Part shown: positions 1 to 64,000 of the stretch, piece after piece
How positions within the stretch are numbered: the first letter of the stretch is position 1
How the letters are laid out: every line of letters begins with the position of its first letter
NCBI GenBank assembly: GCA_037349105.1
Contig: JAYJMM010000019.1
Location: 682,001 to 746,000 of the forward strand
Direction: 5' to 3'
DNA length: 64,000 nt
DNA from: Limnomonas spitsbergensis
Lineage: Eukaryota; Chlorophyta; Chlorophyceae; Chlamydomonadales
Made by a program: the position numbers and the translations under genes
The notes under the pieces: generated by a model
Seen by the model: only the letters and a program-made list of their open reading frames with translations
The model's database searches: none
Told to the model about the DNA's origin: nothing

Positions 1-781
1 GGAGGATGTACTGCCTCTCCTTGTTACTGCCCTCTTACTTTAACCGCATGACGTTGCACCCCTTCACCTTGTCTGGCCCATCAACGTCACCGGGATATTT
101 TGCCACGTACTGTAAAACCGGGTAGACTTCGCTCGAAATTGATTAATTTTTGGAGTGTGCGGACCTGGATGCGCGCTAAGAATTCAAAAATCACTGCTGC
201 GCAGAGTGTCAGTCAGGTGCCCAAACAATGAGTTTGGGGGTGCGCGCTATGAATTAAAAACCGCAAATTTAACAAAATCGCAATCTAGAGCGCGCGACAG
301 TTTGTTTTGTCATCCATTCATTGATCCTTGCCTGGTCTGAATTCAAAACCTTGTACTGTCCCCTGGAATCACACGAGGGTTTTTAATGATTCTACTGTAC
401 TGGCAGAAGGCGCTGCACGGACGGAAATTAAAATTATCGTATTTGATGCGCGGCGTTGAATTAAATTATCAAAATGCAAAATTGTCAATATGCTGTGCGG
501 CCGATTTTAAACTTTTTGGGGCTGCGTGGTGAAATTTGTATTGTTTTGTCTTGGGTGCGCAGACCCTATATGGTGTTACGGTACCGATATTGGTAAAAAA
601 CTATGGAATTTATGCTTCTGTGCGCTTGTTTCACCCATGTTTCACCCATGTTTCTGCCCTGTCTCCAACCTGTTATGACCTCTTTGCCAGGATCATGGCA
701 TGCTTCCAACTGTTCCCTGCCTCCTTGATTCCCCAAGATGTTGCGATGCCACCAGCAGCTCACACCCACTCCTTTGCCCAG
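1..781. other. No gene recognised; probably upstream intron of the acyl-activating enzyme
   Basis: I find no exon here that matches the missing N-terminal part of the acyl-activating enzyme. The stretch before 781 is pyrimidine-rich and ends in a good acceptor (CTTTGCCCAG, AG at 780-781). A similar acceptor-like string, CTCTTTGCCAG, lies near 680-690, so a degenerate copy of the acceptor is possible. The first exons of the gene are probably further upstream, outside the window. Confidence 0.4.
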
Positions 782-3700
782 GATATTGCGTCTAGCCCCG
801 GGTGATCCTGATGCATGCGCCTGGTTTCCCGGTGCCCGCTACAACGTTGCTCAGTGCGCGCTCAGCGCCTGCAGAGCCACCTGCAGAAACAGCAGAAGCA
901 ACGGGGGCAGAAGCAGGAGCAGGGGCGGGGTATCGTTGCAGCAGGCCGCACATGCGCCGGCGGTTGTTTACGCTGAGGAAGGCGACCCCGAGCGGCTGCA
1001 CACAATGAGCCTGGATGAGTTGCGGGCCGGGGCAGCGCACGTCGCAGCTTGTGTACGGTGTCTCGCGCAGCCTGGTAGGGATGGGAGGAGGTGGATGTGT
1101 GTGTGTGTGTGGTAGGAGGGGGGGCTTGTGATGAGACGTATAAGATGTATTAGTACGCAAGTGTGTATTATTTTGTCTGGACTTGGACTTGGCTTATACC
1201 TGGTGTCCCTGGTGGTGACGCTATTGCCATAGCCATGCCGATAGACCATACACCCTCAACCGTTTACTGCAGGTGATGCCATTGCCATAGCCATGCCAAT
1301 AGACCCTCAACCCTCAACCCTGTACTGCAGGTGATGCCATTGCCATTGCCATGCCGATAGACCCTAAACCCTAAACCATGAACTGCAGGTGATGCCATTG
1401 CGATTGCCATGCCGATGACTGTCGAAGCTGTGGTGGTGTACCTGGGGATCGTTCTGGCAGGCTGCGTGGTGGTGTCCATGTGAGTTGAGGGAGGAAGGTA
1501 GGGAGACAGGGAGGCAATGGTGTACCTGGGGATTGTTCTGGCAGGCTGCGTGGTAGTGTCCATGTGAGTTGAGGGAGGGAGGAAGGTAGGGAGACAGGGA
1601 GGCAATGGTGTACCTGGGGATTGTTCTGGCAGGCTGCGTGGTAGTGTCCATGTGAGTTGAGGGAGGGAGGAAGGTAGGGAGACAGGGAGGCAATGGTGTA
1701 CCTGGGGTTTGTTCTGGCAGGCTGCGTGGTAGTGTCCATGTGAGTTGAGGGAGGGAGGAAGGTAGGGAGACAGGGAGGCAATGGTGTACCTGGGGGTTGT
1801 TCTGGCAGGCTGCGTGGTAGTGTCCATGTGAGTTGAGGGAGGGAGGAAGGTAGGGAGACAGGGAGGCAATGGTGTACCTGGGGGTTGTTCTGGCAGGCTG
1901 CGTGGTAGTGTCCATGTGAGTTGAGGGAGGGAGGAAGGTAGGGAGACAGGGAGGCAATGGTGTACCTGGGGGTTGTTCTGGCAGGCTGCGTGGTAGTGTC
2001 CATGTGAGTTGAGGGAGGGAGGAAGGTAGGGAGACAGGGAGGCAATGGTGTACCTGGGGATTGTTCTGGCAGGCTGCGTGGTAGTGTCCATGTGAGTTGA
2101 GGGAGGGAGGAAGGTAGGGAGACAGGGAGGCAATGGTGTACCTGGGGGTTGTTCTGGCAGGCTGCGTGGTAGTGTCCATGTGAGTTGAGGGAGGGAGGAA
2201 GGTAGGGAGACAGGGAGGCAATGGTGTACCTGGGGGTTGTTCTGGCAGGCTGCGTGGTAGTGTCCATGTGAGTTGAGGGAGGGAGGAAGGTAGGGAGACA
2301 GGGAGGCAATGGTGTACCTGGGGTTTGTTCTGGCAGGCTGCGTGGTAGTGTCCATGTGAGTTGAGGGAGGGAGGAAGGTAGGGAGACAGGGAGGCAATGG
2401 TGTACCTGGGGGTTGTTCTGGCAGGCTGCGTGGTAGTGTCCATGTGAGTTGAGGGAGGGAGGAAGGTAGGGAGACAGGGAGGCAATGGTGTACCTGGGGG
2501 TTGTTCTGGCAGGCTGCGTGGTAGTGTCCATGTGAGTTGAGGGAGGGAGGAAGGTAGGGAGACAGGGAGGCAATGGTGTACCTGGGGGTTGTTCTGGCAG
2601 GCTGCGTGGTAGTGTCCATGTGAGTTGAGGGAGGGAGGAAGGTAGGGAGACAGGGAGGCAATGGTGTACCTGGGGATTGTTCTGGCAGGCTGCGTGGTAG
2701 TGTCCATGTGAGTTGAGGGAGGGAGGAAGGTAGGGAGACAGGGAGGCAATGGTGTACCTGGGGGTTGTTCTGGCAGGCTGCGTGGTAGTGTCCATGTGAG
2801 TTGAGGGAGGGAGGAAGGTAGGGAGACAGGGAGGCAATGGTGTACCTGGGGATTGTTCTGGCAGGCTGCGTGGTAGTGTCCATGTGAGTTGAGGGAGGGA
2901 GGAAGGTAGGGAGACAGGGAGGCAATGGTGTACCTGGGGGTTGTTATGGCAGGCTGCGTGGTAGTGTCCATGTGAGTTGAGGGAGGGAGGAAGGTAGGGA
3001 GACAGGGAGGCAATGGTGTACCTGGGGGTTGTTCTGGCAGGCTGCGTGGTAGTGTCCATGTGAGTTGAGGGAGGGAGGAAGGTAGGGAGACAGGGAGGCA
3101 ATGGTGTACCTGGGGGTTGTTCTGGCAGGCTGCGTGGTAGTGTCCATGTGAGTTGAGGGAGGGAGGAAGGAAGGGAGACAGGGAGGCAATGGTGTACCTG
3201 GGGTTTGTTCTGGCAGGCTGCGTGGTAGTGTCCATGTGAGTTGAGGGAGGGAGGAAGGTAGGGAGACAGGGAGGCAATGGTGTACCTGGGGGTTGTTCTG
3301 GCAGGCTGCGTGGTAGTGTCCATGTGAGTTGAGGGAGGGAGGAAGGAAGGGAGACAGGGAGGCAATGGTGTACCTGGGGGTTGTTCTGGCAGGCTGCGTG
3401 GTAGTGTCCATGTGAGTTGAGGGAGGGAGGAAGGTAGGGAGACAGGGAGGCAATGGTGTACCTGGGGGTTGTTCTGGCAGGCTGCGTGGTAGTGTCCATG
3501 TGAGTTGAGGGAGGGAGGAAGGAAGGGAGACAGGGAGGCAATGGTGTACCTGGGGGTTGTTCTGGCAGGCTGCGTGGTAGTGTCCATGTGAGTTGAGGGA
3601 GGGAGGAAGGTAGGGAGACAGGGAGGCAATGGTGTACCTGGGGGTTGTTCTGGCAGGCTGCGTGGTAGTGTCCATGTGAGTTGAGGGAGGGAGGAAGGTA

Positions 3701-6700
3701 GGGAGACAGGGAGGCAATGGTGTACCTGGGGGTTGTTCTGGCAGGCTGCGTGGTAGTGTCCATGTGAGTTGAGGGAGGGAGGAAGGTAGGGAGACAGGGA
3801 GGCAATGGTGTACCTGGGGGTTGTTCTGGCAGGCTGCGTGGTAGTGTCCATGTGAGTTGAGGGAGGGAGGAAGGTAGGGAGACAGGGAGGCAATGGTGTA
3901 CCTGGGGGTTGTTCTGGCAGGCTGCGTGGTAGTGTCCATGTGAGTTGAGGGAGGGAGGAAGGTAGGGAGACAGGGAGGCAATGGTGTACCTGGGGATTGT
4001 TCTGGCAGGCTGCGTGGTAGTGTCCATGTGAGTTGAGGGAGGGAGGAAGGTAGGGAGACAGGGAGGCAATGGTGTACCTGGGGTTTGTTCTGGCAGGCTG
4101 CGTGGTAGTGTCCATGTGAGTTGAGGGAGGGAGGAAGGTAGGGAGACAGGGAGGCAATGGTGTACCTGGGGGTTGTTCTGGCAGGCTGCGTGGTAGTGTC
4201 CATGTGAGTTGAGGGAGGGAGGAAGGTAGGGAGACAGGGAGGCAATGGTGTACCTGGGGGTTGTTCTGGCAGGCTGCGTGGTAGTGTCCATGTGAGTTGA
4301 GGGAGGGAGGAAGGTAGGGAGACAGGGAGGCAATGGTGTACCTGGGGGTTGTTCTGGCAGGCTGCGTGGTAGTGTCCATGTGAGTTGAGGGAGGGAGGAA
4401 GGTAGGGAGACAGGGAGGCAATGGTGTACCTGGGGGTTGTTCTGGCAGGCTGCGTGGTAGTGTCCATGTGAGTTGAGGGAGGGAGGAAGGTAGGGAGACA
4501 GGGAGGCAATGGTGTACCTGGGGGTTGTTCTGGCAGGCTGCGTGGTAGTGTCCATGTGAGTTGAGGGAGGGAGGAAGGTAGGGAGACAGGGAGGCAATGG
4601 TGTACCTGGGGTTTGTTCTGGCAGGCTGCGTGGTAGTGTCCATGTGAGTTGAGGGAGGGAGGAAGGTAGGGAGACAGGGAGGCAATGGTGTACCTGGGGG
4701 TTGTTCTGGCAGGCTGCGTGGTAGTGTCCATGTGAGTTGAGGGAGGGAGGAAGGTAGGGAGACAGGGAGGCAATGGTGTACCTGGGGGTTGTTCTGGCAG
4801 GCTGCGTGGTAGTGTCCATGTGAGTTGAGGGAGGGAGGAAGGTAGGGAGACAGGGAGGCAATGGTGTACCTGGGGGTTGTTCTGGCAGGCTGCGTGGTAG
4901 TGTCCATGTGAGTTGAGGGAGGGAGGAAGGTAGGGAGACAGGGAGGCAATGGTGTACCTGGGGGTTGTTCTGGCAGGCTGCGTGGTAGTGTCCATGTGAG
5001 TTGAGGGAGGGAGGAAGGTAGGGAGACAGGGAGGCAATGGTGTACCTGGGGGTTGTTCTGGCAGGCTGCGTGGTAGTGTCCATGTGAGTTGAGGGAGGGA
5101 GGAAGGTAGGGAGACAGGGAGGCAATGGTGTACCTGGGGTTGTTCTGGCAGGCTGCGTGGTAGTGTCCATGTGAGTTGAGGGAGGGAGGAAGGTAGGGAG
5201 ACAGGGAGGCAATGGTGTACCTGGGGGTTGTTCTGGCAGGCTGCGTGGTAGTGTCCATGTGAGTTGAGGGAGGGAGGAAGGTAGGGAGACAGGGAGGCAA
5301 TGGTGTACCTGGGGGTTGTTCTGGCAGGCTGCGTGGTAGTGTCCATGTGAGTTGAGGGAGGGAGGAAGGTAGGGAGACAGGGAGGCAATGGTGTACCTGG
5401 GGGTTGTTCTGGCAGGCTGCGTGGTAGTGTCCATGTGAGTTGAGGGAGGGAGGAAGGAAGGGAGACAGGGAGGCAATGGTGTACCTGGGGGTTGTTCTGG
5501 CAGGCTGCGTGGTAGTGTCCATGTGAGTTGAGGGAGGGAGGAAGGTAAGGGAGACAGGGAGGCAATGGTGTACCTGGGGGTTGTTCTGGCAGGCTGCGTG
5601 GTAGTGTCCATGTGAGTTGAGGGAGGGAGGAAGGAAGGGAGACAGGGAGGCAATGGTGTACCTGGGGGTTGTTCTGGCAGGCTGCGTGGTAGTGTCCATG
5701 TGAGTTGAGGGAGGGAGGAAGGAAGGGAGACAGGGAGGCAATGGTGTACCTGGGGATTGTTCTGGCAGGCTGCGTGGTAGTGTCCATGTGAGTTGAGGGA
5801 GGGAGGAAGGAAGGGAGACAGGGAGGCAATGGTGTACCTGGGGGTTGTTCTGGCAGGCTGCGTGGTAGTGTCCATGTGAGTTGAGGGAGGGAGGAAGGAA
5901 GGGAGACAGGGAGGCAATGGTGTACCTGGGGGTTGTTCTGGCAGGCTGCGTGGTAGTGTCCATGTGAGTTGAGGGAGGGAGGAAGGAAGGGAGACAGGGA
6001 GGCAATGGTGTACCTGGGGGTTGTTCTGGCAGGCTGCGTGGTAGTGTCCATGTGAGTTGAGGGAGGGAGGAAGGAAGGGAGACAGGGAGGCAATGGTGTA
6101 CCTGGGGTTGTTCTGGCAGGCTGCGTGGTAGTGTCCATGTGAGTTGAGGGAGGGAGGAAGGAAGGGAGACAGGGAGGCAATGGTGTACCTGGGGGTTGTT
6201 CTGGCAGGCTGCGTGGTAGTGTCCATGTGAGTTGAGGGAGGGAGGAAGGAAGGGAGACAGGGAGGCAATGGTGTACCTGGGGGTTGTTCTGGCAGGCTGC
6301 GTGGTAGTGTCCATGTGAGTTGAGGGAGGGAGGAAGGAAGGGAGACAGGGAGGCAATGGTGTACCTGGGGGTTGTTCTGGCAGGCTGCGTGGTAGTGTCC
6401 ATGTGAGTTGAGGGAGGGAGGAAGGAAGGGAGACAGGGAGGCAATGGTGTACCTGGGGGTTGTTCTGGCAGGCTGCGTGGTAGTGTCCATGTGAGTTGAG
6501 GGAGGGAGGAAGGAAGGGAGACAGGGAGGCAATGGTGTACCTGGGGGTTGTTCTGGCAGGCTGCGTGGTAGTGTCCATGTGAGTTGAGGGAGGGAGGAAG
6601 GAAGGGAGACAGGGAGGCAATGGTGTACCTGGGGTTTGTTCTGGCAGGCTGCGTGGTAGTGTCCATGTGAGTTGAGGGAGGGAGGAAGGAAGGGAGACAG

Positions 6701-9700
6701 GGAGGCAATGGTGTACCTGGGGGTTGTTCTGGCAGGCTGCGTGGTAGTGTCCATGTGAGTTGAGGGAGGGAGGAAGGAAGGGAGACAGGGAGGCAATGGT
6801 GTACCTGGGGGTTGTTCTGGCAGGCTGCGTGGTAGTGTCCATGTGAGTTGAGGGAGGGAGGAAGGAAGGGAGACAGGGAGGCAATGGTGTACCTGGGGGT
6901 TGTTCTGGCAGGCTGCGTGGTAGTGTCCATGTGAGTTGAGGGAGGGAGGAAGGAAGGGAGACAGGGAGGCAATGGTGTACCTGGGGGTTGTTCTGGCAGG
7001 CTGCGTGGTAGTGTCCATGTGAGTTGAGGGAGGGAGGAAGGAAGGGAGACAGGGAGGCAATGGTGTACCTGGGGGTTGTTCTGGCAGGCTGCGTGGTAGT
7101 GTCCATGTGAGTTGAGGGAGGGAGGAAGGAAGGGAGACAGGGAGGCAATGGTGTACCTGGGGGTTGTTCTGGCAGGCTGCGTGGTAGTGTCCATGTGAGT
7201 TGAGGGAGGGAGGAAGGAAGGGAGACAGGGAGGCAATGGTGTACCTGGGGGTTGTTCTGGCAGGCTGCGTGGTAGTGTCCATGTGAGTTGAGGGAGGGAG
7301 GAAGGAAGGGAGACAGGGAGGCAATGGTGTACCTGGGGGTTGTTCTGGCAGGCTGCGTGGTAGTGTCCATGTGAGTTGAGGGAGGGAGGAAGGTAGGGAG
7401 ACAGGGAGGCAATGGTGTACCTGGGGGTTGTTCTGGCAGGCTGCGTGGTAGTGTCCATGTGAGTTGAGGGAGGGAGGGAAGGAAGGGAGACAGGGAGGCA
7501 ATGGTGTACCTGGGGGTTGTTCTGGCAGGCTGCGTGGTAGTGTCCATGTGAGTTGAGGGAGGGAGGAAGGAAGGGAGACAGGGAGGCAATGGTGTACCTG
7601 GGGGTTGTTCTGGCAGGCTGCGTGGTAGTGTCCATGTGAGTTGAGGGAGGGAGGAAGGAAGGGAGACAGGGAGGCAATGGTGTACCTGGGGGTTGTTCTG
7701 GCAGGCTGCGTGGTAGTGTCCATGTGAGTTGAGGGAGGGAGGAAGGAAGGGAGACAGGGAGGCAATGGTGTACCTGGGGGTTGTTCTGGCAGGCTGCGTG
7801 GTAGTGTCCATGTGAGTTGAGGGAGGGAGGAAGGAAGGGAGACAGGGAGGCAATGGTGTACCTGGGGGTTGTTCTGGCAGGCTGCGTGGTAGTGTCCATG
7901 TGAGTTGAGGGAGGGAGGAAGGAAGGGAGACAGGGAGGCAATGGTGGTACGCACCCTTTGCATGTTTTGTACAAACGGTACTATGATGTACCTGTTGCTC
8001 ATGCTTCTGCGACCACGTCTCAGCCAGATCTTGTAACTAGGGATGCTCCTGGCAGGCTGCGTGGTAGTGTCCATGTGAGTTGAGGGAAAGAGGAAGGAAG
8101 GGAGACAGGGAGGTACAGAATAGGGGGGGGGGGGGTACCCCTGGTACGCACTCTATGAACTGTACATTGTATACACATGCCATTTATGTGTCTGCGGCCT
8201 CAGCCAGTTCAAGTACCTAGGGAGGGTCCTGGTTGGCTGTGTGGTAGTGTCCATGTGGGTTGCAGAGTGCGTGCTAGAGGGAAGGAGGGAGGGACATGCC
8301 CTATTTCCATGCACACGTGATTCATGTTTTTGCAGCCTCAGCCATTGCTAACGCCTGGTCCTTGCTGGCTGTGTGATGGAGTCTATGTGGGTCGAGGACT
8401 GGGGCTTCACTCTTCAGGCTGACCCTACTCTTAAAAATAAAACAACATTAAAAGGTTAAGGGACATCACAAGTTTTAAGTCAATTATAATTAACATAACC
8501 AACAACCTTAAAAAACCTTTTGTTTAAGAATTTAAACCCTGCCTGCCCTCCTATCCTCAGTCCCCACCAATAGCCTCTAGTGCGGACACCTTCTCCCTGC
8601 TGAGATCTGCCCAGTTGTTCATTCCACGAGCCAAGCTTTCCACGTAAGCCTGGCACCGCTCTGCCTGTCAGCGTCTCTGGCTACAAAGAAACAGCTATTC
8701 ATCACATAAATTGGGGAACTTCATAAAGCCTCATCCCTCCCCCCCCATTTCCTCCAGTGCGGACAGCTTCTCCCCTGCTGAGATTGCCTCCCGATTGGCC
8801 ATCTCTCACGCCAAGCTGATTGTCACGCAAGATGTCCTCATTCGGGCGGGGAAGGCGCTGCCCATGTACTCAAAGGTGTGAAGCAGGCCCGCACCATATC
8901 CTGAAAGTGTTCCTGTCCCAATGCATCCACTCCCCGTACCTTCGTTTTTGATGGCCCTCCCAAAGGCTTGGCCATCAGGCAGGGCATTAGGGCAGGGACT
9001 TATCTTCATCTTGGGAATGAACAGAAATCCACACCCACCTCCTTCTTCTTCACATGGGCGGTGATTTTCCATCGGATGAGGACGTCTTGCGAGAGGATCA
9101 GCCGGGCCAGGCTTCGGCCCAGGCTGCGCTGTTTTCTGAACTCTCCCGCCCCCCAAGGGGCATAGCTTCTTTCTTTCATCCACCAGCACATCGCCCTCGA
9201 CACCTTCCAGGACCTAGGCACTTGGCAGGTCCTACTTTTCACCTTTGACTACGTGGGCAGCGCCGTAAACTCTTAGACCATGCAGGTTCTTCGCGGTTTT
9301 GTTTATTTGTTTATTTGTTTTTTACCTCCACTACAAGATTTTGCATGGTCGGTACCGACCATGCAGGTACCGATTAAAGAAGAAAAAAAGTGTTTGCAGA
9401 AGATTTTACGCTCGCCTGATGAGGATGTCTTCCACCTTAGACTACGTGGGCAGCGCCTATCCGACCTGATGAGGACGTAATGCGTGACTCTACGCTATAA
9501 GCGCACGTTGCGCTCCGTCAAATTCGTTAACTCAGGTTGGGAGTTTTTAAGTTGCAGAGAAGGTACATGCTCTCAAAATACACCTCCTGCCTCATGTACC
9601 TCTCTCGCCTCTGGTTGACAGGTGATTGAGGCCAAGGCACCCAGAGCCATCGTGATGACGGCTAGATCAGCAGGCTCGGCAGCAGCAGGATCTAGATCTG

Positions 9701-12700
9701 CAGGCGCGGCGGCAGCAGCAGGATCTAGAGCAGCTTGTGCGGGCGCTAATGAGTTGGGACCGGCCCTACCCCTTCGGCCTAGAGACCTCTCATACGCTGC
9801 ATTCAGGGCCCTGGCTCCGGAACCAGATCACAACGGCATCGCCAGCTCAGCGGCCAGATCGTGGTGGCAGGCGCCGGAAGCTTCCACCGGCGGCGGTTCC
9901 GGATCCGGAACCCAAGCCAGATCAGCGCCGTCGGGCATGCCGGCGGGCGGGAGCCGCCTGCCACCGGATACCAACGATATGCCTTACGTTCCTTGCTGCT
10001 CCTCTGACACGAATATCTTGTTCTCCAGCGGAACCACCGGGGAGCCCAAGGCCATTGCCTTCACTCACCTGACGCCCCTGAGGGCTTGGGTGGATGGCTG
10101 GGCTCACCAGGACATACAACCGGGTGAGGGGCAGCGTTTATTTCAGTACGTGCCAGAGTCCTTTGGGGGGCCGCCGGGCGGCCATTACTGGTCCAATGGG
10201 GACCAAACCTTGGCCGGCTCATCAAGACATACAGCCGGGTGAGGGGATACTGAGGAGCACCAGTGTTATTTTTTCGGCTACGAGTCCACCTTCGGCAGGC
10301 TGCCCTGCGGCCGCAAGAGGCCCGATCCGGGGCTAGCCAGGATTGGCCCACGGCTGGTGGCCAAAGCAGCATGGCTGGCCACAAACGGGGCATCCGGCCG
10401 TTGGCATGAGTGTAGCTGACGAGTAGCTGAGTCACGAAAAAAGAATCACTGACTGGAGCACTTTTCTTCCTTATGGGGCCCTGTCCACTAGCTTGCCTTG
10501 CCTCCTCTGCTGCCTCAATAAACATTGCATTGACAGGCGGTGTGGTCTGCTTGCCCACTAGCCTGGACTGGATGATGGAATGACTCCCTTCCCTGCTAGC
10601 TATTACCGAAACCCTCAAGGCTATTACCTCCACTGTGTTTATGATTGGCAGGTGGCGTGGTCTGCTGGCCCACTAGCCTGGGGTGGATGATGGGCCCATG
10701 GCTCATCTACGCTACGCTCCTCAATGGGGGGACCATAGCTCTGTACCATGGCACACCCCTGGGTCGAGACTTTGGCCAAGTGAGTCTTGCGCAGAAAGAG
10801 TACCATGGCATGCCCCTGGGGAGGGACTTGGTCCTGTGGGTTTGAGTACCCTGTGCAATGTTTGCCTCTTTCTCTATTTGCTGTGCGACCTTGTTGTGAG
10901 CTTGGTACTTCACTCTTGTTCACACATTCACCAAGGCCCCTGTTTTAGGGTATTAGCAGTGTTTCCTAGAATATTTAGATCATGGCAAATTGCAATGCAT
11001 GATTAGTTATTGGCACATGGTTGTAACGAATCCACCCTGGAGCCTTATGGATAGTCAGCCACCGACGAAACCTCTGACGCTTGCTTGTTTATTTATGTAC
11101 CGTCCTATAACTTACCACCAACCCCAAAAACCGCATCATTTTAATGAAAATACTGAGCGAACGAATTGTATGAACTTCACGCTTTATCTCCACGCCTTCA
11201 CTTCCTCATGGTCCCCAAAATGATTGCCTCCCGGTCCCCCACTCCCTGTCCCCTCCCACCACGACCGTTCTGTCCAGTTTGTAGCCACGGCCAAGGTGAG
11301 CGTGCTCGGCATTGTCCCCAGCATCGCGAAGGCCTGGCGGAGTAGCGGCTGCATGCAGGGCCTGGACTGGCCTTCACTGAGATGCATCAGCAGTACAGGT
11401 GTGGGGCTGTACATGTACCACAGCAGTACAGATTATGAGTACTGCAAGCCCTGGCGGAGTAGCGGCTGCATGCAGGGCCTGGACTGGCCTTCACTGAGAT
11501 GCATCAGCAGTACAGGTGGGGGGCTGCATGTACCACAGAAGTACACATCATGAGTACTGCGAAGGCCTGTCGGAGTTGCGGCTGCATGCAGGGCCTGGAC
11601 TGGCCTTCACTGAGATGCATCAGCAGTACAGGTGGGGGGGCTGTACATGTACCACAGCAGTACACATTATGAGTACTGCAAGCCCTGGCGGAGTAGCGGC
11701 TGCATGCAGGGCCTGGACTGGCCTTCACTGAGATGCATCAACTATAGGGCTGGCGCCTGTTTCTCCACTCCCCCCTCATCCCTCCCCCCCCCCCCTGCCC
11801 TGCTGCTCAGGTGAGGCCCCCGCTCCCGACGACAGCTTTAGGGCTGGCGTGTTTTTCTCTACTCCCCCCTCATCCCTCCCCCCCCTTGCCCTGCTGCTCA
11901 GGGGAGGCATCCGCTCCGGACGACTATCAGTGGCTCATGGCCATGACCAGGTACCATACACAACAGGCAGTACTGGTTTAAGGGTTTGGGTTTTGGCTAT
12001 GACCAGGTACTGGACAGCAGGCAGTGGCTGATTTATGGGTTGACTGGCTGGGCCATGACCAGGTACCATACAACAGGCAGTACTGGTTGAAGGGTTCGGG
12101 TTTTGTTCACGACCAAATTTACTGCAAGGTATCGTCAGTTTCAGTATTGGGCCATGACCAACTTCACAGCAGCCAGTGGTTTCCTCGTCAAGGGTTCAAC
12201 CATTGTCAGGTTTACAGCTGGCAATCGCCAGTGAAAAGGGGGGGCCTTGACCAGCTTCACAGCAGCCAATGACATGTGTCAGGACTCACGAACCTGTTGT
12301 TGTTGGGGCCATGAGCCATATCAGCATCATGCTAGTCTATCAAGAGCTTGTCATGGTTGCCTTTTTTCAACCTCATGCGGGTTCCAGGGCATGCTGGTAC
12401 CAGGGCATGTTGTAGCACGTGATTTACCACTAAAATATAAATGTGATGTGCCTTGGGGTTTGGGTTACGTGAAGACGTCCAAAATCCTGCCCTGGCCCTC
12501 CCCCCCGCATCCTGCCTCGTCCCATCCCGTCCCGCCCGGCAACAGCCCACCCCCCTCCACAGTATCGCCCCTTCATGGAGGTCTGTGGCAGCACACAAAA
12601 AGCAGAGGCTGCGCATCCTGCCGCCTTCTCCAGCCCCAGATCCCCTTCCCCCTCCCCTTCCGCTTCCATCCCTTGACACTCCCCAAACCTATCCGGCTGG

Positions 12701-14621
12701 CCCCTCAGACTTGGTCCCATCGTGGATCACTGCGGTAATGCATCACCTGGCAGAGGTGTCCTATCCTGCTGCTTGTGCCAACCTCAGATCCCCACTCTGT
12801 TCCTTCCCAGCTCGTCCCACCCCAAACCACCCCATCCCGCTCGCCGCTCGCCCCTCAGATACCGTCCTAATATCAAGCACTGTGGAAACACAGGGATTTG
12901 CGGGGGTTTCCCGTCGTGCAGGTGTTCCAGCCTCCGAGCCCTTTCCTGTCCCTATCCTATCCTGCCCTGTCCCATCCCGCTCCCCCCCCTCCTGCGTCAG
13001 GTATCGTCCAATCATCGAATACTGCGGCGGTACAGAAATCGGCGGAGGCTTCCTGTCCTGCAGCCTCTTCCAACCTCAGAGCCCGTCCACCTTCACCACA
13101 CCCACCCTCGGCACCTCGCTGGTGCTGCTGAGACCGGACGGCACGGCCAGCCCGCATCTCCCGCCTGGAGCAAGCCGCTGCGGAGCTGGGGTGTGGCACG
13201 CGCAGGCTTGTGTGGGCGAGCTGGCTTTGGTACCGCCAATGCTGGGCAGCTCGCAACGTCTGCTCAACAAGGACCACGCAGAGGTGGGTCAAGCTTGTGA
13301 TGTTTACGCTTGTATTGCATGACTGGGCAATTTTAAGCGTTGCCTGTGTTGGAATATGAATTTGGGATGCAGTCCCCCGGGTAAGGGTTGAGGGTTTAGG
13401 GCTGCAAAAAATTATATACTTGCTCATTGATTACCGTAAGGGTGGTCATCTAAGGATTAAAAGCTGAGATGCATGTACGGCAAGGGATCTTTCTGTGCCG
13501 CTGGGAGGACCCCCGCCTCCCACCAGTGTGCCTTGCCTATGGGCAGGGCTGGGTGCCAAGATACTGTTGGGAGGGCGGGGGGGCATATTAAGTTTCAAGT
13601 ATGTGTTTCACCACCTTGGGAGGTCTTGACCCATTTGAGTCACAAAACACTTCGGTGGTTGCAATCGGTTAGGCCAAAACTCACCAGACAACCCTGAGGG
13701 GGCGGCATAGAGGCTACCACCAGGTGGATTCAAGGAAAACCATGAGGGCTTGCGGCCGGTAGATGGACCAATCAACGGGGTTTGTTGCACCAGGCCCGCA
13801 TGCTGTTGGCGGGGGAAAGGGGGGTGGGGGGGCAAGCTTGGCTTCGGCCCCAGACTGTGTCGTTACATGTTAAGGATTATGTTTGCCCGGTCTAGTGCCC
13901 ATGGATTTCTGTGATGCTCTGAAGGAGAAAGGGAATCGTCTTCCTCGCTTGATTGGTTGTTTAATATATATTTATCATCGTGTGAGGCTCGCCTGCTCCT
14001 CTCCCCTCGTGGATGCAGATCTACTACAAGGGCATGCCCCTTGATCCGAGCAGCGGCATGCCCCTCCGCCGCCACGGTGACGAGATCGAGCGGCTGGCCA
14101 GCGGGTCGTACCGCGCGCTCGGGCGCTGTGACGACACGATGAACCTCGGCGGCATAAAAGTGAGCTCGGTGGAGATAGAGCGGGCCGTGGCCGAGGGCTT
14201 GCCGGCGAGGGTGGCTGATGTTGCGGCGGTGGGCATGCCCTCTCCAGGTGGGGGCCCAGAGCAGTTGGTGTTGTTTGTTGTTCTGCGGGGTGTAGGGGGT
14301 CCGTCGCCTGCTCGTTGTATAAATACTGATCGAGAAGCGGAAGCGGCTACCGGCGAAGTAACGAGATCGCACCAGCCAGGCCGGGACAGTCGGAAGGGCG
14401 GGGCAGCTGCCGCCGCCCCTGCTGCTGCCTCTGACGGACTGTTAGAGGCGTGTCAGCGAGAGGTGCGGTCGCGCCTCAACCCATTGTTCAAGGTGTCCAA
14501 GGTTATCCAGAGGGCTGAGCTGCCGCGCACTGCAACCAACAAGGTCATCCGACGGGCGCTGAGGGATGAGTTGATCAAGGCGTTGGCGGAGAATGCAGGG
14601 CAGGGCAGGTCAAAGCTGTAG
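782..14621 (+). CDS. Peroxisomal acyl-activating enzyme, AAE17/AAE18-like (5' partial, nine exons)
   Basis: ATP-dependent acyl-CoA synthetase of the ANL superfamily; the closest family I recognise is plant peroxisomal AAE17/AAE18. Exons: 782-1074, 1389-1479, 8758-8875, 9622-10123, 10652-10779, 11278-11398, 11902-11950, 13001-13283, 14019-14621. Every junction is GT/AG and phases agree, giving 728 residues without the N-terminus. In order one sees [26 protein letters not shown] joined to VSIADSF across the 7.3-kb intron 2, the P-loop-like [45 protein letters not shown] and the catalytic-lysine motif LPRTATNK. The last residues are SKL, a canonical type-1 peroxisomal signal. Exon 4 carries an Ala/Ser/Gly-rich insert (9658-9960) and exon 9 a low-complexity insert, both absent from the plant proteins as I know them. 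A role in peroxisomal acyl activation is inferred from the family and SKL; the substrate is unknown. About 170 N-terminal residues are missing. Confidence 0.93.
1212..1388 (+). repeat. Three echoes of exon 2 acceptor plus exon 5' end (about 59 bp period)
   Basis: Before the real exon 2 (1389) there are three partial copies of its start, at about 1214, 1273 and 1331. The last two keep ACTGCAG followed by GTGATGCCATTGCC; the first (GTGACGCTATTGCC) lacks the CAG. All then read GCCATGCCRATAG, where the real exon continues CCGATGACTGTCG. Spacing is 58-59 bp. Telomere-like ACCCTAAACCCTAAACC lies inside the last spacer (1361-1377). Two copies would offer alternative acceptors in the right phase, but each hits TAG soon after CCRATAG. 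Confidence 0.85.
1437..7945 (+). repeat. 88-bp minisatellite, about 74 units, made of exon 2 3' end plus splice donor
   Basis: The unit starts TGTACCTGGGGGTTGTTC and continues through GTGGTAGTGTCCATGTGAGTTG and a purine tract (GAGGGAGGGAGGAAGG) to GGCAATGG. The first unit is the tail of coding exon 2 itself (1437-1479, encoding [13 protein letters not shown]) plus donor GTGAGT. Unit starts at 1437, 1521 and 1609 give 84 then 88 bp; the last full unit starts near 7857. A few units are 87 or 89 bp. Two variants alternate in the purine tract: AAGGTAGGG dominates to about 5440 and AAGGAAGGG dominates after it. The unit is 3n+1 long and has no stop on the minus strand, so all minus frames stay open; these are artefacts. 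The G-runs on the coding strand could form quadruplexes or R-loops. Confidence 0.97.
8046..8400 (+). repeat. Three decayed copies of the exon 2 tail and donor
   Basis: Downstream of the homogeneous array, three diverged copies follow. The first (about 8046) reads CTCCTGGCAGGCTGCGTGG then CCATGTGAGTTG. The second (about 8228) reads GTCCTGGTTGGCTGTG then CCATGTGGGTTG. The third (about 8355) reads GTCCTTGCTGGCTGTG then CTATGTGGGTCG. Each is preceded by a shared stretch containing TCTGCGACC or TTGCAGCCTCAGCCA-like sequence. They look like older, larger repeat units (130-180 bp apart) that escaped homogenisation. Confidence 0.8.
8581..8644 (+). pseudogene. Decayed duplicate of exon 3 (pseudo-exon) just before the real exon
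   Basis: TGCGGACACCTTCTCC and GCCAAGCTTTCCACG here match the real exon 3 at 8758 (TGCGGACAGCTTCTCC, GCCAAGCTGATTGTCACG), including the preceding CTAG/CCAG acceptor. The copy has an internal frameshift and several substitutions and stops where the exon passes CACG. It lies 177 bp upstream of the functional exon. Confidence 0.8.
9060..9475 (-). repeat. Inverted partial copies of exon 3 and its donor in intron 3
   Basis: Exon 3 ends GGCGCTGCCCATGTACTCAAAG before GTGTG. Its reverse complement recurs as CACCTTTGACTACGTGGGC at 9240-9258 and CACCTTAGACTACGTGGGC near 9432. Reverse complements of the exon segment CAAGATGTCCTCATTCG recur as GATGAGGACGTCTTGCG (9076), GATGAGGATGTCTTCC (9418) and GATGAGGACGTAATGCG (9467). 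On the minus strand 9006-9200 also reads like a distant exon 3 copy. The copies face the exon, so the pre-mRNA could fold into long hairpins. In this intron the echoes are inverted instead of direct. Confidence 0.7.
10127..10430. repeat. Dispersed short repeat (SINE-like family) in intron 4, with an echo of the exon 4 donor
   Basis: GGGGGGCCGCCGGGCGGCC, TGGTCCAATGGGGACC and, further on, GGCCACCAGCC and GCTACGAGTCC match a family seen again near 47.7-49.1 kb and at 62.94-63.12 and 63.44-63.65 kb. Within it, 10206-10250 (GGCTCATCAAGACATACAG, then CCGGGTGAGGGG) copies the 3' end of exon 4 and its donor (GGCTCACCAGGACATACAA, then CCGGGTGAGGGG at 10100-10130). Confidence 0.65.
10533..10580 (+). 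repeat. Echo of exon 5 acceptor and 5' end
   Basis: ATTGACAGGCGGTGTGG and CCCACTAGCCTGGACTGG copy the start of exon 5 (ATTGGCAGGTGGCGTGG, CCCACTAGCCTGGGGTGG at 10643-10686). The copy lies 112 bp upstream of the real exon and runs into ATGGAATGA, an in-frame break. Confidence 0.85.
10798..10845 (+). repeat. Echo of exon 5 3' end and donor
   Basis: AGTACCATGGCATGCCCCTG and GGGACTTGGTCCTGTGGG repeat the end of exon 5 (TGTACCATGGCACACCCCTG, CGAGACTTTGGCCAAGTGAG). The copy starts 19 bp beyond the functional donor at 10780 and its donor is degenerate. Confidence 0.75.
11329..11750 (+). repeat. Four tandem copies (about 117 bp) of exon 6 3' end and donor
   Basis: The coding end of exon 6 (CTGGCGGAGTAGCGGCTGC to GCAGTACAG, then GTG) recurs with starts at 11333 (real), 11450, 11566 and 11684. 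Copies 2 and 3 keep the full exon tail and a GT donor at 11516 and 11632; copy 4 is interrupted at ATGCATCAACTATAGG and runs into the next acceptor-type repeat. The first donor (11399) keeps the phase needed for exon 7. Later donors would retain intron sequence containing stops. Confidence 0.92.
11752..11845 (+). repeat. Echo of exon 7 pyrimidine tract, acceptor and exon start
   Basis: AGGGCTGGCGCCTGTTTC, CTCCCCCCTCATCCCTCC and TGCTGCTCAGGTGAGGC at 11752-11816 are repeated as AGGGCTGGCGTGTTTTTC, the same tract and TGCTGCTCAGGGGAGGC directly before exon 7 (11902). The echo continues into exon-like CCGCTCCCGACGAC (real exon: CCGCTCCGGACGAC), so it duplicates acceptor and exon start. Confidence 0.9.
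11937..12270 (+). repeat. Degenerate echoes of exon 7 3' end and donor
   Basis: Exon 7 ends GGCCATGACCAG before GTACC. GGCTATGACCAGGTACTGG (11994), GGCCATGACCAGGTACC (12052), TTCACGACCAAATTTACTGC (12105), GGCCATGACCAACTTCACAG (12151) and CTTGACCAGCTTCACAGC (12246) are increasingly diverged copies at roughly 45-100 bp spacing. The first two have intact GT donors. Confidence 0.8.
12561..12960 (+). repeat. Three tandem decayed copies of exon 8 acceptor and 5' part (about 147 bp)
   Basis: Copies begin at about 12561, 12709 and 12858, before the real exon at 13001. Each has a C/T-rich tract, CAG or CAC, a stretch like TATCGCCCCTTCATGGAG or TACCGTCCTAATATCAAG (real: TATCGTCCAATCATCGAA), then TGTGG or TGCGG, and ends near CAGCCTCCGAGCCC-like sequence. 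They look like pseudo-exons encoding variants of [12 protein letters not shown], with stops or frameshifts. Confidence 0.88.
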
Positions 14622-14854
14622 GGTGCCTTGCAAGTCTGGGCTGTGTATTGTTGATAACACTGTTTTGTAGGCTGAAGATGACGTGATAACTCTGGGCCCT
14701 GCTCAAGAAAAATGCCATTCTGTCGATTTTTGTCAGGGGCACACTGAAAGTATAGGGGGTGTCAAGTAATGTTGTAGAGGGGGTGTCAAACTGCCGATTG
14801 ATTTTTAGTATATGTCAATCAAACTGCATTGTGGGACGTCATTGAAAATCTTCA

Positions 14855-14859
14855 TGTAA
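14855..14859 (+). terminator. Possible TGTAA polyadenylation signal of the acyl-activating enzyme gene
   Basis: TGTAA, the usual poly(A) signal of volvocine green algae, occurs 234 bases after the stop codon. Other TGTAA copies follow near 14936 and 15008, so the choice is uncertain. Confidence 0.25.
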
Positions 14860-15464
14860 CAATCGTCTCCGTGAATGAATGGCTAGAACATGGGGCAGCT
14901 TGTTTTGGGCAGCCTAATGGGACTTCTGGCTTCCTTGTAAGACTGCTTAAAGTTCGGGCAGCTTGCTGTACATCAATGCCTTTCTTACAAAGGTTCGTGC
15001 TCCCGCTGTAAGTTCGTACTTAAGGGCCTTCACACGGGAATGGTGCTGTGGCTTTGGGCATTCTGACGCTGCAATGACGTGACTTCATGCTTCCTGATGC
15101 AAATGCAAAATGCATCTTGTTTTTCTTGCTCCTGCCTTTCGGATTTCCATGTCAATGGCATTACACCTCTGGTCCCTGCCCAAAAGGCTCGGCCGCGTGG
15201 GCGCCCAACTGTCTGGTCGAGAGAAAAATAAACTTACGGCCAGAGGGGAAAGGAAGCAACAGAGGTCAAAAGGAGAAGTAAGAGACCCCCCCAAAAGGGG
15301 AAGGCGGACCTAAGATTCCCCAGCCTCTTTTTAGGCAAGCCTGCAAGCAACAAATCAAAAAGGTAAAAAAACGGAGAGGATGGAAAACAAGAGGTGAAAA
15401 CAAAGGAGGAAATATCCCCCCTCGAAAGGAAGACCGAAACCTTCGCCCCTACAACGATCGCATT

Positions 15465-16748
15465 TCCATGTCAATGACGTTACACCTCTGGGCCCTGCTC
15501 AAAACGGTTCGGCCGCGTGGGCGCCTAACAAAAAAGAGTTGGGAGGAAAGATGGAAACAACACAAGGGAGCAAGACAAAAGAGAGGAGGGAAAAGTGGGA
15601 AAGAAGGAGAAAAAGGATTTCCATGTGTAACTAGAGGGGGGCAAAGAAACTAGATACACCCCATACTCGAAAGTTGTAGAGCTTGACGAGAGAGCTTTCC
15701 TTATCTGGTCTTAAAATTGTTTTTGGCCCAGGGGGCTGGGAGATATGGAGGGGCAAAGGGGTGGGGGGGTGGGAGGGGGGTAAAAAAAAACGTTTTTTTT
15801 GAAACATCAGATTTAGACGGTAGCTACACCGTTGCATTTCTAATGTCATTTGCTACAGATATACATCATAAAAATTTCTTCGCAGTAAACCAGACCCCCC
15901 TTGGCATGCAATTCTGGCATGTGTCACAGCTCTGGAACCACATGCACTGTTGTGCGTACACCCATTATAGACTCACACGGTGTAGCTGCATTGGTAGCTG
16001 CTGTTAAATAAGTAATGACAAACTACTGTGAGCATCGATTGAAGGTCTTAACATTCACAGAAAACCCAGTGGCCCTAAGGAATCACCAACAGGGGAAATA
16101 GTGCAAGAGAGGACGGAGCTGAGAGGTTGGCCAAGGAGAATTCGACGAAGCGACAGCGCACAATCACATCATTATACTCCCCTTTTACTCCTGCTACTCC
16201 TTCAGCTCTTGCTACGGCTGTTGCTGCTGCTGCTGCTGTTGTCCAGGTAACTGACACTCGTGCGAGAGTCCTCTCGTTTCTGGAGCCTCATCGTCTCTAG
16301 CGTGGATAGGTAACTAGCAGGTGGTAGCTAGAGCAATGGCATGTTCTTTTATTTTACCGCTTGGCATTTGTGAACCAACTATTTTTAGCGACAACATTAG
16401 AAGCGCATTGTTGAGCTGATTGAAATAAACCCCTCACCCTTCCTGAAATTCTGGTTTTTGACTGAGAAATTAAGGTTTAACTAGGTTCCGGAGGCGGGGG
16501 GGCGGGTAGCCAAGAGTCGTTTAACATTCTTTTTAGGATGGGGTGTTTGACTTTTTTTTGCCCCCCCTTCGAGGCCCAGAGGTGTTATGTCATTTGACTC
16601 CCCAGCACTCTCCCTAGAAGCAAGGGGTCCAATGGCACATTGTTAGCTTGATGGCGGTCATTATGGTCATCTTTCCTCCCAACTCTTTAGTTAGGCGCCC
16701 ATGCTGCCGGGCCTTCTTGGGCAGGGCCCAGAGGTGTAACGTCATTGG
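15465..16748. mobile_element. Candidate inverted-repeat element bounded by CAATGACGTTACACC ends
   Basis: The left end near 15471 reads CAATGACGTTACACCTCTGG and the right end near 16728-16748 reads CCAGAGGTGTAACGTCATTG, an exact inverted match of about 20 bp, with the similarity extending through GGGCCCTGC. No transposase ORF is visible inside. Nested partial ends at 15154 and 16575 make the exact boundaries uncertain. Confidence 0.45.
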
Positions 16749-17384
16749 ATGATTAATTTGAGGGTCTAGCCTTTCTTCCTCGATGGTCACCTAGGCTAGT
16801 AATAGGTGCTACCAATTCACAATTCGCGCATACTCTGCGGGTAGTGCTGGAGATTCACATCCATGATGAGGGTTCGAGGGGGTAGTGTCGTGCTGTCTGT
16901 GCAGGGTGGATAATATCCCCCAGTGTTTATCCACGGGGGATATTCGGGAGACCCCTGATCCCATGTACCCTGAGAACAGGTATCTCGTGGACCAGATTCC
17001 TTTTTTCCTTCGTTTAATATTTAGGAGCCAGCTGTACTGATGGACACTAGTAGAAGCACTCTGTTGAGCTGATTGGATGATACCCCCCCCCTCAGAAGTC
17101 TGATTCGTAACAGAGAATTCCACATTTTACTGGGTTCCGGAGGCAGTGTGTGTGTGGGGGGGTAAGCCAATGTTTATTAATATTAATTATATGATGGGCT
17201 TTTAGTTATGTCTGCCCCTCCCCCCTCGGGAACAGGATGCTTCTTCTGGAACCCTGATATGCCCACTTGCCCAGGCAATTGCATGTCAAATTTCAAGAAT
17301 CCATAATCGAAAAGGTGTTAGGGCCGGATCCCTTTACACAAATTTCCGCTGCATGAATGCCACATCTGAATGCTGCATCCTGTA

Positions 17385-17389
17385 TTACA
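17385..17389 (-). terminator. Possible TGTAA polyadenylation signal of the EAF1 gene
   Basis: On the minus strand TGTAATAC lies about 236 bases beyond the EAF1 stop codon. The spacing is close to that after the convergent gene. Confidence 0.25.
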
Positions 17390-17624
17390 CCAGCATCATC
17401 ATGCATCGTGACACATTGCAAATTTAACAGCCACACACGAGGGTGCGGAACCACGGATCGGATTCAAACCATGTGCTATGCCCTCTACACCCATTCTCGT
17501 TTCAATGTATACATTCTTCATTATGCATGCTCAATTATTGCCAACGGGCTCACAAACAACACAGGGCACGACAAGCGTTAATGAAAAATGCAAAATTTTG
17601 GATGGGTCTCCCACCCTCCTCCGC

Positions 17625-20600
17625 TTAGGTGCCCCCTTGTGGGGGCGGAGTACGGCTATTGGGGAGGTTCAGCACCGGCGTCTGAGCCAGGTAGTGTTGC
17701 TGTTGTTGCAAGCCCGCCATGCCAGGAACATTAACCTGCTGCTGCTGCTGTTGTTGTTGCCACATCAGCGGGCTCTGCATCCCCCCCGGCATCAATTGTT
17801 GCGGGGGAGGCCCGGGACCGCCCTGCATCCCACCCTGTTGTTGCTGTTGTTGCTGCTGCAGCTGTTGCAGCTGTTGCGCCATAGCCGCGGCGGACACCCC
17901 GCCCTGCCGCTGCTGTGCTTGCAGCTTGGCCTGGAGCGCCTGCAAAGCTGCGGGATTGTTAACTGCCGCCTGCGCCGCCGCCTGGGCCGCCGCCTGCGCC
18001 TGGAACTTCTGCTGCTGCATTTGCTGCGCCGCGGCCTGGTTCTGGAGCGCCATGGCGGCTGGGTTCATGCTGCCGGAAAAGCGACCGGAGGCCGATGCTG
18101 CCGCGGCCGCCATGGCCTGTTGCTGCTGTTGTTGCTGCTGTGTTGCTGACAGCTGCCTAGCCATGCCCTGCTGCTGTTGCTGCTGCGGCTGGATGTTGGG
18201 CTGGGAGGCAAGCATCATTGTTGGACCGCCAGGCCCCGGCATGGCAGGCCCTGGGCCCTGCATCATCATACCCGGCTGGAGGTGCTGCTGCTGGCCCACA
18301 CCCGCCTTCATACCTTGCAGCTGCTGCTGTTGTTGTTGCTGCTGCTTGTTCATCTGAAGCTGTTGCTGCTGCTGCTGGCCGCCCGCTACCGAGGCCGCCG
18401 CGGCCGCCGCCGCGGCCGCAGCAGCCACCTTTTGGTTCTGCTGGTGCTGGAGCAGGGCACCCTGCGCCGCGTTTCCGGAGCCGCCACGCATGGCGGCAGC
18501 CATGGCGTGCACCGTCTGAAGCTGCTGGGGAGTCATCCCAGTAACGCCGCTCATGCCTGCCACACCCTGCATGCCGGCACCTCCGTTCTGGGCCATGGCG
18601 TTCATGGCAGCCATTGCCGCCTGTTGCTGCTGCTGCAACAGGTTGTGTTGCTGGTGCTGCTGCTGCGGGTTCCCACCCTGCGGCCCCCCCGCAACGTTCG
18701 GTTGCGGCGACTTCCCCAACGCTGCGGCAGCGGCCATTGCAGCAAACGCAGCATGGCTCAAACCATTGCCTGCCTGCTGCTGTTGTTGCTGCTGCTGTTG
18801 GTTCCCAGCAGGGGGGGGCCCACCGGACGCAGGTTGCGCCTGCAGATCAAACGCAAACTGCCCCTGCCCCGGATGGGGCGCTGTACCGCCTCCGGAACTT
18901 GTACTGCATTGGAGCGAGTTCGTGGTAGTGCCGCCGCCGGGGCCGGCTGTAGCGGCGGCACCGCCACCACTCTGCCCCGATCCCAGCGACGACGAGCCTG
19001 CGGCCGGCGGCGGCTGTTGCGGCTGGACAGGCTGAGGAGGCGGGGGAGGCATCTCCGTCGGGTTGATTTCGAGCGGTGTCAGCACTCGGCTGCTAGTGGC
19101 TTGTAGGACCACTTGTTGCACCTGCCATGAATGCAGCAGGTGGGGCGGGGAGCAGGGAAAAGAGGTCATTAGGGGACAGGGGGGAAAGAGGTCATTAGGG
19201 GGCAGGGGGGAAAGAGGTCAAAAAACAGAAAGGGGATGGGGTTAAGTCTACGGCGGGCAGGGCAGGGAGTCGACAGGGTGGAAACAAGCAGGGCTGCTTG
19301 CTGCAAGGTGGCACCAGATAATTGAGAGGCGTTTTTTTGCGGTTTCATGGGGGGCGATTTTGTGCCCCCTTGCCTTCATCATAAATAATGCGCGTGGTCA
19401 AACTTCCAAAGGGGGCAATGCCGATGTTTCCACGCACAGGCCGACGATTGTCCTGATCCGAACAAAGCGGATCATCCACCAACACTTGTTTGTACAGCTG
19501 GTGTTGCCGATATGGTGCGCATAAAACAGAGGGGGTCCATCTCTACCGTAGAAACGACTAGGGTACTAGCATGATCTGACAATGACGTAACCAGCACCTA
19601 GTGGTGGCGGGGGCGGCGGTCCACAGGCGTCTTAATCTGTTTGACCCAGTCCAAAGCAAGTTCTGCCGATCTTAAAGAGTTTTATGGTGCGATAAACTAT
19701 CAATCACCCCAGTCGGTGTGAGAACGGAAACAGCCCAGAATCCCAGATTGGCCCAGACAAGGTAACGGGGTAGTGGGGTAGTGGGCTGGGGGGTAGGGAG
19801 GTAGCAAGGTAATGGTGCTCTGATTCGGGGATATCAACATACCTGTTCAGATCCAGATCTGTGCATGACACGTGAGGATCAAACCTCAACCCGGATTGGT
19901 GGCAGTGTGCGCACGTATGGCAGCGTCAATGGTGCTCTGATCCGGGGACGGAATGCTGAACATCCAGTCATGTACAGGAGTCTCCAGAATAAAACATGAG
20001 CTCTCCCTTGTGGTGGCAGACATGCTCTGACATAGATGTAAAAACATCGATTCATCCACCTCTGCCTAGATGCAGATATGCACATCATACACCATGTCAC
20101 CATCACAAACCATACAGACCACCGTGTGCCTGCTGGGTCCCTGTTGGGCCCAGGAGCGGTTTGCCTTGTGAATAGCCTGCCTCTCGCGAGCATAGGAACA
20201 GGTTTACCGGAATCAAAAGATCTCCTCATATCTACCGGGATCAAAAGATCTACTCAGATCTACCGGGGTGAACAGATCTACTCAGGTCTAGATATGCACA
20301 TAAAAACTAAATCCACCTCATGCTGGCTGGGGTGCCGTTCGGACCGGTGGCACTGCGCCTTGCATATGGCCTGCTTCTCCATATTCAGTTTACATACAGA
20401 ATTACAGATGTAAGAAACGAACCCAAAGCTACCTTGTGATGGCTGGCGTGCTGTTCGGCCCGGTAGCGGTGCGCCTCTCGAATGGCCTGCCTCTCGCCGT
20501 TCCTTTTCGCCTTGTTGCGCACGATCAGTGCTGCAACCGCGTCCTGATGCCCGCGTTGAATGTCCTCGTGCACGGGCAATGAGGCCACGATGATCTCCTT

Positions 20601-23600
20601 GGCCTGAAGAATGGGGCAGTGGCGCGCTTCAGCTACACGAAAATTGCAGTTTCTCCTTGGCCTAAACAACGGGTCGGTGGCGCGCTTCAGCTACATGCAG
20701 TTTCTCCTTGGGCAGCGACAGAGGCCTTCACATTGGCCCTAGACTGAAATCATAGGACAGCCTTGCTGTGGGTACAATTCAGCTACATTTCAGCTAATAT
20801 CTCATCAGCGTTTCAGCTACATCCCAGCTACGTTTCAGCGACATTTTAGCTATGGCCTCTGCGCCCTGCTGATGCAAATGCTGTTAGCAATCGTGAACCG
20901 CAAGCAATTGCTTTGGCCCGTAGGCAAGGTTTTTCTCTGCTTTCAGTACGCTCCAGCAAAGTTAAGCAACGGCCACTGCAGGCTGTTGCACATGCTGCCT
21001 GTCTTTGAGTGCCAGCAGCAATGCGGCGACGATAGCCCTGGGCTACAGGCATGCTTCAACGCAGTTACTGAAGGTTTGACTGTCTTTCATTAGATAGGAA
21101 TTGATAACTTCTTTCAATGCTGCCCTTGGGGCAAACAACCGATCAGATCCCTTGATTTGATACCGATAACTGGCGTCAACAATTTATCAAAAGTGTGGTT
21201 TCTCACCCCTCGGGATCATATATCGCCGATTAATTGTAAGGGAAGGCCGGTCAAACATACAGAGCTGAGAGCTGGCGTGCCTGCGTACCGATAACCTGAT
21301 AAACCATACAATGGCCTTTTCAACGGGCCCAGGAAGTTCAACAGGCCCAGGAAGTTCAACAGGCCCAGGAAGTTCAACAGGCCCAGGAAGTTCAACAGGC
21401 CCAGGAAGTTCAACAGGCCCAGGAAGTTCAACAGGCCCAGGAAGTTCAACAGGCCCAGGAAGTTCAACAGGCCCAGGAAGTTCAACAGGCCCAGGAAGTT
21501 CAACAGGCCCAGGAAGTTCAACAGGCCCAGGAAGTTCAACAGGCCCAGGAAGTTCAACAGGCCCAGGAAGTTCAACAGGCCCAGGAAGTTCAACAGGCCC
21601 AGGAAGTTCAACAGGCCCAGGAAGTTCAACAGGCCCAGGAAGTTCAACAGGCCCAGGAAGTTCAACAGGCCCAGGAAGTTCAACAGGCCCAGGAAGTTCC
21701 AGAACCTGGAATAACGCAGTGGTGTGAAGGGCGCATACAGCGCGACATATCAGACACGTCACCTCCTAGACGGGGGAACCAAAAGGGACCCGGACCCAAG
21801 CGCAACAAATTGTGGTTCCCAAAGGGTTTTTGCGGAGCCCACACGGAGCCAATTTGTATTGGGTATTGGCCTGGGAAGATCCCGATAAAAATAAATGATA
21901 CGCCCTGAGGCGTGGATAGAGGGCGCCACCCGTTCTGCCGTAGCACTAGGTGAGCTACCATGGGAAGATCCCACATCTGTGTCCTAGGGGTCTTGACCTG
22001 TTGCTAGGCGAGCCATCCCTAGGCCATCTACGCAGCCTTTCAACTGGGCCCAGTGGTGGCTGCCTGTTCATGCTGGCGTCAAAAGGCTCGTTGTGAGTAC
22101 CGGAGGTGGGCAGCAGTACAAAGGTGACACAAAGTGTGAACATCACACAAGTGCCATGGGCCTTCCTGTTGCTCTAACCCCTCCTCCCCACACATTCCTT
22201 TGCCCCCACCTGACTTTGAATCCTGCAGCATCATGTTGAATTGGGCTAGACACCTTACGTTATTATTCCCACCCTGCAAGACACCCGCCAGCTGCTTGGT
22301 GAAGAGTTCTCGCATCACGCTGATCTTAATTCGGGGTCCAAATGTGACATACCGGTACCCTGCCATTAGACGCACCTGTTTCTTGGTGAGGAGCTTAAGC
22401 ATCATGCTGGTCTTCAACTCTTGCTTAGGGATCCAAATGCACACCCTGACACACCCTGAAAAACAAGACCCACCTGATGCTTGGTCAGGAGCTAAAGCAT
22501 CATGTTGGTCTTCAAGACGTCAACTCTTGCTTAGGGATCGAAATGTACACCCTGACACACCCTGATAAACAAAGACCCACCTGCTGCTTAGTGAGGAGCT
22601 CCTGCATCATGTTGGGCGGTATCTCTGCGGTGACTTCCGAGATGTCGGTACGCTGCAGCTCTGCTTGGAGGGCACGCTGGAAAGCAACATACCTGTGAGT
22701 GATGGAGGATAGGGGCACATATGTGTGAGTGGGGGGGAAAGGAGGAGAGGAACATATGCGCGAGGGGTAGGGGTGGGGGGAAGGAGGGGAGGAGCGTATG
22801 TACGCGTGGGGGGAAAGGAGGAGAGGAGCGTATGTACATGTGGGGGGGAAGGAGGAGAGGAGCGTATGTACGAGTGGGGGGGAAGGAGGAGAGGAGCGTA
22901 TGTACGAGTGGGGGGGAAGGAGGAGAGGAGCGTATGTACGAGTGGGGGGGAAGGAGGAGAGGAGCGTATGTACGAGTGGGGAGGAAGGAGGAGAGGAGCG
23001 TATGTACGAGTGGGGGTGAAGGAGGAGAGGAGCGTATGTACGAGTGGGGGGGAAGGAGGAGAGGAGCGTATGTACGAGTGGGGGGGAAGGAGGAGAGGAG
23101 CGTATGTACGAGTGGGGGGGAAGGAGGAGAGGAGCGTATGTACGAGTGGGGGGGAAGGAGGAGAGGAGCGTATGTACGAGTGGGGAGGAAGGAGGAGAGG
23201 AGCGTATGTACAAGTGGGGAGGAAGGAGGAGAGGAGCGTATGTACGAGTGGGGGGGAAGGAGGAGAGGAGCGTATGTACGAGTGGGGGGGAAGGAGGAGA
23301 GGAGCGTATGTACGAGTGGGGGGGAAGGAGGAGAGGAGCGTATGTACGAGTGGGGGGGAAGGAGGAGAGGAGCGTATGTACGAGTGGGGGGGAAGGAGGA
23401 GAGGAGCGTATGTACGAGTGGGGGGGAAGGAGGAGAGGAGCGTATGTACGAGTGGGGGGGAAGGAGGAGAGGAGCGTATGTACGAGTGGGGGGGAAGGAG
23501 GAGAGGAGCGTATGTACGAGTGGGGGGGAAGGAGGAGAGGAGCGTATGTACGAGTGGGGGGGAAGGAGGAGAGGAGCGTATGTACGAGTGGGGGGGAAGG

Positions 23601-26600
23601 AGGAGAGGAGCGTATGTACGAGTGGGGGGGAAGGAGGAGAGGAGCGTATGTACGAGTGGGGAGGAAGGAGGAGAGGAGCGTATGTACGAGTGGGGGGGAA
23701 GGAGGAGAGGAGCGTATGTACGAGTGGGGGGGAAGGAGGAGAGGAGCGTATGTACGAGTGGGGGGGAAGGAGGAGAGGAGCGTATGTACGAGTGGGGGGG
23801 AAGGAGGAGAGGAGCGTATGTACGAGTGGGGGGGAAGGAGGAGAGGAGCGTATGTACGAGTGGGGGGGAAGGAGGAGAGGAGCGTATGTACGAGTGGGGG
23901 GGAAGGAGGAGAGGAGCGTATGTACGAGTGGGGGGGAAGGAGGAGAGGAGCGTATGTGTGAGTGGGGGGGAAGGAGGAGAGAAGCGTATGTGTGAGTGGG
24001 GGGGAAGGAGGAGAGGAGCGTATGTACGAGTGGGGGGGAAGGAGGAGTGGAGCGTATGTACGAGTGGGGGGGAAGGAGGAGAGGAGCGTATGTACGAGTG
24101 GGGGGGAAGGAGGAGAGGAGCGTATGTACGAGTGGGGGGGAAGGAGGAGAGGAGCGTATGTACGAGTGGGGGGGAAGGAGGAGAGGAGCGTATGTACGAG
24201 TGGGGGGGAAGGAGGAGAGGAGCGTATGTACGAGTGGGGGGGAAGGAGGAGAGGAGCGTATGTACGAGTGGGGGGGAAGGAGGAGAGGAGCGTATGTACG
24301 AGTGGGGGGGAAGGAGGAGAGGAGCGTATGTACGAGTGGGGGGGAAGGAGGAGAGGAGCGTATGTACGAGTGGGGAGGAAGGAGGAGAGGAGCGTATGTA
24401 CGAGTGGGGGGGAAGGAGGAGAGGAGCGTATGTACGAGTGGGGGGGAAGGAGGAGAGGAGCGTATGTACGAGTGGGGGGGAAGGAGGAGAGGAGCGTATG
24501 TACGAGTGGGGGGGAAGGAGGAGAGGAGCGTATGTACGAGTGGGGGGGAAGGAGGAGAGGAGCGTATGTGTGAGTGGGGGGGAAGGAGGAGAGGAGCGTA
24601 TGTACGAGTGGGGGGGAAGGAGGAGAGGAGCGTATGTACGAGTGGGGGGGAAGGAGGAGAGGAGCGTATGTGTGAGTGGGGGGGAAGGAGGAGAGGAGCG
24701 TATGTACGAGTGGGGGGGAAGGAGGAGAGGAGCGTATGTACGAGTGGGGGGGAAGGAGGAGTGGAGCGTATGTACGAGTGGGGGGGAAGGAGGAGAGGAG
24801 CGTATGTACGAGTGGGGGGGAAGGAGGAGAGGAGCGTATGTACGAGTGGGGGGGAAGGAGGAGAGGAGCGTATGTACGAGTGGGGGGGAAGGAGGAGAGG
24901 AGCGTATGTACGAGTGGGGGGGAAGGAGGAGAGAAGCGTATGTGTGAGTGGGGGGGAAGGAGGAGAGGAGCGTATGTACGAGTGGGGGGGAAGGAGGAGA
25001 GGAGCGTATGTACGAGTGGGGGGGAAGGAGGAGAGGAGCGTATGTACGAGTGGGGGGGAAGGAGGAGAGGAACATATGCGCGAGGGGTAGGGATGGGGGG
25101 AAGGAGGGGAGGAGCGCATGTATGAGTGGGGGGGAAGGAGGAGAGGAGCGTATGTACGAGTGGGGGGGAAGCGTATGTGTGTGGGGGGGAAGGAGGAGAG
25201 GAGCGAATGTACGAGTGGGGGGGAAGGAGGAGAGGAGCGTATGTGTGAGTGGGGGGGAACATGTTGCCCTAAAGAACAAAGTATGGGACATGTTGCCCTA
25301 AAGAACAAAGTATGGGACATGCCCACTGTCCACACACCTGACCCGGCACATGTCCGGTCGCCTGTAGTTCCCTGATAGGCACGTGGCCCCCCTCAAAACA
25401 TCGGCCACGAGGGCCCAGTTGAACCTGAACTCAGTCACAGCAGCCGCCAGCATGCTGCAGGGGGGAGCAAGAGGGCACAACAGTCAGCACCGGGGACAGG
25501 AGGGGGAGGAGCGCCAGCATGCTGCAGGGGGGAGCAGGAGGGGGAGGTGGGTCAGCATCGGGGACAGGAGGGAGAGGGGGGCCAGCATGCTGCATGGGGG
25601 AGCAGGAGAGCACAACAGTCAGCATCAGAGATGCGGGACAGGAGGGAAGGGGCCGTCACGGGGAGTGGGCCGTAGTGACCCCAGGGGAAATGAGGTGAAG
25701 TGACATGGGGGAGATGAAGGCTAGCATGCAATAAAAGGATCGACCTGACCATGGCAATTTATTTGAACCAGAGATTTGCTTTGCCTTCCCTCATACTTCA
25801 CGTTGTTTGGGGTTGAGGGATGCATGAATACACTAATTTTCAATTGTCGACGCCAGTATTCAGAGGGAAATTTAGAGTTTTTGATGACAGTTTACCGTGA
25901 GGGCAACATTAAAAGAATTTGTACCGCACATTATATTTACAGGACAGTGGTTGCAGTGCTGAGCCTGTGGCTCACTGCCCCCCCCCCCTTCCTCATCATT
26001 CATCAAGACCCTGTTCAGTGCAACAACAACAACGGAGCACTCACTTATCATCCAACGGGCTCCACACAACGACCCGGTCCGCGCCGTTCAGCTGCCCCAC
26101 CGCCGCACCCATGCCCGCGCCCGGCCGACCGTAGCCCGCGCCAGAGCGGCCGGACATAGAGGGCATGCGCTGCAGCGCGTCCAGGCGCGGCAGGCTGCCC
26201 GGCGGCCGCGGCTGCGCCGCGCCGCCAGGGACGGCCCCCACGCCGCCGAGGCCGCCGCCTCCGCCAGGTGCTCCGGGTGCCTTGGGTGCGCGCGGCAGGC
26301 CCATACCTGCCGCCACAGAGGCGCGACGCACATCAATGGGACCGCCGGTGATCTCGCGCTCGTTGCCGCCACCGCCACCGCCAAGCGTGGAGCTTCGGGT
26401 GCCAAAGCGTCCAAGGCGGTCGCGCTTGTTTGAGGGCAGCCCGCCGGGCATGCCAATGTTGTAATCCTCGTCATCGTTGACAAAGTCACGGACCTGGTGG
26501 GCAGTTGGGGGTGGGCAGCAGGGTTCAGGGTGGGGGGCAGGGTTCAAAGTGGGGAGCAAAGGTTTGGGGTGGGGAGCAGGGTTGAGGGTGGGGAGCAGGG

Positions 26601-29600
26601 TTAGGAGCAGGGTTTGGGGTTAGGAGCAGGGTTTGGGGTTGGGAGCAGGGTTTGGGGTGGGGAGCAGGGTGCAGGGTTGGGAGCAGGGTTCAGGGTTGGG
26701 AGCAGGGTTGGGAGCAGGGTTTGGGGTTGGGAGCAGGGTTGAGGGTTGGGAGCAGGGTTTAGAGTGGGGAGCAGGGTTTGGGGTGGGGAGCAGGGTTCAG
26801 GGTGGGGAGCAGGGTTTGGGGTTGGGAGCAGGGTTCAGGGTGGGGAGCAGGGTTCAGGGCGGGGAGCAGGGTCTGGAGTGGGGGGCAGGGTTTGGGGTGG
26901 GAAACAGGGTCTGGGGTGGGGAGCAGGGTGCAGGGTTGGGAGCAGGGTTTGGAGTGGGGAGCAGGGTTCAGGGTGGGGAGCAGGGTTTGGAGTGGGGAGC
27001 AGGGTTTGGGGTGGTAAGCAGGGTTTGGGGTGGGGAGCAGGGTTCAGGGCGGGGCGCAGTGTTTGGGGTGGGGAGCCGTGTTTGGGGTAAAAACACATTT
27101 GAACCTTCCCAGGTGACAGAGTGCAAGGTAAGGAAGTTGAAATGCAAAACCACAGCCATCACAGATGTTTAGGGTTCAGCACACAGCCCCAACAGGAGCA
27201 CCAGTAAAGGTTGATTGTTGTCAACCCTGCCCCCCTTATGCAAAACCACGGCCTCAACATGTATTTTTCCTCTCCCACGCCCTCGGCAATTATCCCGACC
27301 CATAATCTCCCACACAGCCCCGGGGACAACAGCCCCGGGGACACTGCCCCCCCCAGCTTCCCCTCTCCCTTCACCCCCCCCCCCTCCCGCCTTTCCCCCC
27401 TACCACTCTGCCTACTAGCCCAGGTCATCCAGCCTGTTCTCCCACCACCACTCCCAACCCCCATACCTTGCGCTGCCTCAACTCCCCCCTGACCAGGTCA
27501 ATCAACCCGCTGGTGAGCAAGGTTGAGGGGTCAGCCCTAACGGCAAGCCCTACAACTTAGACCGACATGGCCAGGTGTATGGGCCATGCAAAATCTTATG
27601 GCAAGATCATGCAGTAGATTCTACAAGATTTTGCAGAATCATTGCAAGACTAGCGTAAAATCTTCTCTCATGCCTCCATCCCCGTTATGGCTCCCCGTCC
27701 CGTCCCCATTCCCATTCCGCAACCTAACCTTGAGTCCTTATCTCCCCTGCTCCCTCTCTCCTTGCGTTGACTCGGCTCCATCGGGCAAGTCATCCAGCCC
27801 GCTATCAAGCAGCCTAGGCGTTGTGATCAGGCATCCCACACCTCCACCCCTCCCGCCTCCCCCCTCCCTTACCTTGACTTTTCTCCGTTCCATCTGGCAA
27901 GTCATCCAGCCCGCTGTCTGACAGCCAGGGTGTCGTGGCCAGGCGGCCCATGCCTACGCCCCCTCCCCCTCCCCTTCCCAACCGACCTCCATCCACTCTG
28001 CCCGCTCCCTCCCCACTGCCTACTCCCTCCCCTCTGCCCGCTCCCTCCCCTCTACCCACTCCCTCCCCCCTGCCCGCTCCCTCCCCCCTGCCCACTTTCT
28101 CCCCCCTGCCCGCTCCCTCCCCTCTGCCCGCTCCTTCCCCCCTGCCCGCTCCCTCCCCTCTGCCCACTCCCTCCCCTCCGCCCGCTCCTTCCCCTCTGCC
28201 TGCTCCCTCCCCCCCCTCTGCCCACTCCCTCCCCCCTGCCTGCTCCCTCCCCTATGCCCGTTCCCTCCCCTACGCCTGCTCCCTCCCCTCTGCCCACTCC
28301 CTCCCCTCTGCCCACTTTCTCCCCCCTGCCCACTCCCTCCCCTCCCTCCAAGTTTCCTCCACTCCATCTTTCCCAAGTCATCCAGCCAGCTGTCTAGCAG
28401 CAAAAGTGTCATGGCCAGGCAGCCCACGTTCCTGCCCCTGGCAACCACCTTCCCCCTTTCCCCCGCTCACCCTCCCGGGCTCCCTCCCATACCCTGCCCC
28501 CTCTAACCTTGCGTTTTGTAGGTTTTATCCAACCCGCCAACAAGCAGCGGCGGTGTTGTGGCCAGGCGTCCCACACCTCCACCCCGGCCGCCACCCCCCT
28601 CCCCCCTCCCCACACCAGTGCTGTGGCCAGGCGTCCCACACCTCCACCTCTCCCCCCTCCCCCATCCCACACCCTGACTCATTACCTTGCGTTTTCTCCG
28701 TTCCATCCGGCCCAAGTCATCCAGCCCGCCATCAAGCAGCGGCGGTGTTGTGGCCAGGCGTCCCACGCCTCCGCCCCCGGCCGCCGCTCGCCTCATTGCC
28801 TTGTTGCTAGTGAGGCCGCCGACGCCCGTGTCCAGGTAATCCCCGATGTCCCCATCAGGCAGCATCAGAGACATTGGCTTTGACGTGTGCCTGGGGGGAG
28901 AGGGACGTGATATTGCTTTATATATATGTCTTGTGAATACCCAGCATAGAATACCTGGCGTGGGGTTACAAAGGTAGGGCCAGGGCTAAGGGTTCAGAGA
29001 CAAGGCTTGTAGCTAGAGAGGCCCCCGACGCCCGTGTCCTGATAGTCCCTGATGTCTGCATCAGGCAGCATCAGAAACATTTGCTTTGAGGCGCGCCTGA
29101 GGGGAGAGGGACGTAATTTTGCTTTATTTCCTTTTTGTGTACACCCGGCACCTAAGGTTGGCGTGGGGTTACAAAGGTAGGGCCAGGATTTGGGGTTCAG
29201 AGACATGGACTTGTAGCTGGGGAGGCCCCTCCACGCGCGTGTCCTGATAGTCCCTAATGTCCGCATCATAGACATTGGCATTGAGGCGCGCCTGGTGAGT
29301 TTTTTTTACCCGGCACCCAAGACTGGCGTGGGGTCACAAAGGTAGGGCCAGGGTTTGGGGTTCAGAGACATAACTTATAGCTGGAGAGGCCCCCAATGCC
29401 TGTATCCTGAGAGTCCCTAATGTCTGCATCAGGTAACATCAGTGGCATTGGCTTCGAGGCGCGCCTGGTGGGTGGGCCAAGGGCCCTGAGCTTCCAGGCG
29501 TGCCTGGTGGGGTGGCAGGGTGGGGAGGATGGAATGCGAGCAGAGGTTGGGGATACATAAGGGTTGCAGCGTCATGTACCCATACACAACCATCTTGCTA

Positions 29601-32600
29601 AACAGTAATTTAATATCAAGCTATTGGATGTCGGGGGGCTGCAGGGGAGGCGAGAGGGCGAAGATCCACAACCAGAGGGGTCGGACTGCCAGCTCCTGTC
29701 CTTAAAGTCATGAATGCATCCATCTGATACTATTTTTTCAAAGGGCCGAGCAGTGCAGACTGCAGAGACATCAAGAGAGTGAACAGCATCATGGAGCTAT
29801 AAGAAAGAAGGGCAGGCAAAAAACCCGGCATGAAGCAAAAGAAACGCTAGGCGACACTGCTTTATCACGGAATCGGCTTCCATGCACCCATGGCTCACCC
29901 CCCCAGCCTCCAGCAAGCAGCAACACCTCTCTTAACTGGCGCTGGCCGCTGCCTAGGTTAATCACACGAACCCATCAACAGGCCTCCACCTCCTACCACA
30001 CACCCATCCTGATAGCTGCAGTACATCACTTGATTTACCCCTCCCCCACAATACCCCCATCCCTACCACACACCCCTCCCGATAGCTGCGGCACATCTCT
30101 TGAACCGTGCCGCCTAGGTGCTTAAGGCTGCCTAGTGGAGGGTCTAGGTGGCTCAGCATCTACAGCCCACTTACCACCCCACCCAACAGAGCTGCGGCAT
30201 TACGGCGCAACTCTTCATCTGTGCCGCCTAGGTGCTAAAGGCTGCCTAGTGGAGGGTCTAGGTGGCTCAGCATCTACAGCCCACTTACCACCCCACCCAA
30301 CAGAGCTGCGGCATTACGGCGCAACTCTTCATCTGTGCCGCCTAGGTGCTAAAGGCTGCCTAGTGGAGGGTCTAGGGGGCTCAGCATCTACGGCCCACTT
30401 ACCACCCCACACAACAGAGCTGCGGCATAACGGCGCAACTCTTCATCTGTGCCGCCTAGGTGCTAAAGGCTGCCTAGTGGAGGGTCTAGGGGGCTCAGCA
30501 TCTACGGCCCACTTACCACCCCACACAACAGAGCTGCGGCATAACGGCGCAACTCTTCATCTGTGCCGCCTAGGTGCTAAAGGCTGCCTAGTGGAGGGTC
30601 TAGGAGGCTCAGCATCTACCACCCACCCATTACCACCCACACCAGAGGTTTGCCGCAGCATACCTCTTCATCTGTGCCGCCTTTGCGCTGGCCGCCACTG
30701 CCGCCTCCTCATCCTCCGGCGGCAGCGACCACCTCGCCGCGTCGTACGCCGCCTCGTAGGCCGCAGCTGCGACGCCGTGCCTCGCCAGCCGTGCAACGTC
30801 CTCCTCCTCCAGCTGCGCCAGCACGCCGGCCATCAAGTCCTCGGCGGCGGGGAAGTATAGATCCGACGGGAAAAGGAACGGATCCGGCAGGGGTGGCGTA
30901 GGAGGTCCGGATGTGTCATCGGCAGCCGCGGCAGTTGCAGCCGCCACAGCTGTAGACACAGAGACACAAGGGCAGGGAAGTGAGCAACCAAACACATCCA
31001 CACATACTCATACATATGGTTGCATTTTTTAGTACTGTGTGGACATGCTTTGCCTGACGTAAAATCTGTTGCATTCTTGTTGGAGGGTGAGGACATTGTT
31101 GGATGGTGAGGGATACTGTATCGGTGCATCGTAATACTATTTTGCGATCGTGTACGCTGGTTCTCAGTCATAAATCAAGGCTTGTGATCCATTATTTGCA
31201 CCGAAGGTGGAATACGGCAATTTGTTTTGTGAACCAAGGCGACGCAATTCAAATCCAGGGTGAAGAAGTACCACTGGCACAGCTAGGATAATATGCCCTT
31301 GCCGTTAACGGTTCCGTTCATGTTGCCCTCATAAATAAGGTATCAGGCTGACGGTAGGAAGGGCTTGTTCCTTGGGGTCTGAGCCAACAGCAGGCAAGGC
31401 TTGGGTTCTGAGCCAACAGCATAGTTTGAGGTGTACGAATCAGGGTCCGATCCAACAACTGCAAGGTCTACTCAATTCAGCTGTCTGGTGAGCGGTGCTC
31501 CGTGAGGCCTACACTTGACAGGTGTGTGAGGCACAGGCAGCTGTCAAAAACACCCCATCACGTGGAATGTTTGCAATCTACCTTTTGCCGTTTTCCTGGC
31601 TTAGGGTTTAGGGTTAAGGGTTCAGGGTAAACCCTTGACAGGCGCGTGAGGCACAGGCAGCTGTCAAAAACACCTTATCATGTGGAATGTTTGCAATCTG
31701 CCTTTTGCCGTTTTCCTGGCTCGTGTCTCCTCTCTCTGTTGTTCCTGTTTACTGTATATTTGATTTACTTTACCGGGATTAGCAAATGTATATTGCGTAA
31801 TTATTAATGTTGTTTGGGGTTGAGGGATCCGTGAATTTACTGATTATGGTCGCCAGTTTTCAGTCAGAAATGAAGATTTTTTGTCGACAGTTTGCCCTGA
31901 GGGCAGCATGAAAAGAATTCGTTTTTTAATGCCCGCAGGGAGGCAAATCGAATCTACGGTATATACCACCTGGCTATTTTTCTTGCGCGGTTTCCGCTCA
32001 AAGTTTATGCTCGAACAACGACCAAGAGGCTCTGACCAGACATTGAATAAATAGACCACCAGTAACACACGTGCATGCCATTGGGAACAGTGCTCATGAA
32101 GATAAGGAACGTCAGACCTGGGAGAAAGCGAGACAGAGATGCTGTAATTTGCATGCAAAAGCGGGATATAGGCAGGGGGGCGGGTGCGCATTTAGCTGCT
32201 GATAACCGATTGGCCAAACTGCCCTACCCTGCCCACCCTGCCCTGCCCTTACACATGTAGAAACCAACTTCTCCCCACTCTGTGCTTGATTCTCGCCAGA
32301 TCTCTCGTAGTCAAGCATGTAAGGTCAACAATACTTCTGGTTCCCGTAGAGATGCTGAAAAAAGCAAATTACGTGTACTGCTTTTTTAATAACTCTACCA
32401 AAATATGTAGGGTTATATATTAGGGTTACATATTTTGGTAGAGTTCTTATTTGTAACCACCCAGCCCGATCTGCTCGTCCTCTCACCCTTGGACGCCAAC
32501 TTCTCCCCTTCCGCGCTTCCTCCGCGCTTCTCCCGCCCGCCCCGTGTTGCAGCCGCTGCCGGCGCAGCCTCTGTCTTGCCATCCATGCGCACATGCCCGA

Positions 32601-35093
32601 GCTCTGATTCGGCAGCCGCAACACAGGCGGTCACGCGCGTCTCCACCCGCTTCAGCTTGGATCGATCGAATTGACAGGCCTCCTGGCATAGGCGCACAGC
32701 TGCGGCCTGCCTCCAAAGCCGCTCCTGAAGTTGAGCGTGATTAAAGGTAAGGGATCATCAACCAGCGCCACGGCTGTGGCCTGCCTCTCAGTCAGACGTC
32801 AGTCTTTAGGTTTGAGGGTTCAGCGTCACGGTTGAGACCTGCCTCCACAACCTCTACTGCGGTTAAAAAACATTATTCAGGAACACGTCACGGCTCGTTT
32901 GTGAGACGAGGGACCAGAGAGGCAGGGGTTATTTAGGTTTTGGGGATACAGGTTGTGGTTGTCAGGATTGGTCGCCAGGGACAAATATACAGGCCAAGAC
33001 GAGGAAAGGCTTACATGCAGCTATGCCGTAGCGTGAGGGGCCCATGCACCCATGGCATAGCGTAAGAAGACCATGCACCCATGGCATAGCGTAAGAAGAC
33101 CATGCACCCATGGCATAGCGTAAGAAGACCATGCACCCATGGCATAGCGTAAGAAGACAATGCACCCATGGCATGTCGTGAGCGGCAAATGCACCCAAGG
33201 CATTGGCACATGGCATGGGCAATCTATGCACCATGGAATAGTGTGAACTGCCCATGCACCCTTGGCATAGCATGGGCAATCCATGCACCATGGCATAGCG
33301 TGAATTGCCCATGCAGGCATGCACCCTTGGCATAGCACGAGCGGCCCATGCACCCTTGGCATAGCATGGGCAGCCCATGCACCCTTGGCATAGCGTGAAC
33401 TGCCCATGCACCCTTGGCATAGCGTGAACTGCCCATGCACCCTTGGCATAGCACGAGCGGCCCATGCACCCTTGGCATAGCATGGGCAGCCCATGCACCC
33501 TTAGCATAGCATGGGCAGCCCATGCACCCTTAGCATAGCATGGGAAGCCCATGCACCCTTAGCATAGCATGGGAACTGCCCATGCACCCTTAGCATAGCA
33601 TGGGCAGCCCATGCACCCTTAGCATAGCATGGGAACTGCCCATGCACCCTTGGCATAGCATGGGAAGCCCATGCACCCTTAGCATAGCATGGGAACTGCC
33701 CATGCACCCTTAGCATAGCATGGGAACTGCCCATGCACCCTTGGCATAGCATGGGAAGCCCATGCACGCATGGCATAGCGTGAGCAGGCCATGCAACCAT
33801 GGAAAAGCATGAGTGACCCATGCAAATAGCATGAGCGGCTCATGCAACCATGGCAGCGCACGAGCGGCCCATGCAAACATGACAAAGTAAATGCAAACAA
33901 AGCATAGCTCAAGCGGCCCTCTCCATGACGGCCTTGCCAGCGTCGATCCATGCACAACCACAGCTTGACATCCCAGATAGCCTGGCAACCATGTATGCGC
34001 CTTATCTGGGAATTTCTATTGCAGCATTTCGGGTGAAGGGCTTAGAACTGGGGATTCTTCTTAATCTGTGCTCCCCTAATCCAGAGCGTAGACCTTGAGG
34101 GCTTTCAATATGTACGTGCATGTCAACTGCATAGAGCACTAGGCCATCCACTGCCTCTCCCTCAGTAGGTTGTCCATCCATGCACACATGCACTTGCACC
34201 AAAGTAATGGTTTAAACCGAAGCCCTCCCCCACACACATACACGCACCTACAAGTGGTCTTCTGCCATGCACTGCCCTTCCCTCAGAAGCCCAAACATGT
34301 CCCCACGCACTTACATGAAGGTTTTGGTTGAAACTGAATCCCCCCCTCGGCCCCTCCCCCGTCACATTCGCATGTACGTGTATTCCTCCGCCATGCACTG
34401 CCTTTCCTCAGGAGGTGGCCCACATATATCCGCAGGCACCTGCATGAAGGTTAGCCTCCACCCCTTACCCTCCAACCACACGCACCTGCATAAAGTCCTC
34501 TGCCATCCACCGTCCTTCCCTCAGCAGATAGTCCCAATGGCCCATTGGTCTCCGTGGCTCCACAGTGGGGTAATGGTAAGCGGGCGCCAGCTGCTGCCAC
34601 ACTGCCTGGAGACCATGGCACGCAAGATTGGTTAACTTTGGCTCAGAGGCCCGAGTCTCCTTCTTCAGCGGATATTTTAGGCGTGTGGGGACTGACCGCA
34701 CTTGCATTTAATGGGGGGGGGGCACACGCATTGAGCGGGACGGGGGGGCGCCCGCGTTCGCTTTGAGACGGGTTATCTCGGATGAGTGTTGTGGAGGACG
34801 GTGGCAATGAGGTTCAAGGATAAGATAGTGGTTATGTTATGCACGCATGGTGCCTGGGTCAGCATGAGAGACGTGGTATTGATGGGCATATCGTGGAGAG
34901 AGTAGTCGTCATGGGCAGCATGGGGTGGTGGAGAGGATACTTAAAACGTTGTTGCTTTTGTAATGTTGGTTTTATCAAGCACCTGAATGGCGTTGGCCTT
35001 CTCAGTCAGCTGCGCCTCCTTGGCCAGTGTCTCGCTCGATGCGGTTGCATGGGAGCTTGTGCCAGCGACAGGAGCACCACCCTCCTCAGCCAT
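17625..35093 (-). CDS. EAF1: EAF1/VID21-like NuA4 histone acetyltransferase scaffold, HSA-SANT protein (complete, ten exons)
   Basis: Nuclear scaffold of the NuA4 complex, which acetylates H4/H2A. Exons from 5': 35093-34983, 34605-34486, 32724-32487, 30949-30664, 28890-28686, 26493-26045, 25454-25338, 22692-22581, 20603-20433, 19121-17625. All introns are GT/AG, all phases match, and the product has 1101 residues. The ATG follows an in-frame TAA five codons upstream. HSA domain, about residues 59-125: [18 protein letters not shown] joins [16 protein letters not shown] across an intron, very close to plant EAF1. SANT/Myb, about 463-512: [33 protein letters not shown]. The segment VLTPLEINP near 620 matches the block that precedes the Gln-rich tail of plant EAF1. 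Residues about 640-1090 are Gln/Ala/Pro/Gly/Met-rich. At 1101 residues it is much shorter than plant EAF1, and exons 4-6 are Ala/Gly-rich without clear domains. Exon ends are supported by homology and phase only. Confidence 0.92.
19140..19225. repeat. Short tandem repeat before the last EAF1 exon
   Basis: GAAAAGAGGTCATTAGGGG recurs about three times at 27-28 bp. On the EAF1 strand this is a pyrimidine-rich CCCCTAATGACCTCTTTCC repeat lying just upstream of the acceptor at 19122, so it echoes the pyrimidine-tract region. Confidence 0.75.
20098..20395 (-). repeat. Two decayed copies of EAF1 exon 9 3' end and donor
   Basis: The antisense of the exon end (GATGGCTGGCGTGCTGTTCG, then CGGTAGCGGTGCGCCTC) recurs at 20318-20385 (CATGCTGGCTGGGGTGCCG, then CGGTGGCACTGCGCCTT) and at 20118-20190 (GGAGCGGTTTGCC, GCCTGCCTCTCGCG). 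Donor-side GT sits in the matching place on the minus strand. A separate TCTACCGGGATCAAAAGATC repeat lies between them (20225-20290). Confidence 0.8.
20604..20730 (-). repeat. Echoes of EAF1 exon 9 acceptor and 5' end
   Basis: Read on the plus strand, the exon edge TCTCCTTGGCCTGAAGAA with GGTGGCGCGCTTCAGCTACA-like intron (20594-20635) is repeated at 20650-20697 (TCTCCTTGGCCTAAACAA, then GTGGCGCGCTTCAGCTAC) and partly at 20703 (TCTCCTTGGGCAGCG). The copies include the acceptor position. Confidence 0.85.
21320..21702. repeat. 18-bp minisatellite, about 21 perfect units, in EAF1 intron 8
   Basis: The unit GGAAGTTCAACAGGCCCA is repeated almost without variation. Because 18 is a multiple of three and the unit has no stop in several frames, open frames run through on both strands; none has support as a gene. 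The near identity of units suggests recent expansion. Confidence 0.95.
22130..22580 (-). repeat. Four tandem echoes (about 110 bp) of EAF1 exon 8 3' end and donor
   Basis: On the minus strand exon 8 ends CAACATGATGCAGGAGCTCC, CTAAGCAGCAG, then GTGGGTC. Downstream one finds CAACATGATGCTTTAGCTCC with AAGCATCAG and GTGGGTC, then CAGCATGATGCTTAAGCTCC with AAGAAACAG and GTGCGTC, then CAGCGTGATGCGAGAACTC, and finally CAACATGATGCTGCAGGATT with CAG and GTGGG near 22205. Several keep good GT donors. The spacer GGATCCCTAAGCAAGAG repeats too. Confidence 0.92.
22700..25258. repeat. 34-bp minisatellite, about 75 units, in EAF1 intron 7
   Basis: Plus-strand unit: GTACGAGTGGGGGGGAAGG then AGGAGAGGAGCGTAT. 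Variants include GTGTGAGTG, AGTGGAGCG and GGGGAGGAAGG; the edges (22740-22800, 25060-25110) have a related longer unit with AACATATGCGCGAGGGGTAG. On the EAF1 (minus) strand it is pyrimidine-rich and directly precedes the acceptor at 22693, where the genomic CATCACTCACAGGTATGTTG resembles CCACTCACACATACG variants, so it may be an expanded acceptor region. All six frames stay open. Confidence 0.95.
25262..25325. repeat. Direct duplication of a 32-bp intronic segment
   Basis: ACATGTTGCCCTAAAGAAC followed by AAAGTATGGG occurs twice in tandem right after the donor of the SANT exon on the EAF1 strand. Confidence 0.9.
25505..25625 (-). repeat. Two echoes (67 bp) of the SANT-exon acceptor and first codons
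   Basis: On the minus strand the SANT exon starts CCCCCCTGCAG then CATGCTGGCGG. Copies CCCCCCTGCAGCATGCTGGC (25513-25535) and CCCATGCAGCATGCTGGC (25580-25605) lie 67 bp apart upstream, each with CTCCTGTCCCCG-like pyrimidine sequence between. Confidence 0.85.
26505..27095. repeat. G-rich minisatellite upstream of the EAF1 exon 6 acceptor
   Basis: About 25-30 degenerate units like GGTTTGGGGTGGGGAGCAG, mostly 19-28 bp. On the EAF1 strand this is CTGCTCCCCACCCCAAACC, a pyrimidine-rich repeat that runs into the acceptor at 26494 (CCCCCAACTGCCCACCAG). The open frames across it are artefacts. Confidence 0.93.
27400..28660 (-). repeat. Five or more echoes of EAF1 exon 5 3' end and donor, with a C-rich array inside
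   Basis: Exon 5 (minus strand) ends with the segment encoding [19 protein letters not shown], then CGCAAGGTAATG. Plus-strand antisense copies lie at 28501-28590 (CCTTGCGTTTTGTAGG, GTTGTGGCCAGGCGTCCC), 28345-28435, 27868-27955 (CCTTGACTTTTCTCCG, GCAAGTCATCCAGCCCGC), 27757-27845 (CCTTGCGTTGACTCGG) and a partial at 27415-27450. Several keep GT donors. Between them, 27960-28340 is a CTCCCTCCCCTCTGCCC array of about 18 bp. Confidence 0.92.
28990..29475 (-). repeat. Three echoes of EAF1 exon 5 acceptor and 5' end
   Basis: The exon 5 start, antisense CGCCCGTGTCCAGGTAATCC, CATCAGGCAGCATCAG, ACATTGGCTTTG, recurs at 29020-29100 (CGCCCGTGTCCTGATAGTCC), 29235-29295 (CGCGTGTCCTGATAGTCC) and 29395-29470 (TGCATCAGGTAACATCAG). 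The first copy extends beyond the acceptor, with GGGGAGAGGGACGTAAT. On the minus strand the copies encode [21 protein letters not shown] variants of [17 protein letters not shown]. Confidence 0.92.
30085..30663 (-). repeat. 114-bp tandem array echoing EAF1 exon 4 3' end
   Basis: CTCTTCATCTGTGCCGCC, the antisense of the exon 4 end (encoding AAQMKR), recurs at 30211, 30325, 30439 and 30553 (period 114 bp) before the real copy at 30664, with a weaker fifth near 30097. In the copies the donor GTATGC is replaced by TTGCGCC. On the minus strand each repeated exon tail is preceded by TTTAGCACCTAG, so acceptor-like AG now abuts an exon fragment. Confidence 0.93.
31500..31725. repeat. Tandem duplication of about 125 bp in EAF1 intron 3
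   Basis: CTTGACAGGTGTGTGAGGC to TTTTGCCGTTTTCCTGGC at 31515-31602 is repeated at 31634-31721 (CTTGACAGGCGCGTGAGGC). TTAGGGTTTAGGGTTAAGGG lies between the two copies. I cannot tie it clearly to an exon edge. Confidence 0.85.
32750..32880 (-). repeat. Two echoes of the EAF1 HSA exon 3 acceptor and start
   Basis: Antisense of the exon start GCACAGCTGCGGCCTGCCTC (32691-32710) recurs as GCCACGGCTGTGGCCTGCCT (32767-32786) and GTCACGGTTGAGACCTGCCT (32826-32845). Both continue into degenerate versions of the acceptor region. Confidence 0.82.
33020..33860. repeat. About 30-bp imperfect minisatellite in EAF1 intron 2
   Basis: Two unit types: CCATGCACCCATGGCATAGC with GTAAGAAGA (33045-33175), and GCCCATGCACCCTTAGCATAG with CATGGGAA/CTG (33240-33780). 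Roughly 28 units, many of odd length. Open minus-strand frames ([20 protein letters not shown]) come from the repeat only. Confidence 0.93.
34120..34465 (-). repeat. Three echoes of EAF1 HSA exon 2 3' end and donor
   Basis: The real exon end (antisense CGCACCTGCATAAAGTCCTC, GCCATCCACCGTCCTTCCC) recurs at 34369-34420 (GCCATGCACTGCCTTTCC), 34242-34290 (CGCACCTACAAGTGGTCTTC, GCCATGCACTGCCCTTCC) and 34128-34172 (GCCATCCACTGCCTCTCC). On the minus strand these encode variants of [11 protein letters not shown] followed by GTGCGTGT-like donors. Confidence 0.88.
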
Positions 35094-36299
35094 GATATGG
35101 AGGCGTTAAGCTGCAGATTTCGCGGCTATGAGATTGTCATTTTTCGCCAGTCGCAGGGTCTGGCAAGCACCGAGTCGGTAGGAACCGGCTGCAAAGCGTG
35201 AACGGCTTTTGAAATGGCCCCTGCACCCCCATGCAGCACAGGGGAGGGCGACTGTGACATCTGTCGCGCAGCGATGCTTTGTTTAAAGTTTGTAGTCAGT
35301 TTCAGGGCCAGCGAGCAACGGCCAGAGGGCAGCGTGATGCGGTACAATGCGTCAAACATGGTGTTGAATTGAAAAGTCCAAAGGGGGTGGGGTAAGGGCA
35401 TTGTGCAGGAGAGATCTTCGGCGTGTGAGCATGTTGTTGATTTAAATACCTTGTATGGGGACGCAGCGTCGGCTGTCCCCTACACGCAGGCTGAATTGAC
35501 AGAAATCGCGAGGGAAATGTATGTGTTTCAGAACTTGTTTCCGAGGTTCAGGCTTCAGGAGTGAGGTTGCGCATCTGATATGCGTCTTCGTTACTTATGT
35601 GTGACGCTGTTGCCTCGCTGTCCTGCGGGTGGTGTTGGGAGGGACACGCGAGGGCCACCCATGGTCGCGCTCGATCTCGAGCCCGGTGGGCATGCCAATG
35701 TCGACAAATACTGGAATGTTGCGGAAATGTTGTCTTCACTCATGCGAAGATGCAACACTGTTCATGCTAGCTTCAGACTCTTCGATAAGTTAAAATTCAG
35801 AGCCCGAATCCCGCAAAGTGCAGTCTTTTCAGGTCATTCACAGCGGATGCAGGCAATGAATGAGTGATTGAGTCATTTGAGTGTTGGCCACTGGCCAGGG
35901 TCCTAGTGACTACCGGTAGTGTTGGCCGCTTTTGTAAAGCCCAACAACATTAAAATGCTGCCCCTCACTGTCAAGGGATAGTGAAGGAGACGTGAGCAAC
36001 TTGCGTTTCCTGATAATTTCTCTGCATTTACCCACTTCAATACTTCATCATGCATGACAACTGTGATGGCACTCAAGATTGAACATACCGTTTACACCGG
36101 CATATACAGGTGTCGTACCATACGGTAGCATATACCGTATCGTAGGTACCGGTATAATTGATGCATGCATGATGTGTACATTTTTCCCGATGCGCCTTGA
36201 CAGTTCATCTACGGTACATACGGCACACTAGCACAGGTGCAACAAGCCGACAAGCCATGATGCTTGGGCCTCGCATCTCCTACACACCTTTGTCACGAG
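35094..36299. other. Upstream region of EAF1; no gene recognised
   Basis: This holds the promoter and 5' untranslated region of EAF1 (minus strand), with no motif I can name. A short cluster of CGGTATA and TACCGT strings near 36090-36150 looks like part of a dispersed repeat. Confidence 0.4.
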
Positions 36300-38404
36300 T
36301 CAGGACGCGCAACTGCATGCTCCACATGTAATTCTGGTTTGCTGCAACTCAATCTTTTCTTTTGCTGGGACTTTACAAGGTGCAAGTCCATCGAACCCTA
36401 CTAGAAAACCTGAGATGCTCATAAAAAAACTGCCCGGATGCGCATCTTGCCCATGAGAAGTCAAAACCCAGTGTCTGCAGTTGTCTTCTGCCGCCGGCAT
36501 GTGATCTGTAACCACCGGGTCTTCCATTTCCAGGGCGAACTTCTCCCACAACACCACCTGCTGCGACAGCACAGTGATTTGCTGCTTCGCATCCGTCATG
36601 CACATGTAGTCGGGCACAGTGATCATGAACACGCTCAGTTTGGCCCTGGTGGCCACTGGCAGCCCCTCATAGAACTTGTGTGAGACGGAGTGCCTTCTGC
36701 CAAAGTGGTCCACTGCATCCTTGGAGATCTGCAGCAGCTCTGCTGTGGACAGGACCCTGTGGGCAAAAGCCTCCACCGTCTCCTCTGGCTTGACTCATGG
36801 GTCCAGGGTGATCTTGACTCCCAGCTTGAGGTTGGAGACTGCCGCTCTCTCGTCCGAGGTTGGCTTTCCTATCTCCTTCTTCACCACCCTGATCCACAGG
36901 GTAAGCAAGGATACCTCACAGCGCTGTCCTTCCTCTGGGGCTGACCACGCCTCCTTGATCCTCTCGACCTCCCGGGTGGCCCTGTCCCCGTGAGGTGCTG
37001 ACCTGATGGCGACTACCAGAGGCTCCATGCTGGCAGGCTTGTCGTTCCACATTTTGACCAGAGACCGCACCAACAGGGCCATGGCTGAGGGTGACTGGCA
37101 GGACCTTACGATGTCCCCGGCCACCACCGCCAGTGCTGGCGGCTCGTCGGATAATGCCAGCCGGTTGTGCGAACCCCAGAAGCTGCAGGCTTGGCAGTAC
37201 TGCCTGGCTGCGACGGCCCCAGGCTGGGCCATATCCAGTCCGGGCACGTTGCCTTGGATGGTCGGGATCTTGGCAAACTTGGCCCCTCCTGCCAGCTGCT
37301 GGATCATCTGTTTCTGCAGCTGCAAGTGTGCCTCCGCCTGCTCCAAGGCCACCCTCTCCCTTTTCTGCTTCATGGATTCCCTGCTGGATCCTGGGCCGCG
37401 TCCCTCCGATCCTTCCGAATCCGATTTGCTGGGGTCAGAGCCAGACCCTCCGCCTCCACCCCTGGTTGGGTTCCGGCTTCGCTGGCGCCGGCTGTCTCTG
37501 CGGTCTGCACTTCTCTGGGACTGTCCACCCCTAGACGGTCGCTCGCTTGCCTCGCTCCTGGGGGCCCGGCCTCCCTCTGACGGCGGCTGGACTGGCCCTT
37601 GGTGCTCCACTCCTCCTCCTGATCCTGCCTGTCGCCTGGGCGGGTTGCTGCTGGGCATGCTTTGCTGCGCTCCACCCGTGTACTCCCTCGCCTCAGATCC
37701 TGACCGCTTTTCCTCCCAGCCTTCATGCCTTCACGAATCACCTCTCCCGGCGTTCCCTGCGGACTCGATTTCCTGCAGGATCCTCCTTCCTTGGTCGGGG
37801 CAGTGGCTCCTCCTTTCCATCCTTCCGCCTGCCTGGGCCGCCCGTGCCCGCAGGAGATCCGCGATGTGGTCCACCTGACCCTCCTGGCCGCTTTTCCCCT
37901 TGTTTTCCACAATCCGCAGCATCGCATAGGACTCCTGCCTGCTTGCCCTTCTTGGCTCCGAGCTCTGCTCCGCCACCCTGGCCAAAGACAAGCTGGTCAG
38001 CCTCAGCTGCTCGCTGGCCGCGATGCTTCTTGGCCTGGGTCTGCCCCCGTCCGCCCTCTGCTGGTCCCTGAGGCTAAGCTCGCTGCTTGCTTCCAGGCGT
38101 TCCCACCTGGCCTGGCTTGTGGCTGGTACGGCTTTCCCTGTCTGCTCCTGCCACCTCTGGAATTCCCTGAGGCCGTCTGGCTCCAGCCTGGCCGCCTCGA
38201 ATCCTTCCCACTCCTGGGGCTCCTCCTCCTCCTATGGCTCGGATTCGGGCTCCTCCTGATCTCCTACCACGCTGGTGCACCACTCATCTGCAAAGGCCTT
38301 TACCGCCAGGGCCGCCTCTTGTCCAGCCAATCCCTTGGACACCCTTCCTAGGGCTGCTAGCAGCTTTGCTCTGTCCTGCCCCGTGTGAGGGATCCCCATC
38401 AAGG

Positions 38405-38631
38405 CTGTCGCACGATAATTCGGTAATCGTGATATAATGGTATCCATCCATTATATCCCATCCAGTACCTGACCAGTGTAGTGGGATAAAGGAATTTCCC
38501 AGGAAGGTCTGCACATGGCGAGGTGGGCTGTTTGATCCCTGCTGGCGGAATTCCACTACTCTTGGCAGGCCTCGACGGGATATAATGGATGGATAACATT
38601 ATATCACGATTACCGAATTATCGTGCGACAG
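38405..38631. mobile_element. Short inverted-repeat element (MITE-like) 1
   Basis: Left end CTGTCGCACGATAATTCGG and right end CCGAATTATCGTGCGACAG are exact inverted copies; the inverted similarity continues for about 55 bp (GTAATCGTGATATAATG, TCCATCCATTATATCCC). It is 227 bp and carries no ORF. It splits the gag-like frame together with its neighbour. Confidence 0.88.
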
Positions 38632-38913
38632 CTGTCACAGTATATAACCGTAAACGATACAATACGGTATATACGGGTGAAGCGTGGCGATAACGGTAGA
38701 TCCCACCATAAAAGGCATCCGAACAGAAGCGAACCCCCCCAGGGAATAACCACCATTGGAAGTGGTTGGGGGGGAGTAGGTAGGTGGGCTCCTCAACCAC
38801 TACCAAGGGGTGTTCGTACATGTACTGGATTCCTTTTATGGTGGGATCTACCGTTATCGCCACGCTTCACCCGCATATACCGTATTGTATCGTTTATGGT
38901 TATATACTGTGAC
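38632..38913. mobile_element. Short inverted-repeat element (MITE-like) 2, directly abutting the first
   Basis: CTGTCACAGTATATAACCG at the left and GGTTATATACTGTGAC at the right begin inverted repeats of about 88 bp, reaching TAGATCCCACCATAAAAGG. The host sequence AAGG lies on both outer sides of the pair (38401-38404 and 38914-38917), so the two may have come in as a composite or one may have landed beside the other. Confidence 0.85.
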
Positions 38914-40546
38914 AAGGCTGCCAGATGGTGGCTCCTGAACTCCTCTATGGCCCTTGCCTGGTCACTGCCGTAAGAGAAATGCGTGGCACACACCTCCTTC
39001 CACAAACCGGCAAGATCTTGCACCAGCGCGCTCCACCCTATTGGCGAGGCCTCCACTTCCTCCTGATCCTCCATGTCCAATGACAACCTGCTCGTACCGC
39101 CCCCAGATCCTCTGGGACTTGCAGCCTGCCCACCGGTCACATGTGTCCGAGCTGGGTTGTTGGAATACCTGTACAGGCTTCCACCCTGACCTTGGTGCCT
39201 CTGCTCTCCCAACCTGGGTCTGCCCTTCTCGGGCCCTTGGACTGACCTGCCGAGTGCCGACACTGGGCGGAACCTTGGACCGCATCGTGCCATACCCCGT
39301 GGACGCGGGTGCTGCTTGACCGGGTATTTGGCGCGGCTGCGCCTGCTGCCTCTTGTGGGGTCCATACCTGGGTGCCAACCACAGGGGCTCCCGGATGCTT
39401 TCCTGCTCAACGGCTTCCACCCTGCCCCCCATTGGGTTGGGCTCTTCCTCCTCCTCACTGCTGGAGCCTGCCTCAGCCTTCTGGGGCTGGTGTGGCTCGT
39501 GCACCCGCGGCTGACCCTGCCCCGGGTTCTCAACCGCCTCCAACGCTACCTGCCTTGCTCCTCCCCTCTGTATGTTGGCATCCATGAGATGCTCACATGC
39601 CTTGTCGCTGTGCTCGCACTCGAACCCGCAGAACATGCATACTCCTCCTTTGTTACGCCGCATGGCCTGACGCATGCCATTGCGGATCTCCATCGGTTGC
39701 TGACGGGCACCTGCTGCACGGTCCTCCCAGAGCCAGGCCAGCTCCACATCTGCAGGCGCTACATCATGAATTGCTACCAGGCACACATTTCTGCTACTGC
39801 TGTCGTCCTCGGGTGCTGGCACCGGAAACCTGCTGCTCCTAGCTGCTTCCAGGTCACTGTCAGCTGCCCTGCCTGCCATTGCCTGGCTGCAACTGCTGCA
39901 GCCGTCTGGGTCGAGACTCAGGCTAGGGCTGGCTTGACCCACTGGCCCACACGGCTCTGCTGAGCGGAAGCCCTCCGGCCTGGGCAATCTGGGCATACAC
40001 TCCTGGTGTTGCGGCGGCTGTGCCTCCGTCTTCTTTCGCCTCATGGCTGGCCTGCTCAGCCCCGTGCCCCCCGGGTAGTGCCACGTGCCATGCAACCATG
40101 GCTGTCTGCTGCAGCTGCTGCTCTTCCTCCTCCTCGCCTGTTGGCAGCAGCGCCTGGAGGTTCTGTTTGGCATGTTCCAAGCGATGCTTCACCATCCTCG
40201 GCTGCTTGGTCATCCTCATCTTCCAGGCCAACATTGGCTGCCTGGCCACCCACAGCTGCATGGCCACTCCTTTGAGCTTCTGCCGGGACCAGTTAACCTT
40301 TTCCCTCAGCATGGGTATGGAGATTCCCTGCTTCTCTGACCCCTCAGGATTCTCTGCCGCCCCCAGCTATTTGTTGGCTTGTTGGCCGCCCCTGGTTCTG
40401 ATATTGGCACCTGGACCCATTCTGGAGCTGCTGCCACTGGTAGTGTGACAGGCCCATCCTCTTCTGGCTGGTGCATCTGCATCTGCACCGGCACCGGCGC
40501 ATGCTTGTGCACGTGGTACTCAACCTCACTTGATCCAACAGATTCC

Positions 40547-40887
40547 TCAGCCACCTGCTGGTTCAGCTTCTGCTCCCACGAATGCAGTTGGCTCGGCTCG
40601 CAGCCACCGGCCACCACATGTGTCACATGAACTGCCTCCCTCTGCAAGCACAGCCGTGACGCCTGCACCTGCAGTTGGTCCGGCTCGCAGCCACCGATCA
40701 ACACAGGTGTCACATGAACTGCCTCCCTCTGAAAGCACAGCCGTGACGTCTGCACCTGCAGTTGGCCAGGCTCGCAGCCACCGATCAACACAGGTGTCAC
40801 AGGAACTGCCTCCCTCTGCAAACACAGTCGTGACGCCTGCACCTGCAGCTGGCCCGGCTCACAGCCCCCGGCCACCATTGGTGTCAC
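40547..40887 (-). repeat. 87-bp in-frame tandem repeat, four units, in the gag-like frame
   Basis: CTGCAGTTGGCCAGGCTCG and GTGACATGAACTGCCTCC-like strings recur every 87 bp. On the minus strand the frame stays open, with units close to GGCEPGQLQVQASRLCLQRE. The period being a multiple of three and the changes being mild suggest it spread while the frame was still translated. Confidence 0.85.
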
Positions 40888-40909
40888 AGTAACTGCCTCC
40901 CTCTGCGCC

Positions 40910-41747
40910 CCTCCGGACCCTGAAACCCTATAACGCGTTAGAATCTAACGCTGTCACTTACGACACTCACCTGTATTATTATTTATACAAGAGATTAGCA
41001 GTATGATACGTTCAGCTGCAAAAAACGATGCGCGTAATCTGATCAACATGGTGCGTAGGGCCCCATTCCACTTGGGCGCTCACCGGAACGCGTTCCCGTG
41101 GCGGTTTATCTGGTTGGGCGAGGCTTCTGCCACGCTAGATGAAAATACTTGGAACGCAATTCCACTTGGGCGCTCACCGGAACGTGTTCGGGTACGGCTG
41201 AGACCGACTCTCTCTAGTGAGTGAACAGCCGGTCAGGCATTTGCCTTATCGCTTCGTGTATCTAGAGTGTTCTGTCTACTTGTCTCGCTTAGCATGATAG
41301 TCATGCTTGACAAAATGTCGAGTTGCAGGGTACGCGCAGCAAGGGATGCCCTGGCACTGTCGAAGTTGGGTGTAGCAAAAGGCAGGCCGCTGCTAAACGA
41401 TAGCCCAGGCGATCGGAGGGACTGCTAGGGGGCACGCGTCGAAATTCGCCATTGGGTTGGCCAGATCGGTGCCAACTTCTACGCGAGAAAGATTCAAATG
41501 ATGCTCATGTTAAGGATATGCGTCGGCCATGGCAGCAGGAACGGGCGAAAAGGAGTATTCGGAACGAACGAAAGATGACGGCGATGAAAATTTGAAGATG
41601 AGGACGAAGTTATCCACGCTGTCGGAGCGTTGATGCGAAGTATTATTGCATTGCTCAAGAAAAAAGAATGGTGAAGAAGAAGAATGGTGAGTGTCGTAAG
41701 GGGCAGTGTTAGATTCTAACGCGTTAGAGGGTTTCAGGGTCCGGAGG
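40910..41747. mobile_element. 838-bp terminal-inverted-repeat element
   Basis: CCTCCGGACCCTGAAACCCT at 40910 is matched by AGGGTTTCAGGGTCCGGAGG ending at 41747, and the inverted repeat runs about 61 bp to CGACACTCAC/GTGAGTGTCG, around the palindromic TAACGCGTTAGAATCTAAC. No transposase ORF is seen. Inside and just outside lie copies of ATTCCACTTGGGCGCTCACC (41065, 41158) and its inverted relatives GGTGACAAGTGGAATTGGG (41870). Confidence 0.8.
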
Positions 41748-42520
41748 GTATAGGAGCGATGCAAAATATGGCACTTAACGGGTACGGCAGCGCCACGCTG
41801 GCGTTCCGGTGCCATTCCGGTGACAAGTGGACTTGGGGAGGGTGAGCTGGCATGCCATTTCCGCGTTCCGGTGACAAGTGGAATTGGGCCTCTAGTGGAA
41901 TTGGGCCCAAAGTGGGCCCGTAATGTCAAGACAGCAGTACACGGATCGCAGTGTGCGATGCACACGCTGCATCTGTCGTACATAGGTACACGCGCTGTCA
42001 TTATGTAATCTTCTGCGGCCTCTGTCTGCGGCCTATCATCAAATACGATGGTGACGCGCCTGGTACACAACGAGGCTGCTGCCACACGATGATCGTTCAC
42101 ACTAATATAACCACAGCAAACTGATGACAACCTGAACAATCACGCACACCGGGTTTGCATGCGCCACATTACTTGAGACCATTAAATTAAAGAAAAACAT
42201 TTCATTGAAACCGTGCATGTAACAACAGGACAAGTTAGCGACTGCCAATCTTTGAACCTCTAGCCCATTCCAGAGAACCAGGAACTGCGACCTTTCCCTC
42301 CGAATTCTGAAATCGAAAATGGAATAGTAGAGCAACGGCACACATCACTGGACGCACGATAACAGGCATCACCACCCACCCGACCAGCACCAGAATTGCC
42401 AGCCGTGCCGTGAGTGCGCGGAGCGACTTCGCCCAAGCCAACGAACCGAAGACCTTCGTGCTCACCATCTATCAGATCGTCATCAGCCATCGACGGACTG
42501 GGCACCAAGCGTCGATCATC

Positions 42521-43410
42521 AGTTGAAATTTGTTATTGCACGCACCCACGTGCCATATCCGCCATGCCAATCTCCTGGCATTCATCACTCCTGGTAAGCA
42601 GTTCGAATGCGCACGCACACGACATATGTGTTCATACATGCACGCCATATGGTCTTCACTACAGCTGTCGCGTAGCTCATCCTGGGTAAAAAACTAGGAT
42701 GCACCATACCGGCCCTGCAACTTCGTGAGCGTTACCGACGTCCGCTCAACTGCTACCATGTGATGACACGACTTGCCGATTCGCCACGTGTATGCGCATG
42801 GTACCGTAGTGATCTCCGTGATTATGTTCACAACTACATGCGTGCTGCCTTATACCTGGGTTGTGATAGCTATTCACGCTGATAGTGAGGACTTATGATG
42901 GATAAGACTTTTTAAAAGTAGATCATCTTCATCATCGTGTCTTGCAAGCCACCACGGATGAAGATGCCGTGATAACCGCCGACCCATATGATGTTGCTGC
43001 TAGATAAGCCTAGCCGTGTCGTAGGCTATTACATCGATGCATCCAAGACGCCACCAAGTCGTGTTTTTCGATAAGCGGTACCCTTACTCCTATCGCTTGC
43101 AGCCGATGCTGCTCAACCCCACGCTTGCCCCACCTGCTACTTGATGTGTTGAAGATACGAAACGTTGCGTCAAAGCTGTACCAGCTGCACTTGCTTCCTG
43201 CAACCGCTGCTCTTGACCCATTTCACCCCATGTTCCCTTCACCACCACCACTCCCAAATATGCTCCATAGCAGAGCGCTGGCATCTGCGCTGCACCAAGA
43301 ATGCACCCGCAAGATATACATGAACATCTGATGTCTCTGCCGCCACTGCATATATCCGCTGCCTGCACTTGCTGCAACAACCCCTGCTGCCTCCTATCCC
43401 GGTGCATCTG
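42521..43410. other. No gene recognised; short duplicated segment before orphan A
   Basis: Mostly unremarkable sequence. At 43187-43262 CAGCTGCACTTGCTTCC and CATTTCACCCCATGTTCCC resemble 43363-43445 (CCTGCACTTGCTGC, GTTTTACCCCATGCCTCC), so the region just before orphan A may be duplicated upstream of it in the way seen for the exons of the two large genes. Confidence 0.35.
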
Positions 43411-43416
43411 ATCTGT

Positions 43417-45067
43417 TTCCACCGTTTTACCCCATGCCTCCTTCCCCAACCAAAAGGGATGCTTCAAAAATGGGCACTTCCCCAAGGAAACGGGTGACGA
43501 CCAGCCATGCCATCTGGAGCTGAAGAAGCAGGACTCTTTCTCTCCAGCTTGGCCAAGCAGCCCCAATACTGCGATTCCGCAGCCGTCAGAGCCATGCCGG
43601 CTTGATTGGCGGGAGGATGCCTCTAAGACGGCACAGTCTGAGCTGCAATGGGCGGAAAATGACACCACCACAGTACAGCCTTCGGAGCCATTACGTGACA
43701 ACGACACGACGGGGGGGCATTCAGGAACACACGGTGTCGCTTGGAGGGACGACGCTACGACCACGGCTCCATCGTCAGAGCCGTGCCGGGGTGACTCCCT
43801 GAGCACCGCTGACCATTCCTCCCTCCCTGCTTCGAACGCACTGCCCCACATGGGCAAGGTTACCATCACTGCTGAAACTGCGAAGGCAGGTGCCGCAACT
43901 GCCTCCATGCCTGCTGCCACTAAGACTGTATCACCCTTGATCCGTGCTTCTACTTCACCTTCTGCCCTGCGCGAAGAGGCTATCTTTGTCCGGAGCGGCA
44001 GTATGAATGCAATGGCAGCTCCCCAAATCTGCCCCTCGTCATCGACTGGTAACCGGGATAAGTTGTCCGGCACCCAGCAACGCAGCATGTCCGGCCGGAA
44101 TCACAGCTTCACGCCGGGGCAACTCCAGAGTGGTGCCTCCCTCATTGTGGGAAGATCAGCCAGCGGGCGATTCCCGAGAACGTCCCGCCAGCAACGGAGC
44201 AGTCCGTTGTCCTTCCTACCAACAGCAACAGCAGCAGGTACAGCCGCAGCGTCTGTAGCTGGTGGACACGCCGTGAGGTGTGACATTGCGGAGCACCCGC
44301 CGGCCAATGCTGTCGATAGGCAGCGTGTGTTCTCTCTGCGAGGCATCTTGTCCTCCTCGCTGATGCAGATAGGTCCGTGCTCAGGGCCACTGCTGGCAGC
44401 ACTGACCATGCCGGAAGAGAGTCCGCCGGATTCGCCGTTGGTTCTTGCGGATCCGAAAAGCGGATCTGCGAGGCAGATCAGAGAGGTGGATCTGGCAGGC
44501 AGACCTAAGATCAGGCACCCGTTCCCTTTGATGCATAGCGCAAAGGCGCTGACGAAGGTGATGCAGACAAGCAGTGCGGCTCAATATGGAGGTCATGTTG
44601 AGATCTGCAGCAGCCAGAAGCTGCTGCGGCCAAGGTCCTGTGGGGCGCACGAGACAGCGTGTCAGCTGCTGCCAACAGCAGAGGACGTCCAGCAGCTGGG
44701 GTGTGAGGTCACTGCGAGGCTGCAATCGTACCGCTGCAGGCCGCTTGCTGATGTGGACGAATCTGCTGCAATGCTTGCCGCAGCCGCTTCCTCAAAGGAA
44801 TCTCCACGACGGACCTCACAGCGGAACTCTGCTTGGCGGAACAGCCACGAGATGAGGTGGAGCAGGATTGCGCACTTGTCAAGCCTGGCAGCTGCTGGAT
44901 ATGGATCTAGACCTGGATCTGGATCCAAGGTGCGCCTGCTTCCCAAAGCAATCAGTGCTGAATATGTCGGCAGCCAGAGCAACAGTGGCTTCTACAAGCT
45001 GGCCCTGCTCTTTGCCTCTGAGAAAGAACAGAGGCCTGGATCAGGTCACAAGCAGGTTGAGGCTTAG
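43417..45067 (+). CDS. Orphan A: unrecognised protein, paralogue of the 58.5-59.8 kb gene
   Basis: The frame is open from a TGA at 43411 to the TAG-proximal stop at 45065-45067; the first ATG giving a long product is 43850 (405 residues). Similarity to orphan B extends upstream of that ATG (HASFPNQKGCF here, HASLPYLKGCF in B), so the true start is earlier or in an unseen exon. Shared blocks include HSFTPGQLQSGASLIVG (residues 85-101 from 43850), RQRVFSLRGILSSSL, and QRNSAWRNSHEMRWSRIAHL (about 324-343). The protein is Ser/Ala/Pro-rich with no signal peptide, membrane segment or known domain visible. It could be a host gene family or an ORF from a transposable element. Confidence 0.6.
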
Positions 45068-47660
45068 TTTGAAGAGGTGAAGTGCCAGGCTTAACATGCT
45101 GTGAGGAACCTAGCGAGCGCAACGGCTGCGTGCTGTGATGACAAAATTGTTTGCCAAAGAGTGTTTGTATTGTTCCTCAGCTATTGCTTATAGGGTCATT
45201 GTTTTCCTGGGGTTTTGTTTCGCCGCCCGCAAGCCAGTGAAATTGGGCACCCTTGCTTGCGCAGGCGCCCCCTGAAACATGTGACAGAATGATTGTTAAG
45301 TTGTTTTTTCCTCAGGCAGTCATGTTTGTACAGGGTCCCTGCCAGTCTGATGCCGAGTTTGTCCGACCATTCATCCATTATTTGTTCTCACGAGTGAGCT
45401 TTGGTCTGAATTCTTTGTCGTCGTCACTTTTCAGCAATCCCAGATGTTTGGGGACGGCATTTGTGTGAGACCTACCTGGGGACGGAGGTTTGAAAATTGC
45501 TTCTCTGGAAAGTTGCGGTATGATTAAGTGTTTTGGGTATATTTCATTCATCCAGGCCGACACTTCGCACCAACTTTCAATGTCACCCGTACTGCATAGT
45601 TTATGTCTCCAGCACTCCTCGCCAACACTTAGTGTACGCTACCAGTACTTCTCAGTACATATTTTTAGCACTTCTCTCCACTATTTCTCAGATCATGTTA
45701 CCAGGACTTCTTAGTTTATGTCACCAGCACTTATCACCACTGCTTCTCGGTGAATGTCACCGGTATCTCTCTTTAAATCAGTTTAAGTCACCAGCGCTTC
45801 TAATTTTTTTGATGTTATCAATACTTCTCTGAATTTGAAGGGCGTGCAGAATTTCTTCAGCCTATAACTGATGGCTCTGAATTGTATACAGAACTCTATC
45901 TGCCCTGAGCAGCTCAGCCCGTATGTGCTGTCGGTCTTAGTCTGATTCAGAACGCGTTGTTTTAAATTATGCAGCAATCTCATTTATGGTTTCAGGATGC
46001 ATTTGATTTTAGAAGATGTGAAGGACACTTTCGGGTTCATTTTGAGCAAGCCCCACAATATTTTCGACATGCTCTTATCTCGAATCACCCAACGTAATTT
46101 TCTGTTATCCCTCCACTTTCCCAACATAATTTTTTGTGAGCCCCGATATCGATGAGCCCAACTGTATTTTCGACGAGGCCAGGAATCGAGTAGGGTTGCA
46201 TAAGCTGAATATGAAAGGGTTTTTTATGACAAATATCGATGGCCTGTGGTGATAGAGTTGCAAAGCTGCAAGATTGAATGTATGGGAGATGAGCTAGCTC
46301 CGATCCTCTTCCTGTTGTACGGTACACGTTTTTTTGCTTCTTCAGATGACTGTGTTCAACTTTCAATATGTCCCTAGTCCTGGTACTGGTGTACGAATAG
46401 AAACTGGTGAAATCAGAAGACAAGAATTTGTGCCTCCGCTCCTTCATAGAGCTTGGTCCCTTCAAAGGGACAAATGTCCACTCACCACGCATAATCCTCA
46501 CCAAACGTGACCTATCATTGCGGCATGTCCTGTTTTTGTAGGTCGTGCCCAACGAACTTGACCAACGTCAATTCTACAATGCCAGTCAAATTTGTATGTA
46601 TGCTGGTCTGCCTCACTTTGGGGTTAGTATGCGACTGGTTTGTACTTCGTAATTCTGTATTGGTGACCAGGCCTGAGAGGACTTTTCTTTTCAACTGTTG
46701 TTCTAGTGTAGCGCCTGATCCAGTTGACATACACTGTTTCATCTCTTGCTTTAATTCTGCTCCGCTGGAATAGTGGAATGTAAACAAAATGCGATTCATG
46801 CATTTCCCTAGTAATCAGACGTCTCTCCACGCGGTTGACCCGCTGAAGGCGGCCGCAATAGGAAAAACTATCTGACACTAAGGTGACGCAAGATATGACG
46901 GCCCTGCATAAAACAAACGAATAATGCAAGTTGAGTCATGCCTCATGAGGGGTAAAAAGATGTTGGTCCCCACTGTACAACACTCTCAGTAGGGATACCC
47001 AAATTTCTACAATGTTGTAGAAATTTGACATGATTGGAGATTCGGCTTGTTCCATTGACAACAACGAAACAAACTGGGAGACGACTTCTTCTGCACCCCG
47101 CACATTTGATTTGCTTTCCCTTAGACTCAAATTAATTACTTTTTGTGATGACGCCCTCGGTTCATAATGATGTACAGCCCTTTGGACAGTTTTGTTGTTC
47201 ACATTGCCGCAGCTTTTACGCCTTCCTCGTTGCAGCCATGTGCAGAAATCACTTTAGTATATAATGACCACATTCAGCACACAAACAGTCATTGACGAAC
47301 GCTCGATATCACTCTTTGCCTTCGACCTTTTTCCGGAATAGCATGTATCTCCACCACTGCCTATCTGCGGATGAAGCACCAACACTTTCGAAATAAATCC
47401 AACGATTCAGAGTAGCAGCCCCGGAAACACACACTTACAGAGTAGCAGCCCCGTAAACACACACCGTGTTTAAACTTTGGCCTAGGCAAGGCATAGCTTG
47501 CAGCCATACACCCTTTGCCCCAGCATGTGCAAGGGGATGACCTGCCTTGCCAAGCACAAAACATCCAGTGAAAAGTATATTACACTTGTGCTGCTCCCTT
47601 CAGAACTATCAGAACATAAAATGACTCTGCCACAATGGCACCGTATCCAACAAATATGAT
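45068..47660. other. AT-richer stretch with no recognisable gene
   Basis: Composition shifts toward A+T. Medium open frames exist on the minus strand (46085-46552, 46515-46799, 46936-47202) but their products resemble nothing I know and have no shared splice logic. Near 45590-45790 a loose CACCAGYACTTCTC motif recurs several times. A 29-bp duplication (AGAGTAGCAGCCCCG, then AAACACACAC) lies at 47408-47465. Confidence 0.35.
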
Positions 47661-47664
47661 TTCA

Positions 47665-49090
47665 GTGTACATCCTTCAGCTAAAGCTCACCTACACCGCC
47701 TGCGGCCAAAGGGGCCTGATGCAACAAGCCCTGCTGCTTGGACCGAAGGCCGCAGCCCGCAGGCCTGTCAAACCTAGGCGTGGTCCCCGTCGGCTCTGTT
47801 ATGGGTAACTGACGGCCCCACACTGGTGATTTGGCGCACATCCAGTCATCCACACAATGAAACAAATAATGGCTACCAGAACCGCACGTCTGCAATCATA
47901 ACAGCTTGGGTGCAGTCCAGGAGGCAGGCCCCATGTCGAGCCTCTAAGACTGTTTATGTTTTGTGCACTTCAGTTACAGGTCAAGGGCACCACGGCCTGC
48001 AGCCAAGTGGCCAGATGCAGCAAGCCCTGCGGCTCAGGCCACCGGCCGGGCAACCATAGTGGGCCAGTCAAAATTTGGTCTTCATTGGCCTTGTGGTGGC
48101 CGCCCGGTGTCCGCGCCAAGGAGCCTTGAATACAGTAAATGAAACCTGCTACCTGAATTACACTTTTGTAAAAGTGTTAGGGCCTGCCTTCCCAACCATG
48201 CTACCGACAGTGCTGCTTTTTTGTGGGCTTCTCCTACAGCTCAGCTACAGCAAGGCCTGCGGCCAGCGGGGCCTACAGCAGCAAGCCCTGCTGCTTGAGC
48301 CACAGCCCACTGGCCGTCAAGCGATCAAGATTTTTTGCTCATGGTGCGGAGCCCGCTGCTGGCTGAAACCGGGGGCGATACTATCGCCGCGATAGGTTGC
48401 CACAGACCTGTCATCGGTGGTGGGGAATGGGGATCCTGGATTCCCCCCGTCGATTGCAAACAATTTCAGTAGCGCGAGTGCACGTGCGCTGAGTAGGGTA
48501 CTTTTTGCGTGCGTGGCGAATTTAATGTATTAGTTCTCAGGCAACAGGTGCGCAGACCCTATCCTGTTTTACAGTACTGGTCACTGACGTTACACCTCTG
48601 GGTCCTGCTCAAAATGCTCAGCCACGTGGGCGCCTAACTAAAAGGGGCAGAAAAAAAGAAAAGGAAAAGGGGTATATATACCGTTAAGTGAAATGACAGA
48701 CAAAAGGCTGGAAAGAAGAGGCAAAGGAAGTTATACGGTACAGGTAAAAGTAGCTAAATTTGCCTTGTAAATACGGTGACTGAAACTCAGCTACGTAACT
48801 CAGCCCCCGTAAGGACCGTAATCGGCACAGCACTGAATGCAGGCAAAGGGACACATTTGCATAATTTGAATGCCTGCCAGTTGTCCTGTAATAAGGCATC
48901 CTGGCATGCTGCTGTGTGCCTGCCTGTGCCACGAAACCATGCTACCAGCAGTGTGCCTATAAGCAATTAAGCATGCTTCAGGTGCTATTCAGCTAATGCA
49001 TCGTGGCCTACAGCCGAGGGCGGGGTCAGATGCAGGAAGCCCTGCTGCCAGCACGCTGTATTTGGGCCACCGGTCCTCATCCCCCCAATC
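47665..49090. repeat. Cluster of dispersed SINE-like repeats
   Basis: At least four copies: about 47670-47820, 47960-48130, 48225-48330 and 48995-49075. Shared strings include CAGCTACA-like starts, GCCTGCGGCCA, GCAGCAAGCCCTGCTGCT, GGCCACCGGCC and, in the longest, CATTGGCCTTGTGGTGGCC. The same family occurs in intron 4 of the acyl-activating enzyme and at the right end of the window. One copy of the GTTACACCTCTGGGTCCTGC block lies at 48593-48640. Confidence 0.7.
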
Positions 49091-49539
49091 ATGGCAATCC
49101 AAAAGGTAACAACCTTGCACAGATGGTTTCGCATGCACATAAACTGTGCCCATGGCGACTATCGGCGTACATCTGACCCCCACCTGTTCTGCCCACCACC
49201 TATTCACCCCTAATACAGAAGCACACAGCTATGCCGCACGTGCACTCATCTCACCCCCCCCCTCCCCTGCCTTCCCCTCTCCTCCCCTCCCCTCCCACCC
49301 TTGCCCCCGCTGTTGCAGCTGAAACTCTGCGCAGCTTTCACACATCTATTCATTGCGATTCTTTTAAGGAAGCCATCTTCTGCTTTATCAGTCGCTCTCT
49401 GGCTTTCTTCCTTTTATGGCGGTTGACCTTCATTGGGGATCGCCTGAGAAGTTGGTCGAAGAGAAAGTTCTGTGTTATAGGATTTCAAATCAAAAGCTCA
49501 TAAGATGGCAACAATTGTTAATGAAATGGATCTCCAGCC

Positions 49540-50210
49540 TCAAATACATGGGCGTGCCAGGATGTTGCAGCATAAAGGCAGTACATGCCAGTGGGTGCAT
49601 CACTATTGCAGCATGATGGCAGAGCATGCCACTATGCCAGTGGGTGCGGCAATGTTGCGGCGTGGGGGCAGTTCATGCCGGCAGTCGGTGCAGCGCCGTT
49701 GCGGTAATGCAAAGCTCATGTAGTGCCAGAATGTGCATAGATACTGCAATATTCATGCAGTGCATGCTCGTGGGGGACTGCAAAATCTTTTTTTTTTCCC
49801 TTTAGTTCCTGTTCAGCCAAGGACTGTTTTAAAAAGAAGGTGCCAAAGCAGACAACAACAAGCATGAGCCTTTACCAGCCTCAACCCATGTGCGTGCCGG
49901 AAAACCAGCCCCCACCCATGTTCGTGCCGGAAAATCAGCCCCAACCCATGGGCGTGCTGGAAAGCCAGCCGCAACCCACGGGCGTGCCAGGATCTCCAGC
50001 CTCAACTACATGGGCGTGCCAGGATCTCCAGCCTCAACTACATGGGCGTGCCAGGATATTGCTCACAACAATGTGCATGCTGGAATCCACCATATGGCAT
50101 GCCGGAGCTGGTGGATGATGAAATATCAAGCCCTACTCAATTCTGATGCGCGATGTTGCAGCATAATGGCAGTACATGCCAGTGGGTGCATCATTATTGC
50201 AGCATGGTGG
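49540..50210. repeat. Loose tandem repeats with GGGCGTGCCAGGAT and GTTGCAGCAT motifs
   Basis: CAACTACATGGGCGTGCCAG occurs at least twice exactly (around 50003 and 50034), and degenerate relatives GTGCGTGCCGGAAAACCAG, TTCGTGCCGGAAAATCAG and GGCGTGCTGGAAAGCCAG precede them. Another element, GTACATGCCAGTGGGTGCAT, is present at 49584 and 50173. No coding function is supported. Confidence 0.7.
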
Positions 50211-50214
50211 CAGA

Positions 50215-50290
50215 GTCCCCCCGCGCCATGTCTTCCCCCCGCGCCATGTCCTCCCCCGCGCCATGTCCTCCCCCGCGCCATGTCCTCCCC
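50215..50290. repeat. Short GC-rich tandem repeat
   Basis: Five imperfect copies of CCCCGCGCCATGTCYTCC lie in tandem. Confidence 0.85.
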
Positions 50291-53084
50291 TCGCGCCATG
50301 CATTTGCATTCAACATGCACGTGCCGCAACTGCACCATCCCCAAGCGTGGCTTCCCCCAGAACTAAAAGCCTGTGCTGGTGGCCTGCCTCGCCCCTTTGA
50401 CCCCGCGAAGCAAAAGAGATTGCGCAACGAGGCCGAGCCGCTGCCGAGGAAGGCAAGGGGCTAAGCGCGGGCTCCAGCATCATCAGCCCCACCAACGCCA
50501 AGCCGGGGTCCAAGATGTGGTACACAAGGAGTGTGACCCGTAGGATTCAGAGTCCAGAGTGTGAAACTTTCAGGACTAGGGTTTAGGCACATGGGACAGG
50601 GACTGTGGCATGCGGGGCTGCTGGGGGTTGCAGCGCTGTCTGCAGCAGAGAGAAAAGCGGAAAAGGAGGGGGCGCAATCTAGCGTATGTGCTCGCCTAGA
50701 CATTATATATGGAATCTGGAACGCGTCCTCAAAACAAAAGAAGGAGGGAAACTGCTCATCGCACTCATACACAGTTTTGAGGAGGAGAGATTAACCTCGT
50801 TGCCCTTCGCACTCTCAATATGACTGAGGACAATTTTTGACAATCTGCACGCCCCCCCTCTAGAGAAGAAGACAGCTAGCGAGGAGCCTTTGCTCGAGCC
50901 AGCCACACACACATGGTACACCCCGTGCTGCTCCCTCCCCCAGAGCCACATCGCCTGCAGGCAGGCTATGTTGTGCCCCCCTCCCCCTCCCCCTGCCTAG
51001 CCGTGCCCCCAACTAACCGATGTGTGAGCAAACTTGTGGGTTGATGCAGTGGCACCCCGATTTGCTGCTGGACAGCACAACAGTGGCCGGGCGGTTTATA
51101 GGGTTGCCGACCTTGACGGGCAGGATGCAGGGCCAACCGAACTAACTACACCTTCACAATCAACCCTACGAGCATGGGTGGAGCCGCCGTCTCGGCCGTC
51201 AGCAGTAGCCGGTACACGATCTTGTCAACCCGCACCACATGTGGGCCATACAGAGGGCGGAAATGGAGTGGGGACCTATATCCAGGGCGCCTCAATCAAG
51301 GTCAGTACAACGCATCTACCGGTACCGGAAAACTTGGCAGAGTTCAGAGCTCTTTCTCCGCTCTGTTTGCAGGGCACCTGTCGGTGAATAGGTCAGGCGC
51401 CCCCGGCCCACACCTGTTTTACGAGCTGTGGTAGCCTGCACTGTAGACAGGCGTCTCCGCCTCATGAGCTCCCTAGTTGTTACCCAGCCCACTGCAAATC
51501 ACGCCAAGGCACAAGGTGTTTTTTTCTGTCATGGCACACGCCTCTTTGTCTCCTTTTTGCAGCCTTTCACAGAGGGCACACAACTTCAAATCATAAACAT
51601 CTGCCATACAGGGGGGGGCCGGGGCACACACTCACCGCCAATGCTCCGTCGGGCCTGCCCATCCTGCGCCATGGCTCCCAGATTTAGCATAAGTTTGGTA
51701 TGTTCTTGCCAGCGTGGGGCTCTCCCTCATGCGCTGCTCGCTGGCGGCCAGGAGATGCACTTCAACCATGCACGTCAAGGCACCATGCTCGCATCGACAG
51801 GCCGCTGCCGCTGCTGCAATGTTGCAAATCAGCTTGTTAGGCTGGCCCTTGCAAACTCCACCAGAGATAAAATTGGGTAGCATTGTATACCACACACATG
51901 GAGGGCTCGCCATGTTAGCTGACAATTCCAAGCCCAGGCCAGCAGCCTCAATTGAGAGGCCTGAGGCAGAGCCGGCATGCCAAAATCACCGCGATGGCGC
52001 CATCTTCGCCCTGGAACCACCACCGCTGCCGCAAAGGGAGCGGCTGCCAGCATGACAGGCGCACAGGTGGCAGCCCCATGCGCCCGCATACGACGCTGCC
52101 CCGTCTGGCGACCTGCTGACCTGTGAGAGTGGGCTTTATGCCACTATGAGCAGAGGGACTCGAGTTATAAGGTTCGGATCGCTCCAACTATACATACTGG
52201 TGCTCCACCTGCACACCTAGTATCTCTTACATGCATGACCATTATTGACCACAGCATGGCAATTCAAGACTGTGCCCTCTCCTTCAGCTCCTTTGCTTGC
52301 CTGACTTGATTTCAAATTCGAATTTATGTGTGCCGCGTAAAACACAACCACTGAGGCTGCGGAGGAGAAGTAGAATGTGGTCGAGATCTAGAAAAAGGGA
52401 GACGGAAATTTATGGCATGGTCTCAGTTTACAGGTTTCGCCCGAGTGTGACCTTCAGAATAAAAGTAATCACGAGTGTGATCATGCTGCCTTTTCCGCAG
52501 GGCCCGTGAGACAGCATGACCCAACCACCCAGCGAACGTGTCCTTTTAAGTCGAGATGCATGTGTCGACTGACGACAAATCCGGAATGCGAACATGGAGT
52601 GCCCTCGCACGCGTTCACCGCCTACGGCCGACCAGATCATGATGTGCTTCGCCCGGCTGTGGTGCATGCCATCACCCCGTCGCAAGTAGCCCTGATCACT
52701 GGTCTCATTACCCGCTGCAATCTCTTGACATGCTGACGAAGTGCTTCGGCTGGGCCAGGAGGGCAGCAGGCCGGGCCGTGGGGGTCCACTGGTCCAGCGG
52801 GCAGGTGAGTCAGCCTGCATGACTCAAGCACAGAGTCAGAATGTCACCAATCAATTATACGGATGAGGGAGACGTGGTGCGGCAGCCCCTTGGAGGAGTG
52901 GCTACCGGTACACACCAGTGGAGCAAGGTCGGAGGAGACGGTCTCTGACGTGCTTTTACTGTTTTACACCTCCTGTGAGTCGTTCCCGGAAGGACACTCA
53001 GATCTTTGGATCTGGGCGTGTGACTGTGTACATTTGTACAAGTGCCACCCTGTTTTGTCTACCAAGGCTATGGGTGAGAATTGA

Positions 53085-53595
53085 AGGAATAGTGCTGTGT
53101 GATGCTTTTGGAGGCTTGCGCGCGGGCATAGAGACGGATGACCCGGCCCGCCGGCAGGCATTCTGGTCCACCGCTCTCTTCCCCTGATACATACGACAAG
53201 CAAGGTGCATGCAATTGTTGGCCCCTGGTGGGCGTGGCATCACCTCCGATACCCACGCTTGCTGCCTGTTGTTAAATTTGTGAAGTTTTGACACTCCAAC
53301 AGAGCATCACATTTGATGCACCCTTGCTGCCTGTTGAGGTAGTACGTGCCGGGCATTCGAGGAGTTGCCCCATGATATTAACGCCATCACCCTCAACCCC
53401 CTCATCCTTGCCGGAGCGCAGGATGGGACGCACTATTGGTCGCATCCCATCCTGCCGGTGGCCGGATGGGTGTGCAAGGATCTGCCCTCTGCTGCCAGGC
53501 TGCACAAGGGCCTGGTCGGATAGATAGAGAGGCAAGTCCTTTTCTCCTCTCATGCACCTCTTGGAGATGCTCCAGGGGGTGCAAAGTGATTAACC
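53085..53595 (+). pseudogene. Cytosine-5 DNA methyltransferase-like fragment, probably retroelement-borne
   Basis: Two blocks in the right order resemble C5-methyltransferase motifs. GIVLCDAFGGLRAGIE (53090-53140) resembles the cofactor-binding motif I. LPHDINAIT, then VAGWVCKDLPSAARLHKGLV (about 53370-53520, reached by frame changes) resembles the catalytic motif IV region, usually of the form GWPCQDLS, with its cysteine kept. A further stretch, SPLMHLLEMLQ (53550-53580), fits the segment that follows. Frameshifts and stops separate the blocks and a short element ends it at 53624, so it is dead. Methyltransferase domains inside retrotransposons are known in some eukaryotes; the link to the integrase downstream is inference from position and strand. 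Confidence 0.45.
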
Positions 53596-53623
53596 TATGC
53601 CCTGTGGTGCAACTCATTGAGGA

Positions 53624-53797
53624 CAGGGACACAGGATACGGGCCGTTTTGGAAGAAAAAATATCCTGTCTTGTACTGTATCGATATGGTCCACTTAGGTG
53701 CACCGACTGGAAATGCATACTTTTGTCCCGTATTGGCAAAATTCCGTATCGTACCGTATTGCCATATTCCGTATCCTGTGAATATCCTGTGTCCCTG
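53624..53797. mobile_element. hAT-like MITE, copy 1, with 8-bp target duplication
   Basis: Ends CAGGGACACAGGATACGG and ATATCCTGTGTCCCTG are inverted. Flanks ATTGAGGA (53616-53623) and ATTGAGGC (53798-53805) match at seven of eight bases, as expected for hAT-type 8-bp duplications. 174 bp, no ORF. Confidence 0.82.
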
Positions 53798-53805
53798 ATT
53801 GAGGC

Positions 53806-55320
53806 TATGGCTTTGCCATTGCAGCCCCATGGCCAGCATGGACATGGGGCCAGCATGGACATGGGGCCAGCATGGGGCTGCAATGGCAAAGCCATATTCC
53901 CAAACAGTATCTATGCAGGGCCTAGGGGCCGCCGGCTGTGTTTAACGCCGCTCGGGTGTGACCGTACCCCGCCGCATGCGGAATGACTGCTGGGGCAATA
54001 TTACTCACGCATGAGATTGAATTTGCCATCCATGCCTCAGCCCGTCCGTACAAGGGGCTGGATGATGATGTCATGGATGACCTCATGGTAGCACGATGTG
54101 GCAAGATACGGCTCGATATGGCACGGGTTCAGCCGGATGGTGCTACCATGGATGAGCGTGTCCACGCCCTGACCCATGGCATCAGCAGTGTGTTGGTTAC
54201 TTGCCCAGGGGGGTCACTGGATTTTCGCTCGCTGTCCTAGGTCATTTAATGCTCATACCGATTTTATGGTGCATGCGGCATGCAACAAATGATTGAAATG
54301 TGAAACAGGTACAAGATTTTACATGGTCGGTATCGACGAAAAATCTGCGGAAGATTCTGCAAGATTTTGTTGATGCTCTGCTGGACTGTAAGAACTTAGC
54401 GAACAACACGCCCAGGCGGTGAGATGCCCAGACATGGGAGGATATAAGGGCAACGTTGTAGGGCTGCCCAGGAGGGGGGGGAATCCTGCATCATGGCCAC
54501 GCCCGGCTCCTACGCTTTCATGGCTGTGGGGGCTGGGCATGGTCTTCCGACCCAGCGGGGTCTGATAGCAGTCTACTGCTCCTGAACGTGAGAGAATGAT
54601 GGGCTGTGCGGAGGGTCAGTCCAACCCTGCCACGCCCTGATTAGTGGGATTGGCCCACCGGGCTGCCTTGTGGCGGTGCATGAACTCATGGGTGCTTGAG
54701 GCGTTGGCCCTGCACCGTCGCTGCCCATTGAGATCGCCCGCCGCTTAATATTCAAATGCTGCTCTTATGACCCACTGGCTGATGTTCCCCAACCATTATA
54801 CCACGATGCCCGCAGGAGAAACATGCAGTGGGGGTGATGCGAGCGTGGCCACCTATAGGCAGAGGCTTGAAGAGGCAGCAGCGTCCGATTGGGCTGACGC
54901 AGCCTGGGAATCGCCGCCTGGCCTGGACCCGTCGGCTGAGCCCATGCTGGAGGAGGCGCTGAAGGAGGAGGAGAGCAGGGATCCGCTGGGGTGTGCGGTA
55001 CAAGAAGCGTACCCCAGCCCGGCAAAAAACGGTCCTCTGGCTGATCCCGGTCACACCCCTGGGTGCTTCCTAGGGCCTGTTCCCCGCATGGGCGTCTGGC
55101 CAGTTGAGGCGGTGTTGCACCTCTTGCAGCATGGCAAGCATGCACTGACGCACGGAGCACACCCATGCTGGAGGAGGCGCTGAAGGAGGAGAAGAGCAGG
55201 GATCCGCCGGGATGTATCCTAGGGCCCGTTCCCCGCATGAGCGTCTGGCCATCTGAGCCGGTGTTGCACCTCTTGCAGCACGGCAAGCATGCACCGAGAG
55301 CACACTCTCAGAGGATTTTA
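53806..55320. other. Probable body of the decayed retroelement; no domain identified
   Basis: Coding-like plus-strand segments occur (53983-54240, with GLDDDVMDDLMVARCGK; 54767-55183, with TYRQRLEEAAASDWADAAW) but I do not recognise them. I could not find reverse transcriptase or RNase H motifs. CATGGGGCCAGCATGGACAT is repeated at 53833-53880, and a segment around ATGCTGGAGGAGGCGCTGAA is duplicated (54943, 55165). TACAAGATTTTACATGGTCGG at 54310 matches 9335 and resembles 27630. Confidence 0.4.
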
Positions 55321-55324
55321 CGAG

Positions 55325-55800
55325 GGTGCAGCGCAGAATCTGGCCTTTCTGCTGGGAGCCAGACAGATTGCTTATCCGCATCATAGCGGATGGGCGCTGC
55401 TGCGTTGTGCCTAGGCCCGGCAACCACCGGGCAGCAATCAAGGATGCACATGACAGCAATGCCACTAAGTGACACTGGATACGGGCCGTTTTTAGCAGAA
55501 AAACCTGTATCGTGTTGTGTTATATTGTATCGATACGGTCCACTTCGGTCGGTGCACCGACTGGAAATCCACACTTTGACTGGAAATCCACATTATTGAA
55601 TCCCTTCTTGGGCCAAAGTGCCGTATCGTATCGTATTGCGTCGTATCTTATGATCGTAATCCGGATCCTGTGTCCCTGATGCCACTTCGGCAGCCACATG
55701 GCCGCTTCCATGCTTATGCGACAGCATTGGTGGCGCAGGCCCCGCTTAGCTGTCAAGAGGGTGGTCAGAGCTTGCGAGACGTGTGACTGAGCCAGGGCCT
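55325..55800 (+). pseudogene. Ty3/gypsy-like integrase zinc-binding domain, split by a MITE
   Basis: Before the insertion: LLIRIIADG, VVPRPGNHRAAIKDAH. After it: GSHMAASMLMRQHWWRR, then VVRACETCD, ending in a TGA. Together these give the H-H-C-C zinc-binding pattern (His near the end of the first part, and a CETC pair) with the WW typical of gypsy integrases. The inserted element is 55467-55678. Confidence 0.75.
55467..55678. mobile_element. hAT-like MITE, copy 2, inside the integrase fragment
   Basis: Flanked by perfect 8-bp duplications ATGCCACT (55459-55466 and 55679-55686). Right end CCGGATCCTGTGTCCCTG matches copy 1; left end AAGTGACACTGGATACGG is a diverged inverted version. Shares GGTCCACTT and GTGCACCGACTGGAAAT with copy 1. 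Confidence 0.88.
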
Positions 55801-55924
55801 CCAATGTAGATTGTAGATCACATCCAACCATTGTTGCACCCCCTAGTGATGAAGTGTCAATTATTTGGGTGGAGGGTCGTCCTTTGTGGAGTGTTCCTAG
55901 CCACACCTAGGGGCAACAGGTCTG

Positions 55925-56235
55925 TCTAGGTGTGCATTCAGCATTGCTGCAAGTGGATGGAGGTGTCCCCTATCCCTTGCAAGCCCTCTGATGTGACCGC
56001 ACACGCGTTCTTTCAAGACGTGGTCGTACTTTTGTGTGTGGCTGCGCAGAGGTTATGTCTGACGGGGGCACGGAGTTCCGAGGGGAACTCTAAGATATGC
56101 TCCTCGATTGTTTCATTGACCACTGCACCACTGCACCCAACCACCCCACAGGCAGATGGCTCACCCGAACCAGCGGTGCAAGTCCTCACTACAGTTCATC
56201 GCAAATGCTGCAAGGTCCCTGTCCCTGTTGCTGGT
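55925..56235 (+). pseudogene. Ty3/gypsy-like integrase core fragment
   Basis: KWMEVSPIPCKPSDVTAHAF, FQDVVV, then in a shifted frame VMSDGGTEFRGEL and LLDCFIDHCTTAPNHP, then ADGSPEPAVQ. This is the order of a retroviral-type integrase core: the second acidic residue in SDGGTEF and the HP..ADG.. block are visible. The frame changes at least twice, so it is inactive. It follows the zinc-binding fragment in the correct order on the same strand. Confidence 0.78.
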
Positions 56236-56310
56236 GAGAACTTGAAGATGCGCAACAAAGGGAAAATCTGCGCTTTGCATGGATTCGTGTTGAGGATATG
56301 CCCCCCAGAT

Positions 56311-56371
56311 CTGCAAGTTTGCCCCTGGTGATTTCTGGTGATTTCTGGTGATTTCTGGTGATTTCTGATTA
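56311..56371. repeat. Four tandem copies of GTGATTTCTG
   Basis: GTGATTTCTG is repeated perfectly four times around 56328-56368, right after the integrase fragment. Confidence 0.9.
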
Positions 56372-56528
56372 CGTGTACCATATGTACCGTCCGCTTCTGA
56401 GTGGTGCAGCCTAGATCCCATGGTTTACCCTGAGATCCCATGGTTTACCCTGAGATCCTGAGGGTCAAACTCAGATCGAAGGGCGCTGTCCTATTTTGAA
56501 GTTTCTGACGGCCTGACTTAGACTGAAA

Positions 56529-56909
56529 ATGCAACCAACTGAGCACCCTTTCACCTGCCCCGACTGCCGGGGTGGCTTGTCTTTCGCACTACCAGGCCCA
56601 GTATTAGCAACACTTGCAAAGTGTGTAGCTTCCCTAATCTGGATGACCGATGACGTGATGGTCTTGTGTGACTTTGGTGATACAGGGTGGCACGTGGACC
56701 GCAGGAACCCGCCGCTGCTGAAGTTCCTTGTGGCGGACTGGGCATGTTCGCGATGGGAAGGATTGCGGCGTGATGGAAGCGGTAATGGCAACGGCTGGGA
56801 GCATGAGGGCTCGGGCTGCCACAGCCTGGTACCGCACCCGGACCTATACCACAAGGAGCAGGAGAGGCCGCTTCTGGGAGGAATGTCACCCCTATACTGC
56901 CGCCCATAA
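56529..56909 (+). pseudogene. PHD-finger-like segment following the integrase
   Basis: Open frame of 126 residues with DDVMVLCDFGDTGWHVDRRN followed by PPLLKFLVADWACSRW. The spacing of LCD, TGWH, PPL and W.C matches the middle of a PHD zinc finger, but the second cysteine of the CD.C pair and the cysteine after WH are missing. It may be the C-terminal reader domain of the retroelement polyprotein. Alternatively it is an unrelated decayed PHD gene. Confidence 0.5.
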
Positions 56910-56917
56910 CAGTGAAT

Positions 56918-57262
56918 GACGTTACACCTCTGGGCCCTGCTAAGAAAGGCTGGGCCACGTGGGCGCCTATGACAGTCGTTGGTACCTTGCTTAGCCCTTG
57001 GAGGGCGCCGGCCAAGAGCGCAGCCGGGGCTAACTAAGGAGAGCCTTCTGTGGGGAGGCGGTGGAGTCCACCGCTGGAGCTGTTGGGCATTGACACGCCA
57101 GGGAGCTTCACCGGCGTGGGAGACAGCAGCTGGAGAAAGCTGATATGAGGTATATTACCCGGCCCCTTCTGGAGCAGCCATAGGGGCTCGACACTGAGCA
57201 AGTCAATGATGTTACACCTCTGGGCCCTGCTCAAATAAGGCTTGGCCGCGTGGGCGCCAAAC
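56918..57262. repeat. Two copies of the GTTACACCTCTGGGCCCTGC dispersed block
   Basis: Copies at 56920-56970 and 57207-57258, both with the CGTGGGCGCC end. Similar blocks are listed at 15.2, 15.5, 16.6, 16.7 and 48.6 kb. The following purine-rich tail (AACTAAAGAGTTGGGAGGGA) matches that at 15527. Confidence 0.8.
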
Positions 57263-58533
57263 TAAAGAGTTGGGAGGGAAAATGGAAAGAAACACAGAAG
57301 GGGGCAGGACAAAAGAAAGGGGGGGAAAGGGGGGGGGAACTGAAGGGACAAAACAAAGCGACACTGACCAAGTAGTCCGTGATGTACGAGAAGCCAGTGG
57401 AGCCAGCCCCACATTTCTTCAAGGCGCATCAGTAGCTAGGTTGGAGCTCTAGACGGGCCCCTCGCCAGTACTGGATGATATCTCAGAAGGCTAGGGGAAT
57501 ATCCAACAGTGCGTGCGAACTGCGTTGGGTAAAGAAGTCCTGAATCCCGATGAAGTCTTTATTCAGAGGTACCCTGATTCTGGACACTTGAGTAATTAGG
57601 GAAACAGCTTCCAGGTTTCTTCAGGCTCATGGTTCAAGTTCTTCAGCACGCAACAATTACTTCCCGGTTGTCTGTGTGGTTTGAGTATCGTGCAAAACAT
57701 TATGGTGCTGAGTCCTCTTCCAGGCTTCTCTTCCTGACCCCCTTGCCCAGTGTTCCTACGGGTCAGGAGTCAAAGAGGAGGGTAAAATGCGGTGTTGCAG
57801 CCCATTCAGGTTCCAAATTATTTTTTCTGATTGTTGGCTTTTGTGTCAATTTCCCTCGTCTTATTGAGCTTTGCTCCCAGACCCCGACACTGTCCTTATA
57901 TGACGTGTATGCGCAACATGGAACTAGATTGCAATATTGATGCAAGCGAAAAGGAACACGGTATGCCAGGCATGTCTATCAATCCAACTTAACATACGAA
58001 TTTCCACAGTGTGTCTTGTTCATTTCTTTCCTCGAGGGGGGAGGGATCCAAACCAAAAGGTATTAAGCCCCATCTTGTGTCGAATGTGGAATGACCCTTG
58101 GCCGACTCCCCTACGCAGCCATAGCTCAGTATGACCTAATTTGCCAGTGCCAAGCAACAATCCCATACTGTACCACCCGCTGTACCACGGGACTTATCCA
58201 ATCGCTTAAACAAAGCACTAGGTTCTCATAGTCAGGTTTATAGTAACATATCGTCTCATTATATAAACAGCCCGGGATTCAGTCCAGATACCAACTACCA
58301 CCGAGCCAGTGACAGGCCACTGCCCGGAAATCGGACAAGGCACTAAGAGTGAAAGAAGGAAAAAACTAAAAATGAAAGAAGAAAAAACTGAACCTCTCAA
58401 GCTCGGTTATGGAAACAGTGCGGCCCATGATACAGCGTTTCCCAATACTTCAGGGCACAAAAGAATCTGGGCAGGGGTTGAATACGAAGTGAGCTAACAC
58501 TCTGAAACTTACCTTCAACAAGAACCCTGGACC
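57263..58533. other. No gene recognised
   Basis: Short open frames only, none with recognisable motifs or splice support. GTTCAGAG-type and purine-rich tails near 57270-57350 belong to the dispersed block just before. Confidence 0.4.
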
Positions 58534-59841
58534 CTAAACGCTGGCATCTGCACGATCTAATAGGGACCTCTGCTGGGAGGCGAGGATCAGGGTCATGTGG
58601 TTTATGCCACTCCCAATGCTCTGGCCACTAATAAAATCCGCGCCGGCTGCCTTCGCGGCCAGGTGCGCCTTGGATCCAGATTTGAACCCTGATCCAGGTC
58701 CAGATCCAGGTCCAGGTACAGATCCGGCAGCTAGGCTCGTCAAATGTGCGATCCTGCTCCACCTCATCTCATAGCTGTTCCGCCAAGCAGAGTTCCTCTG
58801 TGGGTTTCGCCGCGGGGTCCGCTGCATCGCTGCCGCTGTTCCATCCACATCGGGAAGTGAGTCAATTCGCGTCAGTGAGGACGAGGACATACCCTGCAGG
58901 GCGTACACTCGCTGCCTACTGTAAGCAGCCTCAACCGGCAGGCGCTCCGTAAACTCGCACGCGACTGGCGGCGACATCTTTTCGCAATCACCACTGGGGA
59001 TTGCTGCAGCAGCTGCTGCTGCTGCTGATGATGATGATAGGTGGAAGAGCGCGCAACTGAGGCGGCGGGGTTTGGTGTGCCGTCCGCCGGAGGGTAAGCC
59101 GACGATGAGTGAGGCACCGCTGCGGGGCTGCACGGGTGCGAAGCTATGATGGCGGGGAGTGAAGTAGCGTTGAGTGTTTGGTGGATTCTCCCGATCGCCA
59201 GCTGGTGATGACATGCGGGCTCGGCCGGCGGCTGTTGCGGTGACTGTGGCATCCTGTTCTCGTAGGGCAGCAGGTGAAGTAGCAGCTCGTACAAAGGGCA
59301 CAGCGGCGGCAGTGATAGCGAGTGTGGCCACAGAGGCAGTAACTATCCTGGCAGCAGTTGCAGCAGCTGAGGTGATACGATTGCCGCAGAGGTAACCGAT
59401 AGAGCGGCAGTCTTTGATGGCATCGTCCCACTCAGCAACTCGGTGTGGCCCTGATAGCCCCAGCGCCGTTTCCTCGTCCTGCCCTGCAAGCCGGCATGGC
59501 TCGGATGACTGTGCCGTGATGGTGGCGTCGTAGCGACATGGCCCTGACGAATGCGTCACTGTGTTGAGGCTGCTAGACCAAACGGGAGAGGCACAGCCTT
59601 GCTCTTTAAGTTCCAGGTGGCTTGGACAGTTGCCTGCTGGATGGTCATCTTCAATTTCCTTGGGGCGGCGCCCAGGGGTGAAGCATCCCTTGAGATAGGG
59701 CAAGGAAGCATGGGACAGGGTAGGGGTTGGATGCAGAGGGGCAGAGCAGGCAGAAGGTGCAGGCAATGAGGCGAGTATTTTCTTTGTTTTCATTTCATGT
59801 TCAGAGTCTCTGGAACACAGCCTTTTAGGCATGAGGTGCAA
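58534..59841 (-). CDS. Orphan B: unrecognised protein, paralogue of the 43.4-45.1 kb gene
   Basis: 435 codons from an ATG at 59841. The C-terminal half aligns with orphan A: HSFAPVQPRSGASLIVG, RQRVYALQGMSSSSL, and QRNSAWRNSYEMRWSRIAHL (about 348-367), followed by a Gly/Ser/Pro linker and ILASQQR near the end. The N-terminal SHASLPYLKGCF and HLELKEQ also match A. There is a run of about nine alanines (encoded by GCAGCAGCTGCTGCTGC) missing from A. No known domain, signal peptide or membrane segment. Conservation of the Trp/Arg-rich block while the rest has diverged suggests past protein-level selection. It is not clear whether it is a host gene or element-encoded. Confidence 0.6.
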   Translation of the reverse strand: MHLMPKRLCSRDSEHEMKTKKILASLPAPSACSAPLHPTPTLSHASLPYLKGCFTPGRRPKEIEDDHPAGNCPSHLELKEQGCASPVWSSSLNTVTHSSGPCRYDATITAQSSEPCRLAGQDEETALGLSGPHRVAEWDDAIKDCRSIGYLCGNRITSAAATAARIVTASVATLAITAAAVPFVRAATSPAALREQDATVTATAAGRARMSSPAGDRENPPNTQRYFTPRHHSFAPVQPRSGASLIVGLPSGGRHTKPRRLSCALFHLSSSSAAAAAAAAIPSGDCEKMSPPVACEFTERLPVEAAYSRQRVYALQGMSSSSLTRIDSLPDVDGTAAAMQRTPRRNPQRNSAWRNSYEMRWSRIAHLTSLAAGSVPGPGSGPGSGFKSGSKAHLAAKAAGADFISGQSIGSGINHMTLILASQQRSLLDRADASV

Positions 59842-60239
59842 GCAGCAGATACATGCCGCTGGTGTAGAAGGTGTGTTTCTTGGGGCAGCTCGGCTACCTA
59901 GTGCCTAGCAATGAAGCATAATAAGCATAAGTAGTGTTGGTGTTGGTGGATGAAGACATGTGTAAGGGCCTCAAGAAAGGGGGGGAAGCAGGTGCAGGCG
60001 GCAGGTGCAGCCTGTGCATGTTTTACTGATGTTCGTTTCATTCGTAGGTAGTCTTCTGTGCACGGATGCAACAGATCAATGTTTACACTGCTCTTCTTAT
60101 CTTGCAGAAGGGAGGCTGCAGACTGTGCGTACGTGTGTCGGGCTGAGCAACAGCGGTAATCGACAGGTACCGTACAGGGACTAGCGGGACCGCAATTCGA
60201 CGCCCACGAGTTGATGTCGTCTTAGTGACTTGTGCACGC

Positions 60240-60980
60240 CCTCGCTTTAGTCACTCCAAAAAGGACCATGCTTGGCGAGCCGCTGCATCATGAGTGGGCC
60301 GGCATACTGCTCTGTCCAACGGTTACGCAGGTGATCCTGCTGACTAGGCGCGATGTGATGCGACCTACAATCGCATACTTTGCGGCACCACCAGATCAAA
60401 ATTGTTGGTGGTGCGTTCGCCACTGCTATGCAGCCGCTGCAGCCGTGCTCAGTTGAAACCACAGGACAGAGTGGCCACAGCTGGGGCTGGGAGTTTGCCT
60501 GGTGACCAATGCCGATGCCGACCGTTCGGACATATTCCGAGGGTTCGAGCACAGTAGAAGGCGTCAGGATCAAACCCAAGATGTGATCCATGTCTGATGA
60601 TAGCAGATACAAGTACTGCATCTCGTGCAGGCATGACGTGGCCATGTCTAATGCCCATGCAGTAGCGATGGGCACGCAACCGGCCAGGGTGAGTGACATG
60701 GTCCTGCGGTCAGCTCACCAGGAGAGATGAATGCCAGGTGGTCGCCATGATGTGACAGGTGGATGCAACAAGTAGTACCAACAGCTCGATGCTAGGTTCC
60801 CCGTTTGTGGACGATGGCGTCGAGCTATGAGTTGCTCATAAAGAGTGTCGAGTAGCTGCTGGGTAGCTGGTGAAGGATGACGCCCTCGGCTGGCTGGTAC
60901 CAAGTTGCTCCTGGCAGGGCTGGCAGTCCTGGAGATATTGCTTCTTGTCCATACGCTTAAGCACTATCATAGTATGGCAT
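60240..60980 (-). pseudogene. Weak integrase-like fragment of a second retroelement
   Basis: On the minus strand LVVPQSMRL is followed, with stops and frame changes, by HHIAPSQQDHL, WTEQYAGPLMMQRLAKHG and PFWSD. This order resembles the LVVP...H...GH...T...FW region of gypsy integrase zinc-binding domains. The upstream part (60450-60980) shows CPACQEQLG but no clear domain. The call rests on these short matches only. Confidence 0.35.
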
Positions 60981-61254
60981 GATGGCATGAATCTGCTTCA
61001 TGATTGTAACGTGTTCGTTCAGAATTCAAGAGGAAAAAAGAAAATATACCGGTAATACATTGCGTGTTTCTTCGCCTGGCTTAAGAGTAAATTTCCAGAT
61101 CAAGGAGTAAATCGTGTAAGCAAAGGCACAGGTGCGATGCCATAAGGCGGCTTTTCGTATGTGCGGAAGTATACGCATCCACATGCATCCCATGCATCCA
61201 AATGCACCCATGCATGCATCCACACGTCCCAGAATCATAGATCTGCATTACCAT

Positions 61255-61790
61255 AATCTTGGACATGGAATACCAGAATCATGGGCTGCCTAATTATATC
61301 ATAGGCCTGCATTGCCCAAATTATGGGCTGCATCACCATGCGTATCAACAGGCTGACTAACCAGAATCATGGACCTGCCTTCAAGGCAGTGAAGTTCACA
61401 AGAATCATGGGCATGCCTCACCAGAATCACGGGCCTGCCTTACCAAAGTCACGAGCCTGTGTGATCCAAATCATGGGCATGTTTAACTCAATCATGGGCC
61501 TGCCTGAACCGAAGCGCGTGCCTGCGCAAATATAATGATGGGCATTGCTTTCTAGAATCATGGGCCTGTCTTGCAAACAAAACCAAATTCATGGGCATGC
61601 CTTGCAATAATCATGGTCCCGTACTCCCGTTTATCACTAAATCACGGGCATGCCTCAACAAATCATGGCCATCCCTATCCAAATCAAAGGCATGCCGAAA
61701 CAAATCATTGTTGTGAGCTTACGGAACCAAATCATGGGCATGCCTTGCCAGAATCATGTGTCTCAGTGGCTCAGACCCTCAACAATACTG
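61255..61790. repeat. Degenerate tandem repeat with AATCATGGGCATGCCT core
   Basis: About 16 imperfect units of 25-45 bp with cores such as AGAATCATGGGCATGCCT, AATCACGGGCCTGCCT and AATCATGGACCTGCCT. Unit length varies too much for a simple period. No coding support. Confidence 0.8.
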
Positions 61791-61911
61791 GATGCATGGC
61801 CTTCCATGCATGGCTCATGGATGGGCAGCAGGCACAGGAGATGGGGGCGACTCAACAGCTGTGATCTGGCTTGGTGGATCCGATCTAGGTCAGAGGTATC
61901 AATGAGCGTTG

Positions 61912-62200
61912 CCACCTGCCACCACCTGCATGCCAGTCTCTGGGGCTGGCTGGGCTTGTCCGGCTCACCTGCCACCTGCCACCACCTGCATGCCAGTCTC
62001 TGGGGCTGGCTGGGCTTGTCCGGCTCACCTGCCACCTGCCACCACCTACATGCCAGTATCTGGGGCTGGCTGGGCTTGTCCGGCTCACCTGGTGAAGTGG
62101 ACAAGAGGTTATATAGATGATAATGGGGCGTCTTGTGACGTGTAAGTACCCATCTCATACCAGGCACTTGTCCAGCTCACTTGGTGGGCTCCCTAGGGCA
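61912..62200. repeat. 60-bp tandem repeat, three units plus a diverged fourth
   Basis: Lines 61921-61980, 61981-62040 and 62041-62100 are nearly identical (CCAGTCTCTGGGGCTGGC, TTGTCCGGCTCACCTG). On the minus strand every unit contains GGTGGCAGGTGAGCCGG or CACCAGGTGAGCCGG, i.e. a splice-donor consensus CAG then GTGAG. CTTGTCCAGCTCACTTGGTG at 62168 is a diverged copy. This is the same pattern as the donor echoes of the two big genes, so a minus-strand exon may end near 62095. Confidence 0.85.
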
Positions 62201-62934
62201 TCTGCTCCCTTGGTTGCTGTCCCATATTTTCTTGGGCCAAGATCCCCCCCCTGCCCCCCTGGCTGCCATAGGAAGGGGATTGCTGGCCAGCCACGAAATC
62301 ATGCGTGTGTGGAGTTCACAGCCGCCCAGTAGGATCAGCAGTAACCGCTTAACATCAGCTGTTGCTAGTAAGTTGCTTACTTGCAGTCTCAACAGGGACA
62401 GGCTCTCGAATCAGTTGAGAACCTATGTTTTGCATATGGATGTGCACGTTCATATCTTTTTGATTGTCTTCTTTGAATTCCACACACTCTTCCTGAACGT
62501 CCTTTACCCTTCATGGTTATATGGACAGGAATTTAAGGATTGGGGCAATACATACTGCCTGTGATTAGGTACAGCTGCCATTCTGCAGTGCCCAGGCTGA
62601 GTAGGGCACCAACTGATGGGTCCTTGGGGTGGGACAGTGACATTTGTGGTGATTGGGCTAGAGCCTAGGGCTTAGGGCTTAGTGCTATGGGTTTAAGGGT
62701 TCGGGGTTCTGTGTTAAGGGATTTGACCAGGGCTTCGGTGTCTGGTCAAGCCAGAGCGTGAACCTGCTTCTCTCATAACTCATAAGTCATAATCCATGCC
62801 TCATCGCCATTCTTTTTATTTCTTTATTTTCTTCTTTATTTGGTTACCTTAACAGGCAGCCTCAGAGCTCTTCTTCTCTGTCTCAACTATTTGAATCCTC
62901 CAAGGAGCTACTATCAGTTTATTACTTCATTTTA

Positions 62935-63125
62935 GTGTGCACCAGACAACCTTTCGGGGACCGCCGGGCGGCCACCGCAGAGCCAATGGGGTCCGAACCT
63001 TGAGAGGCCTACAGTGGGCCATCCGAGCAGCAGGTTCTGCTGCACCTGCCCCCCACGGCCGCAGGCCGTGATGTAGCTGAATTGTAGCTGAAGCGCGCTA
63101 AAATAAATACTGGTTACCATGCAAC
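62935..63125. repeat. Dispersed SINE-like repeat
   Basis: Contains GGGGACCGCCGGGCGGCCAC, GAGCCAATGGGGTCCG, GCAGCAGGTTCTGCTGC, CGGCCGCAGGCCGTG and TGTAGCTGAATTGTAGCTGA then AAAATAAAT, the same order as the copy at 63446. Confidence 0.75.
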
Positions 63126-63439
63126 CTAAGCGAGCCTAACATCCTTCGCCGCATCAACGTAGAGCGCTATATAGAAGCCTCAAGGCTGTGCAATTCAGTG
63201 AGTGTGCGAGGTAAGGAGGAGCGCCGGTAGGGGCTGGTCTTTGCAACCTCAAACTTCCGCACCACTGTGCAGAACTTATAGCAGAACGCCCAAGGCGCAA
63301 GGCTTGCCTGGTACGGCAGTTTGGGCTGAAATCCTGTTCCATGAACTATGCATGGTACACTTTTCATGCGAGGCAGAGCTGTACACATGCGTGCATGGTA
63401 TTCGGGGGGGGGGGCGAGTTCCGGCCCACGCATGGGGCT

Positions 63440-63660
63440 AGGCAGCAGTGTTTATTTTGTGGGTACTGGACCACCTTTGCTGGGCCGCCCCGCGGCCACC
63501 TCTGGGCCAATGCCCACCAAACCTGGACCGGCCTCCGGCCGGGTGGCCCACACAGCAGGGCTAGCCGCACCAGGGGCTTGTCGCTGGGGGCCACACTGTA
63601 GCTAAACTGTAGCTGATAGTGGTATACCACTCACTAAAATAAACGCTGCTAGGCAGACTG
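63440..63660. repeat. Dispersed SINE-like repeat
   Basis: Contains GTGTTTATTTTGTGG, CTGGGCCGCCCCGCGGCCAC, CTGGGCCAATGCCCACC, CACACAGCAGGGCTAG, TGTAGCTAAACTGTAGCTGA, and CACTAAAATAAACGCTG at its end. Together with 62935 it gives a consensus of about 190 bp ending in AATAAAY. Confidence 0.78.
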
Positions 63661-64000
63661 CTTCATTGTACTTACCAGTAGACTCTGCATGGACTGCATG
63701 CCTGATTTGCTATAGCATGCTGATTGGCAAAAGGCCATGCATATTTTTTCTTGAGTGCCAGTTACCATTTGGCATGGCGTTTGAGCCCATCAACCATACC
63801 AGAGGGAAGGTGCAGGCACGGGGTTGGCTGACAGCCTCCATGGACCACATGCCTGTGGTTCTCCGGGCTATCCTACCATCTCCCCTCCCGACCTCCCCGC
63901 TCCCACCATCATTTATGAAGGGTGCCACTGTTACATTTCAGATGCAAATCAGCTTGGTCATGTAGCGTGGGCCTTTGGCGGATGGCCTGTCGATGTTTTG
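63661..64000. other. Right edge; no gene recognised
   Basis: An open plus-strand frame (63666-63965) gives FGMAFEPINHTRGKVQARGW but I recognise nothing in it and it may be chance. Confidence 0.3.

What the first reader, a model, noticed from the sequence alone, without database searches (positions are those of the whole stretch)
782..35093. Rule across two genes: introns carry copies of the nearest exon edge, donor copies downstream and acceptor copies upstream
In the acyl-activating enzyme and EAF1 genes nearly every intron I checked has tandem or decayed copies of an exon edge. After an exon they are copies of its 3' end plus the GT donor; before an exon they are copies of the AG acceptor plus its 5' end. 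The two genes are unrelated and on opposite strands, so this looks like a genome-wide process. It gives intron growth by repeated duplication across exon-intron borders and fills introns with decoy splice sites and pseudo-exons. I know of no described system with this regular directionality.
Basis: partly seen in the sequence, partly recalled or inferred. Interest (0 to 1): 0.93.

Follow-up and report, generated by a model that had tools for sequence, protein, structure and literature searches.

The report
Telomere-laced tandem duplications across exon edges
In this green alga (a snow alga, judging by its assembly statistics), introns carry many short tandem duplications that run over exon borders no more often than they occur inside introns, and many also hold pieces of the genome's own telomere repeat, which were likely added while broken DNA was being repaired.

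Summary
The copies are real and lie on the stated side. In AAE and EAF1, 11 of 22 exon edges have a significant copy in the adjacent intron, fewer than "nearly every". In kinesin genes of the same genome, 28 of 210 edges have a same-side copy within 300 nt, against 0 of 167 wrong side and 3 of 210 antisense. But intron-internal windows are copied about as often (edge/interior ratio 0.81, 95% CI 0.40-1.27), and uniformly placed tandem duplications predict how far copies reach into exons on the donor side. The side rule is geometry plus purging of duplications within exons. Beyond the finding: the seven most over-represented intron 8-mers are permutations of the genome's telomere repeat TTTAGGG. 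Telomere-like tracts occur in 35 of 119 introns and 0 of 161 exons and at 9 of 29 junctions of edge duplications. Orientation is polar: TTTAGGG after donors, CCCTAAA before acceptors (donor side also by genome-wide motif counts). Inferred mechanism: break repair, sometimes with telomeric filler, sorted by splicing constraint.

The parts
795..1074 (+). AAE exon found by the profile alignment (start of the aligned part)
1389..1479 (+). AAE exon; both edges are end units of arrays
8758..8875 (+). AAE exon
9622..10123 (+). AAE exon
10652..10779 (+). AAE exon
11278..11398 (+). AAE exon
11902..11950 (+). AAE exon
13001..13283 (+). AAE exon
14019..14621 (+). last AAE exon with stop codon
1214..1416 (+). 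58-bp array of the acceptor and first ~28 nt of exon 1389-1479, running into the exon
1358..1383 (+). CCCTAAA-type telomere-like tract between the last copy and the real acceptor
1434..7946 (+). 88-bp x 74 array of the last ~46 nt of exon 1389-1479 plus donor
8581..8611 (+). decayed copy of the 5' edge of exon 8758-8875 (spacing 177)
10209..10238 (+). copy of the 3' edge of exon 9622-10123 (spacing 115)
10537..10566 (+). copy of the 5' edge of exon 10652-10779 (spacing 115)
11486..11749 (+). three copies of the 3' edge of exon 11278-11398 (spacings 117, 233, 351)
11938..12105 (+). array of the 3' edge of exon 11902-11950 plus donor
   Evidence: weak in the edge test (p=0.033)
11975..11996 (+). 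TTTAGGG-type tract after the donor of exon 11902-11950
13379..13401 (+). TTTAGGG-type tract about 96 nt after the donor of exon 13001-13283
34983..35093 (-). EAF1 exon 1
34486..34605 (-). EAF1 exon 2 (start of the HSA domain)
32488..32724 (-). EAF1 exon 3
30664..30949 (-). EAF1 exon 4 (borders by eye)
30089..30626 (-). 114-bp array with copies of the 3' edge of EAF1 exon 4
29262..29464 (-). two copies of the 5' edge of EAF1 exon 5 (spacings 195 and 368 from 29096)
32805..32836 (-). telomere-like tract, CCCTAAA type on the sense strand, before EAF1 exon 3

Best explanation
The introns carry many local tandem duplications that overlap exon borders no more often than they occur inside introns, and many introns hold tracts of the genome's own telomere repeat that were likely patched in during repair of broken DNA. 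Shown: the duplications (spacing median about 90 nt), no excess at borders, the decay of copies over about 90 nt of exon, the tracts, their absence from the exons examined, and their polarity near splice sites. Inferred: (1) staggered breaks are filled in and rejoined, which duplicates the overhang; (2) at some breaks telomerase adds TTTAGGG repeats to a 3' end before joining, giving units of exon edge + splice site + telomeric tract; (3) units then expand by slippage or unequal exchange, as minisatellites do; (4) duplications inside exons are lost to selection, and so are TTTAGGG tracts just before acceptors (they carry AG) and CCCTAAA tracts just after donors, which leaves the mirrored polarity.
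For: Uniform-breakpoint model without fitted parameters, donor side: expected 10.5, 7.8, 6.0, 4.6, 3.4, 2.0, 1.4, 0.9, 0.4 copies at increasing exon depth, observed 11, 10, 7, 6, 4, 1, 0, 0, 0 (neighbouring depths overlap). Copy rate across the donor: 13-22% at intron positions 0-100, 17.5% at the last 30 exonic nt, 0-2% from 90 nt inward. TRF on 119 introns with up to 100 nt of each exon: 9 introns with an array crossing the donor, 5 the acceptor, 43 with one inside the intron, none wholly exonic. The seven most over-represented 8-mers are telomere permutations (CTAAACCC in 16 of 119 introns, 1.2 expected); CCCTAAA is first of 20 heptamer classes of equal composition (35 introns, next 21). 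The repeat at the start of contig C1 has the same unit. Junctions telomere-like in 9 of 29, random intron windows 3.7%; kinesin junctions 7 of 22 against 2.8 expected at random in the same introns, P=0.008. Intron-internal windows within 40 nt of a tract have a local copy in 39 of 70, others in 94 of 591 (neighbouring windows are not independent). Polarity within 60 nt at score 10: donor 15 TTTAGGG to 4 CCCTAAA, acceptor 0 to 15, Fisher 2e-6; at score 13, 10:4 and 0:12, p=2e-4. Genome-wide motif counts: donor motif followed by TTTAGGG 744, by CCCTAAA 263. Units printed.
Against: 20 of 29 junctions are not telomere-like, so most duplications need no telomerase. Edge copy and polar tract within 100 nt: 10/32 against 20/186 (p=0.004), but p=0.07 when stratified by intron length. 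In short units the junction cannot be told from the rest of the intronic part. The degenerate heptamer CCCTCAA, of another composition, marks more introns than CCCTAAA at score 13 (45 against 35), though fewer at 16 (21 against 27) and 20 (11 against 14). Two non-telomeric words, TACGGTA and TACCGTA, rank second and fourth among 7-mers. Composition is itself polar (GGG falls from 5.4% to 0.9%, CCC rises from 1.3% to 5.9% along introns); within 120 nt at score 11 block shuffles give donor 4.4:0.6 and acceptor 1.0:3.4 (TTTAGGG:CCCTAAA) where the data give 15:9 and 2:17, so polarity need not come from telomerase. On the acceptor side copies are at or below expectation at every depth (8 against 13.0 at the edge, P=0.10). 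A replication in other held DNA was inconclusive. No empty orthologous site was available.
Confidence: 0.6

Rival explanations
1. A duplication process aimed at exon-intron borders, for example coupled to splicing or transcription.
For: Strict side and orientation specificity: 28/210 same side, 0/167 wrong side, 3/210 antisense.
Against: No peak at the border; uniform breakpoints predict the donor profile and over-predict the acceptor one; edge/interior ratio 0.81, CI 0.40-1.27; TRF coverage is about 0.11 in the first three intron deciles, 0.20-0.23 in deciles 6-9 and 0.145 in the last.
Confidence: 0.06
2. The telomere-like tracts are ordinary splice signals (G runs after donors; C-rich branch and pyrimidine tracts before acceptors) that only resemble telomere repeats.
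For: Composition is polar in the same sense and AG density is halved before acceptors; shuffles keep part of the polarity; CCCTCAA is also common.
Against: All seven cyclic permutations of CCCTAAA are among the enriched 7-mers and the class beats the 19 others of its composition; tracts also lie in mid-intron.
Confidence: 0.2
3. Interstitial telomeric tracts came first by any route and, being fragile, cause the nearby duplications (cause and effect reversed relative to filler at the junction).
For: Local copies are commoner near tracts (39/70 against 94/591); introns of 300 nt or more with a tract more often hold a TRF array (22 of 34 against 18 of 49, p=0.015); such tracts are fragile in yeast (PMC11626172, passages).
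Against: Many duplications have no tract near them, and 20 edges with a polar tract have no edge copy.
Confidence: 0.3
4. Intron gain by tandem duplication of an AGGT-bearing exon segment (Rogers model).
For: Tandem duplications over GT and AG sites are present.
Against: That model puts copies of the upstream exon's end just before the acceptor and of the downstream exon's start just after the donor. Tested in introns of 600 nt or more: 0/35 and 0/35 at p<=0.01 (one of the 35 upstream-exon windows scores 36 or more). Shorter introns were not tested this way.
Confidence: 0.03
5. Assembly artefact: long-read assembly errors create or expand the arrays.
For: The 74-copy array is 98-99% uniform.
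Against: The assembly paper reports a read L50 of 32.9 kb (PMC11228838, Results part 1), longer than the array; copies at about 60-85% identity are hard to explain as assembly errors.
Confidence: 0.03

Closest known systems
Interstitial telomeric sequences inserted during double-strand break repair in mammals (PMC7215372, PMC2246262; passages read)
   Same: Short runs of the species' own telomere repeat at internal sites; none in exons (human); some insertions with direct duplication of the target, read there as repair of staggered breaks (duplication in 3 of 66 horse loci, plus 2 complex ones).
   Different: Here tracts lie in 35 of 119 introns examined, are in several cases part of tandemly repeated units that include an exon edge, and show opposite orientation at donor and acceptor. 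No empty site was seen here, so insertion itself is inferred.
Intronic tandem repeats of green algae (PMC3887541; passages read)
   Same: Introns are the region richest in tandem repeats in Chlamydomonas and Volvox.
   Different: That paper reports enrichment near intron-exon junctions; here TRF coverage is lowest at the donor end. The passages seen do not describe exon-edge units or telomeric tracts.
Tandem genomic duplication model of intron gain (PMC4974935, PMC2891723, PMC3443670; passages read)
   Same: Local tandem duplication over splice-site sequence.
   Different: Here existing introns are enlarged and the original borders are taken to stay in use; the copy positions that the gain model predicts were not found. 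PMC4974935 mentions an 83-bp duplication inside an intron without following it.
Minisatellites
   Same: Head-to-tail units; in the edge arrays mostly 30-135 nt.
   Different: The first or last unit is the coding exon edge itself.

Membership tests
Border-directed duplication system (as proposed) | Exon edges are copied more often than intron interior | tested here: not met
   Ratio 0.81 (0.40-1.27), 132 edges, 23 loci; no peak
Border-directed duplication system (as proposed) | Copies only on the adjacent side and in direct orientation | tested here: met
   28/210 vs 0/167 wrong side and 3/210 antisense; exception: one inverted copy in AAE
Intronic minisatellites / local tandem duplication | Head-to-tail copies with constant period | tested here: met
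Tandem genomic duplication intron gain | Copies of each exon edge at the far end of the intron | tested here: not met
   0/35 and 0/35 at p<=0.01, introns of 600 nt or more
Interstitial telomeric sequences | Tract has the species' own telomere unit | tested here: met
   (CCCTAAA)n at the start of contig C1; heptamer ranking
Interstitial telomeric sequences | Absent from coding exons | tested here: met
   0 of 161 kinesin motor exons
Interstitial telomeric sequences from break repair | Empty orthologous site in a relative; break site in register with the repeat | not testable with these tools
Introner elements | Near-identical introns dispersed over many genes | not tested
   No all-against-all intron comparison was run

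The most novel reading that the evidence does not exclude
Introns in this alga grow by telomerase-patched break repair: breaks near exons are capped with TTTAGGG, rejoined with the overhang duplicated, and the resulting exon-edge + splice-site + telomere units expand into arrays. Splicing then keeps the G-rich strand after donors and the C-rich strand before acceptors, so telomere DNA has been taken over as splice-site flanking signal across the genome.
Probability: 0.3. Interest if true: 0.8.

Novelty: new variant of a known kind. Interest (0 to 1): 0.5.

Why it matters
It replaces a puzzling border rule by a testable mutation process: intron length in this genome appears to be driven in part by a high rate of local tandem duplication, with exon edges as passengers. 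If the telomere link holds, it names a source for intron growth (repair with telomeric filler) and shows how splicing constraint would sort inserted DNA by strand. It also warns gene annotators: in such arrays one exon edge can have more than 70 near-identical decoy donors.

Tried and rejected
Rejected: border-targeted duplication; Rogers-type intron gain; single capture followed by amplification as a general rule, since some arrays share derived sites (AAE 88-bp: 2; EAF1 exon 4: 19) while others (L055_i7, L010_i2, L041_i8, L039_i7) share none. Inconclusive: polarity in 126 kb of held DNA outside the analysed genes. Not obtained: sequence for a second gene family; PF00118 gave 72 matches but no letters. 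The counterpart count TTTAGGGN{0,30}TTGCAGG did not complete, so acceptor polarity rests on the kinesin set; the CCCTAAA count (766, reversed pattern 22) has no partner. Rows dropped: 62 of 168 predicted introns in the 20 regions failed the filter (both flanking exons at least 33 nt with mean profile score at least 1.0). Seven further loci were run and six of them gave 13 introns, making 119. Kinesin hits formed 50 clusters, of which 27 loci were run. Intron-internal windows were sampled (500 per direction). Literature: ten searches; none of the listed titles or abstracts is about telomere repeats beside splice sites, which is no proof of absence. Papers: PMC11228838 abstract, outline, section 11 and part 1 of section 16; passages of PMC2891723, PMC4974935, PMC3443670, PMC3887541, PMC2246262, PMC7215372, PMC8226300 and PMC11626172; others only as listings. 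The mechanism of staggered-break duplication in general is also recalled knowledge.

Full report
Source. The window is C19:682001-746000 of a 260,226,709-base assembly in 124 contigs. The published Limnomonas spitsbergensis assembly (PMC11228838; abstract, outline, section 11 and part 1 of section 16 read) has 260.248 Mb, 124 contigs and a longest contig of 10.736 Mb; contig C41 here is 10,736,355 bases. I take it to be that snow alga; the match is by these numbers, not by a name. The paper gives a mean intron of 788 bp; the parts read do not mention exon-edge copies.

Observation. The AAE gene (AMP-binding, PF00501; best homologue 55% identical over 98% of the query, Chlamydomonas eustigma) runs on the + strand. 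A profile alignment that did not use my borders gave the same ones. It also proposed a 105-nt intron inside the last exon (14292-14396), which I do not count. Copies of exon edges are present and include splice sites: the 88-bp array after exon 1389-1479, decayed copies at other edges, and the 58-bp array before exon 1389. In numbers: 11 of 22 edges, in 6 of 11 introns.

Independent test. Kinesin motor genes were found in the same genome (143 exon matches); 20 regions were fetched and 7 of the smaller loci added. A profile-guided spliced alignment gave 168 introns in the 20 regions, of which 106 passed, and 119 with the added loci. The side rule holds strongly (28/210 vs 0/167). But windows inside the introns have a copy in the neighbouring 300 nt more often than edges do (136/500 downstream, 139/500 upstream). 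Long repetitive introns weigh heavily in that count, so I repeated it with equal weight per intron: the edge/interior ratio is 0.59 to 1.01 over eight settings, seven of whose 95% intervals include 1 while the eighth (0.29-0.97) lies below it. The profile shows no peak at the border and falls to zero within about 90-110 nt of exon. Taking unit lengths from intron interiors and placing duplications uniformly predicts this profile on the donor side closely; on the acceptor side the observed counts are at or below expectation at every depth, not significantly (8 seen, 13.0 expected at the edge, P=0.10). In AAE and EAF1 alone the edge rate is 6 of 22 at score 32 within 300 nt (27%), the interior rate 23%.

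Why the rule looks like a rule. A tandem duplication that overlaps a donor leaves the exon intact to the left and puts the second copy in the intron to the right; at an acceptor it is the mirror image. A duplication inside an exon would change the protein and be lost. TRF finds nothing in 161 motor exons and arrays in 45 of 119 introns. The array inside the validated AAE exon 9622-10123 (9662-9734) has a 33-nt unit, which keeps the frame.

Telomeric tracts. The seven most over-represented 8-mers in the 119 introns are permutations of CCCTAAA/TTTAGGG; among 7-mers TACGGTA and TACCGTA stand between them. CCCTAAA is the unit at the start of contig C1. Tracts scoring 13 or more are in 35 of 119 introns (shuffles 2 to 7) and in 0 of 161 exons. 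Among 20 heptamer classes of the same composition it is first (35 introns; next 21). Against this reading, the degenerate CCCTCAA, of another composition, marks 45 introns at score 13, though fewer than CCCTAAA at 16 and at 20. In several genes the repeated unit reads exon edge, splice site, telomeric tract (L041_i8, L041_i3, L050_i6, L050_i7, L054_i4; in the window 1214-1416 and 11938-12105). Junctions of edge duplications are telomere-like in 9 of 29; by eye all nine have the G-rich strand on the sense side at donors (3) and the C-rich strand at acceptors (6). For kinesins alone it is 7 of 22 against 2.8 expected within the same introns (P=0.008).

Polarity. Within 60 nt of donors 15 of 109 introns have a TTTAGGG tract and 4 a CCCTAAA tract; within 60 nt of acceptors 0 and 15 (score 10). 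Exact heptamers give 11:3 and 2:13 within 50 nt. Along introns of 440 nt or more (60) the summed density of both strands is fairly even (4.6 to 12.5%), while the strand shifts from G-rich to C-rich. Genome-wide, a donor motif is followed within 30 nt by TTTAGGG 744 times and by CCCTAAA 263 times (reversed patterns 5 and 4). In the contig span common to both capped listings this is 50 against 20 clusters of places (the 20 counted by eye; binomial p=0.0004). The motif also occurs outside real donors, and G-rich composition after donors by itself favours TTTAGGG, so these are supporting counts only. CCCTAAA before an acceptor motif occurs 766 times (reversed 22); its counterpart did not complete.

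Reading. The composition of these introns is polar in the same sense, so I prefer splicing constraint as the cause of polarity: TTTAGGG brings AG, which would be a decoy close before an acceptor. Even placement with strand sorting fits insertion at random places followed by selection. Insertion during break repair by telomerase is inferred from mammals (PMC7215372, PMC2246262; passages), where direct target duplications at staggered breaks are also reported. It would explain telomeric filler at duplication junctions. It is not shown here, and two thirds of the junctions need no telomere.

Verdict. The finding is a true observation with a simple cause for its directionality. What is left, and more interesting, is the link of a high local duplication rate with telomeric tracts beside splice sites.

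Noticed in passing
9054-9110: Inverted, decayed copy of the 3' part of exon 8758-8875 in the intron that follows it (antisense score 34; extent by eye). It breaks the direct-only rule.
   Followed up: partly
9662-9734: 33-nt tandem repeat inside a coding exon of the AAE gene; the unit is a multiple of three.
   Followed up: no
14292-14396: The profile alignment proposes a 105-nt intron inside the last AAE exon, which is otherwise open in frame.
   Followed up: no
22775-25171: 34-bp unit repeated about 70 times, G-rich on the + strand.
   Followed up: no
26509-27088: 19-bp G-rich array whose unit holds GGGTTTA-like telomeric words.
   Followed up: no
31598-31628: Telomeric tract (score 25) in an EAF1 intron, C-rich on the gene's sense strand, beside a direct repeat of about 100 bp (by eye).
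   Followed up: no
G000:C29:68105-76676 (outside the window): Donor motif plus TTTAGGG repeated in an array of many units (26 listed places).
   Followed up: no
G000:C1:101092-101147 (outside the window): Perfect CCCTAAA repeats about 100 kb inside contig C1, listed up to the cap.
   Followed up: no
103 kinesin introns of 200 nt or more: TRF coverage by intron decile is lowest at the donor end (0.11), 0.20-0.23 in deciles 6-9 and 0.145 at the acceptor end, unlike the junction enrichment reported for Chlamydomonas and Volvox (PMC3887541, passages).
   Followed up: partly
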